From positions 1 to 64,000 of the IMG/VR virus record IMGVR_UViG_3300049215_000529: a DNA stretch of 64,000 nucleotides. One strand, 5' to 3'. The notes under the pieces were generated by a model that did no database searches, had not been told where the DNA came from, and saw only the letters and a list, made by a program, of their open reading frames with translations. Below, one piece after another: positions 1-64,000 of this stretch. The DNA comes from a virus. Position 1 is the first letter of the stretch. Every line of letters begins with the position of its first letter. The translations under genes and the position numbers were made by a program.

Positions 1-383
1 ACAGTATTGATTCCATCTACATTTCCCATTAATTGGATATCTTCTTTTCTTAGAACTGCAAAGTTTGTGGAAGTGACTTGCAAGCCATCAACAATACCGG
101 CATTACGCAAAAATTGTTTCTGATCATCATTAAACTGCAACAAGTCAATATCGCTGCTTACAATTACAATATCTTGGGCAAGAATTTTATGTTGTAGCTC
201 TCCCTTCAACAAGGACGCTCTAATATCCTGTTCAGCAACTCCAGGAATTTGTAATAAATCTCTGGTTTGACCATAAGGGATTGGATAGTTGAAAATTTTA
301 ATGGTCTTAACTTGAGGAGATTGATTTAAAACTATAAATGTGCCGTTTAGTTTTAGATAGGGCGCAAATTCATCCATTCCCAT
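1..383 (-). CDS. Conserved phage protein of unknown function, 3' part beyond the window
   Basis: Open reading frame running off the left edge of the window; about 127 residues are visible and no stop is reached. It starts at ATG 383 with an AAGGAG ribosome site 7 nt upstream, which overlaps the end of the preceding gene (stop at 388-390), so the two are translationally coupled. The visible part contains a hydrophilic stretch with RDLLQIPGVAEQDIRASLL followed by SSDIDLLQF. No enzymatic motif is seen. By position it belongs to the virion gene block. Function unknown; confident only that it is a real gene. Confidence 0.75.
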   Translation of the reverse strand, partial: MGMDEFAPYLKLNGTFIVLNQSPQVKTIKIFNYPIPYGQTRDLLQIPGVAEQDIRASLLKGELQHKILAQDIVIVSSDIDLLQFNDDQKQFLRNAGIVDGLQVTSTNFAVLRKEDIQLMGNVDGINT

Positions 384-387
384 ATCC

Positions 388-1227
388 TTACTCCTTAATT
401 ATTTCTGGAACAGCACTTTTTTCAGTTGATGTCTTTATACTTTGAGACTCGGAAGAATCCACAATTTTATCTTTGATAGTAATAGTGACCGTCCTCTCGA
501 TTTCTGGACTATCTGGAGTTGCTTTCACATCAAATAGTTTAGTAGTTAAATTATCATCTGGCTGAGGTGGTTTGTAAGTTGTCATTACTTGTGCCATTGT
601 AGCTAACATTTTATCAACCATACCATCATAACTATACTTAGAAACATCTTGTGGAGTAATGATTGCGGAAGGTGATACCATTCCTTTTCTGACTAGCACT
701 TCATCTTTGCTCAAAATCACAGTACGCATTTCTTGTTCAGACATAGACATTAAATTATCTGGAGTTAGTCTGTATCTAACATACATAAGTTCTTCTAAAT
801 AACCCATGCTTGCCATAGATGGTTGAGAATCACTGAAGTCTCCATCTAACTCTTCTGTTCTCAAACCTCTGCTTACTGCAGATGCTAAAACACGAGTATA
901 GCTGTCTTGCCATTCTGGCTCTTTACCATATTCTAGCTTTAACTGATTTAACATTTTTGCTAGTTTCGAAAAAGCTGAAACTTTATTTGCCATTGCATCG
1001 GAAACAAACTTTTCACTTCTGTGATAATTTTGAAGTCCACGTCTAGGAATGTATTCAACTTCTTGATCAATACGTCTAGTATCAAAAGCTAATTTTTTGA
1101 AACCATCTTCAGAAGTTATGGCTGTTAGGATCAATTTTCTCAACTCAAACGTTTGTTTTCTAGACTGAACATTTTGCGTTCCTCTAGAAATCAAATCGTA
1201 TAGTTCTAAAATTGTGTCTAGTTTCAT
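388..1227 (-). CDS. Hypothetical phage protein (279 aa)
   Basis: A soluble, mostly helical 279-residue protein with no signal peptide or membrane segment. The first 50 residues are rich in Leu/Ile and Arg/Lys, and the last 40 are Ser/Thr/Glu-rich and probably disordered. It is the first gene of a leftward unit: upstream lies a 106-nt intergenic gap shared with the divergent CCA-adding enzyme gene, and it is coupled to the next gene by a 4-nt gap. I do not recognise the family; its place suggests a virion or assembly protein. Confidence 0.7.
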   Translation of the reverse strand: MKLDTILELYDLISRGTQNVQSRKQTFELRKLILTAITSEDGFKKLAFDTRRIDQEVEYIPRRGLQNYHRSEKFVSDAMANKVSAFSKLAKMLNQLKLEYGKEPEWQDSYTRVLASAVSRGLRTEELDGDFSDSQPSMASMGYLEELMYVRYRLTPDNLMSMSEQEMRTVILSKDEVLVRKGMVSPSAIITPQDVSKYSYDGMVDKMLATMAQVMTTYKPPQPDDNLTTKLFDVKATPDSPEIERTVTITIKDKIVDSSESQSIKTSTEKSAVPEIIKE

Positions 1228-1333
1228 ATTAGTACACTTTCGCAGCTAGGTGTCATTATTTATGCGCCATTATACACTCATACCCTGTAATTACGCCCCT
1301 TGACTACAATTTTTTAGGATTTATGATGGCGCC
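1228..1333. promoter_or_regulatory. Divergent intergenic region with probable promoters
   Basis: 106 nt between two diverging genes (279-aa protein on minus, CCA-adding enzyme on plus), so promoters in both directions are expected. On the minus strand the sequence CATAAATA (plus positions about 1256-1263) resembles the TATAAATA late promoter of T4-like phages and lies about 30 nt upstream of the start at 1227. On the plus strand TTGACT occurs about 35 nt upstream of the CCA gene start. Neither assignment is proven; no strong ribosome site precedes ATG 1334. Confidence 0.35.
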
Positions 1334-2569
1334 ATGTTAAATTCTAAACTTTTTCAAAATCTGATTCATCCTCAGGCTATTGAAGTATGTCGCATACTTA
1401 ACGAGGCGGGGCATCAAGCCTACCTAGTAGGTGGTTGTGTGCGCGATTTGTTCTTAGGTGTTCAACCAAAAGACTGGGATATTACAACAGATGCAAGCCC
1501 TCAAAAAGTACTGAGCCTATTTCCTAAAACATATCCTACTGGATTACAGCATGGTACTATCACAGTTGCCATGGGTGAAGGTGTTCAAAATCATTTCGAA
1601 GTGACCACATTTCGAATTGAAGGAGAATACAAAGACGGAAGACGTCCAGAAGAAGTGTTTTTCGTGATGAATGTCGAGCAAGATTTAGCAAGACGAGACT
1701 TAACCATCAATGCCATTGCTTATGATCCATTGTCACATGAAATTGTTGATCCTTATCAAGGCGTTGAAGATTTAAAACGAAAAATAATCAAAGCTGTTGG
1801 TAATCCTAAATCCAGATTTCAAGAAGATGGACTTAGAATCATGCGTGTAGCTAGATTTGCTGCACGTTTTGGTTACAGCGTAGATGGAGAAACGTTTAAA
1901 GGTATGGAAGAGAGCTTAGAAACTCTCGAAAAGGTCTCTAAAGAGAGAATTAGCGATGAATTGTGTAAGACTTTGATGACAGCTCAACCATCTTATGGTT
2001 TACAACTGCTTTTGAAGTCGGGTGCTTTAGATATTGCTTGTCCTTTGCTGGCAGGACGACAATTACCTCTGTTAGCTCATCAGGATCGTGTTAAAGGTGA
2101 GCTAGAAACTCGCCTTGCCTTCCTGTACAACAAGATTCCGGCACATGAAGTCAATGCAGAGCTGTTTAATCTAAAACTTTCTAATAAGGAAATCAAAAAG
2201 GTGGTCTTTTTATTGGAAATTTTGGAGCGGTTTGCTACTTTTCAAGCTAAAGACACGCCGTTAGCCTATAAGAGCTTTATGGCAGTCATCAAAAATCATG
2301 CTCCTGAGCCCTGGCAACAGGTACTAGAGCAATTTATAGAGTTGTCTGAAGTCCTTGGCACCCCATCTAGGGCGCTCCTCGCCAAGTACAAGACAGAAAT
2401 CGTGTATTCAAAGAAGGAAATGCAGATAAATGGAAATGATTTGATGGAAGCGGGTATTCCTGCCGGTCCTAAGTTGAAAATAGCTTTAGATGAATGCTAC
2501 AATGAAATTTTGCGTCATCCCGAACACAATACCAAGTCTTATTTGCTAGAAGTGACTAAGAAGCTTTAA
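1334..2569 (+). CDS. cca: CCA-adding tRNA nucleotidyltransferase
   Basis: Full-length (411 aa) class II tRNA nucleotidyltransferase / poly(A) polymerase family enzyme, predicted to build or repair the 3'-CCA end of tRNAs from CTP and ATP. Visible motifs in order: the LVGGCVRD glycine-rich motif and DWDIT metal-binding pair near residues 31-51, RRDLTINAIAYD near 121-132, the EDGLR nucleotide-selecting template (ED-xx-R) near 165, and ERISDEL near 210, followed by the helical body and tail. All catalytic residues appear intact. It is one of only two plus-strand genes and overlaps the RelA/SpoT-like gene tail-to-tail by 4 nt. A poly(A) polymerase role cannot be excluded, but the ED-xx-R motif fits CCA addition. 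Confidence 0.9.
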   Translation: MLNSKLFQNLIHPQAIEVCRILNEAGHQAYLVGGCVRDLFLGVQPKDWDITTDASPQKVLSLFPKTYPTGLQHGTITVAMGEGVQNHFEVTTFRIEGEYKDGRRPEEVFFVMNVEQDLARRDLTINAIAYDPLSHEIVDPYQGVEDLKRKIIKAVGNPKSRFQEDGLRIMRVARFAARFGYSVDGETFKGMEESLETLEKVSKERISDELCKTLMTAQPSYGLQLLLKSGALDIACPLLAGRQLPLLAHQDRVKGELETRLAFLYNKIPAHEVNAELFNLKLSNKEIKKVVFLLEILERFATFQAKDTPLAYKSFMAVIKNHAPEPWQQVLEQFIELSEVLGTPSRALLAKYKTEIVYSKKEMQINGNDLMEAGIPAGPKLKIALDECYNEILRHPEHNTKSYLLEVTKKL

Positions 2570-3132
2570 TTATCTTCTCTGTTCTTTTGAGCTTCATCAT
2601 CTAGTTTTTTGTACATCTTGTTATGAATTTTGCGCAAGAACTTTTTTTGGTGATCTGACATTTTGTCACGATCTTTTTCATTGCGAAACTTCTCATAAAT
2701 CTGATGTAGAAATTCTTTGTATGGCTTGAATTCAAGTGGTATCAATTGCAATTCGAAATTAGTGCCATCAAAATTTAAATCTACATGAACTATTCCATGA
2801 TAGTCTAATCCATGTTCTGGTGAACGACGTTTATTGTTGTCAATATCTTTGATTGACTTACCAAATAGCTTTTTCAAGATACCAACAATATCATTGGCAT
2901 TAAATCCTGGAGAATAGAAAATGCGACCTCTGATTAGGTCAGATAATTCTTCTGGGTTCCTAATATCATCCGTTTCCATTTTACGTTTGATACTAGTGTA
3001 TGGCTTTACATTGGTTTCCAATATAAAATCATCTGGCGGCAAATCGGCCAGTTGAGTAGTAACGTGCTCCATAACTTTTCTTAGCTTGGGCTGGAGCTTC
3101 ATATATTCTTTGCGAAGTTTCTTAGGATCCAT
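2566..3132 (-). CDS. RelA/SpoT-like nucleotidyltransferase domain protein
   Basis: 188-aa small single-domain protein resembling the RelA/SpoT synthetase fold. Elements in order: PYTSIKRKM (the substrate-binding S-x-x-x-K region) near residues 44-52, DLIRGRIFY near 65-73 (equivalent of the D-x-x-G-x-R stretch), LDYHGIVHVDL near 109-119 (equivalent of the G-Y-x-x-x-H stretch) and FELQLIP near 126-132 (equivalent of the E-x-Q-x-R motif). No hydrolase, TGS or ACT domain is present. Families with this build include small alarmone synthetases and toxSAS toxins, some of which pyrophosphorylate tRNA 3'-CCA ends. It converges on the CCA-adding enzyme gene with a 4-nt overlap. Substrate not determinable from sequence. 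Confidence 0.6.
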   Translation of the reverse strand: MDPKKLRKEYMKLQPKLRKVMEHVTTQLADLPPDDFILETNVKPYTSIKRKMETDDIRNPEELSDLIRGRIFYSPGFNANDIVGILKKLFGKSIKDIDNNKRRSPEHGLDYHGIVHVDLNFDGTNFELQLIPLEFKPYKEFLHQIYEKFRNEKDRDKMSDHQKKFLRKIHNKMYKKLDDEAQKNREDN

Positions 3133-3149
3133 ATTAGTATGCTAGAAAA

Positions 3150-4031
3150 TTATTTGTTTTGCTCTCGAAGGTTTTCGTATCGATTGAGGAAATTAAGATA
3201 CAAATTATGTTTCCTTTGTAAATGGATAGTGGCATCTTTATAAAGCCAATCCAAAAAAATTTTGCATTGGTGATAGTTTTTAACTCTAATTTCGCACATA
3301 ATATCAATATCTTGTTTATGTGCTTTAACCAAATAGGATTTGAGCCCCAACTCTTCCTCAAAATAGTTTTTTAGAAAATCATTAACTTGACGGGTGCAAA
3401 TTAATCCTATATTAGGACTATCTCGATTGTTATTAGGTAGATAAATCCAACCATCTCCATCAATTAACCCTCGAATGAAGTGGCGATACATGGATTTGTC
3501 TAGCCATTCTGGGAAAACTATTTTGTACAACTTATTCTCAACAACGCCAAGTGTTGCGAGATGTTGGCTCATATGTTTGCTATAAAGGTTAAGCCACACA
3601 TAGTGGAATGTCTCGCCCTTATCATTCTTACGCACATTATACTTGAGTATCTCTTCACCATAGAAGATGTGCGACATTTTTTTCAGTATTTCTTCATCCC
3701 TCTTCGCTAAATGAATAGATATCCTATTGGTGCGAAATAAATTGTTACCATCCGCATAAATAAAACCTAGGATATACGCCTTCTCTTCAGTATCGATGAT
3801 ATCGAAGTAATGCTCGTTGAGATTGTATTTGCGAGTATAAGAAAATCCCCTCCTAGACTCAACGTGGTTATTCTTAAATAACCTGGTTAGTGCTTTACGG
3901 TGAATATCGAGTTGCTGTCCAATTTTTGTCATAGACACGCCTTCCTGATAGAGACGATTAATCTCGTCAATTTTGGCGTCAATGAGAACATTATTCTTGG
4001 TGTTTCGTTGTTTGATGGATGTTAGGCTCAT
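3150..4031 (-). CDS. LAGLIDADG homing endonuclease with N-terminal HTH
   Basis: Free-standing LAGLIDADG endonuclease with both motif copies, AYILGFIYADG and FIRGLIDGDGW, so it can act as a monomer. The N-terminus (EINRLYQEGVSMTKIGQQLD, then HRKALTRLF) is a helix-turn-helix of the resolvase type that probably helps DNA recognition. I start it at ATG 4031 (MSLTSIKQ); the longer reading from TTG 4073 has no better ribosome site. It lies between the capsid gene terminator and the RelA-like gene. The start codon is inside the loop of a 10-bp inverted repeat (4003-4012 / 4069-4078). Confidence 0.85.
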   Translation of the reverse strand: MSLTSIKQRNTKNNVLIDAKIDEINRLYQEGVSMTKIGQQLDIHRKALTRLFKNNHVESRRGFSYTRKYNLNEHYFDIIDTEEKAYILGFIYADGNNLFRTNRISIHLAKRDEEILKKMSHIFYGEEILKYNVRKNDKGETFHYVWLNLYSKHMSQHLATLGVVENKLYKIVFPEWLDKSMYRHFIRGLIDGDGWIYLPNNNRDSPNIGLICTRQVNDFLKNYFEEELGLKSYLVKAHKQDIDIMCEIRVKNYHQCKIFLDWLYKDATIHLQRKHNLYLNFLNRYENLREQNK

Positions 4032-4078
4032 AATTATAGTCCAGATTATGCATATACACCTGCTATATAACAACGAAA
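4003..4078 (-). repeat. 10-bp inverted repeat bracketing the LAGLIDADG start codon
   Basis: Perfect arms TTTCGTTGTT (4003-4012) and AACAACGAAA (4069-4078) enclose a 56-nt loop with the start codon of the LAGLIDADG gene at 4029-4031. The outer arm overlaps the capsid terminator stem. In RNA read through from the capsid unit this could fold over the initiation region; in transcripts started inside the loop it could not. Confidence 0.55.
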
Positions 4079-4102
4079 AAGCTACCTTTCGGTAGCTTTT
4101 TC
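4075..4102 (-). terminator. Rho-independent terminator after the capsid gene
   Basis: Perfect 12-bp stem GAAAAAGCTACC / GGTAGCTTTTTC with a 4-nt TTTC loop (plus strand), U-rich on its 3' side in either direction. It lies 44 nt beyond the capsid stop and before the LAGLIDADG gene, so it should end most capsid transcripts. A second small hairpin (AGTTAG / CTAACT, 4110-4127) stands between it and the stop codon. Confidence 0.85.
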
Positions 4103-4145
4103 AAATTTCAGTTAGTCATCGCTAACTAGTGAGGATCACTTAAGA

Positions 4146-5159
4146 TCATGCACCAATTACGACCGATTTTCTGCCCGCTGCACAACCACGAGGGTTCACA
4201 ATTGCTATACCAATTATTTCGCTTACTACCCAGCCCAACTTTAGTTGCTTTGGTTCGTCTGCTGGAAGAACTTCGATGTCCTGGCGGATTGGCATAACAC
4301 CAACGAACTCAGGATCTGCAGCACCATAGATGGTTCCAGGTGGAACGATCTTAGATACCATGATGTCAGTACCCCAGATGTGGGCGTAAAGACCAGTTTG
4401 TAGAACTTCACGCATGGTGACAGGATCGAAATCTCCGCCGCCTACGCCTTGTCCACCGCCTGAACCCCACTTAAGGATATCAGTGAACTCGTTGATGTTC
4501 ATGAAGTACTTGGTGGTTACCAAGTCCCAACGATCAATCTGTTGCTTGATTTCGACAAGATCTCTCTTTAGAAGACCTGCGTCTGCGATATCGGTTAGGA
4601 CGTTTTCGACAGAAGCTGCTGCATCAAGAGCTGCGAAGATGTTTGCATCTTCTTGAGCCATGATTTCTTGACGAGCCTTCTGAACGGAACGGTCGATAAC
4701 GTTGAATCTACGACGCTTGACTTCAGCGATACGGACGGTTGGGTTTGCGTAAATTTCGAATTCAGGAACGACTACACGGTCACCGAATACTCTGGATTCT
4801 GGACCAGCACCGTTGGAGGAGATGACAACTGCGGCAACATCGATATCTCTATCGTAAGTTGGCATAGCACCTTGTGGAAGAGGATCGACAACCAAGGCAC
4901 GACGTGCGATACCGTGGTAATCAAGGTTTCTACGGATTGGGTTTGCCATTGCCTGAGCAAGAGCAATCTTTCCGTCTTGGGTCATAATAGCGCGGGAGAT
5001 TAGCTCATCACGCTTTTCGTCGCTCAAGGATGGTTGACCAGCAAGACCCATGTTAGCTGGAGTGTTCTCTTCAAGAACTGCTGCGTACTTAACTAGAGTC
5101 TGTAGTGCATCCTTAAGGGATGAGGCATTCATTGCGCCTTGGTTGTTGAACATATTCAT
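4146..5159 (-). CDS. Probable major capsid protein
   Basis: 337-aa protein of the size and style of an HK97-fold capsid protein. It begins with a short helical N-arm (residues 10-40), then NPIRRNLDYHGIARR near 73-87 followed by a stretch rich in beta strands (VVVPEFEIYANPTVRI) typical of an E-loop/P-domain, a helical region with QKARQEIMAQEDANIFAAL near 160-178, and a compact C-terminal part ending VVIGA. Start at 5159 has AGGAGA 8 nt upstream. It is preceded by an unusually structured leader and followed by a strong terminator, as expected for a highly expressed gene. No cleavage site can be assigned. The alternative is another abundant shell protein; adjacency to a decoration-like gene supports capsid. 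Confidence 0.75.
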   Translation of the reverse strand: MNMFNNQGAMNASSLKDALQTLVKYAAVLEENTPANMGLAGQPSLSDEKRDELISRAIMTQDGKIALAQAMANPIRRNLDYHGIARRALVVDPLPQGAMPTYDRDIDVAAVVISSNGAGPESRVFGDRVVVPEFEIYANPTVRIAEVKRRRFNVIDRSVQKARQEIMAQEDANIFAALDAAASVENVLTDIADAGLLKRDLVEIKQQIDRWDLVTTKYFMNINEFTDILKWGSGGGQGVGGGDFDPVTMREVLQTGLYAHIWGTDIMVSKIVPPGTIYGAADPEFVGVMPIRQDIEVLPADEPKQLKLGWVVSEIIGIAIVNPRGCAAGRKSVVIGA

Positions 5160-5203
5160 AAACGTTCTCCTAATAGAATTATTTGCCAGTTTTACCAGCT
5201 GAA

Positions 5204-5280
5204 AGTTACTTACGTAAAAGGTGAGCGGTTCCTTTTAAGGGGATTCGAGACATCACGTCTCACCCAGCCACCCGGCTAGG
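5204..5280 (-). promoter_or_regulatory. Structured leader of the capsid gene
   Basis: The 140-nt gap upstream of the capsid gene contains several nested stems on the minus strand: AGCC-GGGT-GGCT, GAGAC-GTGAT-GTCTC, a CCTTAAAAGG palindrome, and an outer GGTGAG / CTCACC pair, followed by GTAAGTAACT (plus 5204-5213). The same decamer occurs in the leader of the next upstream gene (6050-6059). It may stabilise the mRNA, mark a processing site, or contain the late promoter; the sequence does not decide. Confidence 0.4.
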
Positions 5281-5299
5281 CTTAGTTTAATTCACTAGA

Positions 5300-6010
5300 T
5301 TATAGTGATGGAGGGCTGAACCAGAAGGTTGCGAATGCAAACTGACGAGGGCCAACTGAGCTAACGTTACCAGATGGGCTGTTTAGAGCTGCAACTAGTC
5401 TGTTAGGGGTGGTTACTAGAGAACCGTTGGACTCGAAGTCAACGAAACGTGCTACTGCTGGAGCGCCACCTACTGCTGCTGGAGAACCAACTGGGGTTAG
5501 AAGACCAGTAGAGGTGTAGGTTAGCTGAGTTCCAACGTCCAAAGTGGTGTTGGTTGGTTGCAAGCCGGTAGAAGTTGCGGTATCGCATGCATCAAGAGAT
5601 ACTGCGTACAAGCCTGGCTTGTCCCAGCAAGTTACCTTGCCAGAGCCGGTTGCGGTGTGAGGTCCTAGAAGAGCAGTGGAAGGAATGGAAGATGCTGGTC
5701 CGTATGAGGTTTGTCCAACAACACCACCTACGACAGAGCCGAATAGGGTTCCATATCCAGTGATACCTTCATCTGCAAGGAACAATGGGCGGGAAGTGCT
5801 CAAAAGGTTAGAGTGAGTTACTACTGGACGCTTTTGAACGCCTGATGGGTTAACATAACCGTCAAGAGAGTCAGCAGCTGACTTGTCACCTGGAACAGGG
5901 ACAGAAATCAAAGTAACGATTTCGCCACCCTTTAGGGTCAAGTAATCGCTATCATAACCATCAAATTGTCCAAGTGGTTGTGTACCTGGTTGTAGAAGTT
6001 TTAAAGACAT
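5300..6010 (-). CDS. Putative head decoration / capsid-associated protein
   Basis: 236-aa Gly/Ser/Thr/Val-rich, beta-type protein without signal peptide or catalytic motifs, coded immediately upstream of the capsid gene, where decoration and stabilisation proteins are common. The N-terminal 50 residues (LTLKGGEIVTLISVPV) look like a small beta barrel; the C-terminus ends FAFATFWFSPPSL. A region with GSGKVTCWDKPGLYAVS resembles GSGRMTVWF in the 232-aa protein at 13143-13832. Its leader holds a small hairpin (6033-6049) and the decamer shared with the capsid leader. Role inferred from context and composition only. Confidence 0.5.
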   Translation of the reverse strand: MSLKLLQPGTQPLGQFDGYDSDYLTLKGGEIVTLISVPVPGDKSAADSLDGYVNPSGVQKRPVVTHSNLLSTSRPLFLADEGITGYGTLFGSVVGGVVGQTSYGPASSIPSTALLGPHTATGSGKVTCWDKPGLYAVSLDACDTATSTGLQPTNTTLDVGTQLTYTSTGLLTPVGSPAAVGGAPAVARFVDFESNGSLVTTPNRLVAALNSPSGNVSSVGPRQFAFATFWFSPPSL

Positions 6011-6032
6011 TTTATTATCCTGTGAATCTTAA

Positions 6033-6049
6033 ATGCCGTTTAGCGGCAT
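6033..6049 (-). promoter_or_regulatory. Leader hairpin of the decoration-like gene
   Basis: ATGCCG / CGGCAT stem with a 5-nt loop in the 5' leader about 25 nt before the start codon. It is directly preceded on the minus strand by GTAAGTAACT, which is also in the capsid leader. It has no U-tract, so a terminator is unlikely; mRNA stabilisation or processing are possible. Confidence 0.35.
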
Positions 6050-6150
6050 AGTTACTTACACCTTAACTTACAAAATCTAGAGAACATATTTTCTTATTGA
6101 TAGAAAATTATGGTCTTATGAACAAAATACAAGCCTATGCCCATATTTGT

Positions 6151-7401
6151 TTATATTAGTCCGATTTCTCCTAGTTGTTTTTCTAGGTCTTCGGCTCCTT
6201 GATCAATCTGCTCTTTGGATGTAGGTGGTTTTCCAGTAGTTGAGGCTGTGCCGCCCTCTTCCTCTGAACCAAACATTTCCTGGCTCTTATAAGATGCCTC
6301 AGTAAGATCCTTGGTAAGAGAATCTTCATGTGATTTCGCCTCTTTGAGTGCTTTATTGATATTTTGCATATCACCCATAAAGGTCTTAAGGGCATGAGCA
6401 ACATCGTCAAAATCGTCTGCTACCAATCCCTTGCCACCATGAAGAAATGGATCGACAACCTTCATTGCCCAACCCTTTTCTACAATCTGTCTTTGCTTGT
6501 AGCTTGGGTTATCAAAATCTTGTTCAATCTTCTGGAAATATGGAAGAATTTTGTCGGTAGCGCTACGGAAAGATTTATATGCATTAACAATTGCGTTTGT
6601 TTCTGGCTTCTTGATAGCTTCTAGCAATTCACCAGCATCTTTTGGTTTTTCTAGCTGATCAATATATGGCTCAATTGACTTATACAAATTATAGTAACCG
6701 GCTAGTTTGTTCTTGAAATTTTGCATCTCTTGAATAAACTCTGGTCTATAATTGTAGCCCGCACCAACACTAGTCTGAATTGAATCGTTTGATTCAATCA
6801 AATCGTCAATTTCGGCAACTAATTTTTGATAGTCTTGCTCGAAACCATCACTAAAAAATGCCATATGATTCTTGAGATAAATTCCGCCAATAAGGGCGGC
6901 AGCTGCTGCAACACCAGCAATAACTAAAGGAGCAACAGCTGTCTTAGTAAGTGGCTGGCTAGCTTGTAGTAAGCACAAGTCAGCTAATGCCATTAACTTA
7001 TCTTGATTCTTGTTATCTAAATCGTTAGCGACTCTAACCAAAGACAGCACCAATTCCTGAGCGTATTTGCGCTGCGTAGATAAACCATCTGGAGTTTTCA
7101 TTACGATATGAATATTGATGTTCTGGCGCTCGTTTTCGTTCTCTACTAAACCATTAAGTTTGTCGTAGGAAGGTAAAATAACCACAGAGTTTGGATGAGC
7201 GTCTTCCATAATATTGTGCTCATATTCCATGTCTTTAGGAGTGTTTGGTTTTACGCCATACAGAGCTTCGATAGCAGAAATGTCTAATGAATCGGCTCGA
7301 TGAGTTTTCTCTAATTTCTTCTTAGAATCCTCAGAATCGTTCGAGATCATTCCCTTTTCTTGGGCTATTTTGACAAAACTGTCGAAGACGTCGCTTTTCA
7401 T
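6151..7401 (-). CDS. Hypothetical virion protein with one membrane segment
   Basis: A protein of about 416 residues, started here at ATG 7401 (MKSDVFDSF) because AAGG is 10 nt upstream; an in-frame ATG at 7410 is too close to it. Residues about 155-175 (AVAPLVIAGVAAAAALIGGI) form a single hydrophobic helix, flanked by helical regions; the C-terminal third is strongly helical and charged, ending in a Ser/Thr/Gly linker. The short N-terminal pattern (FDSFVKIAQEKGMI) resembles that of the 384-aa protein at 11041-12195. Together with the membrane-segment gene downstream it could be an internal or ejection protein. Function unknown. Confidence 0.65.
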   Translation of the reverse strand: MKSDVFDSFVKIAQEKGMISNDSEDSKKKLEKTHRADSLDISAIEALYGVKPNTPKDMEYEHNIMEDAHPNSVVILPSYDKLNGLVENENERQNINIHIVMKTPDGLSTQRKYAQELVLSLVRVANDLDNKNQDKLMALADLCLLQASQPLTKTAVAPLVIAGVAAAAALIGGIYLKNHMAFFSDGFEQDYQKLVAEIDDLIESNDSIQTSVGAGYNYRPEFIQEMQNFKNKLAGYYNLYKSIEPYIDQLEKPKDAGELLEAIKKPETNAIVNAYKSFRSATDKILPYFQKIEQDFDNPSYKQRQIVEKGWAMKVVDPFLHGGKGLVADDFDDVAHALKTFMGDMQNINKALKEAKSHEDSLTKDLTEASYKSQEMFGSEEEGGTASTTGKPPTSKEQIDQGAEDLEKQLGEIGLI

Positions 7402-7428
7402 ATTATTCATACCTTATAATGTATAGGT

Positions 7429-8541
7429 TTATGGAGCCTTTGCCGCCACATCATCGATAAAATGGTCTACTATTTTTTTCTTAGAAGTAAACATTCTAGG
7501 AATGAAAACTATAGGTCCACCAGCAGATGTATGGTTATACCAATCAATAGCATCCGTAATAGCTTGAAATCCTGCCGTACTTCTGATATTAGACTCTTGA
7601 CCATCTAATCCACCGTAAACTTCTTTTGCAAAGTTAACCAGCATATTCTCAACGCTTTCTTTATTATTTGGAATATTTTCTATCCAATTATTATCAGTAC
7701 CATTAAAATTCTCTTCATGATAAGATGGGTTGAGTGGGAACTTAGTTTGCTTGGCAGTTATGGTTGGTGCGGTTGTAGTTGGAGCAGAAGTTTGTGCAAC
7801 TGGTTTTCCTTTTTGCATAGTATTGTCTAATGCGTTTGGTCTGCCCAATAAATGATTAATCATGTCACCAGCTACCATGAACCCAGCAGATGCTAACAAT
7901 ACTTTGAAAATTAGCCCTAGAACTCTAGACAAAATACTGCTCGTCGCGCTCTTTTTAACTGAGTACCTGGAGAATATAGATCCCAGATTCATGCCTCGAC
8001 GTTGTTGACCACTTTTCAACAACTGATCGTACTCATTCAAAGCTAATTTTAAATGCTTCGCTTCTCTAATAAGAACATATGACTTTGATTCTAATTCCTT
8101 TTGAGCTTCGGCTGCCTCTTCCTCAGTAGCTGGCTTTGCATGTTCTTGTACCGAGCTGGAAACCATTTCATCTACTTGTGAAGAGGATAGTGGTTTCCCC
8201 AATCCGATAGCGCTCTTAACTTTTTCATAAATGGATTTTAAAATTCCGAAAACATCGATATGGAAAACGGCTGCTGCTAAGCTTAACAGCGCAGTAAACC
8301 ACCATGGCAACCCAATCATTCTAAGTGTTGTGAATATTAGACCAGGTGCCAATAGTTTTAACAAACTATTGGTCTTATCATTTGGATCGATTGAGTTATC
8401 AGCGTATTGCTTTACCTTACCAACAAGATCTGACATAACGCCGCCAGTTTGGGCACTTTTAGATAGACCATCACCATATGCTAGTGCCTCCACTATCATT
8501 ATGTCTACATACAAACTGATGCGGTCTTGTGCATGACTCAT
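7429..8541 (-). CDS. Hypothetical virion protein with hydrophobic segments
   Basis: 370 aa. Two hydrophobic clusters are visible: residues about 66-97 (LLAPGLIFTTLRMIGLPWW then FTALLSLAAAVF) and about 208-230 (VLGLIFKVLLASAGFMVAG), separated by a Glu/Ala-rich helical region (ATEEEAAEAQKELE). No signal peptide. The start at 8541 overlaps the preceding stop by 4 nt (ATGA), so it is coupled to the 497-aa gene. With the neighbouring gene it forms a pair of membrane-segment proteins in the head block, which fits ejected pore or inner-head proteins; this is inference only. Confidence 0.65.
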   Translation of the reverse strand: MSHAQDRISLYVDIMIVEALAYGDGLSKSAQTGGVMSDLVGKVKQYADNSIDPNDKTNSLLKLLAPGLIFTTLRMIGLPWWFTALLSLAAAVFHIDVFGILKSIYEKVKSAIGLGKPLSSSQVDEMVSSSVQEHAKPATEEEAAEAQKELESKSYVLIREAKHLKLALNEYDQLLKSGQQRRGMNLGSIFSRYSVKKSATSSILSRVLGLIFKVLLASAGFMVAGDMINHLLGRPNALDNTMQKGKPVAQTSAPTTTAPTITAKQTKFPLNPSYHEENFNGTDNNWIENIPNNKESVENMLVNFAKEVYGGLDGQESNIRSTAGFQAITDAIDWYNHTSAGGPIVFIPRMFTSKKKIVDHFIDDVAAKAP

Positions 8542-10031
8542 TTTACGTTAACTGCCTGTCTAAGATTTTGCAAGTCGCCAGAGTTTCTTGTGTATATAGA
8601 ACGATCATTTGGTGTTCTTCCAATTTGACCTAATACATAAGCCTTTTGGTTATCATCTAACTGACCAACATAGGTTGCATAAAATGCCTCTACAACGCTA
8701 CGCGTGGTATCAAGAATATCATTTAGTTCATCCAATGCTGGCATGAATTGCTTACCAGGATCTTTAAGCATGCTGAAAAATTGACGAGGATACATACCAA
8801 GAGGAATTATTTTTTCGCCCTGACGCATATAGGTCGAACTAAATCTTCTCATAGAACCATCAGTTGATCCTATTTGTTGCATTGCGGTGCCATTGTTGCT
8901 CATAATTTGCTGTACTAATCCAAAGAAGCTATCAATTCTGTCGAAATTGATATCTCTAATGGAAAACGGCAAAGTACTAATGATGTTGTTCAGAATTTGT
9001 GGGGACACCTTTTGGGCACCGGCGCCTGCCTGTTGTGTTTGCTTGTCTTTCCCGGCTGGAGCTGTTGTGGTTGTTCCTGCTGCTAGTGAACAAGCTTTTC
9101 CATCAGGTCCCTGCAATGTTGGAGCCACTTCAGTAATTTTCTTAACGAAAGCAGTGTATTTTTTCTCCAACTCTGGGGTGGTAGCCTTGGTTCTTAGCAA
9201 CCATTGTGCCTTAGCATATAATGTTCTTGCAACTACACAGAAGTCGAATTGCGGATGATTGATTCCCAATGGTCCGCCCTCACGTCCAGGAATCTCAACG
9301 GAAATACCATTATTATTCACCCAAGCTTTGATTCCAGCAGCAGTAGAGACGTCTCCAAAAGTTAGAACCTTATCTCCATCTTTGTTGTAATACTTGTAAT
9401 CTAGAACTTGTGGAAAATTAGTCAAAACTTCATTAGCTGGCAACGTTTTTTCTGGTGGAGTGTACTTCTCACTTAAACCAGATTCTAATTGAGTGTTGGC
9501 TTGCTGAATAATTTTGCGCAACTGCACATCCATAACTGGATTTGGTCTAGCTGCCAACTGAGCCTGCAAAGACTGAATGTACTTATTAAGTAGGTCTTTG
9601 TTTACGTAAAATCCTCTGGTAACACGACTTCTATCCTCTACTTCCAACAAGCCAGCGTTTGGCTCTAGTTGATAAAGTTGATAGTCTTCGCTATTTGGAT
9701 CTTCAGCCAAGTCATAAGCAACTCTCTGACCATCTACGGTTATCTTGTTTTGCATCAAGAAATCTGTTAGCGCACCAAGTCCCTCTAGATTGACTACAGT
9801 CAACTGTGGATCGCCTTCATTGAATCCCTTTTCATGAGAAATTTCGGCTGGAGCATTTGGATCTTTGGTACCAGGAATTTGATCTGCCAAACTATCTAGT
9901 AGCGATCTCAAAGTAACAAGAGATTGGTTGTCAGGCGCAGCTTGACCCTTCTTTGAGAATTTGTTCTCAAAGTCCTCAGCATGTTTGACTAGTTGGTCGA
10001 TTAATTTTTGGTCATCATAAATGATAGACAT
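8538..10031 (-). CDS. Hypothetical structural protein (497 aa)
   Basis: 497-aa soluble protein with helical N-terminus (IDQLVKHAEDFENKF), a central region with GDVSTAAGIKAWVNNNGISV, a linker rich in Ala/Gly/Thr/Gln around residues 320-345, and a helical C-terminal domain (DELNDILDTTRSVVEAFYATY). Ribosome site AAGGA precedes ATG 10031. I do not recognise the family. Its size, low-complexity linker and operon position match the other large head-block proteins. Confidence 0.65.
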   Translation of the reverse strand: MSIIYDDQKLIDQLVKHAEDFENKFSKKGQAAPDNQSLVTLRSLLDSLADQIPGTKDPNAPAEISHEKGFNEGDPQLTVVNLEGLGALTDFLMQNKITVDGQRVAYDLAEDPNSEDYQLYQLEPNAGLLEVEDRSRVTRGFYVNKDLLNKYIQSLQAQLAARPNPVMDVQLRKIIQQANTQLESGLSEKYTPPEKTLPANEVLTNFPQVLDYKYYNKDGDKVLTFGDVSTAAGIKAWVNNNGISVEIPGREGGPLGINHPQFDFCVVARTLYAKAQWLLRTKATTPELEKKYTAFVKKITEVAPTLQGPDGKACSLAAGTTTTAPAGKDKQTQQAGAGAQKVSPQILNNIISTLPFSIRDINFDRIDSFFGLVQQIMSNNGTAMQQIGSTDGSMRRFSSTYMRQGEKIIPLGMYPRQFFSMLKDPGKQFMPALDELNDILDTTRSVVEAFYATYVGQLDDNQKAYVLGQIGRTPNDRSIYTRNSGDLQNLRQAVNVK

Positions 10032-10039
10032 CGTATTCC

Positions 10040-11038
10040 TTATTGGTTTGCTGCGGGATGAACTTGTTGTCTAAGCTGGGCGATAATCATTTGAAGAGGT
10101 AGCTCTGGCAAATTTTGTTGCTGCCATTTTTTCAAAGCATCCATACTAACAAGATCTTTGACGTTGATAACAGCTGCCTTATCTTTGGATCTTACCTGAA
10201 AACCGTTGGCAAAGGCTTGTGACAATCCAGCAAGCTGAGCTTCAGTCAACTTAGGGGCTTGCTTTTTGTAAGTAACAAATGGCTTATCAGATTCAATAAA
10301 AGCTCTGTAGGCAGGCTTTTCCAAAATGCCATCTTTGATTTCTTTGTACATTCTCTGAATTGCTCTTAAGTGCTTAGCGATGCGGGGAGCTAGTTCAGCT
10401 TTTTCTGCAGCATTAATGTCGTTAGCATCTTCTGGAACTTCATTCTTAAGACCTTCAAGATTGGACTCTGTATATGACTTCACTGGCAAGTTAAAATCTC
10501 TTGCTAGATTCAACATAGCAAATGCAAATGCATAAGCATTGTGAAGAGCTGCGTTCGTACGAGGACCCCACGATCCATCAGCGGTAAGTTCGCCGCCCTT
10601 AGGGTTACCAATTCTCTTCATAGTGTCCATAACTACACTTAGACGAGTTGGATCGGATGGCTTCTTTTGATTCAAATTTTGCTTAGTAGGATCTGGATTG
10701 AACTCAACTCCTGGTACATCAGAGTTTCTAAGATAGTTCTTGGTAATGAAATCTCCGAACGAATCTCTGCCAACAGCTTCCTGTTGTTGTCTTTTATCAC
10801 CAGTAAGACCTTCTAAATGAATTTGCTGAGTAACCGCTTGACCCAAATTAATGAGTTCCTGTTGCATGGCTTTAACAGTAGGATCACCAACGACACCACC
10901 ACCAGCATGACCAGCAGGTGCAGTAGTTCCTGGATGATAGGAAGTTGCGCTGTAACCAGTTGGTGGTGGAGGTGGAGGAGCAGCAATCTTCTGAATCTCC
11001 TGCACTATTTTTTTAAAGTCTTTTTTAGGCGAAGTCAT
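10040..11038 (-). CDS. Putative virion protein with peptidoglycan-binding-like motif
   Basis: About 332 aa, started at ATG 11038 (MTSPKKDF), which follows the upstream stop at 11041-11043 and has AAAGG upstream. After a helical N-terminus comes a Pro-rich linker (APPPPPPTGYS) and a Gly/His/Ala stretch. A middle segment with LTADGSWGPRTNAALHNAY resembles the D-G-x-x-G-P-x-T-xx-A repeat of PG_binding_1 domains, suggesting contact with cell wall, but only this short motif is seen. The C-terminus is helical and ends in a Trp-Gln-Gln segment. Function uncertain. Confidence 0.6.
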   Translation of the reverse strand: MTSPKKDFKKIVQEIQKIAAPPPPPPTGYSATSYHPGTTAPAGHAGGGVVGDPTVKAMQQELINLGQAVTQQIHLEGLTGDKRQQQEAVGRDSFGDFITKNYLRNSDVPGVEFNPDPTKQNLNQKKPSDPTRLSVVMDTMKRIGNPKGGELTADGSWGPRTNAALHNAYAFAFAMLNLARDFNLPVKSYTESNLEGLKNEVPEDANDINAAEKAELAPRIAKHLRAIQRMYKEIKDGILEKPAYRAFIESDKPFVTYKKQAPKLTEAQLAGLSQAFANGFQVRSKDKAAVINVKDLVSMDALKKWQQQNLPELPLQMIIAQLRQQVHPAANQ

Positions 11039-11040
11039 AT

Positions 11041-12195
11041 TTATGCCTTTGTCTGAACCCATTGATTGTAAAACTGCTCAACCTCTTGTTCATAAGTAGC
11101 CAACTCTTTTTCCAAGATAGTTGCCATCTGAGCTTCTTGAGTTTCTGGAACCTTACCCATTCTATTGGCAAGATCAGTTAAACTAGCTGACTCTTCTTTA
11201 ATCCAAGCCATTGCGGACGAATTACGAGCAACCGATCCTATCAATCCTGCTGACTGTAATTTTTGTCTTAGAGTTCCAATTCTCTTATAAAGACTTGATA
11301 GAGGAGAAGCTTCTGGAGTATACTCTTTCATTTGCTGAGTGACAGAAGGTTTATCCTGCTCAGTACCAGTGTCATTTTCCACCGGAGTACCAGCATCAAC
11401 ATCTCTGCGTTTAGCAATGGCTTGATCTGCCAAAGTGTTTGCTTGACGGAAAGCGCCCTGAACTCTACTCCAAGTATAATCAGAAAGTCCTCCCAATCCA
11501 TAAGTTCCACCACTTAAAATAGATGGATCCAATCTCTCATATAATATCTTTAGTTGCTTTTTAATTTCATTGATATTGTAAACGGTAGGATCTCCTGCAA
11601 GGCTTGAGATGCTGTTGACCCAATTGTTAATAGAAAAAGTAAGCTCAGGATTAGATGCCTTAGCAATTGCATTTACTTGATTCACAATACCATTAGCTAA
11701 GCGATTGACTTCGGCAAGTGATGCTGATTGTGCAAAAACATTCTTGACAGCCGAAAGCACTTCGGAAGCAGAAGATAGTTTACCAGTTGGATCCTTCTCT
11801 ACCATTGTGACATGCTTCAAGTGCTGATCTAAGATATCTTCAAAGACGGCTTCGCTACTATCAACGTCTTCTAGTTTGTGGCTTCCCTTGGGATGTGCGG
11901 CATGCACCAAGTCATCACCAGTTTCTTTATTTACTTCATAAAGAGTTTGTACCTGTTTGTATGCAAGTAGTTTTCCTTCTAGCTCAGTAGCATACTTATC
12001 AAAACCGGCGTGTCTCAAACCAGAACATAGCTTGAGTACATTTTCAGTTAAGCTCTCAGAAGGAGATAGATCCAATTCAGAGGCAGCTGCTACTTTAGTC
12101 ATAGGCTGGTCCTTGACCAATCCCTTGTCTCTAGCGAGCTTCTCTAAAGAACGCATAGTGACAGAATCTTCAAAATTGGTATGTTTAAAACTCAT
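11041..12195 (-). CDS. Hypothetical helical structural protein (384 aa)
   Basis: 384-aa all-helical protein; ribosome site GAGG just before ATG 12195. Residues about 50-85 (VLKLCSGLRHAGFDKYATEL) match the short amphipathic module (L-x-x-A-x-x-L-x-x-x-G-x-x-x-x-A) that recurs in several proteins of this window. No enzyme motifs, no membrane segment. It is the first gene downstream of the GIY-YIG endonuclease insertion. Unknown function, probably virion-related. Confidence 0.65.
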   Translation of the reverse strand: MSFKHTNFEDSVTMRSLEKLARDKGLVKDQPMTKVAAASELDLSPSESLTENVLKLCSGLRHAGFDKYATELEGKLLAYKQVQTLYEVNKETGDDLVHAAHPKGSHKLEDVDSSEAVFEDILDQHLKHVTMVEKDPTGKLSSASEVLSAVKNVFAQSASLAEVNRLANGIVNQVNAIAKASNPELTFSINNWVNSISSLAGDPTVYNINEIKKQLKILYERLDPSILSGGTYGLGGLSDYTWSRVQGAFRQANTLADQAIAKRRDVDAGTPVENDTGTEQDKPSVTQQMKEYTPEASPLSSLYKRIGTLRQKLQSAGLIGSVARNSSAMAWIKEESASLTDLANRMGKVPETQEAQMATILEKELATYEQEVEQFYNQWVQTKA

Positions 12196-12249
12196 GGTTG
12201 CCTCAATGATCGCATTATTCTACATTATGCCAGAATATAGAAAGCTTCC

Positions 12250-12269
12250 GGTTGATTTATTAATCAACC
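12250..12269. repeat. 8-bp inverted repeat between GIY-YIG gene and the 384-aa gene
   Basis: GGTTGATT-TATT-AATCAACC, in the 104-nt gap after the GIY-YIG gene. There is no U-tract on the minus-strand 3' side, so it is a poor intrinsic terminator; it may be a transcription pause or a recognition site. Confidence 0.35.
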
Positions 12270-12299
12270 CTCAACTAAATAAAAGAATATGCAGCTGTT

Positions 12300-13073
12300 T
12301 TACTCAGTTAGCGCATTCAATCGCCCATACCTCAACATACGCAAACCATGCTTGTTGCAATATCTGATGCCATCGATAATCTTATACTTTGCCTTACCAG
12401 ATACGTCGCAACCATCAACGGAGCACTTGCGAGAATAATCAATTCGTTTATCCCATGCTTCCTTGGCGCTTTCTGATTTCTTTTGTTTGGTATCTTCTGT
12501 GTCTTTGATGCCGATATGAGATTCGGACATTTTTTGTCTTAACTCTTCAGTATATTCGATAGGGTTCTCAAGACGTGCTTTACGATGCAATTCTTTTTCT
12601 TCTTCTGTTACGATGCGACCCTGGGCAGGATGACCCTTTTCAAAGATTTGTTGTTGAGTGGCTTCTGATTGTTTTTTACTAATTTCAGCCCTTTTCTCTA
12701 CAGAAAGTGAGGCGTGCCAATCTCGCATAGCTTTCAACCAGGCTTCCGATTTAGGTGCATTAAATCCTCCAAGAGCAACATTATAGCCCTTAGGAACTAA
12801 ACAATCATATTGAGAAACTAATACAGTTTCTGTATCATTAACATCTTCCCATGATGTACATGCTGCTATAATTTCAAAATCAAAAGTATCACTACCATAT
12901 TTTTTAATGGCACGCGAAATTACCATAGAAGGCTGATCTTGTGTAGCCATATATTTATGTCGATACCATCGTTTATCTGGCTCCACCGTTTGCCCGATAT
13001 AAATTTTTCCATTAATTTTATTAGTAATACGATAAAGATAGTGAATTGTAGTGTTTTGTTCGTTTGTCAGCAT
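12300..13073 (-). CDS. GIY-YIG homing endonuclease
   Basis: About 257 aa from ATG 13073 (MLTNEQN), preceded by GGAG. The N-terminal catalytic domain shows YLYRITNKINGKIYIGQT (GIY-YIG pair), the conserved R of DKRWYRH and the E of ETVLVSQYD. It is followed by NALGG-like GYNVALGGFNAP and a tail with repeated K/E/S segments (MSESHIGIKDTED, KKSESAKEAW) typical of DNA-binding minidomains in phage Seg-like enzymes; the end has a Cys/His pair (CSVDGCDVSG...CNKHG). It is inserted between two virion genes. The ribosome site and start lie in the loop of a 12-bp inverted repeat. Confidence 0.85.
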   Translation of the reverse strand: MLTNEQNTTIHYLYRITNKINGKIYIGQTVEPDKRWYRHKYMATQDQPSMVISRAIKKYGSDTFDFEIIAACTSWEDVNDTETVLVSQYDCLVPKGYNVALGGFNAPKSEAWLKAMRDWHASLSVEKRAEISKKQSEATQQQIFEKGHPAQGRIVTEEEKELHRKARLENPIEYTEELRQKMSESHIGIKDTEDTKQKKSESAKEAWDKRIDYSRKCSVDGCDVSGKAKYKIIDGIRYCNKHGLRMLRYGRLNALTE

Positions 13074-13094
13074 ACTTGACTCCAAAACACTACA
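13047..13094 (-). repeat. 12-bp inverted repeat enclosing the GIY-YIG ribosome site and start
   Basis: Perfect arms TGTAGTGTTTTG (13047-13058) and CAAAACACTACA (13083-13094) with a 24-nt loop. The loop holds the start codon (13071-13073), and the GGAG ribosome site (13080-13083) ends at the arm. A long transcript reading in from upstream would fold this stem around the initiation site. Confidence 0.7.
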
Positions 13095-13142
13095 TATCAG
13101 CTCGTTTCCTTTTGACCAACCAGAGCACTTCAATCATCGGGT

Positions 13143-13832
13143 TCAGAACCACAAAACTTCCAACATTGGGTTCATTGGAGTTGGTGGTGCCGTCACCATA
13201 GCAACAGCTGGATGAATAGAACTTGGGCGTCTAGTAGTCAAAAATCCATTTTCGCTAACATACAAATTAGCACGAACTGGATATTGCTGATTAGTTTCAT
13301 ATTGATCAGTTTGGAAAAACATTCTATTAAACCAAACTGTCATTCTGCCAGAACCCTGGGTGCTATCATCACCCGGAATATTAGCCACTTGATAGGTATA
13401 GTTAACTATGGTTCTGATAGCATTTGGCTGACCAGTACCAGTTAAATCAAAATTCAATAGCGTACCCGCTAAGAAGGTGATAACACCATTGTTAGGGTTA
13501 AGCACTACATCAATAGTAGAATTAAAACTACTAGATACTATATTAGGCTTTCTTAATTCTGCTTTAATGTCAATAGGGGTCACTAACTGACCACCAGGTC
13601 CAGGAACACCAATAGCAGGAACAATAACAACTTCGTTCCAAGAAACGTTAGTAAAAGCCCTGGTTTTGATATCATCAATGATACCAAGGGGAGCGGTACC
13701 ATTGCTAACAGTTGCCATTACTTGATTACCAATAACAGTTAGTTCGGCAATCATTCCTGGTTGAAATTCGGTAGACGGGTCACAAATAAAACTGGCGGGG
13801 AGCGTATTGCCCACTTGTACTAAGCGCAACAT
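13143..13832 (-). CDS. Putative capsid-associated / decoration-like protein
   Basis: About 229 aa; started at ATG 13832 (MLRLVQVG) with AAGG upstream, while a GTG at 13841 is also possible. Beta-rich: PGMIAELTVIGNQVMATVSNG near the N-terminus, then an OB- or barrel-like run of strands, and a C-terminus with GSGRMTVWFNRMFFQTDQY and ANLYVSENGFLTT. The GSGxxTxW segment recalls the decoration-like protein next to the capsid gene. No catalytic residues. Probable virion surface protein, by composition and context. Confidence 0.5.
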   Translation of the reverse strand: MLRLVQVGNTLPASFICDPSTEFQPGMIAELTVIGNQVMATVSNGTAPLGIIDDIKTRAFTNVSWNEVVIVPAIGVPGPGGQLVTPIDIKAELRKPNIVSSSFNSTIDVVLNPNNGVITFLAGTLLNFDLTGTGQPNAIRTIVNYTYQVANIPGDDSTQGSGRMTVWFNRMFFQTDQYETNQQYPVRANLYVSENGFLTTRRPSSIHPAVAMVTAPPTPMNPMLEVLWF

Positions 13833-13904
13833 TATTGCCACCCTTGCTTGTTAGAATCTGTTTTCATGAATATCCTTAGCCACTATTACCGTCTCACTGA
13901 TATT

Positions 13905-13911
13905 ATATATC
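13905..13911 (-). promoter_or_regulatory. GATATAT element upstream of the 229-aa virion gene
   Basis: Minus-strand GATATAT about 70 nt upstream of the start, next to a CATAAATA sequence. One of seven intergenic copies in this window; candidate promoter core. Confidence 0.3.
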
Positions 13912-13963
13912 TATTTATGGAGAAGATTGCGAAAACTATAGCTAAAGCACGCACAACTAATTA

Positions 13964-14515
13964 TTAATCTTTTTCATCCTCAAAATCAGATTGACCTAAT
14001 GGATGTTCAACAATCTCAATTGCTTCATCATCAATATCAACATCCAGCAAATCATCAGCTTTGCCATCATCTGCCATATTGAATGGAGTTCCATGTTCCA
14101 AAAGATTTTTAACCTGTTTTTCAGGCGTTAATCCATGGGTATGAGGATCATGAATCTTGGTAGGGTTCTTTGGATGTGGAGGCTTTCCCCTAGCATCGTC
14201 CTCGTCGCCGTCCAATAGGCTCTTAAACGAGATTTCCTCCTTAGGAAGCTCCTTGGACTCCTTTGGCTCTTCTAACAAACTTTTAAATTCAATTACGTCA
14301 CCTGGCTCAATACCATCACGAGCAATTTTAGCTAAAAGTTTAAGAATACGATCAGAATGGGCAGTTAATCCTGCTTCATCTAGGATATCCATAGCGGAAT
14401 GAAGATAATCTGCTGCCTTAACAAGATTTTCCATACCTTGTTTCTCTGCATGAGTTTTTAGTTCACGCTGCATTCCAGCAATTAATTCATCTTCAAATAC
14501 ACTTTTCTTAATCAT
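13964..14515 (-). CDS. Acidic hypothetical protein, paralogue of its upstream neighbour
   Basis: 183 aa. The N-terminal 65 residues (KKSVFEDELIAGMQREL, then VKAADYLHSAMDILDEAG) are clearly related to the 81-aa protein encoded just upstream: both have an F-E-D-E motif near residue 7 and a helix pair ending L-x-x-L-A. The rest is acidic and disordered, with LLDGDEDDARGK resembling the N-D-A-R repeats of the next gene, and a Pro/His stretch (GKPPHPKNPTKIHDPHTH). Start overlaps the upstream stop by 4 nt. No function recognised; likely a small virion or assembly protein. Confidence 0.6.
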   Translation of the reverse strand: MIKKSVFEDELIAGMQRELKTHAEKQGMENLVKAADYLHSAMDILDEAGLTAHSDRILKLLAKIARDGIEPGDVIEFKSLLEEPKESKELPKEEISFKSLLDGDEDDARGKPPHPKNPTKIHDPHTHGLTPEKQVKNLLEHGTPFNMADDGKADDLLDVDIDDEAIEIVEHPLGQSDFEDEKD

Positions 14516-14757
14516 TTGGATCCTGAAACAGAAGAAGTCTTGCCGGATAGGTCTTTAGCCAATCCTTGCAAGACTTCGGTAATTTCTGCGGCTTCTGCTG
14601 GCATACCAGCTTGTTCAAAGATCTCAGCAGCAGCATTTAAACAATTAACTGCTTGTGCTAGCTTATTGAATCCATGCTTGTTTTCAACTTGTGCTTCTAC
14701 AAGTTTATTTTCCATAGAACGATAGATCTCGTCTTCAAAGCTAGCGGTTTTGAACAT
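14512..14757 (-). CDS. Small helical protein with FEDE module (81 aa)
   Basis: 81-aa helical protein, ATG 14757 after AGGA. It consists almost only of the module shared with the following gene: KTASFEDEIYRSMENKL, then LAQAVNCLNAAAEIFEQAG and a third helix TEVLQGLAKDL. It is coupled to the paralogue by a 4-nt overlap. The shared module suggests tandem duplication and a common binding partner in the head. Unknown function. Confidence 0.6.
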   Translation of the reverse strand: MFKTASFEDEIYRSMENKLVEAQVENKHGFNKLAQAVNCLNAAAEIFEQAGMPAEAAEITEVLQGLAKDLSGKTSSVSGSK

Positions 14758-14773
14758 TGTATCCTACTTTGAA

Positions 14774-15595
14774 TTATTTCTTTGAAGAAGACTTAGCTTT
14801 GGCTTTTTCCTTAGCAGCTTTTTCTTTCTCTTTTTCCTTGGCTGCCTTTTCCTTAGCTTTTTCCTTAGCTGCCTTTTCTTTTTCCTTGGAAGCCTTGTCC
14901 TTAGCAGATTGAGAATCGCTCTTAGAGTCTTTCTTGCTCTTCTTAGTTTCTTTTTCCTTCTTCTTGGCTTCTACAACTAGAGAGGCAAGTTTTAGGCTGA
15001 AGCTAGAGGACTTTTCCATTCCAACTTTGTCAAGAGCGGCGGAGGCGGTAAGTAGGCTGTCGATAGCAAGATCAAATGCTGCATCAACTACTACTTCATC
15101 GTCTGCGGAGCTGCTGTCAGAGCTGTCGGAAGAGGAATCTTTCTTTGCCTTGCGGGCATCGTTGTCGTCTGCGCTGCTAGAGTCGCTGTCAGAGGAGGAC
15201 TTTGCCTTACGGGCATCGTTATCGTCGTCAGCAGAACTGCTGTCAGAAGAGGACTCTTCCTTCTTCTTGCGAGCATCGTTCATGTCAGAAGCTGAACTGC
15301 TGTCACCAGAAGAGGATTCTTCCTTCTTCTTACGTGCATCGTTAGCATCTGCTGAACCACTGTCACATTTGCAGAAGTTCTTTGGTTTGCCGCACTCGTC
15401 GCACTTCTTGCCACCACGAGCATCGTTGTCGTCATCTGCCATTGAAGAGTCGCAGGAACAGCTTTCTTTGCTGCACTTTGAGCACTTAGCAGAAGCAGTC
15501 TTGTATTGTTCGCCAAACAAAGACTTGTGAGCTTCACTCTTAAGAACTGCATCCATTGTTGCAGCTACGAAATCTGATACACTTTTGTTAGTCAT
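14774..15595 (-). CDS. Cys-rich, Ser/Asp-repeat, Lys-tailed protein (273 aa)
   Basis: Modular 273-aa low-complexity protein. Residues about 36-78 hold two Cys clusters (CSKCSKESCSC and CDECGKPKNFCKC) likely to bind zinc. Then come about five copies of an N-D-A-R-K unit separated by Ser/Asp/Glu runs, a folded-looking helix region (AIDSLLTASAALDKVGMEK) like the recurring L-x-x-A-x-x-L-x-x-x-G module, and a C-terminal tail of about 60 residues of Lys/Glu/Ala repeats resembling histone-H1-type tails. The basic tail could bind DNA or the acidic neighbours. Codon use is repetitive in the repeats but in frame throughout. Likely a virion protein; function unknown. Confidence 0.6.
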   Translation of the reverse strand: MTNKSVSDFVAATMDAVLKSEAHKSLFGEQYKTASAKCSKCSKESCSCDSSMADDDNDARGGKKCDECGKPKNFCKCDSGSADANDARKKKEESSSGDSSSASDMNDARKKKEESSSDSSSADDDNDARKAKSSSDSDSSSADDNDARKAKKDSSSDSSDSSSADDEVVVDAAFDLAIDSLLTASAALDKVGMEKSSSFSLKLASLVVEAKKKEKETKKSKKDSKSDSQSAKDKASKEKEKAAKEKAKEKAAKEKEKEKAAKEKAKAKSSSKK

Positions 15596-15619
15596 TATAG
15601 TATCCTTATTTTTAGTTGC

Positions 15620-18600
15620 TTAGAACAGTCTCTTAGAGGTCTTAGCAAATGCTGCGGACAATTGATTCCAATCATCAGACTCAGTTGGAGCAGCGCCATT
15701 AACTTCACCAGAACCTAGCATACCAACTAGTGGTAGGCGACCAGCTTCCTTGCGTAGCACTGGAGCATGCTTTGCAACTACTCTCTTCAAGGACTCGAAG
15801 CTATCATCATTAAACTTCATGATTTCATCGACCTGAGAAGAGACTGCGGCTCTATCACTGTGGCACAAACCACGTTCAACCATGTCATATGCTAGCTCGT
15901 AAGAACGTGCCAACTTGACTCTGTACTTGCCAAGCTCTGCTTCCAATTGAGCCTTGACGTGTTCCTTGACCAATTCGGTTGCGAATTCGCCACCACCATC
16001 AACTTCACCGAAGTACTTCTTGTAGTAAGCAACTGCATCCTTATCCAAACCTTCTGCTACTAGAGCATCTAGGTCCTTAGGATCTAGCTTGCCTTCAGAG
16101 ACAAGCTTGTAAATGGCTTCTGCTTCCTTACGTACCTTAGGTGGAGCTTTAGCGACGTCCATCATTTGCTTGTTGATTTCTGGAAGAGTTTCAACTTTTC
16201 CTAGGCTGTCAGATGGCTTGGTGTCAAGCTGGGTCTGACCATCAGCAAGGCGATCTGCTTCTTGCAACATATCGCTGAACTTAGCCTTGGACATATCTTG
16301 AATTTCGCCATCGTCTTCTTTGCCAAGAGCATCAGCTGCTAGCTTAGCACGAAGAGCGGCACGACCTTCTTTGCTATCGTAGGAGGCAGTAACAACTGCA
16401 GTTCCCTTTGGTAGCATGTCTAGAGCCTTTGGATCCTTAATGTCAACGTTTACTTCGTTAGCATCGTCGGTTGGCAATGCAGCATCCAAATCAAGAGCAG
16501 GGTCTGCATCAACAGAGTGCTCGTCGCTCATCAAATCCTTAACTGCATCCAAGTCAGCATTGGTCTCTTGGACTAGATTCATCAAGTCATCATCCGAATG
16601 ACTATCGTGTTCGGTTGTCATAGTTTCTCCCTCAGCTAGTGCTTCAAGTTCTGCTTCCATTTCGGCGCGCTTGACGATAGCCTGGGTACCACGAGCATAC
16701 TTGACGAAAGCAGTCATAAGCTGGAATCCGTCAGCAACAGCGGTCTTGGCTTCGTTCATTGCATCTTGTACGAGGGTGCCAACTAATTCCGTATTGGACG
16801 GGCTGACAGCGCCTTTATCGTAAAGACCTGCGATCATTTCAAGTTCAGATTGATGATCGTTAAGCTCTGCAACGGCTTCCTTCATAGCGTCTGTAAGGGC
16901 TCCGTTCAATTGCTTTCTTAGAGTGTTTAGAGTGGCAGTGCTAAAGCTATCAGAAGCTGTGGTTGCGCCCATTTCTGGAATTTCTCCACCTTCCATTGCG
17001 CCCATTTCTGCTTGCTCACCAGTCAAGGCTCTAACGCCTTCAACTAGGTCAGAAGATAGGTCTCTAACTTTTTCAGCTAGACTTAGTACGTTTTCCTTTG
17101 GATCACCAGACTTGCCAGTGTCTTCTGCTTGGGGCATAGGCTCACCAGATGGACCAGCCTCTGGTGCTGGAGCAGCAGGCTCAGCTTGTGCGGTCTTGTA
17201 TAGTTTGGCAACTTTCTCAGCGCCTTCCTTCTTGACCTTAGCAATCAAAGTGCTACCAAATTCCTTGGTTGCAATGTGGTCGTACATTAGTTCAGTACGT
17301 CCACCAGAAAGCTCGTCAACAGATGCGGTAAGAAGAAGCTTGTCGCCTAGGAATACTTCCCATGCGCTCTTAGCTAGGTTCTGAGTTCCGTCTTCGTTTG
17401 CTGCCTTGACGAATCTTGCTCTCAAGGATGCTCTTTGTAGCATTTCCTTACGCTTCTTTTCGTCAGGAGTTTCTGCGGAAGCTGGAGATGGATGCATTCC
17501 ATCAACTGGTCCGACGCCTGGGAATGGCTTTTGTCCGACCATTTGCTTGTCTTCGTAATCACGAAGTTGTTCGTTAAGCTTGTCTTTTGGATACTTAACT
17601 TGACCAGGAGTTGGGGTGTTAACATTACCCTTTTCCAAACCATTCTGGAAATAAGCTTGCTTGTTTTCTAAAGCACCCTTAGCTAAGTTAACAATTGCTT
17701 GACGGCGAATTGCTCTCTCTTCTGCTTCTGCGCGAGCAAGCATCTTTTTACGCTCTAACTCGTTTGCAGGGTCAGCAGACTCTGGGCTTGGATGCATTCC
17801 ATCAACAGGACCTACGCCTGGGAACGGAGATTGACCAACCATTTGCTTGTCTTCTTTTTCGCGAAGCTCTTCATTTAGTGGGTCCTTAGTATATTTTGGT
17901 TGACCTGGAGTAGGCTCGTTAACGCCGCCAGCACCCTGGTAGTAACCCTTTTTATTTAGATCTTGTGTTCCAGACATAGTTTCCTCTTGTGTTTGTTTTG
18001 TAGAAGTGTTTGCTAACTTATCCAAGGTTTGTTTCATTTGGCTCAATTTAGCTTCAATGGTCTTGGTGACCTCGCGAAGCTCGGCGATAGTATCTGCTCC
18101 AACATTGGCAGAGGCATATCTTGCAGTTGGAGGAGCCAATCCTGAATCGGCTGCAGGTCCAGTTAAACCAGGACCGGTCATTTGATCAGATGCCAGTTGA
18201 TTACCAGGTTCTTCCATATTTTCTTCATTTGAAATAGAAGATTGAAGTTTTTGGAAGTCCTCGATTGCCTTATCAACATCCTTTTTAAAGCTTTCAAGAT
18301 CTTTAGCAGTAACGCTTACATTGGTTACTTTTCCTGGATCTTTAGAAAACCCGTCGCCACCCTTATTTTCAAAAGAGAGATTGGCTACATAAGTATCTTC
18401 AGCCAATTTTTCTAGCTCTTTTTGCTTTGTTTCAACATAGCTATTAAGAGTGTTAGCGGCTGCAATGATGTGTTTGATGCTAGCTTTTGGATCGGCACCA
18501 TTAACAACAATGGATAGTTCAATTGGATTTAAGTCTACGTTAATTTCGCCGTAGCAGCTCTTGGTCTTCATATGGGTGCAGAAGTCTTGTTCGGCACGGG

Positions 18601-19198
18601 CAACACGTCCACAATCAGAGCAAATAGCGCGTCCGACAGCAGTACCCATAGAAACACAGTTAGAATATCCAGTGGCAACCTTACGAGCCAAATCTGGGTA
18701 ATTATGTTTATCTAATGCACATAGCGCGATAACCCTCTTGAGCCCGCGATCGTAGTAGGTATCAACAATAAAGCCTCTTACATGATCTACCGAGCTGGAT
18801 TTATGATCGATGCAAAGAGGCTTGCCTACCCACTTCTTATATGCTTTTACGAGTTCTTCCTCGGGGAATATGTCGCCATTAGAATTCTTATAAGGCTTAA
18901 TGCTTGGATCATTACTCATCCAGCGCCATGAGCCATCCTGCTTATTCCAGCCCACTTCAACGTGTTCGCCCTTGGCGTTTAGCTTAGGAGTGCCATCGTC
19001 ATTAAGCGCGGCAGCTTCAGCAGCATGCATCATAACAGCAGAAAAATAAAGGAAATCTTCAGCTTTAGGGGCAATCTTTTTTAGATTCGCAGCTACTTTT
19101 CTAAAGTTCTCTAGAATTTCTGGATTAACGGCAGGAATACAGGATGCTGTATTTTCAATCCTGTTAATCTCTATGAGTTCACCTTGTTTGATAAACAT
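15620..19198 (-). CDS. Prohead maturation protease fused to a long scaffold-like region
   Basis: 1192 aa with GGGAGA before ATG 19198. Residues about 50-230 resemble phage prohead proteases of the herpesvirus/HK97 assemblin type: GKPLCIDHKSSSVDHVRG offers the catalytic His (H132 or H139), and NCVSMGTAVGR the nucleophile Ser183. A zinc-binding-looking C193-x2-C196...C207-x-H209 follows. The remainder is helical and low in complexity, as in scaffolds, and contains two copies of a segment of about 60 residues (from residues 416 and 513) with Y-[YF]-Q, PTPGQ and FPGVGPVDGMHPSP. The last 250 residues are helical. Fusion of protease and scaffold in one chain would couple assembly to maturation; catalytic assignment is by motif only. 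Confidence 0.7.
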   Translation of the reverse strand: MFIKQGELIEINRIENTASCIPAVNPEILENFRKVAANLKKIAPKAEDFLYFSAVMMHAAEAAALNDDGTPKLNAKGEHVEVGWNKQDGSWRWMSNDPSIKPYKNSNGDIFPEEELVKAYKKWVGKPLCIDHKSSSVDHVRGFIVDTYYDRGLKRVIALCALDKHNYPDLARKVATGYSNCVSMGTAVGRAICSDCGRVARAEQDFCTHMKTKSCYGEINVDLNPIELSIVVNGADPKASIKHIIAAANTLNSYVETKQKELEKLAEDTYVANLSFENKGGDGFSKDPGKVTNVSVTAKDLESFKKDVDKAIEDFQKLQSSISNEENMEEPGNQLASDQMTGPGLTGPAADSGLAPPTARYASANVGADTIAELREVTKTIEAKLSQMKQTLDKLANTSTKQTQEETMSGTQDLNKKGYYQGAGGVNEPTPGQPKYTKDPLNEELREKEDKQMVGQSPFPGVGPVDGMHPSPESADPANELERKKMLARAEAEERAIRRQAIVNLAKGALENKQAYFQNGLEKGNVNTPTPGQVKYPKDKLNEQLRDYEDKQMVGQKPFPGVGPVDGMHPSPASAETPDEKKRKEMLQRASLRARFVKAANEDGTQNLAKSAWEVFLGDKLLLTASVDELSGGRTELMYDHIATKEFGSTLIAKVKKEGAEKVAKLYKTAQAEPAAPAPEAGPSGEPMPQAEDTGKSGDPKENVLSLAEKVRDLSSDLVEGVRALTGEQAEMGAMEGGEIPEMGATTASDSFSTATLNTLRKQLNGALTDAMKEAVAELNDHQSELEMIAGLYDKGAVSPSNTELVGTLVQDAMNEAKTAVADGFQLMTAFVKYARGTQAIVKRAEMEAELEALAEGETMTTEHDSHSDDDLMNLVQETNADLDAVKDLMSDEHSVDADPALDLDAALPTDDANEVNVDIKDPKALDMLPKGTAVVTASYDSKEGRAALRAKLAADALGKEDDGEIQDMSKAKFSDMLQEADRLADGQTQLDTKPSDSLGKVETLPEINKQMMDVAKAPPKVRKEAEAIYKLVSEGKLDPKDLDALVAEGLDKDAVAYYKKYFGEVDGGGEFATELVKEHVKAQLEAELGKYRVKLARSYELAYDMVERGLCHSDRAAVSSQVDEIMKFNDDSFESLKRVVAKHAPVLRKEAGRLPLVGMLGSGEVNGAAPTESDDWNQLSAAFAKTSKRLF
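17474..17662 (-). repeat. Second copy of the internal direct repeat in the protease/scaffold gene
   Basis: Encodes KQAYFQNG through PTPGQVKY and FPGVGPVDGMHPSP. It is about 291 nt from the first copy; between the motifs the linkers differ, so this is an old duplication kept by selection on the peptide rather than a recent DNA repeat. Confidence 0.75.
17773..17953 (-). repeat. First copy of the internal direct repeat in the protease/scaffold gene
   Basis: Encodes KKGYYQGAGGVNEPTPGQ, a charged helix with EDKQMVGQ, then FPGVGPVDGMHPSPESA. The opening 25 residues are also found at the N-terminus of the protein at 30471-31577. Confidence 0.75.
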
Positions 19199-19201
19199 GC
19201 A

Positions 19202-19363
19202 TTATCTCCCTGATTGCTTCGTTGTAGAAGTATCAGCATTATTCTCCGCAGATTGCTTAACGACTTGTTTAGACAAATCCTTAGCAGCTTTTTTCTGCGC
19301 GTCGGTCAATTCTTCTTCATCAAGAACTGACATTATTTTTCCGTCACCATGTTTTATAAACAT
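19202..19363 (-). CDS. Small charged protein upstream of the protease gene (53 aa)
   Basis: 53 aa, start ATG 19363 with TGGAGA 7 nt upstream and stop TAA at 19202-19204, just before the protease start at 19198. The sequence is MFIKHGDGKIMSVLDEEELT followed by a Lys/Ala/Gln-rich helix and a Ser/Thr tail. It shares the opening M-F-I-K-x-G with the protease/scaffold protein that follows. The good ribosome site and tight spacing make it a credible gene despite its size. Function unknown; perhaps a small scaffold or protease partner. Confidence 0.65.
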   Translation of the reverse strand: MFIKHGDGKIMSVLDEEELTDAQKKAAKDLSKQVVKQSAENNADTSTTKQSGR

Positions 19364-19486
19364 TTAGTCTCCAAGTGGGAGAATCACAATTAGATCTACA
19401 AATTATAATGTAATATTGCCACAATTTTGTGAATTCTGGCAGTAACTTCATTCATATACGCTATTATTCCATTATAATAGCCAAAA

Positions 19487-20137
19487 TTAGTTACCTAACG
19501 TGGTCCTCTCTTTTACCGTGTCATTTAGTTGATCTTGTCTTTTATTGAACAAATCTAGTATCAATGGTGTCTTTTGTTCAATTTTCATCTGCAATTCGTT
19601 ACTTACTGAGTCTACCCAACTTGTAGCCAAGATATTGTTTTGAATATGTTTCTTAATTCTTTCATCAATAATCTCTTCAATATCTTCACATTCTGCTTGA
19701 ATACCCTCAATATTAGTGACTACTTTACTTGCAAAGTCTTTTGATTCTAAATCAGCAAATAAATCAGCAAATTCATTTACTTTAATCTCTAAATCATCAA
19801 TAGATGTAATAAATGATTTCATTAATTTAACAGTCTGCGTATCAGAAGCAAAATTTTGCATAATGTTAACACACTTAAATGCTACCTTTTTGAAATCATT
19901 GAAATTATCAATAGATTTGTCTCTAAATCTTCTGATAGCAGCTCTTGCTTTCATAATTTCTTCAGATGGAACATCTGGATTATTTTTGAAAGGAGTCTTC
20001 ATAATATTCAAATGTTCTGATGCCATTGTCAATAGTTTAAGTGCATGATTAAAATAGATCAAAGCCTTATCTGCCTCTGCTTTTTCAGCATCAGAGACGT
20101 CATAAGTCATTTGAACGCTATATGCCCTTTTAATCAT
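19487..20137 (-). CDS. Hypothetical helical protein (216 aa)
   Basis: 216-aa all-helical protein with many charged residues and probable coiled-coil segments (SITSIDDLEIKVNEF-like heptads around residues 110-160). No motifs recognised. It overlaps the stop region of the tyrosine-phosphatase-like gene by one nucleotide and precedes an AT-rich gap of 123 nt before the small 53-aa gene. Unknown function. Confidence 0.6.
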   Translation of the reverse strand: MIKRAYSVQMTYDVSDAEKAEADKALIYFNHALKLLTMASEHLNIMKTPFKNNPDVPSEEIMKARAAIRRFRDKSIDNFNDFKKVAFKCVNIMQNFASDTQTVKLMKSFITSIDDLEIKVNEFADLFADLESKDFASKVVTNIEGIQAECEDIEEIIDERIKKHIQNNILATSWVDSVSNELQMKIEQKTPLILDLFNKRQDQLNDTVKERTTLGN

Positions 20138-20907
20138 TAGTGACCTATTTCTGAAAAGAATCCACCATAGTTTTCTGTTGGACCAAAACCTCTTTGACCC
20201 GCATCATTATCAAATTCTCCCACCATTGGGACAACATCTGTTTTCTCTTGATCATACGGCGTTATTGGTCTATCAGGATCGTAATTCTGACGAGTCGGAG
20301 ACTGATCATTAATATATGTATACAACGCATCTGCCGGATTTTGCTTAGTATGATCTAAATACGGCGCAAAAGAATCTTGACGACTCTCATCTAGATAAGT
20401 ATCTCGATTATCTCCAATATACTCTCGCTCATTAGAAACTATATCAGCTGCATTTTCATCTTTGGATGATTTGCAAGCCTTGATTATTTCTTCATACAAT
20501 CTGACTATATGAGGATCTACTCCAACACCAAAACCTAAAGCCTTGGCTTCTTCGATAGCTCTTTGTGGACTTTCTCCCATATATTTACATTTGAAAAGAG
20601 CCGTAACTAGACCCGTTCTATCTTTACCAAAATGACAATGTAAATAAGTTGGACCACCATCTATTAGAAGCTTTTTTAAATTATATTCGAATAGCCTGCG
20701 AAGTGAAGATGGTTTTTCATCAAGATACAATTTAATATGCTCGATACCTAATAATTTGCAGGTACGATCAATTCTATCACCGGCAGCTTTATCTAAGCTA
20801 ACAATTTTATTGATACCTAGTTGTTCTTTTAACTGCACAACATCTTGTGGGGATGGGGCACTGCCACGGTACAAACCCTTAGTAATTTCTCTGAGCCTTT
20901 GAATCAT
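20137..20907 (-). CDS. Tyrosine / dual-specificity phosphatase-like protein
   Basis: 256 aa. The first 160 residues match the cysteine phosphatase fold of the dual-specificity/Siw14 type: LYRGSAPSPQDVVQLKEQLG at the N-terminus, then the P-loop LHCHFGKDRTGLV with catalytic Cys91 and Arg97 (H-C-x5-R intact), followed by helices ending EEIIKACK. The C-terminal 90 residues are polar and likely disordered (QNPADALYTYINDQ). It would hydrolyse phosphate from phosphotyrosine, another phosphoresidue or an inositol phosphate. It lies inside the virion block, so it may be packaged and injected. Substrate unknown. Confidence 0.75.
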   Translation of the reverse strand: MIQRLREITKGLYRGSAPSPQDVVQLKEQLGINKIVSLDKAAGDRIDRTCKLLGIEHIKLYLDEKPSSLRRLFEYNLKKLLIDGGPTYLHCHFGKDRTGLVTALFKCKYMGESPQRAIEEAKALGFGVGVDPHIVRLYEEIIKACKSSKDENAADIVSNEREYIGDNRDTYLDESRQDSFAPYLDHTKQNPADALYTYINDQSPTRQNYDPDRPITPYDQEKTDVVPMVGEFDNDAGQRGFGPTENYGGFFSEIGH

Positions 20908-21644
20908 TACAAATTCCTTACCAAGCTCTTGAGAACCTCTCTAACATAAGTTGGCTCGTGATTGAATAAAACGTGTTTTACGAAGGTAATAGACTGTCCA
21001 ATAGCCGAAGTAGGTGGCATGGTCTTTGCTGCAATTTCATCAGCATTAAAAGAGTAAAACTTTTGTCTCAATTTATCAATTGTAGCAACTCTTTTTTCTG
21101 GTTCTATTCTGTTCAAAGTAAATTTAACAATATCAGAAAGATATTTACCAACTATAGCTGGATCACCTAATTCACTAATAGCTGCATTCTTAATCAACTT
21201 CTTATCTACCTTGATCTTGAATCTTTTATTAAATTGAACTAAAGCATTTTGAAGAGCTACCTTTTCTGGCTTTTGCAGCTCATCTTTAACTGCATTATCA
21301 AAATGTTGTTTGTATATTTTTAAGAAAGCTCTAATCTGTTGTGGCTCAGCTTTTTGTCTCATTTCACGCATGATAGCGGAATAAGCTAACTCAGGAGCAC
21401 CGGTCAAATCAATTACCTTGTCTTCCGCTTTATTTTTGTCATGATGCTTGAACCACTCAACTTGACGCAATCTTTTGACAGCTTCGCCCTTTGTATCGGA
21501 AGTGCCAAGATTTTTGCCCTTTTCAGACAATACACGATACTTACCGCCTGGAAGCTTCCTAATACGGGCAAGCTTGACCAAGCCTTGTAGACAGGTTTTT
21601 TGATAACTGTCAGCTAGTTGTAAGATGTGTTGGGTATCGTGCAT
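20907..21644 (-). CDS. Hypothetical protein with KYRVLSEKGKNLG domain
   Basis: About 245 aa from ATG 21644 (MHDTQHIL), which follows the upstream stop at 21652-21654; the longer frame only opens from TTG. Residues about 30-65 contain a small basic domain, GGKYRVLSEKGKNLGTSDT then KRLRQVEWFKH, which looks like a short beta-beta-alpha nucleic-acid or protein contact unit. The rest is helical. Function not known; part of the coupled operon 19487-24449. Confidence 0.6.
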   Translation of the reverse strand: MHDTQHILQLADSYQKTCLQGLVKLARIRKLPGGKYRVLSEKGKNLGTSDTKGEAVKRLRQVEWFKHHDKNKAEDKVIDLTGAPELAYSAIMREMRQKAEPQQIRAFLKIYKQHFDNAVKDELQKPEKVALQNALVQFNKRFKIKVDKKLIKNAAISELGDPAIVGKYLSDIVKFTLNRIEPEKRVATIDKLRQKFYSFNADEIAAKTMPPTSAIGQSITFVKHVLFNHEPTYVREVLKSLVRNL

Positions 21645-21651
21645 GGTACAT

Positions 21652-22050
21652 TTATCTATTTCTGCGAACAAAATTTTCTAAGATATCGAAAGACTCTTTG
21701 CTTCTCAAGAACATATCTTCGATGACTCCATTGCCATCGATTTCGTTTAGTCCTCTAATAGCTCTTTCACTAATGAAAACCAGATTTCCAGTTTCCATTT
21801 TTTTGGTAACGGAATTAATGTAAACTGAGTTTAAAACTAAACATTCGCGGTAAGCAGTAACTACCTTTCCACAAAAAACAGCAGGGTAAGCTGTCGAAAT
21901 TTGTTCAGTGCTCACTTCTTCATAAGAATCACCGAGATAAATTTCAATGTATTTACCTTTAAAAAGCTCGGCAATAAATTCAGCAAACGTATTCTTTCTG
22001 TCTTTATTACTCTCGCGCACTACATATTCAACGTCTTGTTCTGTTACCAT
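21652..22050 (-). CDS. Hypothetical small protein (132 aa)
   Basis: 132-aa soluble mixed alpha/beta protein with YIEIYLGDSYEEVSTEQIST and a central VVTAYRECLVLNSVYI strand pair, resembling small LSm-like or barrel accessory proteins only in general appearance. It is close-packed between the glucosaminidase-like gene and the KYRVLSEKGKNLG gene. No function assigned. Confidence 0.55.
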   Translation of the reverse strand: MVTEQDVEYVVRESNKDRKNTFAEFIAELFKGKYIEIYLGDSYEEVSTEQISTAYPAVFCGKVVTAYRECLVLNSVYINSVTKKMETGNLVFISERAIRGLNEIDGNGVIEDMFLRSKESFDILENFVRRNR

Positions 22051-22059
22051 TGCTTTTCC

Positions 22060-23157
22060 TTAAATAAATTTGAGCAGGAACTTCCTGTATTGTGTGCTAG
22101 CGGATTTTAGGTCCATTTGCTGATAAGATGACTTTTTATTGGTAATACAGTCGGCTTTTACCACGATGCCGCCAGCTTTAGCAGTGGCTAGCTGAAATGT
22201 TTCTGAAATAGCAGCAGTTAATTGTTTAACTGTTGCCGTGCATTCCTCTGCTGGACCTGCAATAGAACATTCGACCTCTACTTCATTACCGTCTGTATGA
22301 GTAAATGCAGTGGCTAACAACTCTTCATCAAGTGCTGCGCATAAAATACGAGCAAACTCTACCGTATTAGTATAGTCATCTGAGGACAAACGAATCACCA
22401 TATGATTGGTTGGTAATAGCTTGTTGTATAATTTCTTGCTATGTCTTTCAGAAGCCGAGACTTGTTGCAAGTATTTGTTTAAAATGCTATCTAAACCCGC
22501 AGATGGTTGAGTAGTTTTGGCTGGTGTAACAGTAGGTTTTTCGCCACCAAGTTGACTGTACACATCATCGCCTTTCTCTTTTATGCGAGCAATATATTTT
22601 CTTAAAAGCTCATCATGTTCCGATGGCGCAGATGCGCCTCCAACTGCACTATTATAAGCCTCATTGAACTCATTAGATTTCATATATTGCGTATACAGAT
22701 TAGACATTCCAGATGCATAATTTTTTTCGACAGTAGGATCATAGTACTGATGTTTTGGATTTGCGATCAAAGAGTGCGCATATTCCTTAGGATTTCCTCC
22801 ACTGGCTGCTTGAAATGATTGGGGGTATCCTTTGTACAACAATTTTAGATAATCCAAAGTTCCCTCATCCAATGAATTATATGCTCTAAATTTGGATAGG
22901 AATGGCTTGCCTCCAGAACTATCCATATTCTCAAAATAATCGAAATTATCAACATTTGGGATGTGAATGATGTTTCCTATGTTGTAATTAAACATAGCTT
23001 TACGGTTGCCAGTTTCAATAGAATTTTGAGCAACGAACATAGCCAATTGCTCCTTGGTAGGAGCTTTTCCAAGTAAAGACTGCCATGCTCGTGCAAATGA
23101 ATGAACAAGCTCCGGAATCGATACTGAGGTTTTAGTTCGTTCTACTTTTTTAGACAC
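22060..23157 (-). CDS. Putative glucosaminidase-type peptidoglycan hydrolase
   Basis: 365 aa from GTG 23157 with AGAGG upstream. Residues about 15-165 resemble glucosaminidase / lysozyme-like domains: FVAQNSIETGNRKAMFNYNI offers the catalytic-type Glu (in IETG) and the N-Y-N-I-G-N motif, followed by FRAYNSLDEGTLDYLKLL and YYDPTVEKNYASGM, in the family order. After a linker rich in Pro/Thr comes a C-terminal alpha/beta domain of unknown role. No signal peptide is visible, and it lies in the head block, so it is more likely a virion-carried wall-degrading enzyme than an endolysin. Confidence 0.65.
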   Translation of the reverse strand: MSKKVERTKTSVSIPELVHSFARAWQSLLGKAPTKEQLAMFVAQNSIETGNRKAMFNYNIGNIIHIPNVDNFDYFENMDSSGGKPFLSKFRAYNSLDEGTLDYLKLLYKGYPQSFQAASGGNPKEYAHSLIANPKHQYYDPTVEKNYASGMSNLYTQYMKSNEFNEAYNSAVGGASAPSEHDELLRKYIARIKEKGDDVYSQLGGEKPTVTPAKTTQPSAGLDSILNKYLQQVSASERHSKKLYNKLLPTNHMVIRLSSDDYTNTVEFARILCAALDEELLATAFTHTDGNEVEVECSIAGPAEECTATVKQLTAAISETFQLATAKAGGIVVKADCITNKKSSYQQMDLKSASTQYRKFLLKFI

Positions 23158-23159
23158 GA

Positions 23160-24449
23160 TTAACCTCTAATAGATTTTGAGATTTTGAACAGACTAATAG
23201 AAAGTTCTGGATCAACGCCCTGAATTTTGGCAGCATACTTATTAATGTAAGATGCCAATATACGAGGGTCTTCGCCAGCCAAAGCCTCTAAAGAAGCTAG
23301 GAATTGTTTGTGACTATGTTTGCCCCACATTTGTTTGGCTAACATGTCACTTGGGAATTCTGATTCTGGAGCCATAGATGGTGGTCCAGCTGGAATTGTG
23401 TTAGGTGCTGTTGCTGGAATTCCAGTTGGGGCAGCTGGAGCGCCAGGGATAGATGGCATTTTTTCTGGTGCCAAAGCGGTTGGAGAATGTGGAGCAACAG
23501 TCTCAGATGGACCCGCTGCTGGAGTTCCTGCAGGCAAAGATGGAACTGGCGTTGCAGGAGGGACAGTCATATCAGGTGGCGGAGATGGCGTAGTAACGCT
23601 AACTGGTGGCAATTCACTCTTAGTAGCCACTGGAATTTCTTCCTTACCCATCTGCTTTGCATCGGGTACATTCTCAATAGGACCTAATACTTCTGGTCTC
23701 TTCAAAAATCCTTCGATATTAGAGATGTAGTAGTCCTTAAAACTCTTATCATAAACTTGATAGCTCTTAGTAACTTTGTCAGCAGCCTTCATGTAGTTAT
23801 CTACATTACGAGTAGCACGGGCGCTTGCCATTTCTTTTAACGCTCCCAATAATTGACCTAAGATAGCCTCTGATCTTGTTAGTAAGCTTGCAGTATCTTT
23901 CTTTAGTTTATTGACTTGCTTAGGATATCTCTTCTCCCAAGCGGCAAGGGCTCTGCCTCTCTTGGTACCGATATTGTAAAAGAAGTCCATAATACTTGCT
24001 TCTTTAACTATAGTTTGACGATTAGCAGTTGCAAATCTGGTCTTCAAATCAGCTAATTGCTGTTTGTGTTCTTCGCTCAAATCTTTGAATAAAAATTCAT
24101 GATGTACTTTGTCTACATCGAATTCCAAAGCCTTCAAAGCCTGGGCTACATCAAATAATTTTTTATGAAATCTGCCAAGCTCAGCTACGGCAGTCATATA
24201 TTCACGTCTATTAAGATTGGATCTTGCAGACTTCAATAAGTCTTTTAGACTAACTGGATCGGGACCAGGATCTGCGCCTTCAATTTCTTTACCGGAGACT
24301 AAAGCCCTGATAGAATTGTCTTTTTCGCGCAAACTTTCCATCACCTGCTTAAATTCAGGGTTGAAAAACTTTTCGGCAGCAATACCGCTGACGTTGGTCA
24401 TTTCCCTTAATTTATTGAGAATGCTTCTTTTTTGAGCAGTTTTCTGCAT
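23160..24449 (-). CDS. Hypothetical structural protein with Pro-rich linker (429 aa)
   Basis: 429 aa, AAGGG before ATG 24449. Residues 1-265 are helical and basic; residues about 275-375 are a Pro/Ala/Thr/Gly-rich linker (PPVSVTTPSPPPDMTVPP style), and the last 50 (QMWGKHSHKQFLASLEALAG, then LSISLFKISKSIRG) form a short conserved-looking helical end. Such head-linker-tail build recurs in this block (portal C-terminus, 649-aa protein). It is directly downstream of the portal gene, where head scaffolding or connector proteins are usual. Unknown function. Confidence 0.6.
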   Translation of the reverse strand: MQKTAQKRSILNKLREMTNVSGIAAEKFFNPEFKQVMESLREKDNSIRALVSGKEIEGADPGPDPVSLKDLLKSARSNLNRREYMTAVAELGRFHKKLFDVAQALKALEFDVDKVHHEFLFKDLSEEHKQQLADLKTRFATANRQTIVKEASIMDFFYNIGTKRGRALAAWEKRYPKQVNKLKKDTASLLTRSEAILGQLLGALKEMASARATRNVDNYMKAADKVTKSYQVYDKSFKDYYISNIEGFLKRPEVLGPIENVPDAKQMGKEEIPVATKSELPPVSVTTPSPPPDMTVPPATPVPSLPAGTPAAGPSETVAPHSPTALAPEKMPSIPGAPAAPTGIPATAPNTIPAGPPSMAPESEFPSDMLAKQMWGKHSHKQFLASLEALAGEDPRILASYINKYAAKIQGVDPELSISLFKISKSIRG

Positions 24450-24515
24450 GGTATACCCTTCACTATGTGGAATCAGTAAATAAATACAGGATTATACATA
24501 AGTGGCAGCCTCAAA

Positions 24516-26375
24516 TTAGGCTGGAGGTGGGACTGCTGGTGGAGGTCCGCCTGGAGGAGGTGCTGCCTCTCCGCCGCCTGGAGGAGGTGCTGGGGGAGGA
24601 GGTGCTCCGCCACCACCGCCTGGAGGTCCGCCTAAATCTAATCCTGGTAAGCCTGTTGGAGGAGGTGGTGGGGCTCCGCCGCCACCTGGAACTTCTCCTG
24701 GTACGCCACCTTCACCTGGTGGAGCTTGTCCTGGAATGCCGCCTTCTGGTTCTGGAATTTCATCTTCCTCATCCAAAGCTCTTAGAGAGGTCAAATCCAT
24801 AGCATCCAAAGCCACTTTTTCCTTGTTAGTGATAGCTTGTTGAATAGCTTCCTTGCGCATCTTCCTTACTTCATCTTCGAATTCTAGACCCATAGAGCGA
24901 TACAAGGTATGCAAAGATGCTCTCTTGGACTTTTCATCTCCTTGAGTTAGAGTAACCAAAGTGTTGATGTAGTCTCCTGCATCGAACAAGGACATATGAT
25001 TCCAGTCAATATCTGGAACGATTAATTGCTTTTCGCCACCAGAGTAGTCGTAGAATCCTTGAATCTTAGAGATTGGCGCAAAGACTTTTCTCTTTAGCCA
25101 TTGAGACATCATGTTACGGAATTGCATGTAACGTTGTCTCAAAACGTCTAGAGCAACACCGCCGTTTGCATAGGTAGTATCAGCTCCACCATCCATCAAT
25201 ACTGGTGGAACTTGTAAACCAACATAGATTTCCTTGATGATTTGAGTGATATCACCAGAAATATCGTAAATACCTTGACCGTAACCAACTCTTTCTACAG
25301 CTACACCCTCATGGGTGAAAATTTTGAAGTCCTTGTCATATTGAGCTTCTTCGAAAACATTTCTCCAAGCTTCAATGTCAGCAAAGGTTGGCTTATAGTT
25401 TTCTGATCCAATCTTAACCAAAGTCAATGGATTAATCATGTTGTCAGCTTGAGCATACTTGGATTCTCTAAGCTTGTCGAATAACATCAATTGGCGGAAA
25501 ATACAGACTGGAAGACCAGTTCCTCTGATTTCATATGGGCTAATTCTACGTGCCAAATGACTGACATGGAAATTATCTAGTGGAATGTTTTCGCCACGCT
25601 TAACCGAATCAATGATATGATTGTTAAGTTGTTTGCGTTGTTCAATATCAGTTGTGCGATTGGAGAAAATGATCTTCTTCAAATTTTCGTCGGGACGCAA
25701 CATGATGATTGGCTCATTGGCTACCACTGTGCGTTTTACAATCATATAGTCTGGGTTTTGAATAAGAACACGGCTCCACTTGCCACGGCTTTCATCTAGC
25801 TCAGCATAAACAAATGCTTCACCTAACAACCAATATTCCTGCGCAATTTGAACGCAAATGTTCATCAAGTCAATCTCTTCAATCATGTCATTGAAGAATT
25901 TCTCAATTTCTTTGTTAGGGCACTTTATGTTAAGCTTGCTGATTGGGTATGTGCTGTGAAGATTGATAGCGTTATGAACGAATGGATTCAAAGCATAAAA
26001 GCTACGGCACCAGGCGTTGATAGTAGCTCTATCACGAGGAAGATTGAGGTTGCTGTTAAGCCATAGTGGAGAATATACTTCTGGTGTTTGTTTGATAGAA
26101 TCGCCATGAATGCCACGGAACATGCCGCCGACACTGCTGACAGCTTGACCGTACTTTTTCATACCAACAGAAGCAGCAACTACTGAATTAGCAGTCTGAC
26201 CAAATTCTTTAACATTAGGTCCAGAACCATCTCTAAATAGACCTTGCTCTACTTCTTCAGATAATCCGTCTCTTCTAAATTGTGATACGCCTTGAGCCAT
26301 AAGGGCACTTACTTGCGGAACAGTCGATCTGTTTTCTAAATACTGTTCTGACTTGGACTTTTTTAAACCAGACAT
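24516..26375 (-). CDS. Portal protein
   Basis: 619 aa, GAGG before ATG 26375, immediately downstream of terminase. It forms the dodecameric DNA channel at the head vertex. Portal-like features: INAWCRSFYALNPFVHNAIN near residue 108, an alpha/beta wing region with ARRISPYEIRGTGLP, a segment VGLQVPPVLMDGGADTTYAN near 393-412 and the following long helix (LDVLRQRYMQFRNMMSQWL) as in stem/clip portals. The last 90 residues are an extended Pro/Gly tail that is unusual for portals. Assignment rests on gene order and these features. Confidence 0.8.
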   Translation of the reverse strand: MSGLKKSKSEQYLENRSTVPQVSALMAQGVSQFRRDGLSEEVEQGLFRDGSGPNVKEFGQTANSVVAASVGMKKYGQAVSSVGGMFRGIHGDSIKQTPEVYSPLWLNSNLNLPRDRATINAWCRSFYALNPFVHNAINLHSTYPISKLNIKCPNKEIEKFFNDMIEEIDLMNICVQIAQEYWLLGEAFVYAELDESRGKWSRVLIQNPDYMIVKRTVVANEPIIMLRPDENLKKIIFSNRTTDIEQRKQLNNHIIDSVKRGENIPLDNFHVSHLARRISPYEIRGTGLPVCIFRQLMLFDKLRESKYAQADNMINPLTLVKIGSENYKPTFADIEAWRNVFEEAQYDKDFKIFTHEGVAVERVGYGQGIYDISGDITQIIKEIYVGLQVPPVLMDGGADTTYANGGVALDVLRQRYMQFRNMMSQWLKRKVFAPISKIQGFYDYSGGEKQLIVPDIDWNHMSLFDAGDYINTLVTLTQGDEKSKRASLHTLYRSMGLEFEDEVRKMRKEAIQQAITNKEKVALDAMDLTSLRALDEEDEIPEPEGGIPGQAPPGEGGVPGEVPGGGGAPPPPPTGLPGLDLGGPPGGGGGAPPPPAPPPGGGEAAPPPGGPPPAVPPPA

Positions 26376-26419
26376 GGAACCTCATTTTCCACTATACCCT
26401 ATACTATACTCAACTAATA

Positions 26420-26426
26420 ATATATC
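26420..26426 (-). promoter_or_regulatory. GATATAT element upstream of the portal gene
   Basis: Minus-strand CGATATATT 45 nt before the portal start, in the gap between terminase and portal. Candidate promoter core, one of seven similar intergenic copies. Confidence 0.3.
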
Positions 26427-26433
26427 GAGTTAT

Positions 26434-28296
26434 TTAAAACTTACGAGGCATATACCCGCTAGCTACAAGTGGTTTTTTGATTTGTTGATAGTTTTGTTGC
26501 TGAAGAATTGGATTATTATTGCTAAATCCGTTTGTTATTAGGAATTTATAAGCAATGTATGCATTCAATAATGCCATAAAACCATCGTTTGGAGTACTTC
26601 CTTTAACATAATGAACACTTGGATCTCCGCCCCTTGAAATTGCTGGTTTAATCTCCATACTAGTACAATGCTCAATTAACCAAGCTACTTTTTCATAATC
26701 TCCAAATGGAAATCTAATCATTCCCTTTTTCATTTGTTCATATAATTCACCAATATAATAATCTCTTTCAAAAACTATTTCTTTTGGAAATGCCTCTTCA
26801 GTATACTTAACGTGACCATTAACTCTATTATGAGCGCGAGAAACTAGATAGCGGTCGCCATAGGTATTATGTAAAATTGCAGAAAAGTCATTAGAGTAAC
26901 CAATATCTCCTACTGCCAACTGAATGCTGTACTGCCTCATAATCTGATCGATGATTCCCTTTTTACTTTCCAAATCATTACGCCTAAACTTAGTTGCAAA
27001 CTCAATAGATAGTAGTCCAGGACCAGATACCTGCAAAACTACGGCAGTACTGTAAGATTGTCCTACAGCTTTAACTTTATCTGGATTAGCTAGTTGTTCC
27101 AAGTCGGAACGTGCGCCATAGTCTATTCCAACGACGATGATATTATCTTGAGACTTCTCAATGCGGGCGGAAAATTTTCTACCAACATCAGCACATTTAT
27201 CTCTAATTTCTTCTGGAGTAATAGGGCTAGAATCTCCCTGAAAGAACTCACCCAACACTTCGTTTTGAAATACGCGTTCAGTATTGATTGGATGAACGCC
27301 AGGCATTTCATTCAAGATATCTTCTTTACTGAACATAGGCATGTAAAGCTGGTTTATATGAAACCCAATCATTAAACAATCTTCATCGTCAGAATTCTTA
27401 AGAGCAACCCACTTACCGCGCTCGGCAGCTTCGCGCTTATCTTGTTCATGTCCACAGTGAGTGCATTTGACGACGAAGCCATGCAACCAAATTTTCTGCC
27501 AATCATCAGAGCCAGGAGTATAAAGTGGGAAATGCTCTTTACATTGCTCACAGCCTAAGTAATAATACTGTTGGGAAGATGTTTGCCACATCTTGTAGAA
27601 ATCGGAACCCTTACGACGTGGCGTTCCAAAATACACCTGCACACCCTTAGATGGCTTACCATACTTAGCAGTGGTAAGAACTTTGAGGGAGTTACCGATT
27701 GCCATTCCAGTAGTCTTCTGAACTTCGTCAAAGAAAATAACGTCAGCAGTACGACCCATGATGCGGTCGCCGTCAAGTCCAACCGATTCTACCCACAAAT
27801 GGTTGCCGCCAACAAATTGCTTGAAGTGCAAAGAGTCGCTAGTAGCCGTAGATTGATCTAGTAGAACCTGCATACAAGACTTGGCTTTACCAGTCTTCTT
27901 CTCTTGACCAACAGCAGGAACAGCAGTAACGATGATTTGATTAAGTTTAGTTTTAGAGTAAGCGGCAGCCAATTCTAATTGAGGAAAGGCATGGATAACT
28001 CTAATTGGAGGTTTCTCGCCAATACCAAAAATTCCTGAGCCCATGAAATACATTTCAAGGGCGCTTGCCATAGTAGTAGCTCCGACCTGACGACCTTTAA
28101 CCATGATAACTGGCTTGGCGTTAGGCTCTAAAGCTTTAATTCCAATGTAACGATAAATGTCGGCAAAAGGTCGATAGCCATTGCCCTCTAATCTAAATGG
28201 TTTACCATCTAATGTTAAATTGAGCTGGCAAAATGTTACTGGGTCAAGACTGAGAAGTTGTTTCTTAAGTTTTTCAAAAAGCTCTTTATCGTCCAT
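26434..28296 (-). CDS. terL: Terminase large subunit
   Basis: 620 aa. ATPase domain: KGRQVGATT (Walker A, residues 67-75) and DVIFFDEVQ (Walker B with catalytic Glu) near 185-195, then the YFGTPRRKG coupling motif. A zinc-ribbon-like insertion (CEQCKEHFP...CTHCGHEQ) recalls lambda GpA-type enzymes. The nuclease domain begins with VVGIDYGARSD (first Asp of the RNase H-like site), followed by VGDIGYSNDF. It packages DNA into the prohead through the portal encoded next. The start codon is in one arm of a 15-bp palindrome shared with the divergent HNH gene, and no ribosome site is visible. Confidence 0.9.
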   Translation of the reverse strand: MDDKELFEKLKKQLLSLDPVTFCQLNLTLDGKPFRLEGNGYRPFADIYRYIGIKALEPNAKPVIMVKGRQVGATTMASALEMYFMGSGIFGIGEKPPIRVIHAFPQLELAAAYSKTKLNQIIVTAVPAVGQEKKTGKAKSCMQVLLDQSTATSDSLHFKQFVGGNHLWVESVGLDGDRIMGRTADVIFFDEVQKTTGMAIGNSLKVLTTAKYGKPSKGVQVYFGTPRRKGSDFYKMWQTSSQQYYYLGCEQCKEHFPLYTPGSDDWQKIWLHGFVVKCTHCGHEQDKREAAERGKWVALKNSDDEDCLMIGFHINQLYMPMFSKEDILNEMPGVHPINTERVFQNEVLGEFFQGDSSPITPEEIRDKCADVGRKFSARIEKSQDNIIVVGIDYGARSDLEQLANPDKVKAVGQSYSTAVVLQVSGPGLLSIEFATKFRRNDLESKKGIIDQIMRQYSIQLAVGDIGYSNDFSAILHNTYGDRYLVSRAHNRVNGHVKYTEEAFPKEIVFERDYYIGELYEQMKKGMIRFPFGDYEKVAWLIEHCTSMEIKPAISRGGDPSVHYVKGSTPNDGFMALLNAYIAYKFLITNGFSNNNPILQQQNYQQIKKPLVASGYMPRKF

Positions 28297-28324
28297 GGCA
28301 ATATTTCAGAATATTGCCATGGAC
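28291..28324. repeat. 15-bp palindrome containing both start codons of terL and the HNH gene
   Basis: Arms GTCCATGGCAATATT (28291-28305) and AATATTGCCATGGAC (28310-28324) with a TCAG loop, perfect over 15 bp. The terL start (28294-28296, minus) lies in the left arm and the HNH start (28319-28321, plus) in the right arm; both proteins begin with Met-Asp. In either mRNA the start would be in a hairpin. Confidence 0.85.
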
Positions 28325-28852
28325 AAGAAAAAACGTGGACCTTACACCTATGAAGGAAAAGACTGTATACATTGTCTTAGACCTTTAACAAAAGATAACA
28401 CCAGACCAAGTGATATACAACAGGCTAATTATTTATGTATTAGCTGCACTAAAGCTAAAGGTAAACGCAGATATTTTGAAAGAAAAGAGTTAATTAGAGA
28501 GCAGCAAAGAGAATACGATCTTGAAAATAAAAGAAAGGTCATAGAAGCTTATGGTAGCATGTGCACTTGTTGTGGCGAAACTATTTTAGAATTTTTAACA
28601 ATTGATCACACTCATAATGATGGGGCGGAAGATAGAAAAAAGAATGGAAAGAAAACGGGCGGCAAACTTTATCGTTGGCTAATTCAAAATAATTTTCCTA
28701 AAGATAAATACCAATTGCTTTGTTTTAATTGCAATTGTGCAAAAGGTTTCTTTGGATATTGTCCACATAAGAAGCCAGAAGTTATTATTAGAGTAACTAG
28801 GAAGAAGATTAATCCTTCACTGGGGTCAGAGCGTGAAACGCATCAGTATTAG
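28319..28852 (+). CDS. HNH homing endonuclease (plus strand)
   Basis: About 177 aa from ATG 28319 (MDKKKRGPY); an upstream in-frame ATG at 28295 (MAIFQNIA) is in the other arm of the palindrome. A Cys pair (CIHC...CISC) precedes the HNH core: CTCCGETILEFLTIDHTHND with the catalytic His, then KLYRWLIQNNFPKDKYQLLC and FNCNCAKG, ending CPHKK. Cys-rich HNH enzymes of this kind are common mobile genes in phages. It is inserted antisense between terL and its upstream neighbour, and its 3' end overlaps the end of that gene by 44 nt. Confidence 0.85.
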   Translation: MDKKKRGPYTYEGKDCIHCLRPLTKDNTRPSDIQQANYLCISCTKAKGKRRYFERKELIREQQREYDLENKRKVIEAYGSMCTCCGETILEFLTIDHTHNDGAEDRKKNGKKTGGKLYRWLIQNNFPKDKYQLLCFNCNCAKGFFGYCPHKKPEVIIRVTRKKINPSLGSERETHQY

Positions 28853-29462
28853 ATGGGTCAATCTCTGTATCAGATCCAGTATCACGAGAGCCTAAGTTAC
28901 TGTAGCTTTCATAACTTGCTGGGTTGTTCTTCTTAGCCTCTAAATTCATCTTACTAACCAATCTAATTAAATTATCGTCGTCCCAATCCTTGGCATCAGA
29001 GACGTCAGATTTGTGAATGGATCTGATTTTCTCAATGATTGCTGGAACTGGTAAATTGCCCTTGCTGTCTCTAATATAGTTCTCTAAAGTTTTGTGAATC
29101 TGTGGCATCTTCTTGAGAACGATTGGAATCATGTCAACTTTCTTTTCCATAGCATCATTTTGATCCGATGCTACTTTAGTTTTGACAGATACATTCTCAT
29201 CAGCAGATTGCTTGATTTTGTCTAGATAAGCAGACAATCCACTTCTTTCCTTCATATCTTCTACTGCTGCCTCTACAGAAGGATACTTTGATTTTCCATT
29301 CATGATGGAATTAATTTGATCAAACAAAGAGTTCTCAATAGTGCGAGGTTGTACAGCACCCTTCTCCAACTTTCTTTGAAATTGGCGAAGCCAGTGATCC
29401 TCATCAATGCTGGAATCAGCCTCTCTCGAAACTACTGGTTGGTGTCTGGTATACTTGGACAT
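28809..29462 (-). CDS. Hypothetical virion-block protein (about 217 aa)
   Basis: Started at ATG 29462 (MSKYTRHQ), which overlaps the upstream stop and has GAGAAGAAA before it. Helical and charged, with residues VEAAVEDMKERSGLSAYLDK forming a short recognisable pattern also typical of small phage modules, a central NYIRDSKGNLPVPAIIEKI and an acidic/polar C-terminus. Immediately upstream of terL before the HNH insertion, where a small terminase subunit is often encoded, but no DNA-binding HTH is evident. Function open. Confidence 0.6.
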   Translation of the reverse strand: MSKYTRHQPVVSREADSSIDEDHWLRQFQRKLEKGAVQPRTIENSLFDQINSIMNGKSKYPSVEAAVEDMKERSGLSAYLDKIKQSADENVSVKTKVASDQNDAMEKKVDMIPIVLKKMPQIHKTLENYIRDSKGNLPVPAIIEKIRSIHKSDVSDAKDWDDDNLIRLVSKMNLEAKKNNPASYESYSNLGSRDTGSDTEIDPSNTDAFHALTPVKD

Positions 29463-30406
29463 TATTTCTTCTCGCCCCAAATGTTTGCGCCGTTGTTGTA
29501 ATTAGCTGCCCAATCCATATTGTCGCTATCCTCAACATGCAAATCTTGATCTGGCATGAAGCCTCTGTCTTGACGAACGGCATAACCCATGTCCATCAAA
29601 AGTTGCATTACTTCAGCTTGTTCGCGCTTGTTTAGATTATAGTACTTGACTTGTCTGTCAAACAAATCCTCAATGTCATGACCTGCAGAAACCATTCCGT
29701 TAATACAGACTCGGGCAATTCTTGAAGTCAATAGTGGTGCCACGATGTAGATGCCCTGAACTCCGGTTACCTTTTGTGCTTCTTTAACAATGCCATCAGG
29801 CTCGAACTCGGACTTCTTCTTGCGGCTGGTCTTCTTGTGTTTCTTTACTTTGTCAAGACGATCGTGTAGTCTCTCAATACCATTATCAATGGTGGCTCTG
29901 ACTTTTTCAATTTGGTCTGCATCTAATTCGCCATCCAAATCCAATCTCATTGCCTTGGAAATTTCGTTATCTAGTCTGTCTAGATAAGCGACTGCTCTCT
30001 CAAGTCCTGCGGTATCATAACCGGAATGCTTTGGAACATCATCACAACGTTCTTTAACCCAAGCAATAAAACCTTTGGCGCCTCTAGATTCCCAATCCCA
30101 CTTAGGATCCTTTTTGGATTTCTTAGCATCATTGTCATCGATATTGTCTTTATCGTCTTCGTGAACTTCAATGTGTGGCTCTGGCTCAGGGTCATGGGTG
30201 CCTGGAGGAGCGCCGGGAAGATCTTCAATTACAATAGAAATTTCGCCCGGTTCGCCTACTTCAAGTGGAGACATGGTAGCCTCAGCTGGATGATCTGGAT
30301 GTACCTCGGAAACTTCCAATGGTACCAGTTCCATAGGACTTCCGCCCATTGGCATTCCACCTGATGGGTCAACAACTAGTAATTGTGCTTCTGACTGTAG
30401 TGACAT
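29462..30406 (-). CDS. Hypothetical structural protein (314 aa)
   Basis: 314 aa. The N-terminal 100 residues are Pro/Glu/Asp/Met-rich and disordered, with IDDNDAKKSKKD similar to the N-D-A-R-K units of the Ser/Asp-repeat protein. The middle has coiled-coil-like basic helices (RLHDRLDKVKKHKKTSRKKK), and the C-terminal 100 residues look folded (VKEAQKVTGVQGIYIVAPLL, SRIARVCINGMV). Last residues GANIWGEKK. Coupled to the next gene by overlap. Unknown function. Confidence 0.6.
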   Translation of the reverse strand: MSLQSEAQLLVVDPSGGMPMGGSPMELVPLEVSEVHPDHPAEATMSPLEVGEPGEISIVIEDLPGAPPGTHDPEPEPHIEVHEDDKDNIDDNDAKKSKKDPKWDWESRGAKGFIAWVKERCDDVPKHSGYDTAGLERAVAYLDRLDNEISKAMRLDLDGELDADQIEKVRATIDNGIERLHDRLDKVKKHKKTSRKKKSEFEPDGIVKEAQKVTGVQGIYIVAPLLTSRIARVCINGMVSAGHDIEDLFDRQVKYYNLNKREQAEVMQLLMDMGYAVRQDRGFMPDQDLHVEDSDNMDWAANYNNGANIWGEKK

Positions 30407-30431
30407 TTAGATACCTCTAGAACGGGTTTTC

Positions 30432-30438
30432 ATATATC
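30432..30438 (-). promoter_or_regulatory. GATATAT element upstream of the 314-aa gene
   Basis: Minus-strand AGATATATG 26 nt before ATG 30406 in a 65-nt gap. Candidate promoter core. Confidence 0.3.
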
Positions 30439-30470
30439 TGTATGCCTTTATATGTAATAATAGCCGTAGG

Positions 30471-31577
30471 TTAAATATTCCATTTATCTTCATACATAGT
30501 GATTCCGACATCTGTTGTGCCGTAATCTGGGTTAATATTCGTTGGATTTCCTAAATCTTCATCTGGCAAGTCTACTCCATCTGGCAATCCAAACAAGCCA
30601 GAGGTAGGGGCTGGATTCAAATACTTATCTATTAAATTCTTAACTTTTTCAGAATCCATCTTAGGCTCATCGCCAGTATAATCGCGCCCGAAATCTAGCT
30701 CAGCCGGGGTTTTATCCTCGGAGTCATTTTGAGGCAGGTACTTGTCTAGCAAGCCGCCTATCTGGGCAGAGTAAGGATAGCTCTCGGAATCTCCTAAATT
30801 AACTGATTCAGGAGAAATTGAGGTATCTGGTTCGCCAGTAGGACCTAACTGAATAGGGCTGTTGTAGGACTCGGAATCTCCCAAGATAGGACCTGACCCA
30901 ATATTTTCATCAATTGGATAATCTATAGAATGCACATCATGTTTCTTCTTAGGAGCCTTAGGCACTCCTTGATATGGGCTATTCTTCCAGTCATAGATTG
31001 AAGTTCCATGCTCTTTGGGAGGCAGCATATGATCTTCATTATCGTCAGCAAAGAAAGCGCCTGGGCTCTTATGTGGAGCATCTGTAATAGTCTTTATCTT
31101 CTTACCTTCACTCATCGCAGTATAGGCACCATCACCATAATCAAAGTTTGGACCATCATTGTCATCGCCCTTAAACTTGTCATTTAACTTATGAACCAGA
31201 CTCATGCCTGGCATACGGGCTTGTTTAATAATTTTTTCAAAAATGGAAGCCCTAGCTTGACGTTCAGGATTTTTCTTTACACGATTACCATTATCCATTT
31301 GCCAAGAATCATCGGCAACATAACGTGGTTTTAGACGTTCACGACGGGCATCCAAAAACTCTTTAACACTTTTGTAATTTTGCAGACCATGCCAGCCAGT
31401 TCCTGGACCGACGTGCTCCATTCCCGGAATTGTATACAAATCGTAGTTGCGATAAAATGGTTCCTCGAAACGAGGTTGCACCACGATTGCAGGATCTGAT
31501 TTGTATTTCTTTTTTCCAGGTGTTGGTTCATTAGGTCCGCCGTCGCCTTGAAAATATGCTTTTTTATTTGGGCACAT
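30471..31577 (-). CDS. Hypothetical virion protein sharing the NEPTPG motif
   Basis: 368 aa; AAGGG before ATG 31577; 14-nt overlap with the preceding nucleotidyltransferase gene. Residues 5-29 (KKAYFQGDGGPNEPTPGK, then KYKSDP) match the repeat found twice in the protease/scaffold protein. After a basic helical region (RLKPRYVADDSWQMDNGNR, IIKQARMPG) the rest is Asp/Pro/Gly/Ser-rich with spaced D-S-E-S-Y motifs (LGDSESYNSPIQLG, NLGDSESYPYSAQIGG) and D-K-Y-L units. Probably an extended virion or scaffold-associated protein. No catalytic motif. Confidence 0.6.
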   Translation of the reverse strand: MCPNKKAYFQGDGGPNEPTPGKKKYKSDPAIVVQPRFEEPFYRNYDLYTIPGMEHVGPGTGWHGLQNYKSVKEFLDARRERLKPRYVADDSWQMDNGNRVKKNPERQARASIFEKIIKQARMPGMSLVHKLNDKFKGDDNDGPNFDYGDGAYTAMSEGKKIKTITDAPHKSPGAFFADDNEDHMLPPKEHGTSIYDWKNSPYQGVPKAPKKKHDVHSIDYPIDENIGSGPILGDSESYNSPIQLGPTGEPDTSISPESVNLGDSESYPYSAQIGGLLDKYLPQNDSEDKTPAELDFGRDYTGDEPKMDSEKVKNLIDKYLNPAPTSGLFGLPDGVDLPDEDLGNPTNINPDYGTTDVGITMYEDKWNI

Positions 31578-32337
31578 TGGTTTTCCCTTTAACTGCTTTC
31601 ATATAGTAAGGATATACGGCTTCGGTAATAGGAATATGATTCCATAGACCTAATTTAGTAATTAAATAGCTAGATTTATCGGCATCACGCTTGAAGGCTT
31701 CATTTAGCTTTTCTACCATGGACTTCTCAGTGGAAATTTTAACCGATTCTGGATTCTTTTGTACAAATTCAACAATAGCATCATCTAAATCAAAATCCAA
31801 CTTAGCAGCTAAATAAATGGCTCGAATCACTCTATTTCTATTGGAAGTGAGTGTGGTTTTTGGATCTAAACAAGTTCTGATTTTTCTTTCTTTGATGTCT
31901 TTAAACCCTCTATTGGTTGGATCTACAATATTTTTTAGGTCCATTGATAGTAGTAAAGCGTTACATGTGAAGTCACGACTAAACATCTCTTTTTGCATAT
32001 CGGTAGCATTGGGAATGCCACGAGCAGCTAAAATTTGTTCGATGCCTGGGACATTAAAATTAGATGAGAAGTCCATTTTCAGAGTACCCACAAAGATAGT
32101 GCTATGACCATCTTCCATAGTTTTTCTGGTGATGTTGTACTTCTTTTTTAGTTCAATAGCAAATTCTTGAGACAAATAGTCTACAGTCTTATCGCCTGTA
32201 GTAATATCCAAATCTGAAATATTCTCTAAGTGCCCCATATACTTATCGCGGGGCGTACCACCACAAATATAGGGTTTAGCTGACCCTATTTTCTTTTGTA
32301 CTTCCTGCATCGTGTGGAGTAGTTCTCGGAGTTTCAT
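31564..32337 (-). CDS. Second CCA-adding / poly(A) polymerase family nucleotidyltransferase
   Basis: 257 aa, shorter than the CCA enzyme at 1334. It has the head-domain signature of the family: YICGGTPRDKYMG and DLDITTGD near residues 23-48, and SRDFTCNALLLSMD near 118-131, followed by IVDPTNRGFKDIKERKIRTC. Where canonical enzymes have ED-xx-R for base selection it has SNRNRVIR, so nucleotide choice may differ; the RNA-binding tail is reduced. It is co-transcribed with virion genes. Possible roles are tRNA end repair, poly(A) or nucleotide tailing, or a non-RNA substrate. Family membership is confident; activity is not. Confidence 0.75.
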   Translation of the reverse strand: MKLRELLHTMQEVQKKIGSAKPYICGGTPRDKYMGHLENISDLDITTGDKTVDYLSQEFAIELKKKYNITRKTMEDGHSTIFVGTLKMDFSSNFNVPGIEQILAARGIPNATDMQKEMFSRDFTCNALLLSMDLKNIVDPTNRGFKDIKERKIRTCLDPKTTLTSNRNRVIRAIYLAAKLDFDLDDAIVEFVQKNPESVKISTEKSMVEKLNEAFKRDADKSSYLITKLGLWNHIPITEAVYPYYMKAVKGKTNVPK

Positions 32338-32350
32338 TCATTTGTTTCAA

Positions 32351-34300
32351 TTATACGGTTGGGGCGACAGGCGGACGAGGTGCAGCTGCTGGAGGGGCGC
32401 CTAAATCTTCTGCGATTTCTACTTCTGGAGTTTCCTTGGCAGGACCAGCTAATTCGGCGGCTTCTTGTTCTTTTCTCATCTTCTTACGAGCCTTTTCTTT
32501 ATCTTCATCTTGTTGCAATTTTCCCTTAAGTGCAGCCACCTCTGGTTTTTCAGTAGTCTCTCCGCCCTTCAAATCAATTTCATTACCAGCCATACCACCA
32601 CGTAGCTTGGATAAAATGTCTTCCAAACGAGTAGAGATATAGTTATTTGATTCAAGAGCTTTGTTGGTTGCTTCGGATAGAGAAGGGAAATAGGAGGCAA
32701 GTCCAAGACTGCCTAACATCATATCTACAATTCCAAGTTGTCTTGGAACTTCTCTGGTCTTGTAAATTTTGGCTAAGTCTTCTAGTTTGGCAACTACGTC
32801 AGCAACAGTGATGTTTGCAAATACTGCATCAACTTTGTTATCAAAGTCGCTAGCAGCGGGCACTGCAGCTTCTCCTGGTGGAGCAGCAATATCATCTTCA
32901 GTTACTTCCAAGGGCTCTTCGGTTGCGGGAGCATCTGGTGCAACAGGTGCTTTTGGAGTTGGGATCGGAGCGGGATCCAATGGTGCTGGTGCTGGAGCTG
33001 TAGTCATTGGCTCATCAATTGGTCCTGGTGGAGCTGCTTGTGCCTCTGTAACCAATAGCATATCATCGTCAGCTACATTGATGTTGTCGTCAACTTCTAA
33101 TCCATCATCTTCTGCTACACCCTCATCAGTAGTGAACTTGGATGTTTCCATGCCTTCCAAAAACTCACTAATGCCTTTCGATTTTTGTGGCTCTACTGGC
33201 AAAGAGTTTGGGGCTTGAGTTGTGGTTGCAGCTTGTCCTCCGCCACCTTGTGGATTGCCTGGAAAATTTTCGTTAGGACCAGTTTCTGGAACGCTATCAG
33301 AAGGCGCGTTTTGAGGCATACCTGGACCCATAGATGGCAATCCTCCTGGAGCGCCTGGATGACCAGCACCTGTTGGATCGTCTGGTGGCGTAGCTGGAGG
33401 AATTACATTTCCAGCGCCTGCTTCACCTTGCTCTTTTACCTCTTCTCCAGATTGTGCTGGGCTTTGAGCCAAAGAATGTAGTACAGATGCTGCCTTAGTA
33501 AAACCTTGCCTTTGAAGTACGTTAGCTTGACGCACAATCATATCTTCATACAATCTAGTTGAAGAGCTAATCTTGTTAACCATCTGAATCCTCTTCTTTA
33601 ATTCGTAGATGGATTCCAGTAGTGATTCGAATTCTTTTCCAGAGAAGATTTGACCATCAGGCGATCTTAGCAATTTTTCTGCTGAGTCCAAGCGTCCAAT
33701 GATTTTATTTCTTTGCTTCTCGATAATTTGTTTACGCTCAGTCTTTTCGGTAACAGAGTCTCTGGCGAAATCAATGTCACGTCCAGTAACTTGTGGTTCT
33801 GGCTCTTTGACTGGATCTGGTTTCACATGTAAAAAATAACCGGGAGCACCGTTTTCATACCATAGTTGTGCAAATTTGTATTTCAAGTGATCTCCTGATT
33901 CATGATATTTTAGCCAGTTCAAGAAGTCATAAGTCTCCATGATATTCCAACCTGAAGTAGCTTTACGAATAGCATCTACACGACCACTGCCACTTTTCTC
34001 CGTTTGATAAATAGAACGAACTGCTGCCAACCACTTTTGGGTATTGTGCTGCCCAGGGATGTGCATGTATTGGTCGAAATTTGGATATGCGTCCTTTTTG
34101 CTAAAATCTAGGTGAGGTATGGACTCTGGATCAAATTTAGAGTAGTCGATGCCCACCTCATCAAAATACTTCATCAACTTTTCAAGCTTAGTCTTCATTT
34201 CTGGATTCAACACCAATTCTTCATCAGATGGACGAGTAGCCATTTCCAATTGTTCCTTGGATGGCATATCGATAATTGGTGAGTGGTGTTTGTTGGTCAT
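32351..34300 (-). CDS. Hypothetical large structural protein (649 aa)
   Basis: 649 aa, start overlaps the upstream stop by 4 nt. An N-terminal folded part (residues 1-170, with YMHIPGQHNTQKWLAAVRSI and LNWLKYHESGDHLKYKF) is followed by coiled-coil helices with YEDMIVRQANVLQRQGFTKA, which is the recurring L-x-x-x-G-x-x-x-A module. Then come about 200 residues of Pro/Ala/Gly/Glu-rich linker and a helical C-terminal part ending in more Pro/Ala. Same architecture as other head-block proteins. Unknown function; possibly internal or scaffold. Confidence 0.6.
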   Translation of the reverse strand: MTNKHHSPIIDMPSKEQLEMATRPSDEELVLNPEMKTKLEKLMKYFDEVGIDYSKFDPESIPHLDFSKKDAYPNFDQYMHIPGQHNTQKWLAAVRSIYQTEKSGSGRVDAIRKATSGWNIMETYDFLNWLKYHESGDHLKYKFAQLWYENGAPGYFLHVKPDPVKEPEPQVTGRDIDFARDSVTEKTERKQIIEKQRNKIIGRLDSAEKLLRSPDGQIFSGKEFESLLESIYELKKRIQMVNKISSSTRLYEDMIVRQANVLQRQGFTKAASVLHSLAQSPAQSGEEVKEQGEAGAGNVIPPATPPDDPTGAGHPGAPGGLPSMGPGMPQNAPSDSVPETGPNENFPGNPQGGGGQAATTTQAPNSLPVEPQKSKGISEFLEGMETSKFTTDEGVAEDDGLEVDDNINVADDDMLLVTEAQAAPPGPIDEPMTTAPAPAPLDPAPIPTPKAPVAPDAPATEEPLEVTEDDIAAPPGEAAVPAASDFDNKVDAVFANITVADVVAKLEDLAKIYKTREVPRQLGIVDMMLGSLGLASYFPSLSEATNKALESNNYISTRLEDILSKLRGGMAGNEIDLKGGETTEKPEVAALKGKLQQDEDKEKARKKMRKEQEAAELAGPAKETPEVEIAEDLGAPPAAAPRPPVAPTV

Positions 34301-35055
34301 GACTCGTTAATCTTCTTATTGATGGTCTCGTTAAGCAATTTAGCTTCAGCAAGTTTCATCTCAGTTGATGGCGGAGCTTCTGGAGTTGGCATCTTTAGCT
34401 TAGCCATTTTCTCATTGAATACTTCCATGAAATATAGGGAAGTTTCCAAATCCATTTGAGATAAAACCTCTTTGATTACATCATGAAATACCGAAATATG
34501 CTGGTCTACGACCTGCAAAGTCACGTTGTGCTGGATGATTTGATCAGGGCGAACTTCCTTCCACTTATGGTATTTATCTAATAAATTACCCAAGGTATCA
34601 GCATATTCTGTGATCAAGCGGTCTATTCTAGTATTAACATCCCTAGGATTTTCCTGAATATAATCAAAAATTTGAGACAAACGAGTCTCTATATTAATAG
34701 CTAAATTAGCTAAAATTCTATCAACATCTAGCTCTCCATTGGCAAGCTTGAGCATAGCATCTTTATATGCTGGATTGCCCTTGACTGCTAAATCTAGCTG
34801 ATCAGAGGTGTTGGTTGCCAGAGCCGTTTTAGTTTTAGCTAAATCTTCTTGAATATCATTATAGAAATCTAAATATGTATTTTGAAATGACTTTAGAAGT
34901 TTCTCAGTTAAGACAAACTTCGATTCACTTACATTGGTATATTTAGCTTTTAACCATTCATGTATCTCGGCAGGCGATTGACCAGTCACCAACTTAGCAA
35001 TAATTTCATCCTTATCTGGATGCTCCAGAATTTTTTTGTAAGCTGGTTTGTTCAT
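34297..35055 (-). CDS. Hypothetical helical protein (252 aa)
   Basis: 252-aa protein, GAAGGA before ATG 35055. The N-terminal third looks like an HTH-containing region (IIAKLVTGQSPAEIHEWLKA), reminiscent of small terminase or DNA-recognition modules; the rest is long helices (TLGNLLDKYHKWKEVRPDQI). Packed between the zinc-ribbon protein gene and the 649-aa gene with 4-10 nt junctions. A DNA-binding packaging role is possible but not shown. Confidence 0.55.
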   Translation of the reverse strand: MNKPAYKKILEHPDKDEIIAKLVTGQSPAEIHEWLKAKYTNVSESKFVLTEKLLKSFQNTYLDFYNDIQEDLAKTKTALATNTSDQLDLAVKGNPAYKDAMLKLANGELDVDRILANLAINIETRLSQIFDYIQENPRDVNTRIDRLITEYADTLGNLLDKYHKWKEVRPDQIIQHNVTLQVVDQHISVFHDVIKEVLSQMDLETSLYFMEVFNEKMAKLKMPTPEAPPSTEMKLAEAKLLNETINKKINES

Positions 35056-35064
35056 TAAAATCCT

Positions 35065-35784
35065 TCATGGCTTGTTGTAACCAAGTCTGCCTTCACGGGT
35101 ATCGAAGATAGCGTGATATGGAACGTTAAGAGAGTTCTGAGTTTGTTGAGCAACGTCACCACCTGGAACCTTGGCACCATTGTTCAATTCGAAACCGGTC
35201 TCAAAGTTATAGGTTTTCTTATCCATCTCGCATTGCCACATGTGTTCACCCACACGAGCAATTTGAACGCCTGGATGATCTGGACAATATCTGGAGCTAA
35301 GTGGAGCTTCCAAAATATTGTATCTCTTGGTCATCTCACTTTTATCAATTGCCTTTTCTGACTTGTTAATCAAGTTAGCTTCAGCCAAATCTTCACGAGG
35401 TTGCTCGTACTTTTTCTTTAGTTCGACTAATCTTTGCTCTTGTAGATCTTTTCTCTCAGCATAAGCATTTGGCGGAGCTGCAATAGATAGTAGTAGTTCG
35501 TCAAGTACAGAAGCTTGCTTCTTTAGACCTGGATCACCGGAAGCGTCGAAAGCATTGGCAAGATTAGCAATTTCCTGGATGTTTTCAGGAGTTAAATTGG
35601 ATTCTGGAGGTGGTTCCATTTCGGATACTTGTTCAGCGGCACTCTTTAAAAGAGCGGCAGCAAGAACACAATTCTCGGCAACAACTTTCATGCTGTCGTC
35701 GTGATATTCGGCTAATAGCAAAGCCTCATTGTCTGGACTTTCCAGCCAAGATGCGATAGCTTGTAACATTTCTGCGATTCTCAT
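35065..35784 (-). CDS. Zinc-ribbon-like structural protein (239 aa)
   Basis: 239 aa, AGAGG before ATG 35784. N-terminus: two copies of the helical module (MLQAIASWLESPDNEALLLA; IANLANAFDASGDPGLKKQA). After charged helices the C-terminal domain has YCPDHPGVQIARVGEHMWQC and EMDKKTYNFETGFELNNG, a small C-x-x-H...C-containing domain that looks like a zinc ribbon found in phage proteins. Likely virion or assembly associated. No enzyme activity indicated. Confidence 0.6.
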   Translation of the reverse strand: MRIAEMLQAIASWLESPDNEALLLAEYHDDSMKVVAENCVLAAALLKSAAEQVSEMEPPPESNLTPENIQEIANLANAFDASGDPGLKKQASVLDELLLSIAAPPNAYAERKDLQEQRLVELKKKYEQPREDLAEANLINKSEKAIDKSEMTKRYNILEAPLSSRYCPDHPGVQIARVGEHMWQCEMDKKTYNFETGFELNNGAKVPGGDVAQQTQNSLNVPYHAIFDTREGRLGYNKP

Positions 35785-35796
35785 AAGTGCCTCTGT

Positions 35797-36687
35797 TTAT
35801 TCTACGTCCTCAAAAAGAGGGGCATTGGAAGACTTTCTTTGTTCGTGATTCTTAATGATCTCAGCGATTTGCATCTTGACATCTGCAGAATCCTTTGGAT
35901 AATGTCCTCTATTCAATGCATTAATAACCGTTGTCATATCTTGTTTTAATTGAGGGTCATCACGGAAAACAGTGCCCCAATCCTCTTGAGAGGAGATGCC
36001 ATATTCACTGCCATGCTGCCTAATAAAGTCAATGATATCATATTCAGACAGTGGTGCCCTTTGAGGAGCAAATCTTCCAGGCATTGGCTGGTCAATATCA
36101 ACCTCTGTTTGTGGTTGATAACCTTGGAATTTTTCTGGAGCAACTCTTTCTAGTTCATGGATATCATCCATCATCCCAATAGCCACACTCATAATTCTAG
36201 CCAAACCAGTTTTAGCTTTGCCAAACTGTTCATTTCTAAGCTTCATATCATGCTTCTTAGAAATAGGTACCATTTGAAAAATTAATTCAGAAACATGTGG
36301 AAATTGAACTGCAGATGGTTCTCCATCTTCAGACGGCGCACCATCAGAACTAAATTTCATATCTTTATTAGAATTGATTAATTGAATTAAGTCGGTTAAT
36401 ACTTCTCTAATTTCTGGCAAACTAATATTTAGATAATTAACTTTCAAATAATCAATAATTGACAATAATTGTTTACAGAATTGATATCCAGCTACTGCTT
36501 TACGTTCATTTGGTGTTTGTGGTTTTGCCGCACCAGATTCAGCGCATGCCTTAAGAATTCCGAAATTCTTGTTTGGATAAGTCCACAACACAATGATTTT
36601 ACGGCGCAAGTCGTTCTCTAAATCAGCTGGGGAGGCAGCGATCTTGTATTTCCAAGCGTAGAGTTTAGCGAGCCTTGCCAATCTCAT
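35797..36687 (-). CDS. Hypothetical helical protein (296 aa)
   Basis: 296-aa protein beginning MRLARLAKLYAWKYKIAAS, then helical with KAVAGYQFCKQLLSIIDYL and a disordered stretch near residues 115-130. C-terminal 90 residues carry YDIIDFIRQHGSEYGISSQE. It follows the 535-aa gene after 3 nt, in the same unit. Not recognised. Confidence 0.6.
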   Translation of the reverse strand: MRLARLAKLYAWKYKIAASPADLENDLRRKIIVLWTYPNKNFGILKACAESGAAKPQTPNERKAVAGYQFCKQLLSIIDYLKVNYLNISLPEIREVLTDLIQLINSNKDMKFSSDGAPSEDGEPSAVQFPHVSELIFQMVPISKKHDMKLRNEQFGKAKTGLARIMSVAIGMMDDIHELERVAPEKFQGYQPQTEVDIDQPMPGRFAPQRAPLSEYDIIDFIRQHGSEYGISSQEDWGTVFRDDPQLKQDMTTVINALNRGHYPKDSADVKMQIAEIIKNHEQRKSSNAPLFEDVE

Positions 36688-36690
36688 AGA

Positions 36691-38298
36691 TCACCCGAAG
36701 ATCTTAGAGTTATTGAAAACCGCGCCCTCATAGGTTTCTTCCATTCCTCTTCTGTAAAGAGGACGGCAGTTACCATCTTTGTCTTGATATACTTTGTGAA
36801 CTGGCAAGCCGGTATGGCTGCAAATTGGGTGCTCGCTGCTTGCGTTTCTAACCATCTTAGAACATTGAGATGGAGCAGTTGCTTCCTTCTTATTAGCTAG
36901 ACATTGCATGAATAGCTGGAATCCAGTGGCATAAGCCTTCTCATCTCCAGCGCTTGATAGCACATTCAAAGCATCTTCTGCACTAGCATGGTTGCCTTCG
37001 GCAAGTGCTTTTCTGATGTTTGCTAACAAATCACTTGGCTTCAATTCGAATTGTGGAGATGCAGCTGCTGCAGCTTTGAAATCGCTGGCATTGCTGACAT
37101 ACAACTCGTTAATACCTTCTTGGTTGAATGAGGATACGGTGCCGTTGCACAACATAACGCTAGGCTTAGTAATCTTACCATCAGCTAGCTTGACTGGAAC
37201 AACGAAACCAACTCTGCCAGCGTCTAAGGCGACGTTGTAGAAAATAGTATGGTCATCACTCTTAGCAACATTAACTTGAGGGTTCTTGTGACCATAACCA
37301 GTTAGCTCTCTAACAATGTGGTCTCTGGCAACTTTAACCTTGTCAGCACCAAATTGGAACGCTGCTTGTCCATATGCGGAAGTAAATTGCTTTTCAAAAG
37401 AAACGAATTCATCGTATTTTGGAAGTTCAACATCCTTCTTAGATGCCTCGGCAATTTTCTGTCCAACAATCTGATTCTGGAAGAATTCAGCTTTACCTTG
37501 TCTGGTAGCATTTAGCTTAGTCAAAGCAATTTCTGCATCACTAACTTCGCGATTCTCAGAAGCTGCGGTGGTTAGTACGCTCAAAATGCTGGTGCCACTG
37601 ATTGACAACTTGTTACCAGCAAAAGTAGTTAGATAAGCCTTTAGTGCGGTATAGTTCAACTCTTGTGGACCAGTATTTCCCATGAAAACTTCGGCTTCAA
37701 CTACCTTGTTATTTTGGACTTCTACTGGAACATAAAAGCTAGTGACTCCCTTTGGAGTTTCGTAATCAGCCTTAATTACAATGAACTTGTCGTTACCATC
37801 ACTTACTGCAATGGCACTTGGCTTCAAATTCCAAGCATCCAAAGTGGAAGCAACAGATGCCATAGCCTTATCAGCTAGTGGTTGAGAGTACATCTTGACT
37901 GGTAGGTGCTTGTCGAATACACTTTGCAGTGCGTTGGCTAGTACAGTGTCACCAACTTCGTATGGATTCACTTGAACTGCTTCGTCTCTCTGATAAGTAG
38001 TAGCTCCTTTTAGCTCTTCTACTTGACCCATTTCATTTTGGAACAACTCAGCAAACTTAGTATTACGAGTATACAGTTTGTTGTAAAGCGTTCTCAATTC
38101 CGCTTTGCGGATGAACATGGTGTTATTGGATGCCATTTTGTGAACCACTCTGGACATTGCGCCGATAGTGTGGTCACTTGGGTAAGCATCTACTGCCTTG
38201 GCTAACTTAGCGGCAAGAATTGGGGTAGCTATTCTCTCGTTATCTTCTACGGACTTTGCTAGAGAACCTACTAGTTGTTGAATTTTGTCGAGGCTCAT
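36691..38298 (-). CDS. Hypothetical structural protein (535 aa)
   Basis: 535-aa soluble alpha/beta protein. Two regions look internally similar (FIVIKADYETPKGVTSFYVP near 155-175 and HTIFYNVALDAGRVGFVVP near 345-365, both followed by a lysine/aspartate strand and a VxxxGN/CNGT turn), suggesting a duplicated domain. The C-terminus has SEHPICSHTGLPVHKVY with a Cys/His pair and ends NNSKIFG. Head-block protein, unknown function. Confidence 0.6.
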   Translation of the reverse strand: MSLDKIQQLVGSLAKSVEDNERIATPILAAKLAKAVDAYPSDHTIGAMSRVVHKMASNNTMFIRKAELRTLYNKLYTRNTKFAELFQNEMGQVEELKGATTYQRDEAVQVNPYEVGDTVLANALQSVFDKHLPVKMYSQPLADKAMASVASTLDAWNLKPSAIAVSDGNDKFIVIKADYETPKGVTSFYVPVEVQNNKVVEAEVFMGNTGPQELNYTALKAYLTTFAGNKLSISGTSILSVLTTAASENREVSDAEIALTKLNATRQGKAEFFQNQIVGQKIAEASKKDVELPKYDEFVSFEKQFTSAYGQAAFQFGADKVKVARDHIVRELTGYGHKNPQVNVAKSDDHTIFYNVALDAGRVGFVVPVKLADGKITKPSVMLCNGTVSSFNQEGINELYVSNASDFKAAAAASPQFELKPSDLLANIRKALAEGNHASAEDALNVLSSAGDEKAYATGFQLFMQCLANKKEATAPSQCSKMVRNASSEHPICSHTGLPVHKVYQDKDGNCRPLYRRGMEETYEGAVFNNSKIFG

Positions 38299-38319
38299 TT
38301 ACACACCTATTCTATAATG

Positions 38320-38772
38320 TTAAACCAACTCAGGGTATTTATTTAATACCTCTTTTTTAGCTGATTCGGAAAGCTCATTTAATAAAGCCTTGACCAATTT
38401 CTTGTTAGCAGCTAATTTAGAAGGTAAGTATCCTGGAACCGCATGCAACTCTGCGCGTGGGATTCCTAGTTTTTCAGCAGCCAATCTGACAATTGGATCG
38501 CCTTTGTAAGAGACTTGCAAGTCGCTTGCAGTCTTACTAACGGTTACTTCCCAAGCAGTCTTTTCTTCTTCTTCAGGTTGGTATAGGGCAACGATGTATT
38601 CACCATCTTCTGCGCTTTGGACTTGCCATAAATCAGCACCCTTATCCCCGTCCTTAAATCTAACTACATCCCAAGCCACAGACTCAAGCTGGTCCTTAAC
38701 CTCGCTGAGTTTAAAGGCTTTCTTGTAGATTTTGTGTGCTAAACCAGAGTAATCTATCGAATTTTTTGACAT
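38320..38772 (-). CDS. Hypothetical protein (150 aa)
   Basis: About 150 aa from ATG 38772 (MSKNSIDY), with GGAG 5 nt upstream; a GTG at 38775 also fits. Mixed protein: helical N-terminus (LAHKIYKKAFKLSEV), a compact beta region (WDVVRFKDGDKGADLWQVQ; YIVALYQPEEEEKTAWEVTV) and a helical C-terminus. First gene of the leftward virion unit that continues to the protease region; terminator-separated from the regulator gene upstream. Unknown function. Confidence 0.6.
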   Translation of the reverse strand: MSKNSIDYSGLAHKIYKKAFKLSEVKDQLESVAWDVVRFKDGDKGADLWQVQSAEDGEYIVALYQPEEEEKTAWEVTVSKTASDLQVSYKGDPIVRLAAEKLGIPRAELHAVPGYLPSKLAANKKLVKALLNELSESAKKEVLNKYPELV

Positions 38773-38845
38773 CACGTCTCCCGTTGAACAGAATATGCCT
38801 TACCATACATAGAGAATTATTGGTAGTATTATGGACAAAAGAAAA

Positions 38846-38871
38846 TGCCCAGCTTACGAATAAACTGGGCA
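38846..38871 (-). terminator. Rho-independent terminator after the sigma-like regulator
   Basis: Stem TGCCCAG / CTGGGCA with a 12-nt loop, followed on the minus strand by TTTTCTTTT. It lies 25 nt beyond the stop of the regulator gene and separates the replication-side and virion-side transcription units. Confidence 0.8.
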
Positions 38872-38896
38872 CTTTACACATTCTATGCTGGTAATT

Positions 38897-39337
38897 TTAC
38901 CATTTCTCTTCTCTAGTCTCAGCCATTTTGGCGAGAATTTCCTTGATTTTCTCATCATTTTCGATGATCTTGCGAATTTTCTTACGGGCTCCGCCGTAAA
39001 TCTTCTTACCGTTTTTATAGTCCACGTTACCATTCAAAGACTTGGTAATGGAACTTTGATTAACATTTAACATCTTAGCTATTTCCATTTGGGTATAGCC
39101 ATCCGCATAAAGACGGATTACTTCTCTTTGTCTTGGGGTAAGTAGTGTATCTACCACTCTCCAAAACTCTTTCTTTAGTTGTTCTTCCAGTTCAATGAGG
39201 TTTTCGTTATACTCAAACGGATTTAACCTATTGTAGATACTATCTTCGTTACAAAACGCTTCCATCATGTCATTTGAGCAAACTGTTTCTAACAACACCC
39301 ACTGGTAACGATCTGAACGATTTTGTCTTTTGGTCAT
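38897..39337 (-). CDS. Sigma-region-4 / HTH transcription regulator
   Basis: 146 aa, AGGGG before ATG 39337. Residues about 60-100 hold LLTPRQREVIRLYADGYTQM then EIAKMLNVNQSSITKSLNG, a helix-turn-helix of the sigma-70 region 4 / LuxR type. The N-terminus carries an N-P-F-E-Y motif and acidic residues; a basic C-terminus follows. A region-2 domain is not evident, so it may be a promoter-specific regulator or anti-sigma-like factor, not a full sigma factor. It is placed at the junction of the replication and virion blocks, with its own terminator and promoter-like element, which fits a late-gene switch role. Confidence 0.65.
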   Translation of the reverse strand: MTKRQNRSDRYQWVLLETVCSNDMMEAFCNEDSIYNRLNPFEYNENLIELEEQLKKEFWRVVDTLLTPRQREVIRLYADGYTQMEIAKMLNVNQSSITKSLNGNVDYKNGKKIYGGARKKIRKIIENDEKIKEILAKMAETREEKW

Positions 39338-39370
39338 ATTGAACCCCTATAAAGTAGAGACTGAATCAGA

Positions 39371-39377
39371 ATATATC
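39371..39377 (-). promoter_or_regulatory. GATATAT element upstream of the regulator gene
   Basis: Minus-strand TTGATATATTCTG 34 nt before ATG 39337; T-G-A before TATATT also makes it an extended -10-like sequence. Candidate promoter. Confidence 0.4.
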
Positions 39378-39408
39378 AATGATAAGGGTTTGGAATTAAA
39401 GTAAATTC

Positions 39409-40185
39409 TTAGTCCTTTACAACGAAAGACATATCTTCATAACTACCAATCTTACCCTTGGTAATGTATTCATCAATGTCATTATAGCTTTCAGGTATGT
39501 AAAAATTACGAATATTGACAAATTTGCCAAAGTTTTCTATTATCTTTTTCCTCCCCTTTTCACCAGAAACATCGTTATCCAATAATAAAAATATGTTATT
39601 GGTGTATCTGCTGATGACAGAAAATTGATAGGCAGTCATATTAGAAGTTCCTAATGCGACCACATTTCTAAATCCCTTTTCAACAGCTTTAATGACGTCG
39701 AATTGACCTTCTACGACATAGACGCAGTTTTGGTCTAAAATATGTTGTTTATTTTCATAAAGACCAAATAATAAATTACCTTTCTTAAATTCAGTAGATT
39801 CAGCTGTATTCTTATATTTGGATATTTTACCAACTTTTCTTTCTTCATCCGTCAGTAAATTTCTGCCTACCATAGCAACAATCTTGCCATAGATGTTACG
39901 GAAGGGCATTACTAAATGATGGTCTTCAAAATAGCAAAAGCTTATTGTTCTTGGACAAAGGGAATCCTCAATGGTCTTATGATATAAGAGACCATTTTTT
40001 TGCAGCTCTTCCTCACCAACCAGGGAGGTCAGGGCTTGCAAATTATGAATTCCAGGAAAGTAACCAAACTGAAACAGTTCTTGACTTTCTTTATTAATAC
40101 GAGAATCTAAATAGGATAGGCTCTCTTGTGCTTCTGGAAAATTGTTGAGTAGGAATCTGCACGACTCCACAATTTTATCTAGCAT
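39409..40185 (-). CDS. DNA primase catalytic (TOPRIM) half
   Basis: 258 aa resembling the catalytic core of DnaG without its zinc domain. Motifs in order: KYKNTAESTEFKKGNLLFGL near residues 123-142, the TOPRIM Glu in VYVVEGQFDVIKA (E159), VALGTSNMTAYQ near 176-187, and the Asp pair in FLLLDNDVSGEKG (D203, D205), then DIDEYI. The zinc-binding domain is encoded separately at 61547-62107. Together they would form a split primase that lays RNA primers for the phage DnaE polymerase. No helicase-interaction domain is visible. Confidence 0.85.
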   Translation of the reverse strand: MLDKIVESCRFLLNNFPEAQESLSYLDSRINKESQELFQFGYFPGIHNLQALTSLVGEEELQKNGLLYHKTIEDSLCPRTISFCYFEDHHLVMPFRNIYGKIVAMVGRNLLTDEERKVGKISKYKNTAESTEFKKGNLLFGLYENKQHILDQNCVYVVEGQFDVIKAVEKGFRNVVALGTSNMTAYQFSVISRYTNNIFLLLDNDVSGEKGRKKIIENFGKFVNIRNFYIPESYNDIDEYITKGKIGSYEDMSFVVKD

Positions 40186-40192
40186 ATGCCTC

Positions 40193-40531
40193 TTACACGT
40201 CTTTATTTACTGTTCTTAATTTATCTCTCAACATGATCTTGAAGGGCTCGCTCAAATGAGAGTGTGGCTTGTTGCACCCTGGACACACTATATCGTCACC
40301 AGATATCACTGGCTGATCTTCTTTTTCGCACTTTTGACATTTGATTGCAAACGGCTTGGGAGATTTTTGTCGAAATTGTTTTAAGCTCTTCATCTGTATT
40401 TTGACGAAATGCGTAATGTTAGGCAGCTCTCCATCGCACAAAGAACAATATACTTTATCAGTCTTTGGATCTAGATAGGGCTCCATAATTTTACCACAAC
40501 CTTTAGTTGCACATGGCATAGAAAATGGCAT
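40193..40531 (-). CDS. Small double zinc-ribbon protein (112 aa)
   Basis: 112 aa with AAAGGA before ATG 40531. Two C-x-x-C pairs form one ribbon (CATKGCGKIMEPYLD...CSLC), and a second ribbon is CQKCEKEDQPVISGDDIVCP then GCNKPH. It lies between dnaJ and the primase gene with 1-8 nt junctions. It could be a nucleic-acid or protein adaptor in replication. Not recognised as a named family. Confidence 0.65.
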   Translation of the reverse strand: MPFSMPCATKGCGKIMEPYLDPKTDKVYCSLCDGELPNITHFVKIQMKSLKQFRQKSPKPFAIKCQKCEKEDQPVISGDDIVCPGCNKPHSHLSEPFKIMLRDKLRTVNKDV

Positions 40532-41457
40532 TATATTTCCTTTGAAAGTCCATTAATCAAATTATCTATATTATCTGGATATTTTATATCCAAAATAACT
40601 CTTTGATCTCCCTGTCGATTAACTCCAAGCTTAGGAAGAACAACCTCTTCTTTATGTCTAGATAACGGCTTAATATCGATAGTCGTTTCTCCATCAATCG
40701 TTTTAACACTCTTTTGGCAACCTTTCAAAGCCTCTAGCAAAGAAAGCTGTAATTGACACACTACACTGGTACCATCCAGTGACAAACCAGATTCTGGAAT
40801 AACTTGAACATTTAGATGAGCATCAGTGTACTGTTCTATAGGTCCAAAATTACCAACATAATTTCCCATTCCAGCTAATCTCAAAGTATCTCCATTATTT
40901 CTTCCACCTTGAATATTCACTGTAATAGATGTTTCTGCTTGCACAAAACCTTCTCCATTGCAAGCAGAACAAGACTCAACATCAGCTCTGCCAAAACATT
41001 TATCACATGTCTGAACCATAACCATGTTGCCCTGCCTCATTACTACTTGACCTCGCCCGCCACACTTGGCACAACCATTATTTATAGTTGATTCTCCTTG
41101 ACCACCGCAAGGCTTGCATTTGACATTTCTATTAAATGTTATTTCTTTATTACAGCCTTCTATTGACTCTTTGAAAGAAATAGTGGTTGAAATATTAATG
41201 TGATCAGCATAAATAACATTCTGTCTGCCAAATGGATTATAAGTATTGGTTTGACGAAATTGTTGTCGGTCTGTACTCTTACCAGTAGAGACCACTTGGT
41301 AGGCTTCATTAATTTTCTTGAATTTATCCTCAGCTCCCGGCTCTTTGTTAATGTCGGGATGAAACTTCTTGGTGAGGTCACGATACTTTTTCTTAGCTTC
41401 CTCTGGTGTAGAGGTTTGCGGAATTTCTAAGATTGAGTATGCGTCCTTCAAATTCAT
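40531..41457 (-). CDS. dnaJ: DnaJ (Hsp40) co-chaperone
   Basis: 308 aa. J domain with AYSILEIPQTSTPEEAKKKY and the H-P-D motif (residues 33-35) needed to stimulate DnaK ATPase. It has a very short linker instead of the Gly/Phe region, then a cysteine-rich zinc domain with four units (CKPCGGQG, CAKCGGRG, CDKCFGRA, CSACNGEG), of which the third lacks the last Gly, and the C-terminal substrate-binding barrels. It is shorter than E. coli DnaJ (376 aa). No DnaK is seen in this window, so it probably works with host DnaK. Gene overlaps its upstream neighbour by 4 nt. Confidence 0.9.
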   Translation of the reverse strand: MNLKDAYSILEIPQTSTPEEAKKKYRDLTKKFHPDINKEPGAEDKFKKINEAYQVVSTGKSTDRQQFRQTNTYNPFGRQNVIYADHINISTTISFKESIEGCNKEITFNRNVKCKPCGGQGESTINNGCAKCGGRGQVVMRQGNMVMVQTCDKCFGRADVESCSACNGEGFVQAETSITVNIQGGRNNGDTLRLAGMGNYVGNFGPIEQYTDAHLNVQVIPESGLSLDGTSVVCQLQLSLLEALKGCQKSVKTIDGETTIDIKPLSRHKEEVVLPKLGVNRQGDQRVILDIKYPDNIDNLINGLSKEI

Positions 41458-42011
41458 TTTTTCTTAACCTTGCGCTTCACTCTGCCAGTCAACACAAAAG
41501 CATAATACAAAGCTACAGCGATACCATCAGCCATGTCAAAGCTTTCAACCCTGACCTTACCCTTTTTATTATACTCATATGGGAAACTAATCTCTAAATG
41601 CTTTGCTACCAATTCTGGCATATCTTCTTTTTTAGGTAAATCTTTATCAGTTTTTAATCCGTGTCTAATAGACATTACACTAAATAGTTCTGGAGACTTT
41701 TTCAAATAATCATAAGCACATAAACCAATCATTCTATTAAATGTTGTTAACATAATGATGGTTTTAGCAGTACTATGACCTTTCATAAATTGAATGATAT
41801 CTTCAATTCCAATATAATCTGGTTTAACTTGATCAATAATATCTTGAATTTTATTTCGAGTATCTACAATACGTTCAATAATACTTCCCTTTTTAAGGGG
41901 CTTTACATAACCAGCGGTAACATACTCTATCTTATTATTTGATTCATCAAATTCTAATAAGCACCAACCAATGGTAGTACTCGATACATCGAAACCTAAT
42001 ACCTTTTTCAT
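41454..42011 (-). CDS. RuvC-like Holliday junction resolvase
   Basis: About 185 aa from ATG 42011 (MKKVLGFDVSS); the longer frame only opens at TTG 42032. RNase H-fold metal residues: VLGFDVSSTTIGWCL (first Asp), PDYIGIEDIIQF (Glu) and FDMADGIAVALYYA (C-terminal Asp pair region), as in RuvC-type nucleases; a basic KRKVKKK tail. It would cut branched recombination or replication intermediates before packaging, together with the UvsX/SbcCD set. No ribosome site is seen, and a TATATT hexamer ends 7 nt before the ATG. Confidence 0.75.
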   Translation of the reverse strand: MKKVLGFDVSSTTIGWCLLEFDESNNKIEYVTAGYVKPLKKGSIIERIVDTRNKIQDIIDQVKPDYIGIEDIIQFMKGHSTAKTIIMLTTFNRMIGLCAYDYLKKSPELFSVMSIRHGLKTDKDLPKKEDMPELVAKHLEISFPYEYNKKGKVRVESFDMADGIAVALYYAFVLTGRVKRKVKKK

Positions 42012-42019
42012 ATTAGGTA

Positions 42020-42026
42020 ATATATC
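42020..42026 (-). promoter_or_regulatory. GATATAT element next to the RuvC-like start
   Basis: Minus-strand CGATATATT whose TATATT ends only 7 nt before ATG 42011. If it is a -10 box, the transcript would be leaderless. Confidence 0.3.
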
Positions 42027-42037
42027 GAACAAAATAG

Positions 42038-42069
42038 AAAGGGATTCGAGAGTTAACCCGAATCCCTTT
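42038..42069 (-). terminator. Rho-independent terminator after the SSB gene
   Basis: Stem AAAGGGATTCG / CGAATCCCTTT (11 bp) with a 10-nt loop, U-rich downstream on the minus strand. It lies 16 nt past the SSB stop, so SSB transcripts should end here and the RuvC-like gene needs its own promoter. Confidence 0.8.
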
Positions 42070-42084
42070 TGAATTATGGGCTAA

Positions 42085-42792
42085 TTATGACTGACCATCA
42101 TAAGATGGGAAAGTCTCAGCCAACTCTTCGTCGTCAGTCATGCTGACGGCTGGGGCAGCCTTAGGAGCTGCTGCTGTAGCAGTTTTACCTGCAACAGGAG
42201 CGTCACTAGCTACGCCATTGATTCTGTCCAATCTCTTTTGGACAGTTTCTGCGGTTGGAGGAGTAACTCTGCGCTTTAGATCGTCTAGATCAGCCTTGTC
42301 CTTTAGGACTTGATCGGCAGCAGATAGTGGCTCCTTGGAGATTGGTTGTACAGAGTAGTAACCAGTTGCTCCACCGTTCTTATCGACAACAATATCGACG
42401 TCATACTTGGTTGGATCTCCCCAACGTTGGGTGTTTCTTGCAAGCTTTCTAATCTGAGAGAAAACTGCGAAAGAGATGTCTAGAATCTTATAGGTTCCAG
42501 TCTTGCGGCTGATTACGCCAAGTAGCCAACGTGGCTTAGCTTTGTCGCCAGCATCACAGCAAGGGCAGCTACCATGGATTGCGGAACAAGAAACTTTCTG
42601 TCCGAAGTCCTTTGGATTGCTTGCATCCTTCTTTACCTTGTGAACCAAATACTGGAAAGGTTGAGTAATGAGTCTCATCTCATTAGAACCCTCTTCCAAT
42701 CTAAGGAATAGGTCTTTGCTGTTAGTGTTTTTCTTACCTTCACCGCCTGGGAAAACGTCATCGTTCCAGGATACTTCACCGAATGTAGTCAT
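42085..42792 (-). CDS. Single-stranded DNA-binding protein, gp32-like
   Basis: 235 aa with TAGGAGA before ATG 42792. The core has FGQKVSCSAIHGSCPCCDAG, a Cys/His cluster similar in layout to the zinc site of T4 gp32, then PRWLLGVISRKTGTYKILDI within an OB-type fold. The C-terminal tail after an Ala/Pro linker is acidic (MTDDEELAETFPSYDG), the usual protein-docking tail of SSBs. It lies beside uvsX and the RuvC-like gene. Family placement is by these features and context. Confidence 0.7.
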   Translation of the reverse strand: MTTFGEVSWNDDVFPGGEGKKNTNSKDLFLRLEEGSNEMRLITQPFQYLVHKVKKDASNPKDFGQKVSCSAIHGSCPCCDAGDKAKPRWLLGVISRKTGTYKILDISFAVFSQIRKLARNTQRWGDPTKYDVDIVVDKNGGATGYYSVQPISKEPLSAADQVLKDKADLDDLKRRVTPPTAETVQKRLDRINGVASDAPVAGKTATAAAPKAAPAVSMTDDEELAETFPSYDGQS

Positions 42793-42875
42793 GTTGATCT
42801 CCTAATGTTTTTCTTCTTTTTGTACGAAATGTACTTTTTCTTGTTAACGAATCGACTGTTTTTTATCTTAGCACA

Positions 42876-43190
42876 TTAGCGTGCGAATCTAACGAAACGA
42901 GTGCGAGTATGATCAGATGTACGACCGAATCTTACGCCAATACCTCTGTTGCGAAGTCTGTTGACCACGCTATTAATTACCACTCTGAGAGCGCCGGGAG
43001 AACCTGGTAGAAGAGTTCGCTGTCTCTTGCTCAAAACTCTGTTGAGAGCAGTTGTCAACTCAGTCATCGTTCCAGTCCAAGTGCTAACATTGTGTCTTTC
43101 CATTATTGAAGAAATACCGCGACAAACAATGTCATTAACGCTGTTTGTTACAGAACTTCTACGTCCATTTGTCTTACTTATAGATGCCAT
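42876..43190 (-). CDS. Arg-rich winged-helix-like DNA-binding protein (104 aa)
   Basis: 104 aa with about 17 arginines. TWTGTMTELTTALNRVL, then LPGSPGALRVVINSVVNRLR and RGIGVRFGRTSDHTRTRFVR resemble the winged-helix region at the C-terminus of phage and plasmid primase-helicases, here as a stand-alone gene. It probably binds DNA. It is placed between SSB and the uvsX operon, so a replication or recombination role is likely. Ribosome site is weak. Confidence 0.55.
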   Translation of the reverse strand: MASISKTNGRRSSVTNSVNDIVCRGISSIMERHNVSTWTGTMTELTTALNRVLSKRQRTLLPGSPGALRVVINSVVNRLRNRGIGVRFGRTSDHTRTRFVRFAR

Positions 43191-43198
43191 TTACTTAC

Positions 43199-43546
43199 TC
43201 ACTTTCCTACCAAGGTAGATGGTTTGTTTGCATTAAAAACTAAGCTTCTAATGCTGAAAACTTTTTGTGCCGGGAACATCATATCCAGCAATTCTTCTTT
43301 TGGAGTGCTAGACAAAATTTCAATGAAGGAACCCGCAATTTCATCTTCTGATAAATCGGAATAAGTACCCTTAACTAAAACAAACCCGTTTTGCATATCT
43401 GGTTTGTCTATAGTAATGAAGCGCCTGTGCTTAGTACCTTTTCCGGAGCTAGAGTCCTCTAATGTCACCAAATAGGAGGGTTTCCTAGAAATGGTGCCCA
43501 TGTTAGGGGCTGACGTTACGCTAATTGCAAAATCTTTTTCAGCCAT
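43199..43546 (-). CDS. Hypothetical protein downstream of uvsX (115 aa)
   Basis: 115-aa mixed protein, AAAGG before ATG 43546, overlapping the uvsX stop by one nt. It contains KHRRFITIDKPDMQNGFVLV and a C-terminus with MMFPAQKVFSIRSLVF. Probably a small recombination or replication accessory by location; family unknown. Confidence 0.6.
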   Translation of the reverse strand: MAEKDFAISVTSAPNMGTISRKPSYLVTLEDSSSGKGTKHRRFITIDKPDMQNGFVLVKGTYSDLSEDEIAGSFIEILSSTPKEELLDMMFPAQKVFSIRSLVFNANKPSTLVGK

Positions 43547-44745
43547 TACTTACTGCCTTTCTTACTCTTCTTCTTTTCAGAATCATCATCCGAGACTGAA
43601 ACCGTTTTACCGGACAATTGGGCTTCAAAAGCAGCTCTTTTATCAGCTTGCTCTTTCCTCTTTTGTTCCATTTTGGTCTCACGAGCCTCATTGACTTTTA
43701 GCAGCAACTCAGATGCTAAAGCCGCATCATCTCTGATAGCTTCACAGAACTTAGGAAATCCAACCCATTTACGGTCACCGTACTCGTGGGAAACAGTAGT
43801 TGGTTTAGTTACCACATTGTAATCCAACGCGAGCTGCGCGATTTCTTCGTGTCTGTCTATAACACCGATTCCGAAGTTTACTTTGAATTCGCATTTTCTT
43901 GGCCAAGGTCCAAACTTTGATTTTTCAATCGTAGCTCTAAGTGGGTGTCCAACCTTATTTTCCTTCTCGTCAAGAATCATAGCATCCTTGCGTTGAACGG
44001 CTTCAAAATAAACGTTAGCGCTAAGCGTGTGCGCATAAGTATTTCCACCGGAATAAGTATGGTCGGCACCATATGGATCCATATTATCTTTCTTATGGTT
44101 GATAATAATGAACGGAATATTTGCCTTGCTAACTTCTAGAGTAAGCTTTTTGAAGGTAGTAGTTAAGAATCTTGCTAATAGAGCCATGTTCATCTTACCA
44201 ACTACTGAAGTATCTTCTCCAGGTGGCACAATAGATCCCAATGAATCTAGTACAATCATATTGATATTGAATTCGCCATTTGCAATCTTATCAAGCAATC
44301 CTTCTTTGGACTTGCCTTTAAGCACGTGAGTCTTTGCGTCTTCCTTTGGAACTCCAAGCAACATTTCAAAGCACTTGCGTCCATTAGCTGCTGCATCGCC
44401 GAAAACGTGAATGACACGGGAAGTATCTACTCCCAAAACTTCTGCCCAGTTGGGATCGAAAGTTTGCTCTGCATCGATAAACATCTGTTGTGCAGTAGGA
44501 TCTTGACGTTGGGCTTCTAGCATGGCTATCATAGCCATGAGAGTCTTGCCGCTTCCGGTAGGACCATAATACTGCATCAATCTTCCCTTAGGAAGACCGC
44601 CCGAAGAGAGTGCATCATCTAATGCCACTGAACCAGTGGAAATACAAGGAACCTTTTCGCCCACGGTTTCATGAGCCATTTTGAAATCTAATTGCTCTTC
44701 CGAGTCTGCATAACTTTTAAAAAACGCTTCAAATTTATTCGACAT
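43546..44745 (-). CDS. uvsX: RecA/UvsX-type recombinase
   Basis: 399 aa with GGGAGA before ATG 44745. RecA fold: TGSVALDDALSSGGLPKGRL near residues 37-56, Walker A GPTGSGKT at 61-68, the AEQTFDPNWAEVLGVD region with the catalytic Glu, Walker B MIVLDSLGSI, and a GKMNMALLARFLTT loop; C-terminus Lys/Ser-rich. It catalyses strand exchange on ssDNA coated by SSB, driving recombination-dependent replication and repair. Followed by an unknown gene and preceded by a UvsY-like gene, forming a T4-type recombination operon. Confidence 0.9.
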   Translation of the reverse strand: MSNKFEAFFKSYADSEEQLDFKMAHETVGEKVPCISTGSVALDDALSSGGLPKGRLMQYYGPTGSGKTLMAMIAMLEAQRQDPTAQQMFIDAEQTFDPNWAEVLGVDTSRVIHVFGDAAANGRKCFEMLLGVPKEDAKTHVLKGKSKEGLLDKIANGEFNINMIVLDSLGSIVPPGEDTSVVGKMNMALLARFLTTTFKKLTLEVSKANIPFIIINHKKDNMDPYGADHTYSGGNTYAHTLSANVYFEAVQRKDAMILDEKENKVGHPLRATIEKSKFGPWPRKCEFKVNFGIGVIDRHEEIAQLALDYNVVTKPTTVSHEYGDRKWVGFPKFCEAIRDDAALASELLLKVNEARETKMEQKRKEQADKRAAFEAQLSGKTVSVSDDDSEKKKSKKGSK

Positions 44746-44757
44746 TTTATCTCCCTA

Positions 44758-45270
44758 TCATTCATAGCCTTCGGGGACAGGTTCACTTGGAGTGACAGGA
44801 CTATATCCGAGGATTGTCCTGCGTAACCCTTGTGCAATATCTTTGAAATGATGGTGAGCCTTCACTAAAATTTCATATTTGCGATCAAGGAGAAGTTTGC
44901 TGCCTTTGGCTGCTGCTAATTTTATTTGTGCTTTTTCGACTTCGGGCGATTGTTCTGATGCCCATTTTTTCATATCGGTGGTGGTACGAGCGCCATCAGG
45001 TGCTTGATACTCCAACGCTACTTTATTCTTTATACTATTTACTTTAGCTTCTAGATATCCTATTGTCTTTACCATTTTACCTAGATAGATAGACATAACG
45101 TCCGCGCCTCGTAATGCCTGCTGTTGCAGAAGCTCTACGTGAGCTAAGTCAATTGCGTCTACATCTCTAAGATGCTCTAATACCTTTTCGATTTCAGTTA
45201 GGTCAAAATCAGAGAAATTTTCCTCTAAATCAGTGCCTAAAAGATCACCCAGTCTTACTTGTTGGGTCAT
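44758..45270 (-). CDS. Putative UvsY-like recombination mediator
   Basis: About 170 aa from ATG 45270 (MTQQVRLGD), AAGGA 9 nt upstream. Helical throughout; the middle (YLGKMVKTIGYLEAKVNSIK, then VALEYQ) and the following LAAAKGSKLLLDRKYEILVK resemble the general build of T4 UvsY (a short helical protein that loads UvsX on SSB-coated ssDNA). It directly precedes uvsX with a 12-nt gap. Sequence identity to T4 UvsY is not obvious, so the call rests on layout and operon position. Confidence 0.5.
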   Translation of the reverse strand: MTQQVRLGDLLGTDLEENFSDFDLTEIEKVLEHLRDVDAIDLAHVELLQQQALRGADVMSIYLGKMVKTIGYLEAKVNSIKNKVALEYQAPDGARTTTDMKKWASEQSPEVEKAQIKLAAAKGSKLLLDRKYEILVKAHHHFKDIAQGLRRTILGYSPVTPSEPVPEGYE

Positions 45271-45319
45271 GTTGTCTTCCTTCTGTAATATATAATGTAA
45301 TGAACTATTTCTCGACAAA

Positions 45320-45565
45320 TTAATATTTGTCTGACCTTTTATGATCGAAAAATAAGTTATAATTTTTACCGTCATTCATTTCGTTAGCTGGAGTGAAATG
45401 TAGCTCAAAAGTGCCGTGAAAGTTATCTATCCAAACTTTCCCACGGAATGGGTCATAATCATAAGCTTTTTCCAAATTGACCATGGCATCATCTAAAGTT
45501 TTAGACACTTTATCGATAATGAACCTTTTTATGCTTTGCTTTTCAGCTTCGCTATAATGGCTCAT
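45320..45565 (-). CDS. Hypothetical protein (81 aa)
   Basis: 81 aa, start overlaps the upstream stop by 4 nt. A helical N-terminal half (RFIIDKVSKTLDDAMVNLEK) and a beta C-terminal half (GKVWIDNFHGTFELHFTP) ending in charged residues. Small accessory gene of the uvsX operon; not recognised. Confidence 0.55.
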   Translation of the reverse strand: MSHYSEAEKQSIKRFIIDKVSKTLDDAMVNLEKAYDYDPFRGKVWIDNFHGTFELHFTPANEMNDGKNYNLFFDHKRSDKY

Positions 45566-45858
45566 TTGTCCTTTAATTTTTCTTTAACTTCGGCTGCTAG
45601 CTCATCTAACTGTTTATGCATTAAACGAAGGTGTTGGTGCTGCATTAGACTCATCAAGAATAAGAATACTTCAAAGCTCGTTCGGAATTTTGATGGTGGT
45701 TTCAAGAAAATGATTATACCATTATTATCCGTTTCAAATAAATCTCTAAATAGATCTTCACCCTTATTGGTGGCAGTAGTATAAGACTTGACGATTTTCT
45801 GGTACAAAGACCACTCATCTTCAGTCATATCCACTTTTTTATTATCAACTACTTTCAT
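45562..45858 (-). CDS. Hypothetical protein (98 aa), conserved phage type
   Basis: 98 aa with AAAGGT before ATG 45858. MTEDEWSLYQKIVKSYT, then GEDLFRDLFETDNNGIIIFL and FEVFLFLMSLMQHQHLRLMH form a compact helix-strand-helix protein with a basic/acidic tail. Hydrophobic but without a clear membrane segment. By location it belongs to the replication/recombination unit. Function unknown. Confidence 0.6.
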   Translation of the reverse strand: MKVVDNKKVDMTEDEWSLYQKIVKSYTTATNKGEDLFRDLFETDNNGIIIFLKPPSKFRTSFEVFLFLMSLMQHQHLRLMHKQLDELAAEVKEKLKDK

Positions 45859-45876
45859 AACTTACCTTTGTTGATA

Positions 45877-46707
45877 TCAACCACTTCTGGAGAAGCCGCC
45901 TTTACCACGATTTACGCCTGATTCAAAATTCTCTTTGGAGCTTCTAACTCTTTCTTGCATTTGCTGTAACTTGAGCAAATCGGCGGCGCTGCTAGCACTA
46001 TTGCCTTTGCCCTTGTTAGCCATAGCTAGAACTACAGATGGAATCTCATCGTCATCTGTAGTCGGAAGCGAGGAGGCAATCTCGTTGCCAGAAAGCAAAG
46101 ATTCAAATTCGGCTACTGCCTCTGGATCTGCGTTCTCCATCATCTCTGGTGAAATCATGTCGGCTGCGCCATCTTGATTTATAGCAGTGGTTCCTGCTTT
46201 CTTGATTTGTTGAACAACTTTCTTAAAATGCTGAGTCTTTTCCGCTGGGGATTGAAAGCTGGCATTTGCAACTGGGGCGCCTTGGGCGGGAGCTGGGCTT
46301 TTGATAACTTCGGCTCTTTTAAAGAACTCGTTAGTTTTTTCCTCAGATTGAATCTTTTCAACTAAGACATCCTCTTCGCCAGTTTCGGTCTTAACCTTTA
46401 CAATAGATTGCTTGCGAGCCAAGAAATCTTGCTCATCTTGAGCCTTTTTCAATTCCTTAACCAAATCTTTTGGCATGTACATGCCGATATTTGGCGAATC
46501 AGTTTTGATGTAATTATGATTAGATAGCATCCAATCATTTAATTGATCTTGATATGATGCCAAGGAATCCATGGTCTCACGTAAAGAAACAAATAGATTC
46601 TTTAAATGCTCTTCCATAATGTGTTTGCCACAGAATGGACAAACGTTAATTTCAACGGCATGTTTCCATTGTGGATTTATTTCTATTTCACAAGATGTAC
46701 ACTTCAT
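45877..46707 (-). CDS. Zinc-ribbon protein with helical extension (276 aa)
   Basis: 276 aa with AAGGG before ATG 46707. The N-terminal 30 residues form a C-x-x-C...C-x-x-C ribbon (KCTSCEIEI...NVCPFCGKHI). Then helices (HLKNLFVSLRETMDSL, DLVKELKKAQDEQDF), an Ala/Pro linker and Ser/Gly-rich C-terminal with SRSG. The ribbon-plus-linker build suggests an adaptor. Adjacent to the 136-aa gene with no gap. Unknown function. Confidence 0.6.
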   Translation of the reverse strand: MKCTSCEIEINPQWKHAVEINVCPFCGKHIMEEHLKNLFVSLRETMDSLASYQDQLNDWMLSNHNYIKTDSPNIGMYMPKDLVKELKKAQDEQDFLARKQSIVKVKTETGEEDVLVEKIQSEEKTNEFFKRAEVIKSPAPAQGAPVANASFQSPAEKTQHFKKVVQQIKKAGTTAINQDGAADMISPEMMENADPEAVAEFESLLSGNEIASSLPTTDDDEIPSVVLAMANKGKGNSASSAADLLKLQQMQERVRSSKENFESGVNRGKGGFSRSG

Positions 46708-47118
46708 TTACTTAACCCTTCTAAAAACTGGAGGTTTGCGAACACTCGCACTTTTAACCATTTTTCTATTGTTCCAGTAGGCATCAGAATCAGCAGTATG
46801 TTCAATTCCAAATATTTTGGATAGCTCTTGCCCAAACTGATCGATTGGTTCCGATGACTTAGATTTTATATCATCAACTATTTTTCTCAAACGGTATACA
46901 CTCAAGGGGAGCGCATTTTTATCAGCAATGTAATCGATCGTAATAATACCCAGCGCTGATTGCATTTTTTTATCCTGCTGAGCATATTCTAACAATTTTT
47001 TCATTCTTAGTTCGGACGCTTTTGGCGCCTCTTCTGGAACATATGGATCCTTAGCATTGGCAGCCAAATCCTTAATGGAACCTCTATCAGAATATTGTTT
47101 GACCGCTCTAATTGACAT
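46708..47118 (-). CDS. Hypothetical basic protein (136 aa)
   Basis: 136 aa with TGAGG before ATG 47118. Helical and Lys/Arg-rich with a C-terminal tail MVKSASVRKPPVFRRVK. The tail resembles the basic FKKVVFRRVDGK tail of its upstream neighbour: both end with a V-F-R-R-V motif, hinting at a shared docking signal. Unknown function. Confidence 0.55.
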   Translation of the reverse strand: MSIRAVKQYSDRGSIKDLAANAKDPYVPEEAPKASELRMKKLLEYAQQDKKMQSALGIITIDYIADKNALPLSVYRLRKIVDDIKSKSSEPIDQFGQELSKIFGIEHTADSDAYWNNRKMVKSASVRKPPVFRRVK

Positions 47119-47141
47119 GAGACCTCATAGTATATGCAAAA

Positions 47142-47765
47142 TTATTTGCCGTCTACTCTCCTAAAAACAACCTTCTTAAAAGTCTTGACAGTCTTAGGCT
47201 TGCCTTTGATTGCTTTGTTGCCACCAGCGACTGCTGTTGGTTGGCGGCTACGAGTAACTTGTATTGGAGAGGCGGTTATATCTTCAGCATATTCTTTAAT
47301 TTTTAGAACCGCATCTTCAAAACCCTTGACATTGTATCTGTCTGCAAAATCTGCCAACTCTTGAAGTGGATCTGGATCTTCCCTCTTAGATGGGGCAACG
47401 GCTGCTTGTATAGCAGGTTTATCTGACAAATTGGTTAAATCAGTCAAATCGCGAAACTTGTCCATGGTCAGATTGAGATCCTTCAACTCGGCATTAACTT
47501 TTTTAAGTTTCCCAGCGCGAAAACGAGAAAGATCAAAATCAGTATCGAAATCGTGCGGATCAGGAATTCTATCCATAGCATCAATTAAAGCTTTTCTTTC
47601 ACGATCACCTGGTTTAGTAGACGGGTCAATTCCTTGAACTTCCAGCAAGCGCGACATTAACCTGTTCAAAGGACTTACTGCTTTGTCAACCAATGCAACT
47701 CCCAAACCCACATAACGGGTCAAAAGGACAGGATTCTTTTTGATAAATGTGACGAATGAATTCAT
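47142..47765 (-). CDS. Hypothetical protein with V-F-R-R-V tail (207 aa)
   Basis: 207 aa with AGGAACACA before ATG 47765. A helical protein with repeated L-x-x-L stretches (LKDLNLTMDKFRDLTDLTNL) and basic C-terminus KTFKKVVFRRVDGK, similar in its last residues to the following 136-aa protein. Start overlaps the HTH gene stop by 4 nt. Not recognised. Confidence 0.55.
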   Translation of the reverse strand: MNSFVTFIKKNPVLLTRYVGLGVALVDKAVSPLNRLMSRLLEVQGIDPSTKPGDRERKALIDAMDRIPDPHDFDTDFDLSRFRAGKLKKVNAELKDLNLTMDKFRDLTDLTNLSDKPAIQAAVAPSKREDPDPLQELADFADRYNVKGFEDAVLKIKEYAEDITASPIQVTRSRQPTAVAGGNKAIKGKPKTVKTFKKVVFRRVDGK

Positions 47766-48658
47766 TGTGTTCCTAATTTTTTATGAGACTTTCTGCCTCT
47801 TCTTGGCTTTTCAAAAGTTTTAACAGCTTCCAATTCTTTTTGCGTAGGCTTAAAGGCACCAGTAGCAACAGGTACGGAAGAGTTAAACATGACAGAAGAA
47901 TTAAACATAACAGATTGAGGTTGTACATACAAACTTGGATCTGCTGAGTTTATAGATAAGTTGTTGCCGAGGGCGGCGTTAGTAGAGCCGGTATAGTTGA
48001 GTTGTGGAGTTAAGTCAACACTTCTTGTAACGACGCCATCGGCAACTTGGTCATAAAGTCTTACATGGCTCTCTAGACCAGATTGAAACACTGTATTTGT
48101 CTGTGGTTGCAATGCAACTGACAGGTCTTTCATTAAATCTTGTACTTCGGGAACTTCACCAATTTCAATTGACTCTGCTCCAATCTTTTGTATTTCTTCC
48201 ACTAGTTCTTTTTGGGTAAGATCGTCTGCCTTAGCTACTAGAGCATCTATTGCTTCTTCTGGAGCAACAAACATATTTGGCTTTGGCTTTTCACCATTTG
48301 GCTTTATGAATTGCTTGAAGTGGTTTTGAACATCTTCAGTTTTTGGTTTATTTCTAGAGTAAATTGGCTCTTCTGAAACGCTGTTAAGTTTAAGGGAAAA
48401 ATTTGATAAAATCCAAGAAGCAAAATCTTCAATAGAAGCATCAGTTCCACTCAATTCAACAGTTTTTTTGACAACAAGAGAAATTGCACTATTATTCATC
48501 ATTTGTTTTTCCTCGCGCTCCGCTTCGCGCTCACCTTCAACAATGATGGTACCAGACTCAGTTTGGTAAGCTTTGACTGGTAAAGTGCCAGCCTTAAACC
48601 ATCGATAGGCGGTTAAGTATTTAACACCAGTTTTTTCAGCCCATTCTTTCAATTTCAT
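47762..48658 (-). CDS. HTH (MerR/IS607-resolvase type) protein (298 aa)
   Basis: 298 aa. The first 50 residues, MKLKEWAEKTGVKYLTAYRW then FKAGTLPVKAYQTESGTIIV, form the winged HTH of MerR proteins and of IS607-type serine recombinases, but no recombinase catalytic domain follows. Instead the rest is helical, acidic and low in complexity, with two M-F-N-S-S-V copies near residues 248-261. Probably a DNA-binding regulator or architectural protein. Its ATG lies within the ATGA overlap with the HNH gene just upstream. Confidence 0.6.
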   Translation of the reverse strand: MKLKEWAEKTGVKYLTAYRWFKAGTLPVKAYQTESGTIIVEGEREAEREEKQMMNNSAISLVVKKTVELSGTDASIEDFASWILSNFSLKLNSVSEEPIYSRNKPKTEDVQNHFKQFIKPNGEKPKPNMFVAPEEAIDALVAKADDLTQKELVEEIQKIGAESIEIGEVPEVQDLMKDLSVALQPQTNTVFQSGLESHVRLYDQVADGVVTRSVDLTPQLNYTGSTNAALGNNLSINSADPSLYVQPQSVMFNSSVMFNSSVPVATGAFKPTQKELEAVKTFEKPRRGRKSHKKLGTQ

Positions 48659-49104
48659 AGTACTAACTTTCTATTTTTAAGGGCATTGGCTTTTGCAGAA
48701 ATTGGTCTCAAATTATCTAATGACCAACAAAGACGAAAAGCCTCATCTTCAACAGAAGTAAATAAAAAAGCCCCTTGCGGAATTATATGATCTATTTGCC
48801 AAAACCAAGTAGAAGCATCATTGTCATTCCAATCACTTATTTTATACTTTCCTTGATTTTTCCAATGCATCCAAAATTCAAATTGACTTTCCAAATGATT
48901 TTTTAATGTTCGAGCATCAAAAGGCAAATACTTCCAAATATATGATATTGTATCATATTTAACAGAAAAACGAATTAAATTATGAATTTTACTTTTAAAT
49001 CGTCTTATTTCCCTTGTACACTCCCTACATATATCGCTGTCACCACGAAAAGCGCTGGGGACATTTAGAAAGCCGCAAGTTATGCATCGTTTTGTTTCTT
49101 TCAT
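48655..49104 (-). CDS. HNH endonuclease upstream of the HTH gene (149 aa)
   Basis: 149 aa, TGA stop overlapping the next start (ATGA). N-terminal Cys pairs (CITCGF...CREC), then the HNH core WFWQIDHIIPQGAF with the catalytic His and CWSLDNLRPISAKANALKNR as the N-H half. Typical mobile HNH gene. It is inserted between the polymerase gene and the HTH gene. The start codon lies in the 3' arm of a 9-bp inverted repeat (49098-49119), and no ribosome site is visible. Confidence 0.8.
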   Translation of the reverse strand: MKETKRCITCGFLNVPSAFRGDSDICRECTREIRRFKSKIHNLIRFSVKYDTISYIWKYLPFDARTLKNHLESQFEFWMHWKNQGKYKISDWNDNDASTWFWQIDHIIPQGAFLFTSVEDEAFRLCWSLDNLRPISAKANALKNRKLVL

Positions 49105-49119
49105 ATCAAAATATGAAAG
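49098..49119 (-). repeat. 9-bp inverted repeat containing the HNH start codon
   Basis: Arms CTTTCATAT (49098-49106) and ATATGAAAG (49111-49119) with a 4-nt loop, perfect. The start codon (49102-49104, minus) is inside the left arm. Same arrangement, with a 4-nt loop, as the terL/HNH palindrome at 28291-28324. Confidence 0.7.
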
Positions 49120-49166
49120 TATTGATAGATCAAATCTACTTTTATTTCAAAAAGTTAATTATAATA

Positions 49167-52100
49167 TCAGTCGTCAGGGTTTTCTTCCTCTAAATCAATC
49201 AGTCCCTCATCATATAAAGAGTCTTCAATGCGTTCCAATAAGTCTTTGGGATCCTTAGACTTTTTGCTCTTTTCTTGCGTGATTTTAGCTTTAGCTTCTT
49301 TCAAATTTATCTTTTTAGCTTTCAAGTCAGCCGGAAGCGCTGGAATGCAAGCTACATCAAACAAATCGTCTAAAATCACGCCCATATCATCTTCATAATT
49401 ATTGGTGTTTCCAGCGAAGCTCAAAGCTACACCAACATCGAATTCGGCTTTACTATTGACTTCTTTGATACGATCTTGGACTGTCTTCCAGCGATCTGGA
49501 AAGATAGTACATCCGCATTGGTCACCATTGGCGTCTTCTATAACCGCTTTGATCATAGATTGACCATAATATTTACTGGTCTCTTTCTTTACCTTGAATT
49601 CAAAATAACTTCTAATAATTGCTTTGATTGGAGCTAACTTAGTCTTATCTTTAGACTTCTTGATATCATAAACTGTCTTATGTGTATCTTTGAAAAATTT
49701 ACCATATGCATCAGCTGGTTTACAAACAAATGATTCAGCAAGATAAAATTGTTCAAGTGCATATAGTTCAGAGATTTTCCAATCTGGCTCACTTGGCCAA
49801 GGATAAACAAACTCTTCAAGATTTGGATTATGCTTCTTCAACCATACTTGTAATTTCTTCCTATAATCGGAGCAGTACAAGAACAGAAGCTTTCTTGGAA
49901 TCTTAAAAGAATCCATAGCTCCTGCAGCTGCCAATGCTTGAATGCTGTTCGCACGCACTTTCTTAGAATCTACACGCGCCATGAAATCGAAGAAGCTCTT
50001 GAAGGGGCGCTTCTGGATAATGTCTTTGATAGCGTCTTCTCCTACGAACTTTAGGGCGTCCAAACCGGTCAACAGCTTATTGCCGTCCGAAATAGTATAA
50101 GTTAATTGTGAGGTATTGATATCCGGTGGCAATAACTTGACGCGATGACCTCGAAGCTCCTTCTTGATCTTCTCAATGTTGCTCTTGGAGTCGGGAGCAT
50201 TAGATCTGACTTCTGCCATTAAGTTTGCCAATAAAAACTCTATTGGGAAGTTGGCTTTCAAGAAAGCGGTCTTGTATCCAGTCATAGAATACAACACAGC
50301 ATGAGAGACGTTGAATCCGTAGCCTTGAAACTTGTCAACTACTTCATCCCAAATACGCTGAGCGATAGCTTCTTGTACACCATTCTTAACGGCATCTGCA
50401 ATGAATTCCGATCTCCATTGCTGTGCTTTTTTTGGATTCTTGCCCTTTTCCTTAGTCAGTTTGCGCAAGCGATCTGCAGAGTGAAGGCTCCATCCTGCGA
50501 CGTCCTGAGCCAAATACATCAAGCACTCTTCATATAAACCGAAGCCATAAGTGCTATTGAAAGCTCTGCCTAGCTTTGGATGTAGCAGAGTCATCTTCTT
50601 CTCTCCATCCCTGGTTTTGATGAAGTCGTTGCGCATGTCGCGGGCGGATGGTCTCGCCAAAGCGTTGATGTTTGCCAGGTCATTGATGTTGGCTGGTTTG
50701 ATGCGACGGCACAAATCAATGGTACCTCCACTGGTACCTAGCTGGAAAACACAGAAAGTATCACCGCTCGTAATTAGATCATAAGATGGCTTATCATAAA
50801 CATCATAATCGATGATGAAGGGAGGTGGCACCTTTCCGCGTTCGCGGATGATTTTGTAAGTCTCACCAATAATGTCTAGAGTAGCTAATCCTAAGGTATC
50901 CATCTTGACCAAACCATTTTCTTCCGCTTTTTCTTTATCGTACTCGATAGCTAGGGCGCCGTCCTTATCTTTTCGTAACGGAACCAAACCAGTCAGGGGA
51001 CGGGCAGAAATGATAATACCACCAGCGTGAGTGGACCAAGCTCGATACTTGCCACAAATATCCTTGTACTTTATGAACTCTGGATATCTTTTGCAGTACT
51101 CTGAAAATAGTGGAACCTTAGTAAAAGCGTCATCGATGGAATGGATATCTGATGGAATACAATCTGCTACTTCATTGCCAATTTCAATGGCTCGTTCACG
51201 GGACCCACCAAGTTCGCAGGCTCTAGAAATATCTCGGACATAAACTTTTGGTGTGATAGTGTTTACGTTAGATACGTGAGCTACATGATCTTCACCATAT
51301 TTTTTACGTAAGTACTCCTGCACGCGCACGCGTCCAGACGGAGCAAAGTCAGTATCAATATCTGGGAAACTGGACTTTTCCTTGTTGTGAAAACGAGCAA
51401 AAATCAAATCATACTTAATAGGGTCTGCTTGGTGAATTCCTAGAAGGAATGCAATTAGCGAACCTCCTACAGAGCCTCGACCATCGCCCACAGCAATATC
51501 ATTTTTGCGAGCCCAGTCAATGTAGTCAGCCACAATCAACATGTAGCTTGAGAAGCCATGAAATTCGATAACGTCCAACTCTTCTTCTAATCGAAGATTA
51601 TATTGAATACGCTTCTCATCATTCAAGTCTTTGATACGAGACTCAAAAAACTTTTGACAATGAAATCTTAGAAACTGTTTATCTTCCTCTAGTTTCTTTA
51701 CAGCATCATCCTGATGAATCGCCCACTTTAGAAATTCTGCATAGTCTGGCTCGTCCTTTACCGGGAAAATTGGCAGCTCTTTGCCGCTTGGATTGGAGAA
51801 CTTTGGATCAATCCAATCTGGTTTCTCACACATGTCCGCAAAGTACAAAGTGTTAGCGCACAGCTCTTCTGCATAAGCCTCGCCATAGTTTCTAGTAAAG
51901 AATGCTTTTACCTCGTCGCCCGTCTTCAAATAAAATTCAGGAACTGGATAACGCAAACGATAGTTGGAGAACACTGGCTGATGTGAACCAATTGCCAAAA
52001 ATACGTTATGAACGTCTGAATCTTCTTTCTTCGCATAGTGAGCATTGCATGCTGGCACTACTTTGACACCATGAATCTTTCCAAGATCAATTAAACGCCT

Positions 52101-52685
52101 GTTCAAAAACTGCTGATCAATTTCATCATTGAAAATATTGGAACCACGCTTCATATTGTTTGGCTGAATCTCTAGCCCCAAATTATCTCCAAACAATGAT
52201 TTGAGTTTCAGTATAGTTTTTTCTGCCTCATCGAACTTTTTATTCATTAGCAATTGGCTAACAATACCATTGCCGCATGCAGTTAAGCAAATGAGACCTT
52301 CAGAGTATTGTTCTAATAATTTCCAGTCTATGATTGGATAGACTCGCTTACCTAAAAACGAACCCTGGTCAAATCCCTTTTTGTTTAGCGTGAGCAGATT
52401 ACGGTAGCCTGTAGCATTTTTAGCAAGCAACACTACATGTCTAAACTTTTCTTCTACGTGGGTAGCGTCATCCACGAAGTAGCATTCACAACCCATAATC
52501 AATTTGACACCAGTATCTTTTGCGGCTTTCATGGCATCCCATGCGCCAGCAAGTGTTCCGTGGTCTGTTATGGCTAATGCTGTCTGCCCAAGTTCTTTGG
52601 CTCGTTGAAACAGAGCCTTAGGCGATACTAAAGAATCGAGAATAGAAAAATCGGTTTGATTATGTAATGAAACAAAATCCATCAT
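49167..52685 (-). CDS. dnaE: DNA polymerase III alpha subunit (C-family)
   Basis: 1172 aa, close to the length of bacterial DnaE. PHP domain at the N-terminus (HNQTDFSILDSLVSPKALFQ, AITDHGTLAGAWDAMK), polymerase core with VGDGRGSVGGSLIAFLLGI and the catalytic PDIDTDFAP near residue 443, HHH and C-terminal OB fold (FEFKVKKETSKYYGQSMIKA), and a Lys/Glu acidic end. It lacks an obvious exonuclease domain, so proofreading would depend on PHP or another protein. It probably replicates the phage genome with the split primase and SSB. Start is Met-Met at 52685/52682. The 5' leader contains a 7-bp hairpin (52747-52766). Confidence 0.9.
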   Translation of the reverse strand: MMDFVSLHNQTDFSILDSLVSPKALFQRAKELGQTALAITDHGTLAGAWDAMKAAKDTGVKLIMGCECYFVDDATHVEEKFRHVVLLAKNATGYRNLLTLNKKGFDQGSFLGKRVYPIIDWKLLEQYSEGLICLTACGNGIVSQLLMNKKFDEAEKTILKLKSLFGDNLGLEIQPNNMKRGSNIFNDEIDQQFLNRRLIDLGKIHGVKVVPACNAHYAKKEDSDVHNVFLAIGSHQPVFSNYRLRYPVPEFYLKTGDEVKAFFTRNYGEAYAEELCANTLYFADMCEKPDWIDPKFSNPSGKELPIFPVKDEPDYAEFLKWAIHQDDAVKKLEEDKQFLRFHCQKFFESRIKDLNDEKRIQYNLRLEEELDVIEFHGFSSYMLIVADYIDWARKNDIAVGDGRGSVGGSLIAFLLGIHQADPIKYDLIFARFHNKEKSSFPDIDTDFAPSGRVRVQEYLRKKYGEDHVAHVSNVNTITPKVYVRDISRACELGGSRERAIEIGNEVADCIPSDIHSIDDAFTKVPLFSEYCKRYPEFIKYKDICGKYRAWSTHAGGIIISARPLTGLVPLRKDKDGALAIEYDKEKAEENGLVKMDTLGLATLDIIGETYKIIRERGKVPPPFIIDYDVYDKPSYDLITSGDTFCVFQLGTSGGTIDLCRRIKPANINDLANINALARPSARDMRNDFIKTRDGEKKMTLLHPKLGRAFNSTYGFGLYEECLMYLAQDVAGWSLHSADRLRKLTKEKGKNPKKAQQWRSEFIADAVKNGVQEAIAQRIWDEVVDKFQGYGFNVSHAVLYSMTGYKTAFLKANFPIEFLLANLMAEVRSNAPDSKSNIEKIKKELRGHRVKLLPPDINTSQLTYTISDGNKLLTGLDALKFVGEDAIKDIIQKRPFKSFFDFMARVDSKKVRANSIQALAAAGAMDSFKIPRKLLFLYCSDYRKKLQVWLKKHNPNLEEFVYPWPSEPDWKISELYALEQFYLAESFVCKPADAYGKFFKDTHKTVYDIKKSKDKTKLAPIKAIIRSYFEFKVKKETSKYYGQSMIKAVIEDANGDQCGCTIFPDRWKTVQDRIKEVNSKAEFDVGVALSFAGNTNNYEDDMGVILDDLFDVACIPALPADLKAKKINLKEAKAKITQEKSKKSKDPKDLLERIEDSLYDEGLIDLEEENPDD

Positions 52686-52746
52686 GATACACTTCCTTGG
52701 GTTTGTATTATGACATGAACATATCTAACTCACTCACGAGCGTTTC

Positions 52747-52766
52747 TGATCTAATAAAGTAGATCA
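52747..52766. repeat. 7-bp inverted repeat in the dnaE leader
   Basis: TGATCTA-ATAAAG-TAGATCA in the 105-nt gap between the M41-protease-like gene and dnaE, about 62 nt before the dnaE start. No U-tract in either direction. Possible operator. Confidence 0.35.
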
Positions 52767-52790
52767 AGTATGTCTTGCCAGGGAATACGG

Positions 52791-53447
52791 TTAATTGATA
52801 ATCGATTGAGGAAAAACTGAAGAGCCATCTTCTAAATAAATAGACTCAATCATTTTGAATTGATTTTTCCAGAATTTCTTATTTTTGCTCTTTTTTATCA
52901 GTAAATCTTTAACTTCGGCGGTGCTGAGTTGTTTCTTACGGAACAAAGCATGTGCTATTATTGTAACAGCATCCCAATGTTCTTGTAATTGGGTGCCCAC
53001 TTCCCTAATCATTTTCTTTTTGAACTCATATCTTTTTCTTCCAGGAGGGGCAACTTGATACTTTCTCATTATGTTAGAAGCCTCAATAGTGTCATCTGAG
53101 GAGCCATCTTTTAAGAATAGTGGAAATTTATTAGAACCCGAAGCTAATGCAAATTGGCGCTTTTCCGCAACCAACCCAGCATAGGACAGACCTATTTCTG
53201 CATGAACTCGATTAGAAAGTAGCTCATCGCACTCAATACTATCTAATTTGGGAGAATCATAGTATGTAAAGCCGCAAATTCTTTTGAGTTTTTTGTCTTC
53301 GTAGACAATAATAGACTCAATATTCATATAATTAAGCAATCCATACACAGTATGCCCAGCCTCATGGTATGAGGTCGAGATAAATTCGTAAGTTTTTGTT
53401 ACTTTCTTACGGAAATAGTCAATCGACCCGACACCCTTATTGGACAT
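52791..53447 (-). CDS. Stand-alone FtsH-type (M41) metalloprotease domain
   Basis: 218 aa with AGGGTGAG before ATG 53447. It carries the H-E-A-G-H zinc motif (residues 28-32, in TSYHEAGHTVYGLLNYM), the following V-x-x-IIVYE strand, GLSYAGLVAEKR near 87-97 (matching the FtsH G-G-x-x-A-E-E region), and GSSDDTIEASNIM with the Asp that serves as third zinc ligand. The AAA ATPase domain and membrane segments of FtsH are missing. It may be an autonomous protease or an adaptor that pairs with a host ATPase. Target unknown. Confidence 0.75.
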   Translation of the reverse strand: MSNKGVGSIDYFRKKVTKTYEFISTSYHEAGHTVYGLLNYMNIESIIVYEDKKLKRICGFTYYDSPKLDSIECDELLSNRVHAEIGLSYAGLVAEKRQFALASGSNKFPLFLKDGSSDDTIEASNIMRKYQVAPPGRKRYEFKKKMIREVGTQLQEHWDAVTIIAHALFRKKQLSTAEVKDLLIKKSKNKKFWKNQFKMIESIYLEDGSSVFPQSIIN

Positions 53448-53451
53448 GTTC

Positions 53452-53733
53452 TCACCCTAATTGCTGTAGTAACACCTCAAAATCATTGATCTTTTGCTGA
53501 CAATCAGCGACTTTGCACTTAACTTGTAGGCGGTCGGACCCAATTGGACCCGTTACTATCAAGTCCGGATTATCCACATATAGAATTCCGGCTTTAGTAA
53601 AGTGGGGAGCCTCTTTAAAACCAAGGGCAACTAGCGATGCTAGGTGCCCTGTAGTTAAAGGTTGGTCCGTTTTGAAGATCAATGAAGTTCTTCCACAACA
53701 GGCTTGAATGGTAAATCGTTCAACTTTCATCAT
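53452..53733 (-). CDS. Hypothetical protein (94 aa)
   Basis: About 94 aa from Met-Met at 53733/53730 (MMKVERFT). A mixed alpha/beta protein with a Cys pair (IQACCGRTSLIFKT) and LQVKCKVADCQQKI. Ends 4 nt before the M41 gene. No family recognised; the Cys residues may bind metal. Real by its reading frame and tight spacing. Confidence 0.55.
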   Translation of the reverse strand: MMKVERFTIQACCGRTSLIFKTDQPLTTGHLASLVALGFKEAPHFTKAGILYVDNPDLIVTGPIGSDRLQVKCKVADCQQKINDFEVLLQQLG

Positions 53734-53763
53734 CTTACTATAACAGTAGATGATGAAATACAA

Positions 53764-54081
53764 TTAATCTTTATTGTCTAATTCAACGCCTTTACCTTCT
53801 AACAAAAATAAGGCATACTTAATCTTTGCCATCTGGTATTTTAGGGCATCTTTATGTGCAGCAGAATACTCTTTAACTAATTCCTTGGCGCTATTGAGTT
53901 TAGTGTCGGCAGCCATTTCAGCTTCTACAGTATAAATGTTACCTTCACATTCTACGATGATCTTTTTCAAATCTTCTTCGCTTGCAGCATCTGCAGTGTC
54001 CTTGAACTCTGGGCTCTTGTTAATTATCTTGAGCCATTTCTCTGGAAATGCGGACGGTGCTTGATCTTTGGTCTTACTCAT
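53764..54081 (-). CDS. Hypothetical helical protein (105 aa)
   Basis: 105 aa with GAGG before ATG 54081. Helical, with FPEKWLKIINKSPEFKDTAD and EELKK-type coiled coil in the middle, ending LEGKGVELDNKD. Directly downstream of the trigger factor gene (10 nt), so perhaps in the same process. Not recognised. Confidence 0.6.
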   Translation of the reverse strand: MSKTKDQAPSAFPEKWLKIINKSPEFKDTADAASEEDLKKIIVECEGNIYTVEAEMAADTKLNSAKELVKEYSAAHKDALKYQMAKIKYALFLLEGKGVELDNKD

Positions 54082-54091
54082 ATTAATCCTC

Positions 54092-55339
54092 TTACTCGAT
54101 TACTTTTGCTTTTTTAACTACAAAATCTAGTGTGTTTTCATCTCTGATACGAGAGAATAAAATTTGTAGATATCCTGTTCTATTCATCTCTTTGATAATA
54201 TCATCAATTGGTTTCTGAACTTGGGTATGAGCCAGGTTCTGTTTAATAACTTCAAATACTTCTTGATCAGACAGCTGAGCTTCTGGCTCTACTTCTCTGA
54301 TCTTGTCTAAGATAAGCGATAGTTTAACATTCTTTTCAGCCAGCTCCATATACTTTTCTTTATCTGAATCTGGTAAGGTTGCCCAATCTAATTTGGATTG
54401 GTGTGCCAAATATTGTGCTTCTGACAAAGACATCCAGTTAGGAACTGAGAACTTATTGTCATCTACCATTTTGACAGCAACCGCTTCAGTTAGCATCATT
54501 TTGCTTTCATTCTCAAGTCTGGCTCCTGCCGTTGAAAATACAAAATCACGCAGTTCTGGATAGTCTTTCTTACCTAACTTTTTAGCAAGCTCATCATCTA
54601 GGGCACAAGGCGTAGTCTTGGATCCCATAACCAGAGTAGCCTTCATATGAACTGTCTTACCAGACAAAGATGGTAATCCATTTTCTGGAACTACCATATC
54701 AAACTCTCTAACTTCTCCAAGAGTCATGCCCAACAAGTTACTATCAAACTGTGGCACAGAACTACGACCCATGGTAATCATTTCTCCAGTAGCTGATAGA
54801 TTTGGTTCAACGGTGCCATCCACGGAACCTTCGTAGTCCACAATAACGTTGTCGCCCATTTGAACGAAATCAGTTTCCGAATATGGAACCACATCACCAA
54901 AACGTACACGTAGCTCTTGGAGCATTTGCTCTCCAACCTCTACTGCCGTGTGCGATGCATGAGGCTTTGGCACTTCCATTTCCTTGAAAGGAGCCAACTC
55001 AAAATCTGGTTTGGTGTACAGTTCAAAATCACAAGTGAACTTGCCATCGGCTAACAACAAAGTATTGAACTTTGGTGCACCATGGGGACGAATCTTCTTT
55101 TCGAACAGAGTATTGTGATAAGCATCTTCTGCTAGAGCGCGCTTCAGGGACTCCTCGATTTGTTGGCGGTAATGCACCTTAATCACATCGATAGTTGCCT
55201 TGCCCTCTCTAAAGCCTGGTACCGGAGCTTTCTTGAAAGCATTTAAAATCTCTCCTCTTTTATTGAGGATTTCAAAAGCTCCCGCTTCATATTTAACGGA
55301 CAGCTTACATGGTTCTAATTCAGTTACTTCAATTTGCAT
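54092..55339 (-). CDS. tig: Trigger factor (ribosome-associated chaperone)
   Basis: 415 aa with AGAGG before ATG 55339. Domain order matches trigger factor: N-terminal ribosome-binding domain with PVPGFREGKATIDVI (G-F-R-x-G-K signature at residues 42-47; the usual following Pro is Ala), an FKBP-type prolyl isomerase domain with GDNVIVDYEGSVDGTVEPN near 162-180, and a helical C-terminal substrate arm. Slightly shorter than E. coli Tig (432 aa). It should sit at the ribosome tunnel exit and hold new chains. Trigger factor is not a usual phage gene. Confidence 0.85.
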   Translation of the reverse strand: MQIEVTELEPCKLSVKYEAGAFEILNKRGEILNAFKKAPVPGFREGKATIDVIKVHYRQQIEESLKRALAEDAYHNTLFEKKIRPHGAPKFNTLLLADGKFTCDFELYTKPDFELAPFKEMEVPKPHASHTAVEVGEQMLQELRVRFGDVVPYSETDFVQMGDNVIVDYEGSVDGTVEPNLSATGEMITMGRSSVPQFDSNLLGMTLGEVREFDMVVPENGLPSLSGKTVHMKATLVMGSKTTPCALDDELAKKLGKKDYPELRDFVFSTAGARLENESKMMLTEAVAVKMVDDNKFSVPNWMSLSEAQYLAHQSKLDWATLPDSDKEKYMELAEKNVKLSLILDKIREVEPEAQLSDQEVFEVIKQNLAHTQVQKPIDDIIKEMNRTGYLQILFSRIRDENTLDFVVKKAKVIE

Positions 55340-55348
55340 TTGTTCCTC

Positions 55349-56137
55349 TTACCAGCTCACTTCACCATAAACATTTTGGTTGAATGCTTTAGTTTTGCCT
55401 TCTGGGCAGTTTTGTAGAAAATCACAGAAATTACATAACACAGTTGGATTGGGAGTAAATTCCTTTTCCGTAAGCATTTGACGAGCATACTCAACATACT
55501 GATCTTTAATAGTCAAAATCTCAGGGACTGAGAACTCAGTAGTAATATACTCGAAATCATGTCTCAATAAAATATAGGATGCTCTAACTTTAGTTATGCT
55601 TGGATTCTCTGAAATTATAACGTAAGCATACGTCAATAATTGAAAGAAATCATCCTTCAGATATTTTTTATTTTTGACTGTTTTATAGTCACAAACATGC
55701 ACAACATTATCGTCATCGATTTGAATCCTGTCAATCATCCCGTTTAATATAATATTTTCACCAACTGGTAATTCAAAATTTTTCTCACAGGCAATCACAT
55801 TGGCTGATAAATTATTTTTCTTGTCATGGGTAACAATGCGAAGATATTTATCTATAATTGCCCAGCAATCTTTTTTCATTTCAGGAGTCATCTTATCGCC
55901 AAACTCCTTAATAGCAAGCTTATAAGAATTACCCATTTCTACATTGAATGCAAGCTGAGAGTCTCGTGCAATATACGCATTGTGAAACTCTTCTAATACT
56001 TTGTGGCAAAACTTACCAAAGGTGTGGAAATCCCAATCCTTGCGTGGGAGCTTTTCCACGTAGCAGAATTTGAATTTAGCTTTGCAATCCTTAAAAGTTT
56101 TGGTTTTGCTGACCGACAGGCGCAAATCTTCTGACAT
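55349..56137 (-). CDS. RecB/Cas4-type PD-(D/E)XK nuclease
   Basis: 262 aa. N-terminal C-x7-C pair (FKDCKAKFKFCYVEK), the nuclease core ILNGMIDRIQIDDDNVVHVC then DYKTVKN (G-x-I-D...D-Y-K catalytic motif), and a C-terminal Cys cluster LCNFCDFLQNCPEGK. The four Cys positions fit a 4Fe-4S cluster as in Cas4 and AddB. It probably trims DNA ends in recombination or degrades host DNA. It is isolated from CRISPR arrays, none of which are visible, so it is not a Cas gene in context. Confidence 0.8.
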   Translation of the reverse strand: MSEDLRLSVSKTKTFKDCKAKFKFCYVEKLPRKDWDFHTFGKFCHKVLEEFHNAYIARDSQLAFNVEMGNSYKLAIKEFGDKMTPEMKKDCWAIIDKYLRIVTHDKKNNLSANVIACEKNFELPVGENIILNGMIDRIQIDDDNVVHVCDYKTVKNKKYLKDDFFQLLTYAYVIISENPSITKVRASYILLRHDFEYITTEFSVPEILTIKDQYVEYARQMLTEKEFTPNPTVLCNFCDFLQNCPEGKTKAFNQNVYGEVSW

Positions 56138-56169
56138 TAATTTTTCTTTCGATTAATATGTGCAAATCT

Positions 56170-56176
56170 ATATATC
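56170..56176 (-). promoter_or_regulatory. GATATAT element upstream of the RecB-like gene
   Basis: Minus-strand CGATATATAG 33 nt before ATG 56137 in the 89-nt gap. Candidate promoter core. Confidence 0.3.
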
Positions 56177-56226
56177 GTCAGAAATGCTGTCGTATTTAAT
56201 TTTTATGAAGAAATAGTTAATTCTAA

Positions 56227-57219
56227 TTAGAACAGAACTCTTCTAGTAAATTCTAACCACTCAAATACAAATCTTCCACCTGAGCCACCACCTGCTTGAG
56301 CCATGCTGGACATATTTCCATCGAATGGTCCATTAGGATTAAATGGAGTTGTGCTAATGATCCACTTATTAGTCCAAGAGTCAAAATAATAATACGTCAT
56401 CATATTAGTTCTTGGATTATAATGTGAACGCAAAAAAGTTCCACTAACAGGTGGAGCATCTAATCCAGTATTAAAATAAGCATTTCCATCTCTAGCTTTT
56501 TCGTTGTCTTCTAGAGTGAAATGCATTCTGTTGATGGCTGGCGGATCGTTTGGATTCTCTTGGGTGGTGTCTTGGAAAATAACGAAAGCTCTGGGATCAA
56601 ACATATTAGAAAACTGTTGAGACTCTTCAGGCGGAGCAATCACAGGCTGAATCTTAACATTGGCAGGAAGATTGCCAACACCAGGTCCAGTTTCACCCTC
56701 GGCATTGGTAGTGGAGTATTTAATATTGTAATTTACTAAATCATAAGGTTGATTGGTGAACCCTGTTTCATTACCAGCACCATCAAAACCGCTAGCAATT
56801 TGAGGTTGGGCAGGGTTATCTACTGTAACACCTGCATCACCAGGGTTTCCATAAATACCCTCTGGTTGGATGCCATTGTCACCAAAAGGATATAATTCTT
56901 GTAAATTGGTGCCTGGTGGCACATCCGTAGGTGCATGTGGCAGGCGTGCATTGCTATCTACTACGTCCGTCTGATAAGTTTCAGAGACAATGGGGGAGGA
57001 ATCCGTTCCATTGGTGGCAAGAATGTTTAAAATTACGGTGAGCTTGTTGGTGGGCAAAAATACAGGTCCCGTGTACATGGTAGAGAACAAGTTGGGGACG
57101 CTGCCATCCAACGTATAGAAAATGGTGGCAGGGACATTTGTGGTAATTGTAACAGACTTCGGAATGCCCGACATAATCTGTTCAATTGATTCTGTAACGG
57201 AAACGCTAATTACAACCAT
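56227..57219 (-). CDS. Putative virion protein with chitobiase-C-type beta domain
   Basis: 330 aa. Residues about 15-85 match the small beta-sandwich of CHB_HEX_C/Fn3-like type (VPATIFYTLDGSVPNLFSTM, YTGPVFLPTN), commonly found in phage surface proteins. A long Asn/Gly/Pro-rich middle and a C-terminal beta region with FLRSHYNPRTNMMTYYYFDS follow. It lies among replication genes, far from the other virion genes, which suggests a late acquisition or separate regulation. Likely an appendage protein. Confidence 0.55.
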   Translation of the reverse strand: MVVISVSVTESIEQIMSGIPKSVTITTNVPATIFYTLDGSVPNLFSTMYTGPVFLPTNKLTVILNILATNGTDSSPIVSETYQTDVVDSNARLPHAPTDVPPGTNLQELYPFGDNGIQPEGIYGNPGDAGVTVDNPAQPQIASGFDGAGNETGFTNQPYDLVNYNIKYSTTNAEGETGPGVGNLPANVKIQPVIAPPEESQQFSNMFDPRAFVIFQDTTQENPNDPPAINRMHFTLEDNEKARDGNAYFNTGLDAPPVSGTFLRSHYNPRTNMMTYYYFDSWTNKWIISTTPFNPNGPFDGNMSSMAQAGGGSGGRFVFEWLEFTRRVLF

Positions 57220-57220
57220 A

Positions 57221-57544
57221 TTATACCAAATTTAGAAACTTTGCGTTGGAAACAGTCATATTCTTTCTGAGCATCACTCGATAAATCTTATGAGCTGCTC
57301 GGCGGAAAAGCTTTGCCATTTGCAAATAGTCTGCTTCGCCCTCTCGTCTATACAGGATCAAAAAACAATCATGATAGTCTAAAAATTCCAACTCAGGAAG
57401 AGACCCTCGGGCTACTCCCTTTTCCATCAAAACTATCTTATTTAAGGCTAAAAGTAGTAAAAAACGATAGAACTTTTGTTCCCCGCCCGCCAAATATTTT
57501 GGTACATACTCTTGCTTCAAACTCTCCATGCTCATGATAAGCAT
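57221..57544 (-). CDS. Hypothetical protein (107 aa)
   Basis: 107 aa; three ATGs in the first seven codons (57544, 57535, 57529), so the exact start is uncertain. Helical and basic: YRFLLLLALNKIVLMEKGVA, then KLFRRAAHKIYRVMLRKNM. No motif. It ends next to the CHB_HEX-type gene. Possibly DNA binding by charge. Unknown. Confidence 0.5.
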   Translation of the reverse strand: MLIMSMESLKQEYVPKYLAGGEQKFYRFLLLLALNKIVLMEKGVARGSLPELEFLDYHDCFLILYRREGEADYLQMAKLFRRAAHKIYRVMLRKNMTVSNAKFLNLV

Positions 57545-57558
57545 ATGCCATAATATAC

Positions 57559-58140
57559 TTAGGACACGAGCTTTGTTACAATTTTAGTTACTTCCAATTT
57601 CAAGTCATCTAACGTACCATTATTAGACAATACATAATCAAATTCTTGGTCATGAATAGAGTCTTGATTAGTTTCACTAGAATGATTGATTTTCAAGTGG
57701 GCATCTCTCAAAAGTCTAATTTGAAAGAACCCCATTTTCTTTAAATGATCAAATTCATTACGGAAGCGCACATCAGTTACAATTACTATGTCTATGTTGT
57801 TTTTCTTAGATTTCTCGAAGGTATAGTCAAAAGCATCCAACCAAGTTGTCTCTCGATAGGCTCGACCCACACCAGTTCCCAGATCAATCAGTAGCTGTCG
57901 GATGGTCAACGGATTGCCATCCTTGAAAGCATTAGGGATAGCTTGGGCTCGATATTTTGATGAGCCATAAAGCCATTTCCTTTTGATTTCAGGAAACATG
58001 AGCTTAGCTATTTCTTTTATGGGGTCGGCAAAAGCAATTAATTTGTAACTATCTAATTTCAATCTAGGCTCGTCTACTATTAATTTACTAACGGTGTTTT
58101 TCCCAGTATTTGCCTTGCCACAAATCGCTATCTTATACAT
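57559..58140 (-). CDS. Deoxynucleoside monophosphate kinase-like P-loop protein
   Basis: 193 aa with GAGGAG before ATG 58140. P-loop AICGKANTGKNTVSKL (residues 4-19), then LIAFADPIKEIAKLMFPEIK and IVIVTDVRFRNEFDHLKKMG, matching the dNMP kinase family of phages (T4 gp1-type) with its ADP-I-K-E and D-x-R-x-x-x-E motifs. It would phosphorylate dNMPs to supply replication. Part of the unit with SbcC. Confidence 0.75.
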   Translation of the reverse strand: MYKIAICGKANTGKNTVSKLIVDEPRLKLDSYKLIAFADPIKEIAKLMFPEIKRKWLYGSSKYRAQAIPNAFKDGNPLTIRQLLIDLGTGVGRAYRETTWLDAFDYTFEKSKKNNIDIVIVTDVRFRNEFDHLKKMGFFQIRLLRDAHLKINHSSETNQDSIHDQEFDYVLSNNGTLDDLKLEVTKIVTKLVS

Positions 58141-58149
58141 TTACTCTCC

Positions 58150-60372
58150 TCACCAAGAGGAGACTACTCTCGCCTTGGATACCATGTTAGTGTCTTGCTC
58201 AACCAATATAGCGTGCGAGAATTTATCTTTTAAACGATCATTGTGGGTGATGACTAGAATGTTGTAATCTTTTTGGAAAAACTTAATGATATCAGCAAAA
58301 GCATCTATGCTAGCTTTATCTAAAGATTGATCTATTTCATCCAATAAAAGCAATTGAACATTTACATCTAGCATTTTCTGTAGCAAGAAAGATAGTCCAA
58401 GCTTGAGAGCGAAAGAAACGGCAAGTTTCATAGCTCCTGACAATTGCTCATAGTACCTCTCTCTACCATTGACGGTATAATTAATGTCTAGAGTATCTGC
58501 TTGGTCGCCAGTTTTTTCTACGGTCTTTTCCACCGAGAAAGATAATTGAAGCCCTGGCTTTAACTGAGATAATAGGTTATTAGCTTCTACCTGCAAGTCA
58601 TCCAGAACATTTTGGATGATGAGATTAGGGATACCAGTTGTAGAGAAGGCTTGTACAACTGACGGGTACACTACGAACTTTTCTTCCAAATCTACCAAAG
58701 ATTTAGTTAACTCATTCTTCTTTGCCTTGTTCTTAGTTTTCTGATCGATATTATTTTGAATAACCGCTTTGTTATTATTAAAGTGGTTGATTTCCTTATT
58801 AAGAGTAGTGACAGTTGTCATTACGGCAGCAATTTTTTGCTTTTCAACCTGAATCTGTTCCTTGAGCAACTTTGCCTCATCTAAAGAAGAGTCCTTCAAT
58901 AAATTAGAAACCTCTTCCAGTTCCTTAATCTTATCTGTTAATTCAGCAGTGAATTTAGCATGCAACTCTTTGTACTCGTCATGAAGCGCGCCCTTGTCTT
59001 GCAACTCTTTGGTCTTAGCAGTAATTTGCGTGTTAACATCTTCCAATTGCTTTTTGGATAGCTTGAGACTGTTAATGGTTTGTAAATGAGTAGTAATTTC
59101 TGCATTGAGGGCTGCAATATTTTTCTTGGCTTCTTGAATATTTGCTTGACAAACTTTCATCTCATTAGCAATGCGCGTTTTCTCTTCTTTGCGATGTTTA
59201 TCTGTCATTGGTTGACGACAACGATCACAATAACTCTCATCGGGGAAAGGTACCTTGAGCTTTTCAGTGTCTGCCAAATTAGTCCTAATATTGACATTGT
59301 GCTGGGTGACAATCTCTTTTTTCTTTTCAACTTCTTCGTTCAAAATATCGATTTGAGAATAGTCTATCGTAGCCAGTTTAACTTGATTGTCTTTGAGAGA
59401 CTTGATTTCTCCAACTAACTCATTAGCCGACTTGATAACGTTGGACTTTTTTGACTGATACTCTTTGACGGATGTTTCTAGTTTGGAGCGGTCAGCAGTC
59501 AACTGGCGCTCGTTTGCCAATAAAGAAGCAAATTTACTCTCTATATTTGCATGGGCGGTTGTTAGTTCATTCACCTTCTGGGTGTAGCCTTCTATTTCAG
59601 ATTGACAGTCTGCAAGGACTGCACCCTTTTCATTCAAGCTCTGCTCTACTGATACCAGCTGCTTTGCCAGTTCGAGCAACTCTTTGTCTGGATCTCCCAA
59701 AGTTTCAAGCAGAGTTTTATGTCTTTCGATTTCTTTAGAAATGACATTAGCCTTATCTTTAGCCATTTGACATAGCTTAGTGTAAATGATAAGGTTGAGG
59801 GGTTCTTTTAAAATGCCCTTTCGCTTCTCAGCAGTAACTGTGGATAGACCAGACAGATCATTTTGTACGAAATGATATGTGCTACGAAATGACTTATAAT
59901 TAATCTTGACTAACTTAGCCAAATCTTTTTCGGTATCACCTGAGCGACTGCCAGATAGGTTCTTCCAGAATTTTTCTGTTACCTTCTTGTCAATCCAAGG
60001 TTCCTCGGTTGCAGAGTAATATACTTCTTCCTCTGTGCCTGGCGTACCATTTCTCTCCAATAATACTAAATTGGTACTGCCCTTCTTGGTTCTGGTTCGC
60101 GCGATACGATACTCTTGATCTCCAATCAGGAAGTCAAACACAATTTTACAAGAGGCAGAATCGTCTCTAATAATTTTTTCTAAGTTGATGTCTGCATGAT
60201 TGAATAGTACATATTCAATAGCTTTAAAGATTGTAGTCTTACCTACACCGTTTGCGATTAGTTCATTGTTCTCAGCTTTGCCCACAAGAAGGGCGGCGCT
60301 AAATTGTGTAAAATCGATAAACGCCTTATCATAGCACATGAAGTTGTCAATGTACAGTCTAACTGGCTTCAT
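58150..60372 (-). CDS. SbcC/Rad50-type recombination ATPase (gp46-like)
   Basis: 740 aa. N-terminal ATPase half with VGKAENNELIANGVGKTTIF (Walker A with a short insert, residues about 30-49), long coiled-coil arms, a zinc hook YCDRCRQPMTDKHRK near 380, and the C-terminal half with ERYYEQLSGAMKLAVSFALK (ABC signature) and LLLLDEIDQSLDKAS (Walker B). Works with the SbcD nuclease gene just upstream (4-nt overlap) to process DNA ends for recombination-dependent replication. In T4 the pair is gp46/gp47. Confidence 0.9.
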   Translation of the reverse strand: MKPVRLYIDNFMCYDKAFIDFTQFSAALLVGKAENNELIANGVGKTTIFKAIEYVLFNHADINLEKIIRDDSASCKIVFDFLIGDQEYRIARTRTKKGSTNLVLLERNGTPGTEEEVYYSATEEPWIDKKVTEKFWKNLSGSRSGDTEKDLAKLVKINYKSFRSTYHFVQNDLSGLSTVTAEKRKGILKEPLNLIIYTKLCQMAKDKANVISKEIERHKTLLETLGDPDKELLELAKQLVSVEQSLNEKGAVLADCQSEIEGYTQKVNELTTAHANIESKFASLLANERQLTADRSKLETSVKEYQSKKSNVIKSANELVGEIKSLKDNQVKLATIDYSQIDILNEEVEKKKEIVTQHNVNIRTNLADTEKLKVPFPDESYCDRCRQPMTDKHRKEEKTRIANEMKVCQANIQEAKKNIAALNAEITTHLQTINSLKLSKKQLEDVNTQITAKTKELQDKGALHDEYKELHAKFTAELTDKIKELEEVSNLLKDSSLDEAKLLKEQIQVEKQKIAAVMTTVTTLNKEINHFNNNKAVIQNNIDQKTKNKAKKNELTKSLVDLEEKFVVYPSVVQAFSTTGIPNLIIQNVLDDLQVEANNLLSQLKPGLQLSFSVEKTVEKTGDQADTLDINYTVNGRERYYEQLSGAMKLAVSFALKLGLSFLLQKMLDVNVQLLLLDEIDQSLDKASIDAFADIIKFFQKDYNILVITHNDRLKDKFSHAILVEQDTNMVSKARVVSSW

Positions 60373-61562
60373 TCTTTAGCCTCCGCCTTATAAGTCGCGT
60401 AGATATCCATGGCTACCTCAATAAAAGACGAGCGCAAATTCACATCCACATACGTGTCTGAGTATGTTTTAATAGCGGAAGTTACATCCATTTTTGTATC
60501 AATTGTATTGTTGGCATCCTTCTTAACCAATCCAACTTTTTTAGATTCTGTTATGCTAGTAACATTGTAGGCGCCTTGAGAAGATAAAAACTTCTCCAAC
60601 GACGATTTGCTAACTGATTTTAGTTCAGGGGCAGCGAGCGATACCTCAACTTTGACAATGGACTTGTCCCAAGAATCAACCTTCTTTAGTTCTTCTAGAA
60701 CATATTCAGTAGGATCTTCGGTATCCTTTGGAACGGTGATGCTAACTTTTTTGAGAGGTCTAGTTGGTAGTTCACTAGTAACCCACTCTCCAGTTACACA
60801 ATTCATTATCACAATGAACTTTTTGTGATCTGTTTCAGAAAAATTGGAAATATCCATACTGCCAATATGGGCAATGTATGGATTCTTTTTCTTCATTATC
60901 TGCGGCTTATGAACGTGCCCCATCCAAACATAATCGTATCCTTGGAACATATCCAACGGACAAAACAACTCGTTTGCTAAGTCATCGATTTCATCGCCTA
61001 CCGGGATTGATCCTTCGATGGCAAGGTGTCCGATTAACACCTTCTTATACGTCACTGGTAATCCAGCCAATTCATACACCAAGCTGTCACGGATAAGTGA
61101 AATGGCTTCAGCAGCAGAGCTGGTTCCAAACGATTTTCTATCACGGAATGGAACCAAAGTAAAAGCGACAGAATCTATCAAGATACTGTCGATGTCTTTG
61201 TAAACACTTACGTTGCTCAACTCTACTTCACTGATGATATCAAGCGGAGAGGTCATTACATTTCCGGCACGAACCACATCGTGGTTTCCCATAATCACAA
61301 CCACATTGACACCATACGCCTCGCACTTTTTCAGCCAGGAAATGAACAGTGTAATAAGTGCGGGATGAGGCTTTGGATCTTCAAAAACATCACCGGTAAT
61401 AATAATGTAATCGGCATGACATTCTATCGCCTGATCAAGCGTCCAGTCCAATAAATTAAGTTGGTCTACGATGCGACTATTTAGATTGGAACCAATACCA
61501 GCTTTACCGATATTTAGTCCTTTACCTAAATGTACATCACCCAGAATTATAGTGTGCGACAT
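60369..61562 (-). CDS. SbcD/Mre11-type nuclease (gp47-like)
   Basis: 397 aa. Metallophosphoesterase motifs in order: ILGDVHLGKG, IITGDVFEDPKPHPAL, VVIMGNHDVV, IGHLAIEGSIP and the WMGHVHKPQ histidine. These ligands make the dimetal site. C-terminal residues contain the capping helices that bind SbcC. It overlaps both the SbcC gene (4 nt) and the primase zinc-finger gene (16 nt). It forms the DNA-end-processing nuclease with SbcC. Confidence 0.9.
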   Translation of the reverse strand: MSHTIILGDVHLGKGLNIGKAGIGSNLNSRIVDQLNLLDWTLDQAIECHADYIIITGDVFEDPKPHPALITLFISWLKKCEAYGVNVVVIMGNHDVVRAGNVMTSPLDIISEVELSNVSVYKDIDSILIDSVAFTLVPFRDRKSFGTSSAAEAISLIRDSLVYELAGLPVTYKKVLIGHLAIEGSIPVGDEIDDLANELFCPLDMFQGYDYVWMGHVHKPQIMKKKNPYIAHIGSMDISNFSETDHKKFIVIMNCVTGEWVTSELPTRPLKKVSITVPKDTEDPTEYVLEELKKVDSWDKSIVKVEVSLAAPELKSVSKSSLEKFLSSQGAYNVTSITESKKVGLVKKDANNTIDTKMDVTSAIKTYSDTYVDVNLRSSFIEVAMDIYATYKAEAKE

Positions 61563-62107
61563 GGTTTGTAAGAATTAATCTCTTCTTTCAGTTCTTCAAC
61601 GATGCGACGGAGCGCCTCGTTATTTAGAGTCTTGTGTTTGAGATTCAAGTCATCATATACCGAGCAGATATGATCAATAAATGACTGCGATTCTTCATCA
61701 ATATGATCGAGTCGAAATTCTCTGACACAGGCAGAAAAATCCAACATAACTTCCAATTTTTCAGAGAAATCCTCTCTGCTAATGAATCCTTCATCACTGA
61801 CATCTCCATTAAACAGATCTATTATTTTGAAGGCAGCTTTTGCTTTAGAAATACCTTCCATGGCAGCTACTAGCTCGCAACAGCCTACACCTGTCTTGCA
61901 ACCAAAACACCAGAAGGTATTGGTTTGAGGATAGTAATGGAAAGAGGCAGAATTTTCACGTCCTCCTGAATGAGATGGAATGGGACAAATAATTTTGCGA
62001 TTGATTTCGTCTACACGCAATCTATAATACTTAAATAAACGGGTAATAGGAACCGAGTTAGCGCGACGGATTAAATCTTGGTAGAAGGCTTTTCCTGAAG
62101 AAGGCAT
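61547..62107 (-). CDS. DNA primase zinc-finger half
   Basis: About 186 aa from ATG 62107 (MPSSGKAFYQ), chosen because TGGAGA lies 8 nt upstream; longer frames overlap the next gene more. Residues about 38-90 are the CHC2 zinc domain of DnaG: IICPIPSHSGGRENSASFHY then FWCFGCKTGVGCCELVAAM. After that a helical region, possibly linking to the TOPRIM half encoded at 39409-40185. The two parts are about 22 kb apart, so the primase works in two pieces. Confidence 0.85.
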   Translation of the reverse strand: MPSSGKAFYQDLIRRANSVPITRLFKYYRLRVDEINRKIICPIPSHSGGRENSASFHYYPQTNTFWCFGCKTGVGCCELVAAMEGISKAKAAFKIIDLFNGDVSDEGFISREDFSEKLEVMLDFSACVREFRLDHIDEESQSFIDHICSVYDDLNLKHKTLNNEALRRIVEELKEEINSYKPCRTL

Positions 62108-62250
62108 TGCAAAATCTCCAGCTTCCCCTGGTGTCTCGCCCGAGCTAAAGGATCCGGTTGTATTTGGTAATGGGCACATAATTGTGAATATTTACTAAAA
62201 TTATCTTTCTCTTCGGAAATTAATGACAATAGTAGTTCTTTGGTTATCAT
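62071..62250 (-). CDS. Small hypothetical protein overlapping the primase gene (59 aa)
   Basis: 59 aa from ATG 62250 (MITKELLLSLISEEKDNFSK) to the TAA inside the primase coding region, overlapping it by 37 nt in another frame. Compact helical, with PDPLARARHQGKLEIL. The reading frame fits the gap left between primase and the 170-aa gene, but the ribosome site is weak. Function unknown. Confidence 0.5.
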   Translation of the reverse strand: MITKELLLSLISEEKDNFSKYSQLCAHYQIQPDPLARARHQGKLEILQCLLQEKPSTKI

Positions 62251-62257
62251 AGCCAAG

Positions 62258-62770
62258 TTATTCACTCTTTTTATTGGCGTCAAGTGCCTTAGAAATTTCT
62301 TTTGAAATCGTTTCGGATAATGTGGCTGGATTTGTTCTTTTTTCCAATTGCAATACTGCATATTCTAACTTATTAATTTTGTCTCGCTGTTTAAAAACAG
62401 TTCTCATCAATAAAGTAATCCAGCCCAATGATCCCATGCCTTCCTGCTCTGCTGGATCATTATTGATATCAATTGCAAGCTGGACCATCTTGGTCATGAT
62501 TTCTTTTTCCATTTCATTTTGGAAAATATTCTTATTTTCTGGCAGAGTTTTATCTGCTAAGCATTTGTTAAACTGTGTTGCCAAGTCTGCGGCGCGGACT
62601 CTGTATCCAGATTTACGCTCTTCACTGTTTTTAACTTTACGATCCAAATCCTCTTGAGTAGGCTTCTTTGGCATAGAATCGAAGATAGACTTCTGGCTGC
62701 TAACATTTTTTAGACCAAGCTTCTGCGATTGTACAGAAGGCTGCTCAGTATCTTCTTCGTCAAATGGCAT
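62258..62770 (-). CDS. Hypothetical protein (170 aa)
   Basis: 170 aa with GAGG before ATG 62770. N-terminal 60 residues are polar and disordered, the rest helical with DLATQFNKCLADKTL, WITLLMRTVFKQRDKINKLE and a Lys/Ser tail. Coiled-coil-like. Located between the 121-aa gene and the small gene. Not recognised. Confidence 0.6.
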   Translation of the reverse strand: MPFDEEDTEQPSVQSQKLGLKNVSSQKSIFDSMPKKPTQEDLDRKVKNSEERKSGYRVRAADLATQFNKCLADKTLPENKNIFQNEMEKEIMTKMVQLAIDINNDPAEQEGMGSLGWITLLMRTVFKQRDKINKLEYAVLQLEKRTNPATLSETISKEISKALDANKKSE

Positions 62771-62780
62771 GTGACCTCAA

Positions 62781-63125
62781 TTATTTCTTAGTGAGCGGAG
62801 TAACAGCGCGCGAGACAATTAGAAATCTATCTGCTAGCTCCACCACATAAGCTTTACCAACAGCAACTTCCAATGAGGGAAGAACTGCAGTAGAAGTAGC
62901 AGTTAAATACAACTTGCTAGGCTCAATGTTTACTGGAGTAGCATGCATATGGACTTTCTGATCTGGAAGGGCAAACATTTCGATGCTCTTATCCTTAATC
63001 TCATTCCAAATAGTACCTGCTTCAGTTCCAGCTAAAGATGTTGCAACTTGCTCCGCTTTAGTTTGATGTGCGGCTTGTGCTTGTTGCGCTAAGGTTGGTT
63101 CTTTTCCAGTCTTCTTCTTACTCAT
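62781..63125 (-). CDS. Hypothetical protein (114 aa)
   Basis: About 114 aa from ATG 63125 (MSKKKTGKEP) with GGAGA upstream; an earlier in-frame start at 63149 has none. N-terminal disordered Lys/Gln/Ala region, then a beta-type region with KVHMHATPVNIEPSKLYL and VAVGKAYVVELADRFLIVSR. Small beta protein, unknown function. Confidence 0.6.
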   Translation of the reverse strand: MSKKKTGKEPTLAQQAQAAHQTKAEQVATSLAGTEAGTIWNEIKDKSIEMFALPDQKVHMHATPVNIEPSKLYLTATSTAVLPSLEVAVGKAYVVELADRFLIVSRAVTPLTKK

Positions 63126-63156
63126 GATATTCTCCAAATTTATGGGCATTCAGTTA

Positions 63157-63456
63157 TTATATATCAGCAAATGCGCTCCTCAATGCGCTCGTCATAACCA
63201 AACCATTAATCCTTTTAACTTCTGCTCCATCTACTAAAATCAAAACACTAGGAATTGATTCTATATTGAAGCGACGACATAATCCTTTAAAATGGTCTAC
63301 ATCTATGGCAAAGAATCCAATGTCTTTATGTTTTTCTTCTATCTTTTCAATTATATTAAGCATTTTCTTATGAAAAGGCATCCAGGATGCATAAAAATAG
63401 ATGGATTGCACTTTTTTATTAAAAGTTAAATCGACTTCTTGAGTTAAAAACAACAT
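63157..63456 (-). CDS. Thioredoxin-fold protein without active cysteines
   Basis: 99 aa. Thioredoxin fold judged by IYFYASWMPFHKKMLNIIEK (W-x-x-x-x-K position), GFFAIDVDHFKGLCRRFNI and the conserved cis-Pro in NIESIPSVLILVDGAEVKRI. The W-C-x-x-C site is W-M-P-F-H here (residues 25-29), so no disulfide redox activity is expected. It may be a structural subunit, for example a processivity-like partner, as thioredoxin is for T7 polymerase. The stop of the next gene overlaps its start by one nt. Confidence 0.7.
   Translation of the reverse strand: MLFLTQEVDLTFNKKVQSIYFYASWMPFHKKMLNIIEKIEEKHKDIGFFAIDVDHFKGLCRRFNIESIPSVLILVDGAEVKRINGLVMTSALRSAFADI
63159..63165 (-). promoter_or_regulatory. GATATAT element upstream of the 114-aa gene
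   Basis: Minus-strand TGATATATAATAAC at the end of the thioredoxin-like gene, 34 nt before ATG 63125. Candidate promoter core of the same set, with a TG before the hexamer. Confidence 0.3.
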
Positions 63457-63689
63457 CAGTTATCGGTGCTTTTCTTGTTAAGATTTTTGATAATTTCATC
63501 AATATTACCGGAAACTTGTGCCTTTTCTAAAATAACTCTAGAAAGCTGATCATTCAATTTCTTTATTTCTTGATTAAGGGCGTCTTGTGTAACTACACCG
63601 GCAGCAATTAATACATTTTCAAGCGCTTTAAGTCTAATCAAAGCCTCAGCAACCAACATTTCACTTGGTAATTCTTTTTCTTTTTCCAT
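63456..63689 (-). CDS. Hypothetical helical protein (77 aa)
   Basis: 77 aa from ATG 63689 ([10 protein letters not shown]) with AAGG 9 nt upstream. All-helical: MLVAEALIRLKALENVLIAA, then EIKKLNDQLSRVILEK. Probably coiled coil. Placed between the deformylase and thioredoxin-like genes, overlapping each by one nt. Function unknown. Confidence 0.55.
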   Translation of the reverse strand: MEKEKELPSEMLVAEALIRLKALENVLIAAGVVTQDALNQEIKKLNDQLSRVILEKAQVSGNIDEIIKNLNKKSTDN

Positions 63690-64000
63690 TATAATACCTT
63701 CCCGCAACACTTTTTATATTTCTTCCCAGAGCCACAAATGCATGGCTGATTAGGTCCCACCTTGGTTTTATTGATAACGGGCGCGATTTTAGGAATGGCA
63801 CGATCCATAAACAAAGTGGAACTAAGATGATCAATTTCGTGCTGGCATACCACTGCCAATAAGCCAGTTGCTACGAAACTGTACGGCTCTACTAAATTGT
63901 TAGTAACATGTACTTCTTGAAAACGGGTGGTGTCTTCTGTGCGACCAGGAAAAGATAAACATCCCTCCTGTCTAAACATCAGGGGATCATATCCATTTTG
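63689..64000 (-). CDS. def: Peptide deformylase with C-terminal SEC-C motif, N-terminal part outside the window
   Basis: About 103 residues are visible; the 5' part lies beyond the window. Motif 2 (QEGCLSFPG, zinc-binding Cys) and motif 3 ([17 protein letters not shown]-x-x-H) are intact, with the usual spacing; motif 1 is not in the window. After the catalytic domain comes a SEC-C zinc motif, [20 protein letters not shown], like the one that ends SecA and several ribosome- or protein-linked enzymes. It removes formyl groups from new proteins. Phage deformylases are known from marine phages; the SEC-C tail is not typical. No start can be given. Confidence 0.85.

Follow-up and report, generated by a model that had tools for sequence, protein, structure and literature searches.

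Several homing endonucleases of the T-even phages (I-TevI, I-TevII, I-TevIII and segB), together with mobE of Aeh1, are sequestered by hairpins (PMC2988022). The same design thus occurs at unrelated mobile nucleases, which belong either to the GIY-YIG family (I-TevI, I-TevII, segB) or to the HNH family (I-TevIII, mobE) (PMC2988022). Among the late genes of T4, gene e, soc and others likewise have stems that sequester the ribosome-binding site (RBS) (PMC3014915, PMC2988022). T4 carries in addition segD, a free-standing nuclease gene lying antisense in the capsid gene region, for which no promoter was found (PMC2988022).

Here we analyse a window of 64 kb, which is the first part of a phage record of 204,190 bp (G000 denotes the whole 204-kb record), so that window coordinates are also record positions. 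No relatives at the DNA level were found in the annotated phage collection. A previous sequence-only reading had described four free-standing endonuclease genes of three families in this window, each with a perfect inverted repeat at its start codon, and had proposed a general form of the I-TevI switch. The families are confirmed as LAGLIDADG (LAG1), GIY-YIG (GIY1) and two HNH genes resembling endonuclease VII (HNH1 and HNH2), and the four repeats are present where they had been placed, bracketing or including the ATG in each case (Table 1). The four are, however, not one phenomenon. We consider it somewhat probable that the repeats at GIY1 and at HNH1/terminase are maintained start-codon switches, and we assign no function to those at LAG1 and HNH2.

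Table 1. Genes, repeats and signals at the four endonuclease starts of the window
Feature	Position	Strand	Remarks
LAG1 gene (LAGLIDADG)	3150..4031	-	3' of major capsid gene; ATG 4031
LAG1 repeat, 10 bp	4003-4012/4069-4078	-	56-nt loop; at LAGLIDADG start
Terminator-like hairpin	4074..4103	-	after major capsid gene
GIY1 gene (GIY-YIG)	12300..13073	-	ATG 13073
GIY1 stem, 12 bp	13047-13058/13083-13094	-	Shine-Dalgarno (GGAG) and ATG inside; inner 4-bp stem
Promoter-like box GATATGTA	13091..13098	-	overlaps GIY1 5' arm; relatives have GATATATA
Large terminase gene	26434..28296	-	divergent from HNH1; without Shine-Dalgarno
HNH1/terminase palindrome, 15 bp, perfect	28291-28305/28310-28324	.	loop 4; both ATGs inside (terminase 28296, -; HNH1 28319, +)
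HNH1 gene (endonuclease-VII-like)	28319..28852	+	ATG 28319; second in-frame ATG at 28295
Upstream neighbour of terminase	28809..29462	-	3' end overlaps HNH1 3' end
HNH2 gene (endonuclease-VII-like)	48655..49104	-	downstream of DNA polymerase III alpha; ATG 49104
HNH2 hairpin, 9 bp	49098-49106/49111-49119	-	loop 4; ATG in 3' arm

The resemblance to the I-TevI/mobE group lies in a stem that would cover the RBS or start on read-through RNA, in a GIY-YIG and an HNH gene alike, and in a promoter (putative here) sited so that locally begun RNA would lack the 5' arm. Unlike that group, the box is similar to GATATATA and not to TATAAATA, the GIY1 5' arm lies between the box and the Shine-Dalgarno (SD), and the HNH1 stem stands between two divergent genes and covers the start of an essential neighbour. 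As in T4 gene e and soc, a non-mobile late gene would be silent on long RNA, as we propose for the terminase, but the T4 genes have neither the inserted antisense nuclease nor the shared dyad that are both found at HNH1/terminase. Like segD, HNH1 runs opposite to the essential late genes among which it is inserted, whereas, unlike at segD, a promoter-like core may here serve both genes. HNH1 and HNH2 match the endonuclease VII-like HNH families phrog_2633 and phrog_1035; in contrast to these phage families, several divergent relatives have no domain that retains the catalytic Asp-His.

A start-codon stem in the GIY-YIG gene

Our scans recovered more than 30 relatives of GIY1, whose start regions have a common architecture: TGATATATA, the 5' arm, GGAGGT, the ATG, and the 3' arm inside the coding region. 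A two-part fold, in which an outer stem encloses the SD and the ATG and an inner stem lies over both, is predicted in 20 of 21 relatives. The arms themselves differ and still match: the pair TGTAGTGTTTTG/CAAAACACTACA of the window is replaced in relatives by GTATTTTG/CAAAATAC, TGTTTC/GAAACA, CTGTAT/ATACAG or CTTGTAT/GTACAAG, the last with one G-U. Even the place of the 3' arm changes: in one class it lies some 15 nt past the gene start, in another in conserved Leu-Tyr-Arg/Lys codons.

Arms pair better with their own partner than with swapped ones, both in the outer (p=5e-5) and in the inner stem (p=1e-4), values that relatedness inflates somewhat. Within classes the preference holds for the outer stem in class 1 (p=4.5e-4) and class 2 (p=0.013), and for the inner stem in class 1 (p=0.012) but not in class 2 (p=0.54). 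No such preference is seen among 78 control genes (p=1.0). As judged from this covariation, the GIY1 stem is maintained and would sequester the RBS and start codon on read-through RNA.

An enriched box similar to GATATATA abuts the GIY1 5' arm. The genome contains 18 copies of GATATATA, 13 of which touch intergenic DNA (7% of the genome) and 12 of which lie at most 80 nt 5' of a start on the same strand. Because it is enriched just 5' of starts genome-wide, we read GATATATA as a putative promoter element; the GIY1 box of the window, GATATGTA, is one base off, which counts against that reading. When motifs were profiled ahead of every gene start, no one peak stood out strongly. Some copies (e.g., at G000 63158, 64234 and 56169, minus strand) stand as close as 7-10 nt to an ATG, a spacing that suggests leaderless transcripts or very short leaders. 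A phage-encoded multisubunit RNA polymerase was also considered as the reader of the box and rejected, as a PF00562 search gave no match.

We therefore propose the following working scheme for GIY1, whose promoter is putative. RNA read through from the upstream gene would fold the SD and ATG into the stem, while RNA from the gene's own promoter at the 5' arm, starting near the end of that arm by analogy with a -10 box, would lack the arm and be translated. In silico, trimming the 5' arm takes the fold from -20.9 to -3.0 kcal/mol. From the covarying arms, and by analogy with the T-even genes, we take GIY1 to be a read-through switch of the I-TevI/segB/mobE design. On the evidence of covariation, the T4 switch would in this way extend to uncultured phages whose promoter motif differs.

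The dyad between HNH1 and the large terminase

HNH1 is inserted antisense between the terminase and its upstream neighbour, and the palindrome lies between the two divergent starts. The stem reported over the HNH1 start is thus real, but it covers the terminase ATG just as much, which the sequence-only reading had missed. Where the terminase site is empty, the upstream gene has the orientation of the terminase and stops a short distance ahead of it, whereas at occupied sites an HNH gene is antisense to the terminase. Occupied sites comprise a group A of 7 loci and a looser group B of 18 more (25 together). From one start codon to the other, both codons included, group A loci span 28 nt and most group B loci 32-33 nt.

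Group A keeps the pattern CATGGnnATAT..ATATnnCCATG. Its arm pairs are standard in 92.9% of cases, all five varying pairs change two-sidedly in at least one locus, and the covariation is matched by none of 500 shuffles. By these compensatory changes, the group A stem over the start is kept. Support is weaker in group B, with arms of 3-9 bp, 79.2% of positions paired and a covariation equalled by 26 of 500 shuffles, although own arms still pair better than swapped ones (p=0.001). Relative to the terminase ATG, 24 of the 25 loci have an ATAT at -18 (+/-1), and each of the seven group A loci has one at -18 from either of its two ATGs; the palindrome of the window has ATAT at -18 and -8 from each ATG.

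Here the mobile antisense module would have exchanged the terminase leader for a dyad that contains the ATGs of the two genes together with an AT-rich promoter core common to them. A terminator was looked for between the upstream neighbour (28809-29462) and the terminase and not found, so that RNA running antisense through HNH1 would carry a locked terminase start. RNA begun inside the dyad would have a short unstructured leader, and the terminase RNA folds at -1.8 kcal/mol when trimmed versus -33.1 kcal/mol. HNH1/terminase most likely works in the same way as the GIY1 switch. A mobile nuclease would then have become the source of the start signals for an essential packaging gene, and a phage that lost the module could lose the start of its terminase with it. 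In L016, at about 1638-1665, a terminase start without HNH insert has an 11-bp repeat over its ATG, perhaps the relic of a lost module.

On the terminase tree, six rows of group A fall on as many different branches and require six changes, with empty sites scattered among them; for the 19 rows of group B, 12 changes are required. These scattered branches imply that the module is gained and lost at a single site, and its distribution across loci, patchy and always at the same position, is that of a mobile endonuclease module inserted where the terminase starts. In ten of the HNH proteins (L006, L017, L018, L025, L031, L034, L043, L057, L195 and L203) the catalytic Asp-His is absent from all HNH domains, but the zinc-binding cysteines remain. 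Six of the ten share the same deletion, and pairs among these six are under purifying selection (dN/dS about 0.08-0.22 where computable, with dS near saturation). Their sequences make it possible that they are domesticated regulators, and nuclease-dead descendants are candidates for that role.

Endonuclease starts and other starts of the genome

The arms at the four endonuclease starts of the window (15, 12, 10 and 9 bp) are each within the top 2% of 264 other starts, five of which also have arms of at least 9 bp; one of these five is the terminase start, with the same palindrome as HNH1. Outside the window, the genome carries at least 12 further endonuclease genes. Arms at 12 such starts measure 8, 7, 5, 0, 6, 6, 6, 7, 6, 7, 5 and 6 bp, which is background, and none reaches 9 bp. 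Nor does the fold energy of these 12 differ significantly from that of ordinary starts (p=0.059 for the best of five measures). These genes rule out a general rule for all endonucleases. The proposed general switch fits GIY1 well and is possible for HNH1/terminase, and fails for LAG1 and the 12 endonucleases outside the window.

A comparison of stem energies had been suggested together with that proposal, and the fold-energy z-scores single out HNH1/terminase (-6.2 to -6.5) as extreme, but not GIY1 (-2.8), HNH2 (-2.05) or LAG1 (-0.14, no more structure than in shuffles). The upstream arm of LAG1 runs without a break into the U tail of the terminator of the capsid gene. Among six relatives, including a near-identical phage, the own arms of LAG1 pair no better than swapped ones (p=0.65). 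With arms not kept in relatives and structure at shuffle level, we reject a functional LAG1 stem. A search for the repeats in relatives thus found them kept and covarying at GIY1 and HNH1/terminase, and lost at LAG1. The HNH2 hairpin is modest, and the sole relative found is identical.

It had also been stated that no such repeats were seen at the ordinary starts checked, and that equally strong stems at other genes would refute the switch. Genome-wide, the absence at ordinary starts does not hold: the 15-bp repeat is also that of the terminase, an 11-bp one occurs at the gene at 53452-53733, and a hydroxylase-like gene has about 12 pairs; ordinary genes with stems of equal strength thus count partly against the proposal. 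The 11-bp repeat (window 53725-53758) lies over the start of a 93-aa gene with no function assigned. The other gene, fatty-acid-hydroxylase-like and not endonuclease-related (G000:195633-196136, minus strand, the same as L115:11633-12136), has a strong start-codon hairpin, whose pairs, one of them G-U, were read by eye from the start.

Alternative readings of the repeats

That the four form a set by chance, a striking subset picked from a 64-kb window with no common rule, is a reading to which we give even weight. The background arms at all 12 outside endonucleases, the unconserved LAG1 repeat and the comparable stems at non-endonuclease genes agree with it. It is opposed by the conservation with covariation at GIY1 and HNH1/terminase, and by the excess of such arms at endonuclease starts (4 of 16 versus 4 of 263 others; Fisher p=4e-4, for a set picked post hoc). 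Copying of one arm onto the other by template switching during replication could also make arms alike without selection for function, and perfect palindromes of 15-17 bp occur in three loci, in two of which the second codons of both genes match (GAC/GAC, TCA/TCA). We find this improbable, given the spacing and ATAT boxes fixed across scattered lineages and a GIY1 stem left unexplained, with its 3' arm at different codon positions in two classes.

At HNH1/terminase itself, the palindrome might instead act as DNA, as a bidirectional promoter and/or as an operator of dyad symmetry through which the HNH protein, or some other dimer, regulates both genes. I-TevI represses its own expression from an operator that overlies its promoter (PMC2988022), and the layout here resembles that of a divergent regulator and its target, with fixed spacing, symmetrical and invariant CATGG and ATAT blocks, and the ATAT at the same distance from both ATGs throughout group A. 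The dyad folds on both strands, and counts of wobble (G-U) pairs favour neither RNA strand. Loci with dead nucleases have no nuclease activity to silence, which counts against a read-through switch at this site, and because of them, and of the purifying selection on several such proteins, the operator reading is strengthened. The sequence of an operator recognized by a single protein should nevertheless be conserved, but three inner pairs of the arms change two-sidedly, and the looser group B is poorly symmetrical. We therefore place the read-through switch first at HNH1/terminase, with the DNA operator as a serious rival that we judge plausible though less probable. A combined history, in which the terminase start of large phages is colonized by a spreading mobile module that resembles endonuclease VII, its symmetrical cassette of promoter and start codon for both genes replacing the leader, and some nuclease-dead copies persist as divergent DNA-binding terminase regulators at the dyad, seems to us unlikely.

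Two further nuclease sequences of the phage lie outside the window. A second GIY-YIG gene (GIY2, G000:114842, plus strand) has an 8-bp repeat with the ATG within its 3' arm, and at G000:196763-197347 (minus strand) an endonuclease-VII-like frame with three stop codons is a decaying nuclease gene.

Follow-up and report, generated by a model that had tools for sequence, protein, structure and literature searches.

Several homing endonuclease genes of the T4 type, namely I-TevI, I-TevII, I-TevIII, SegB and Aeh1 MobE, are controlled by hairpins (PMC2988022). In T4, the ribosome site is sequestered in a hairpin, and a late promoter within or beside this hairpin frees the start in late RNA only; I-TevI also represses its own promoter (PMC2988022). 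HNH-type homing endonuclease genes are likewise found at the border of terminase genes, a known hot spot, with a patchy distribution among close relatives (PMC10448857). Bidirectional promoters have been defined by divergent starts 7–25 bp apart with a symmetric -10 region in common (PMC10268837); the commonest start-site distance is 18 bp, with 10 and 23 bp also common (PMC12825309). WhiA, which is related to LAGLIDADG proteins, provides a precedent for a homing-endonuclease relative as a transcription regulator (PMC3781837). Against the known background of homing endonuclease genes beside terminase (PMC10448857) and of T4 hairpin control and autorepression (PMC2988022), what is new at the locus described here, as far as we can tell, is a single palindrome that spans the start codons of two genes, terL and an HNH gene, keeps its spacing, and moves with the HNH gene. 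In the open-access literature searched, nothing relevant turned up on HNH and terminase genes that diverge from a common palindrome. The palindrome at this locus is real and conserved, and it is linked to a mobile gene; what is unusual is the combination, the individual parts being ordinary. As in the T4-type genes, a mobile endonuclease gene has a hairpin (here a predicted one) over a translation start, and the insertion can push aside the start signals of a neighboring essential gene. Unlike in those genes, one palindrome covers two divergent starts including that of terL, there is no Shine-Dalgarno sequence to hide, and the promoter is a putative one. Unlike the other terminase-adjacent homing genes, the HNH gene diverges from terL, at a constant distance between the two start codons and with one palindrome common to both, and many members of one of its two classes (class B, below) are apparently inactive yet maintained.

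The locus lies in a stretch of 64,000 nucleotides (the window), positions 1 to 64,000 of the IMG/VR virus record IMGVR_UViG_3300049215_000529. Because this record measures 204 kb and contigs among the relatives reach about 480 kb, the window and its relatives are taken to come from large phages. The gene terL (26434–28296, minus strand) encodes a terminase large subunit with a gpA-type ATPase (phrog_675, E 7e-55; PF05876, E 3.5e-13). The divergent HNH gene (28319–28852, plus strand) encodes an EndoVII-like protein of 177 aa with an intact DH motif (phrog_2633, E 8.5e-8), and its 3′ end is overlapped by 44 nt by ups (28809–29480, minus strand), the gene that stands immediately before terL in HNH-less relatives. 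Although the program-made list of open reading frames opens the HNH frame at a TTG at 28181, the start was set at the ATG at 28319 because homologues with the same spacing support that codon. Both starts fall in a perfect inverted repeat to which no strand is assigned: the left arm, GTCCATGGCAATATT (28291–28305), includes the terL start codon (28296–28294, minus), the right arm, AATATTGCCATGGAC (28310–28324), includes the HNH start codon (28319–28321, plus), and the 4-nt loop TCAG (28306–28309) forms the dyad center. An earlier sequence-only reading had claimed a perfect 15-bp repeat with a 4-nt loop at 28291–28324, ATGs in opposite arms, Met-Asp at the start of both proteins, and no visible ribosome site for either gene; each of these points was confirmed in the sequence and its translations. 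AGGA/GAGG-type ribosome sites precede most genes of the window, with terL and HNH as exceptions. Perfect arms of at least 15 nt around a loop of at most 10 nt occur in the whole window at this one site, and no repeat of this kind arose when the window was simulated 60 times with a first-order Markov model (rough chance expectation about 0.001); together, these results rule out a chance repeat. An element repeated across the genome is also ruled out, given that the full 34-mer has a single copy in the 204,190-base record and that ATATNNCCATG is rare. Elsewhere in the window, an imperfect palindrome (1313–1348) overlies the start of a gene (1334–2569) that is the only other large one on the plus strand and resembles, as judged by eye, a CCA-adding-enzyme-like nucleotidyltransferase.

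The HNH protein shares with the T4 endonuclease VII family (PF02945, phrog_2633) an HNH/His-Me core between two CxxC zinc pairs, the DH at 96–97 being flanked by C82/C85 and C135/C138 (alignment A1). Unlike T4 endonuclease VII, it has an additional N-terminal Cys4 site and, in a structure model with a pLDDT of 89.5, a long helix, and its score against PF02945 (19.7 bits, E 8e-4) falls under the Pfam cut-off of 23.6. Sequence and fold searches of the PDB with HNH proteins returned weak matches only (best fold E 0.25–0.6), and a search with the single protein matched nothing besides the window's own sequence. A scan of bacterial and archaeal genomes recovered distant HNH relatives only, mostly in metagenome-assembled genomes, and indicated no host. 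The window holds two further genes of related kinds: a second endonuclease VII/HNH-like gene (48655–49104, minus; phrog_1035), also lacking a clear ribosome site, and a LAGLIDADG-type homing endonuclease gene (3150–4073, minus; PF14528 and phrog_4645), which is adjoined by a terminator-like 12-bp hairpin (4075–4102).

A terL search of IMG/VR found 103 relatives, and the best 80 were retrieved; together with loci from HNH searches these gave 60 distinct terLs, 59 of which were scored. The HNH gene lies divergently and directly upstream of terL in 29 of these 59 and is absent from that position in another 29, some with a terL 83% identical; in the remaining relative (L052), HNH is present in a different layout. 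The insertion point is exactly between the ups stop codon and the terL start. This segment measures about 440–550 nt with a class A insertion and 560–730 nt with a class B insertion, as against 5–90 nt in HNH-less relatives, with one exception (L051) where another gene occupies it. The start of the packaging motor gene has in this way been rebuilt by an insertion of roughly 500 bp. According to the sequence-only reading, HNH-less relatives with the same full palindrome would make it an unrelated terL element, and the palindrome was found at 0 of the 29 HNH-less loci. One of them (L014) has an unrelated hairpin, ATATTTTATGA..TCATAAAATAT, just before terL and ending at its ATG. A Shine-Dalgarno energy of -4 kcal/mol or better was found at 0 of the 29 HNH-carrying loci vs 8 of the 29 HNH-less loci; among HNH-less phages, a Shine-Dalgarno sequence is frequent where terL follows ups closely, and is missing from many where the gap is longer. 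Directly past the ups stop, CTTTGCACTTACC occurs in L002, L007, L008, L036, L061, L080 and L157, which include both HNH-carrying and HNH-less phages, and in L002 and L036 it lies within a short palindrome, TAAGTGCTTTGCACTTA. In two other relatives the terL match spans about 2,328 nt vs 1,860 (L071, 1038–3365; L072, 454–2781), with an insertion, possibly an intron or intein, inside terL.

The junctions fall into two classes. Class A has the form CATGGNNATATN6ATATNNCCATG, seen in the window, L083, L036, L086, L087, L089 and L062, and the gap between start codons is 22 nt at seven of the eight class A loci on the terL tree and at L062. Two loci that are class A by protein deviate at the junction, one with a 22-nt gap and a weak dyad (L037), the other with a 46-nt gap and a different inverted repeat (L095). 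A search of all IMG/VR with the class A pattern returned seven terL/HNH junctions and one further match (L090), which lies inside a gene of another phage and was rejected as chance. In class B, the gap is 26–27 nt at nearly all loci, computed values of 20 (L140) and 23 (L157) reflecting alternative in-frame ATGs with the conserved spacing still visible. The core of class B junctions reads TATAT, and their terL side is conserved (consensus ACTACTGAATATACCATCATTTTAGT-ATG); the dyad is weak, with 3 of 21 significant, so the full hairpin is not needed in class B. Two genes of the window that have no ribosome site (at 1227 and 3132, minus) start in TACTAATATG, resembling class B junction ends.

The two classes have different histories. 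Class A is scattered over the terL tree (eight rows, eight changes, at least six of them forced by starred branches) and class B shows 10 changes (every one of 500 label shuffles needed more); these counts deserve moderate trust, given the quick method used. Identities of class A HNH proteins and of their terLs are uncorrelated (Mantel p 0.21, eight loci), while those of class B are correlated (rho 0.60), indicating co-inheritance. In L036, a class A HNH protein (72% identical to the window's) and a class A palindrome stand next to a terL 92% identical to that of a class B phage (L157), and it appears that the class A gene and palindrome together took the place of the class B version as one unit. 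Identity between the two terLs is 40% over codons 1–20, 65% over codons 21–40 and above 90% beyond, which alone is weak evidence because the terL starts of other pairs are also variable. As class A HNH and palindrome are scattered over the terL tree and appear to have been swapped in as a unit in one phage, the palindrome belongs to the mobile cassette; an HNH-independent terL element is ruled out, since it tracks HNH type and not terL lineage. It is not a general trait of this HNH family either: no comparable start dyad was found at HNH homologues away from terL, and because the linkage is to class and other HNH insertion sites have none, the palindrome comes with the HNH of this position and orientation.

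The co-inheritance of HNH and terL in class B would fit a different idea, that TerL uses the HNH protein as a packaging cofactor and that their common start merely serves to co-express the two; terminase-adjacent HNH proteins can join cos cleavage (the HK97 case, as discussed in PMC10448857). This is very improbable, as the gene is missing from 29 of the 59 scored terL relatives and is therefore not retained wherever the terminase occurs, class A HNH moves between lineages, and most class B members have no catalytic residues.

Of the three ideas offered in the sequence-only reading, a scar left when HNH entered and rebuilt the terL start is well supported as the origin: the palindrome occurs only with this HNH and follows its type, and comparison of terL 5′ ends with those of HNH-less relatives showed that class A insertions carry an altered N-terminus (MDDKELF-like, as against MP..NIEDKELF-like, a form often seen in class B phages and in some without HNH). 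The other two ideas, an operator and a hairpin, stand as possible functions that sequence alone does not separate. It is a further step to suppose that the palindrome is a scar only, with a quasi-palindrome made during HNH entry and repair, arms that template switching keeps perfecting, and no function for the symmetry. Template switching can create and maintain hairpins and so give covariation in the absence of selection (PMC8794818), the terL 5′ ends differ strongly across insertions, and at three junctions the symmetry reaches into both genes as far as codon 2, which is unnecessary for a promoter or a start codon and looks like template switching. Such a process is harder to square with the fixed 22-nt gap, the CATGG..ATAT..ATAT..CCATG frame kept in seven distant phages, the absence of such a palindrome at other HNH insertion sites and the conservation of the class B gap as well, and we consider a functionless scar doubtful.

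Over the seven class A junctions, 93–96% of the cells of a 13-pair stem are paired, and four of the 13 pairs have changed on both sides; the covariation score was reached by 0 of 500 shuffles and was lost when the partner was slid, with the reservation that the sample is seven related sequences and that this shuffle control leaves shared ancestry in. Pairing is slightly better when the stem is read as terL RNA, and predicted RNA folds place both start codons in a stem (z -5.6 and -4.9).

The junction is a candidate bidirectional promoter. A TAGAAT-like hexamer lies at -12 to -7 of each class A ATG, with all 14 arms carrying T at -7 and 10 of them A at -11 (counts made by eye from the class A junction comparison). 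In the window, the candidate -10-like hexamers are CAGAAT toward HNH (28307–28312, plus; -12 to -7 of the HNH ATG), proposed from the seven class A junctions, and a weaker one, TGAAAT, toward terL (28303–28308, minus; -12 to -7 of the terL ATG). Hexamers at this distance from the start codon are what leaderless RNA would call for. A distance of 23 bp separates the two ATGs, and would be the start-site spacing if both RNAs began at the ATG. Bidirectional promoters with overlapping -10 elements are likewise pseudo-symmetric (PMC12825309, PMC10268837); in contrast to them, the symmetry here runs past the candidate -10 elements into both coding starts. Against a promoter, the window's terL-side hexamer has no A at -11 and there is no -35 element; a consensus scan gave nothing above chance at the junction, and neither a classical sigma-70 promoter nor a terminator rose above chance in the region. 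Compared with the T4-type systems, the locus shows presence and absence in close relatives (scattered class A, 29 HNH-less loci), a start-hiding RNA structure by prediction and covariation, and, for a putative promoter, -10-like hexamers at the right distance with a consensus scan that is not above chance. The phage encodes a sigma-70 region 4-like protein (146 aa; 38897–39337 of the window, minus), possibly a sigma factor for its own promoters, so a non-standard promoter is possible; a search with PF00562 found no phage multi-subunit RNA polymerase.

Beyond the established position, fixed spacing, HNH-type linkage, mobility, covariation, missing Shine-Dalgarno sequences and predicted hairpin, we infer promoter activity, leaderless starts and a translational lock. 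The reading that we favor, tentatively and a little short of an even call, is that the palindrome of the mobile HNH cassette is a shared divergent promoter that yields nearly leaderless mRNAs and forms a hairpin that hides both starts in read-through RNA. The palindrome would be the 5′ end of a cassette that enters antisense to the operon between ups and terL, and would act as a symmetric divergent promoter with -10-like elements overlapping at the dyad center. Transcription would begin at or next to both ATGs, leaving both mRNAs nearly leaderless, whereas RNA reading through from the upstream operon into terL, or from the terL side into HNH, would include the whole hairpin and lock the start codon in its stem; efficient translation would then come only from RNA initiated within the palindrome. 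By taking terL off expression from the operon and its Shine-Dalgarno sequence and providing a replacement start, the cassette would make its own loss costly. Since antisense insertion separates terL from its operon neighbor, the element is positioned where a replacement start would be needed. One HNH-less phage within a class B clade (L080) has retained, equally far from terL, a sequence resembling that of class B junctions (p 0.003 vs shuffles), as expected if terL needs the element. Counting against the promoter/hairpin model are the weak class B dyad and the long-gap HNH-less loci that also have no Shine-Dalgarno sequence. It had been suggested that the packaging motor came under the control of a mobile gene, and this is plausible because terL loses its Shine-Dalgarno sequence and no longer adjoins the upstream gene. 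The element, possibly a small start switch that works in two directions and is gated by a hairpin, suggests a route by which a selfish gene could become hard to lose, by capturing the start signals of an essential neighbor.

A reading compatible with this promoter model is that the palindrome is a dyad operator for the zinc-binding HNH protein, or for its inactive descendants, serving self-repression and terL tuning, much as a regulator acts on a target gene that diverges from it. The divergent layout with a dyad in between would suit such a role, as would the long helix of the HNH model and zinc Cys4 sites that are conserved even in proteins that have lost DH (dN/dS about 0.1–0.3), and there are precedents in I-TevI, which autorepresses its own late promoter (PMC2988022), and in WhiA, which regulates transcription and is a relative of homing endonucleases (PMC3781837). 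The HNH protein belongs to a different nuclease family from the relatives of WhiA, and a regulatory role for it is a proposal here. The class A arms vary while the HNH proteins remain 44–71% identical, which fits base pairing better than a fixed recognition sequence, and the class B dyad is weak; an operator is on balance somewhat unlikely.

Loss of the catalytic motif bears on the role of the protein. Alignments A2 and A4 show no variation at the zinc cysteines, and DH is missing from most class B proteins. Among nine DH-less class B proteins, pairwise dN/dS is 0.08–0.30, and 0.12–0.22 for the closest pairs with usable dS (simple NG86 estimates), which suggests purifying selection and possible domesticated nucleases. 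Unless the active site is unusual, these proteins seem to be kept for a role other than cutting DNA, and the simplest idea is putative DNA binding at the shared junction. It is possible, if on the less probable side, that the HNH family repeatedly invaded the terL start with its own two-way switch and that many large-phage lineages lost the catalytic motif to give a zinc-binding regulator of the terL promoter. Such a history would have turned a homing endonuclease into a regulator of packaging timing, with intermediates persisting in class A, still active and mobile, in class B, co-inherited and for the most part inactive, and in the L080 locus, where HNH is lost and the junction kept. Because related phages have the gene in an active form, have it in an inactive form or have lost it, the path from nuclease to possible regulator is directly testable. 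The proteins divergent from terL that have no DH and keep the zinc cysteines include those of L163, L023, L151, L152, L150, L155, L157, L159 and L161 as well as other class B members; the class A protein of L086 also has no DH, and the window's HNH retains it.
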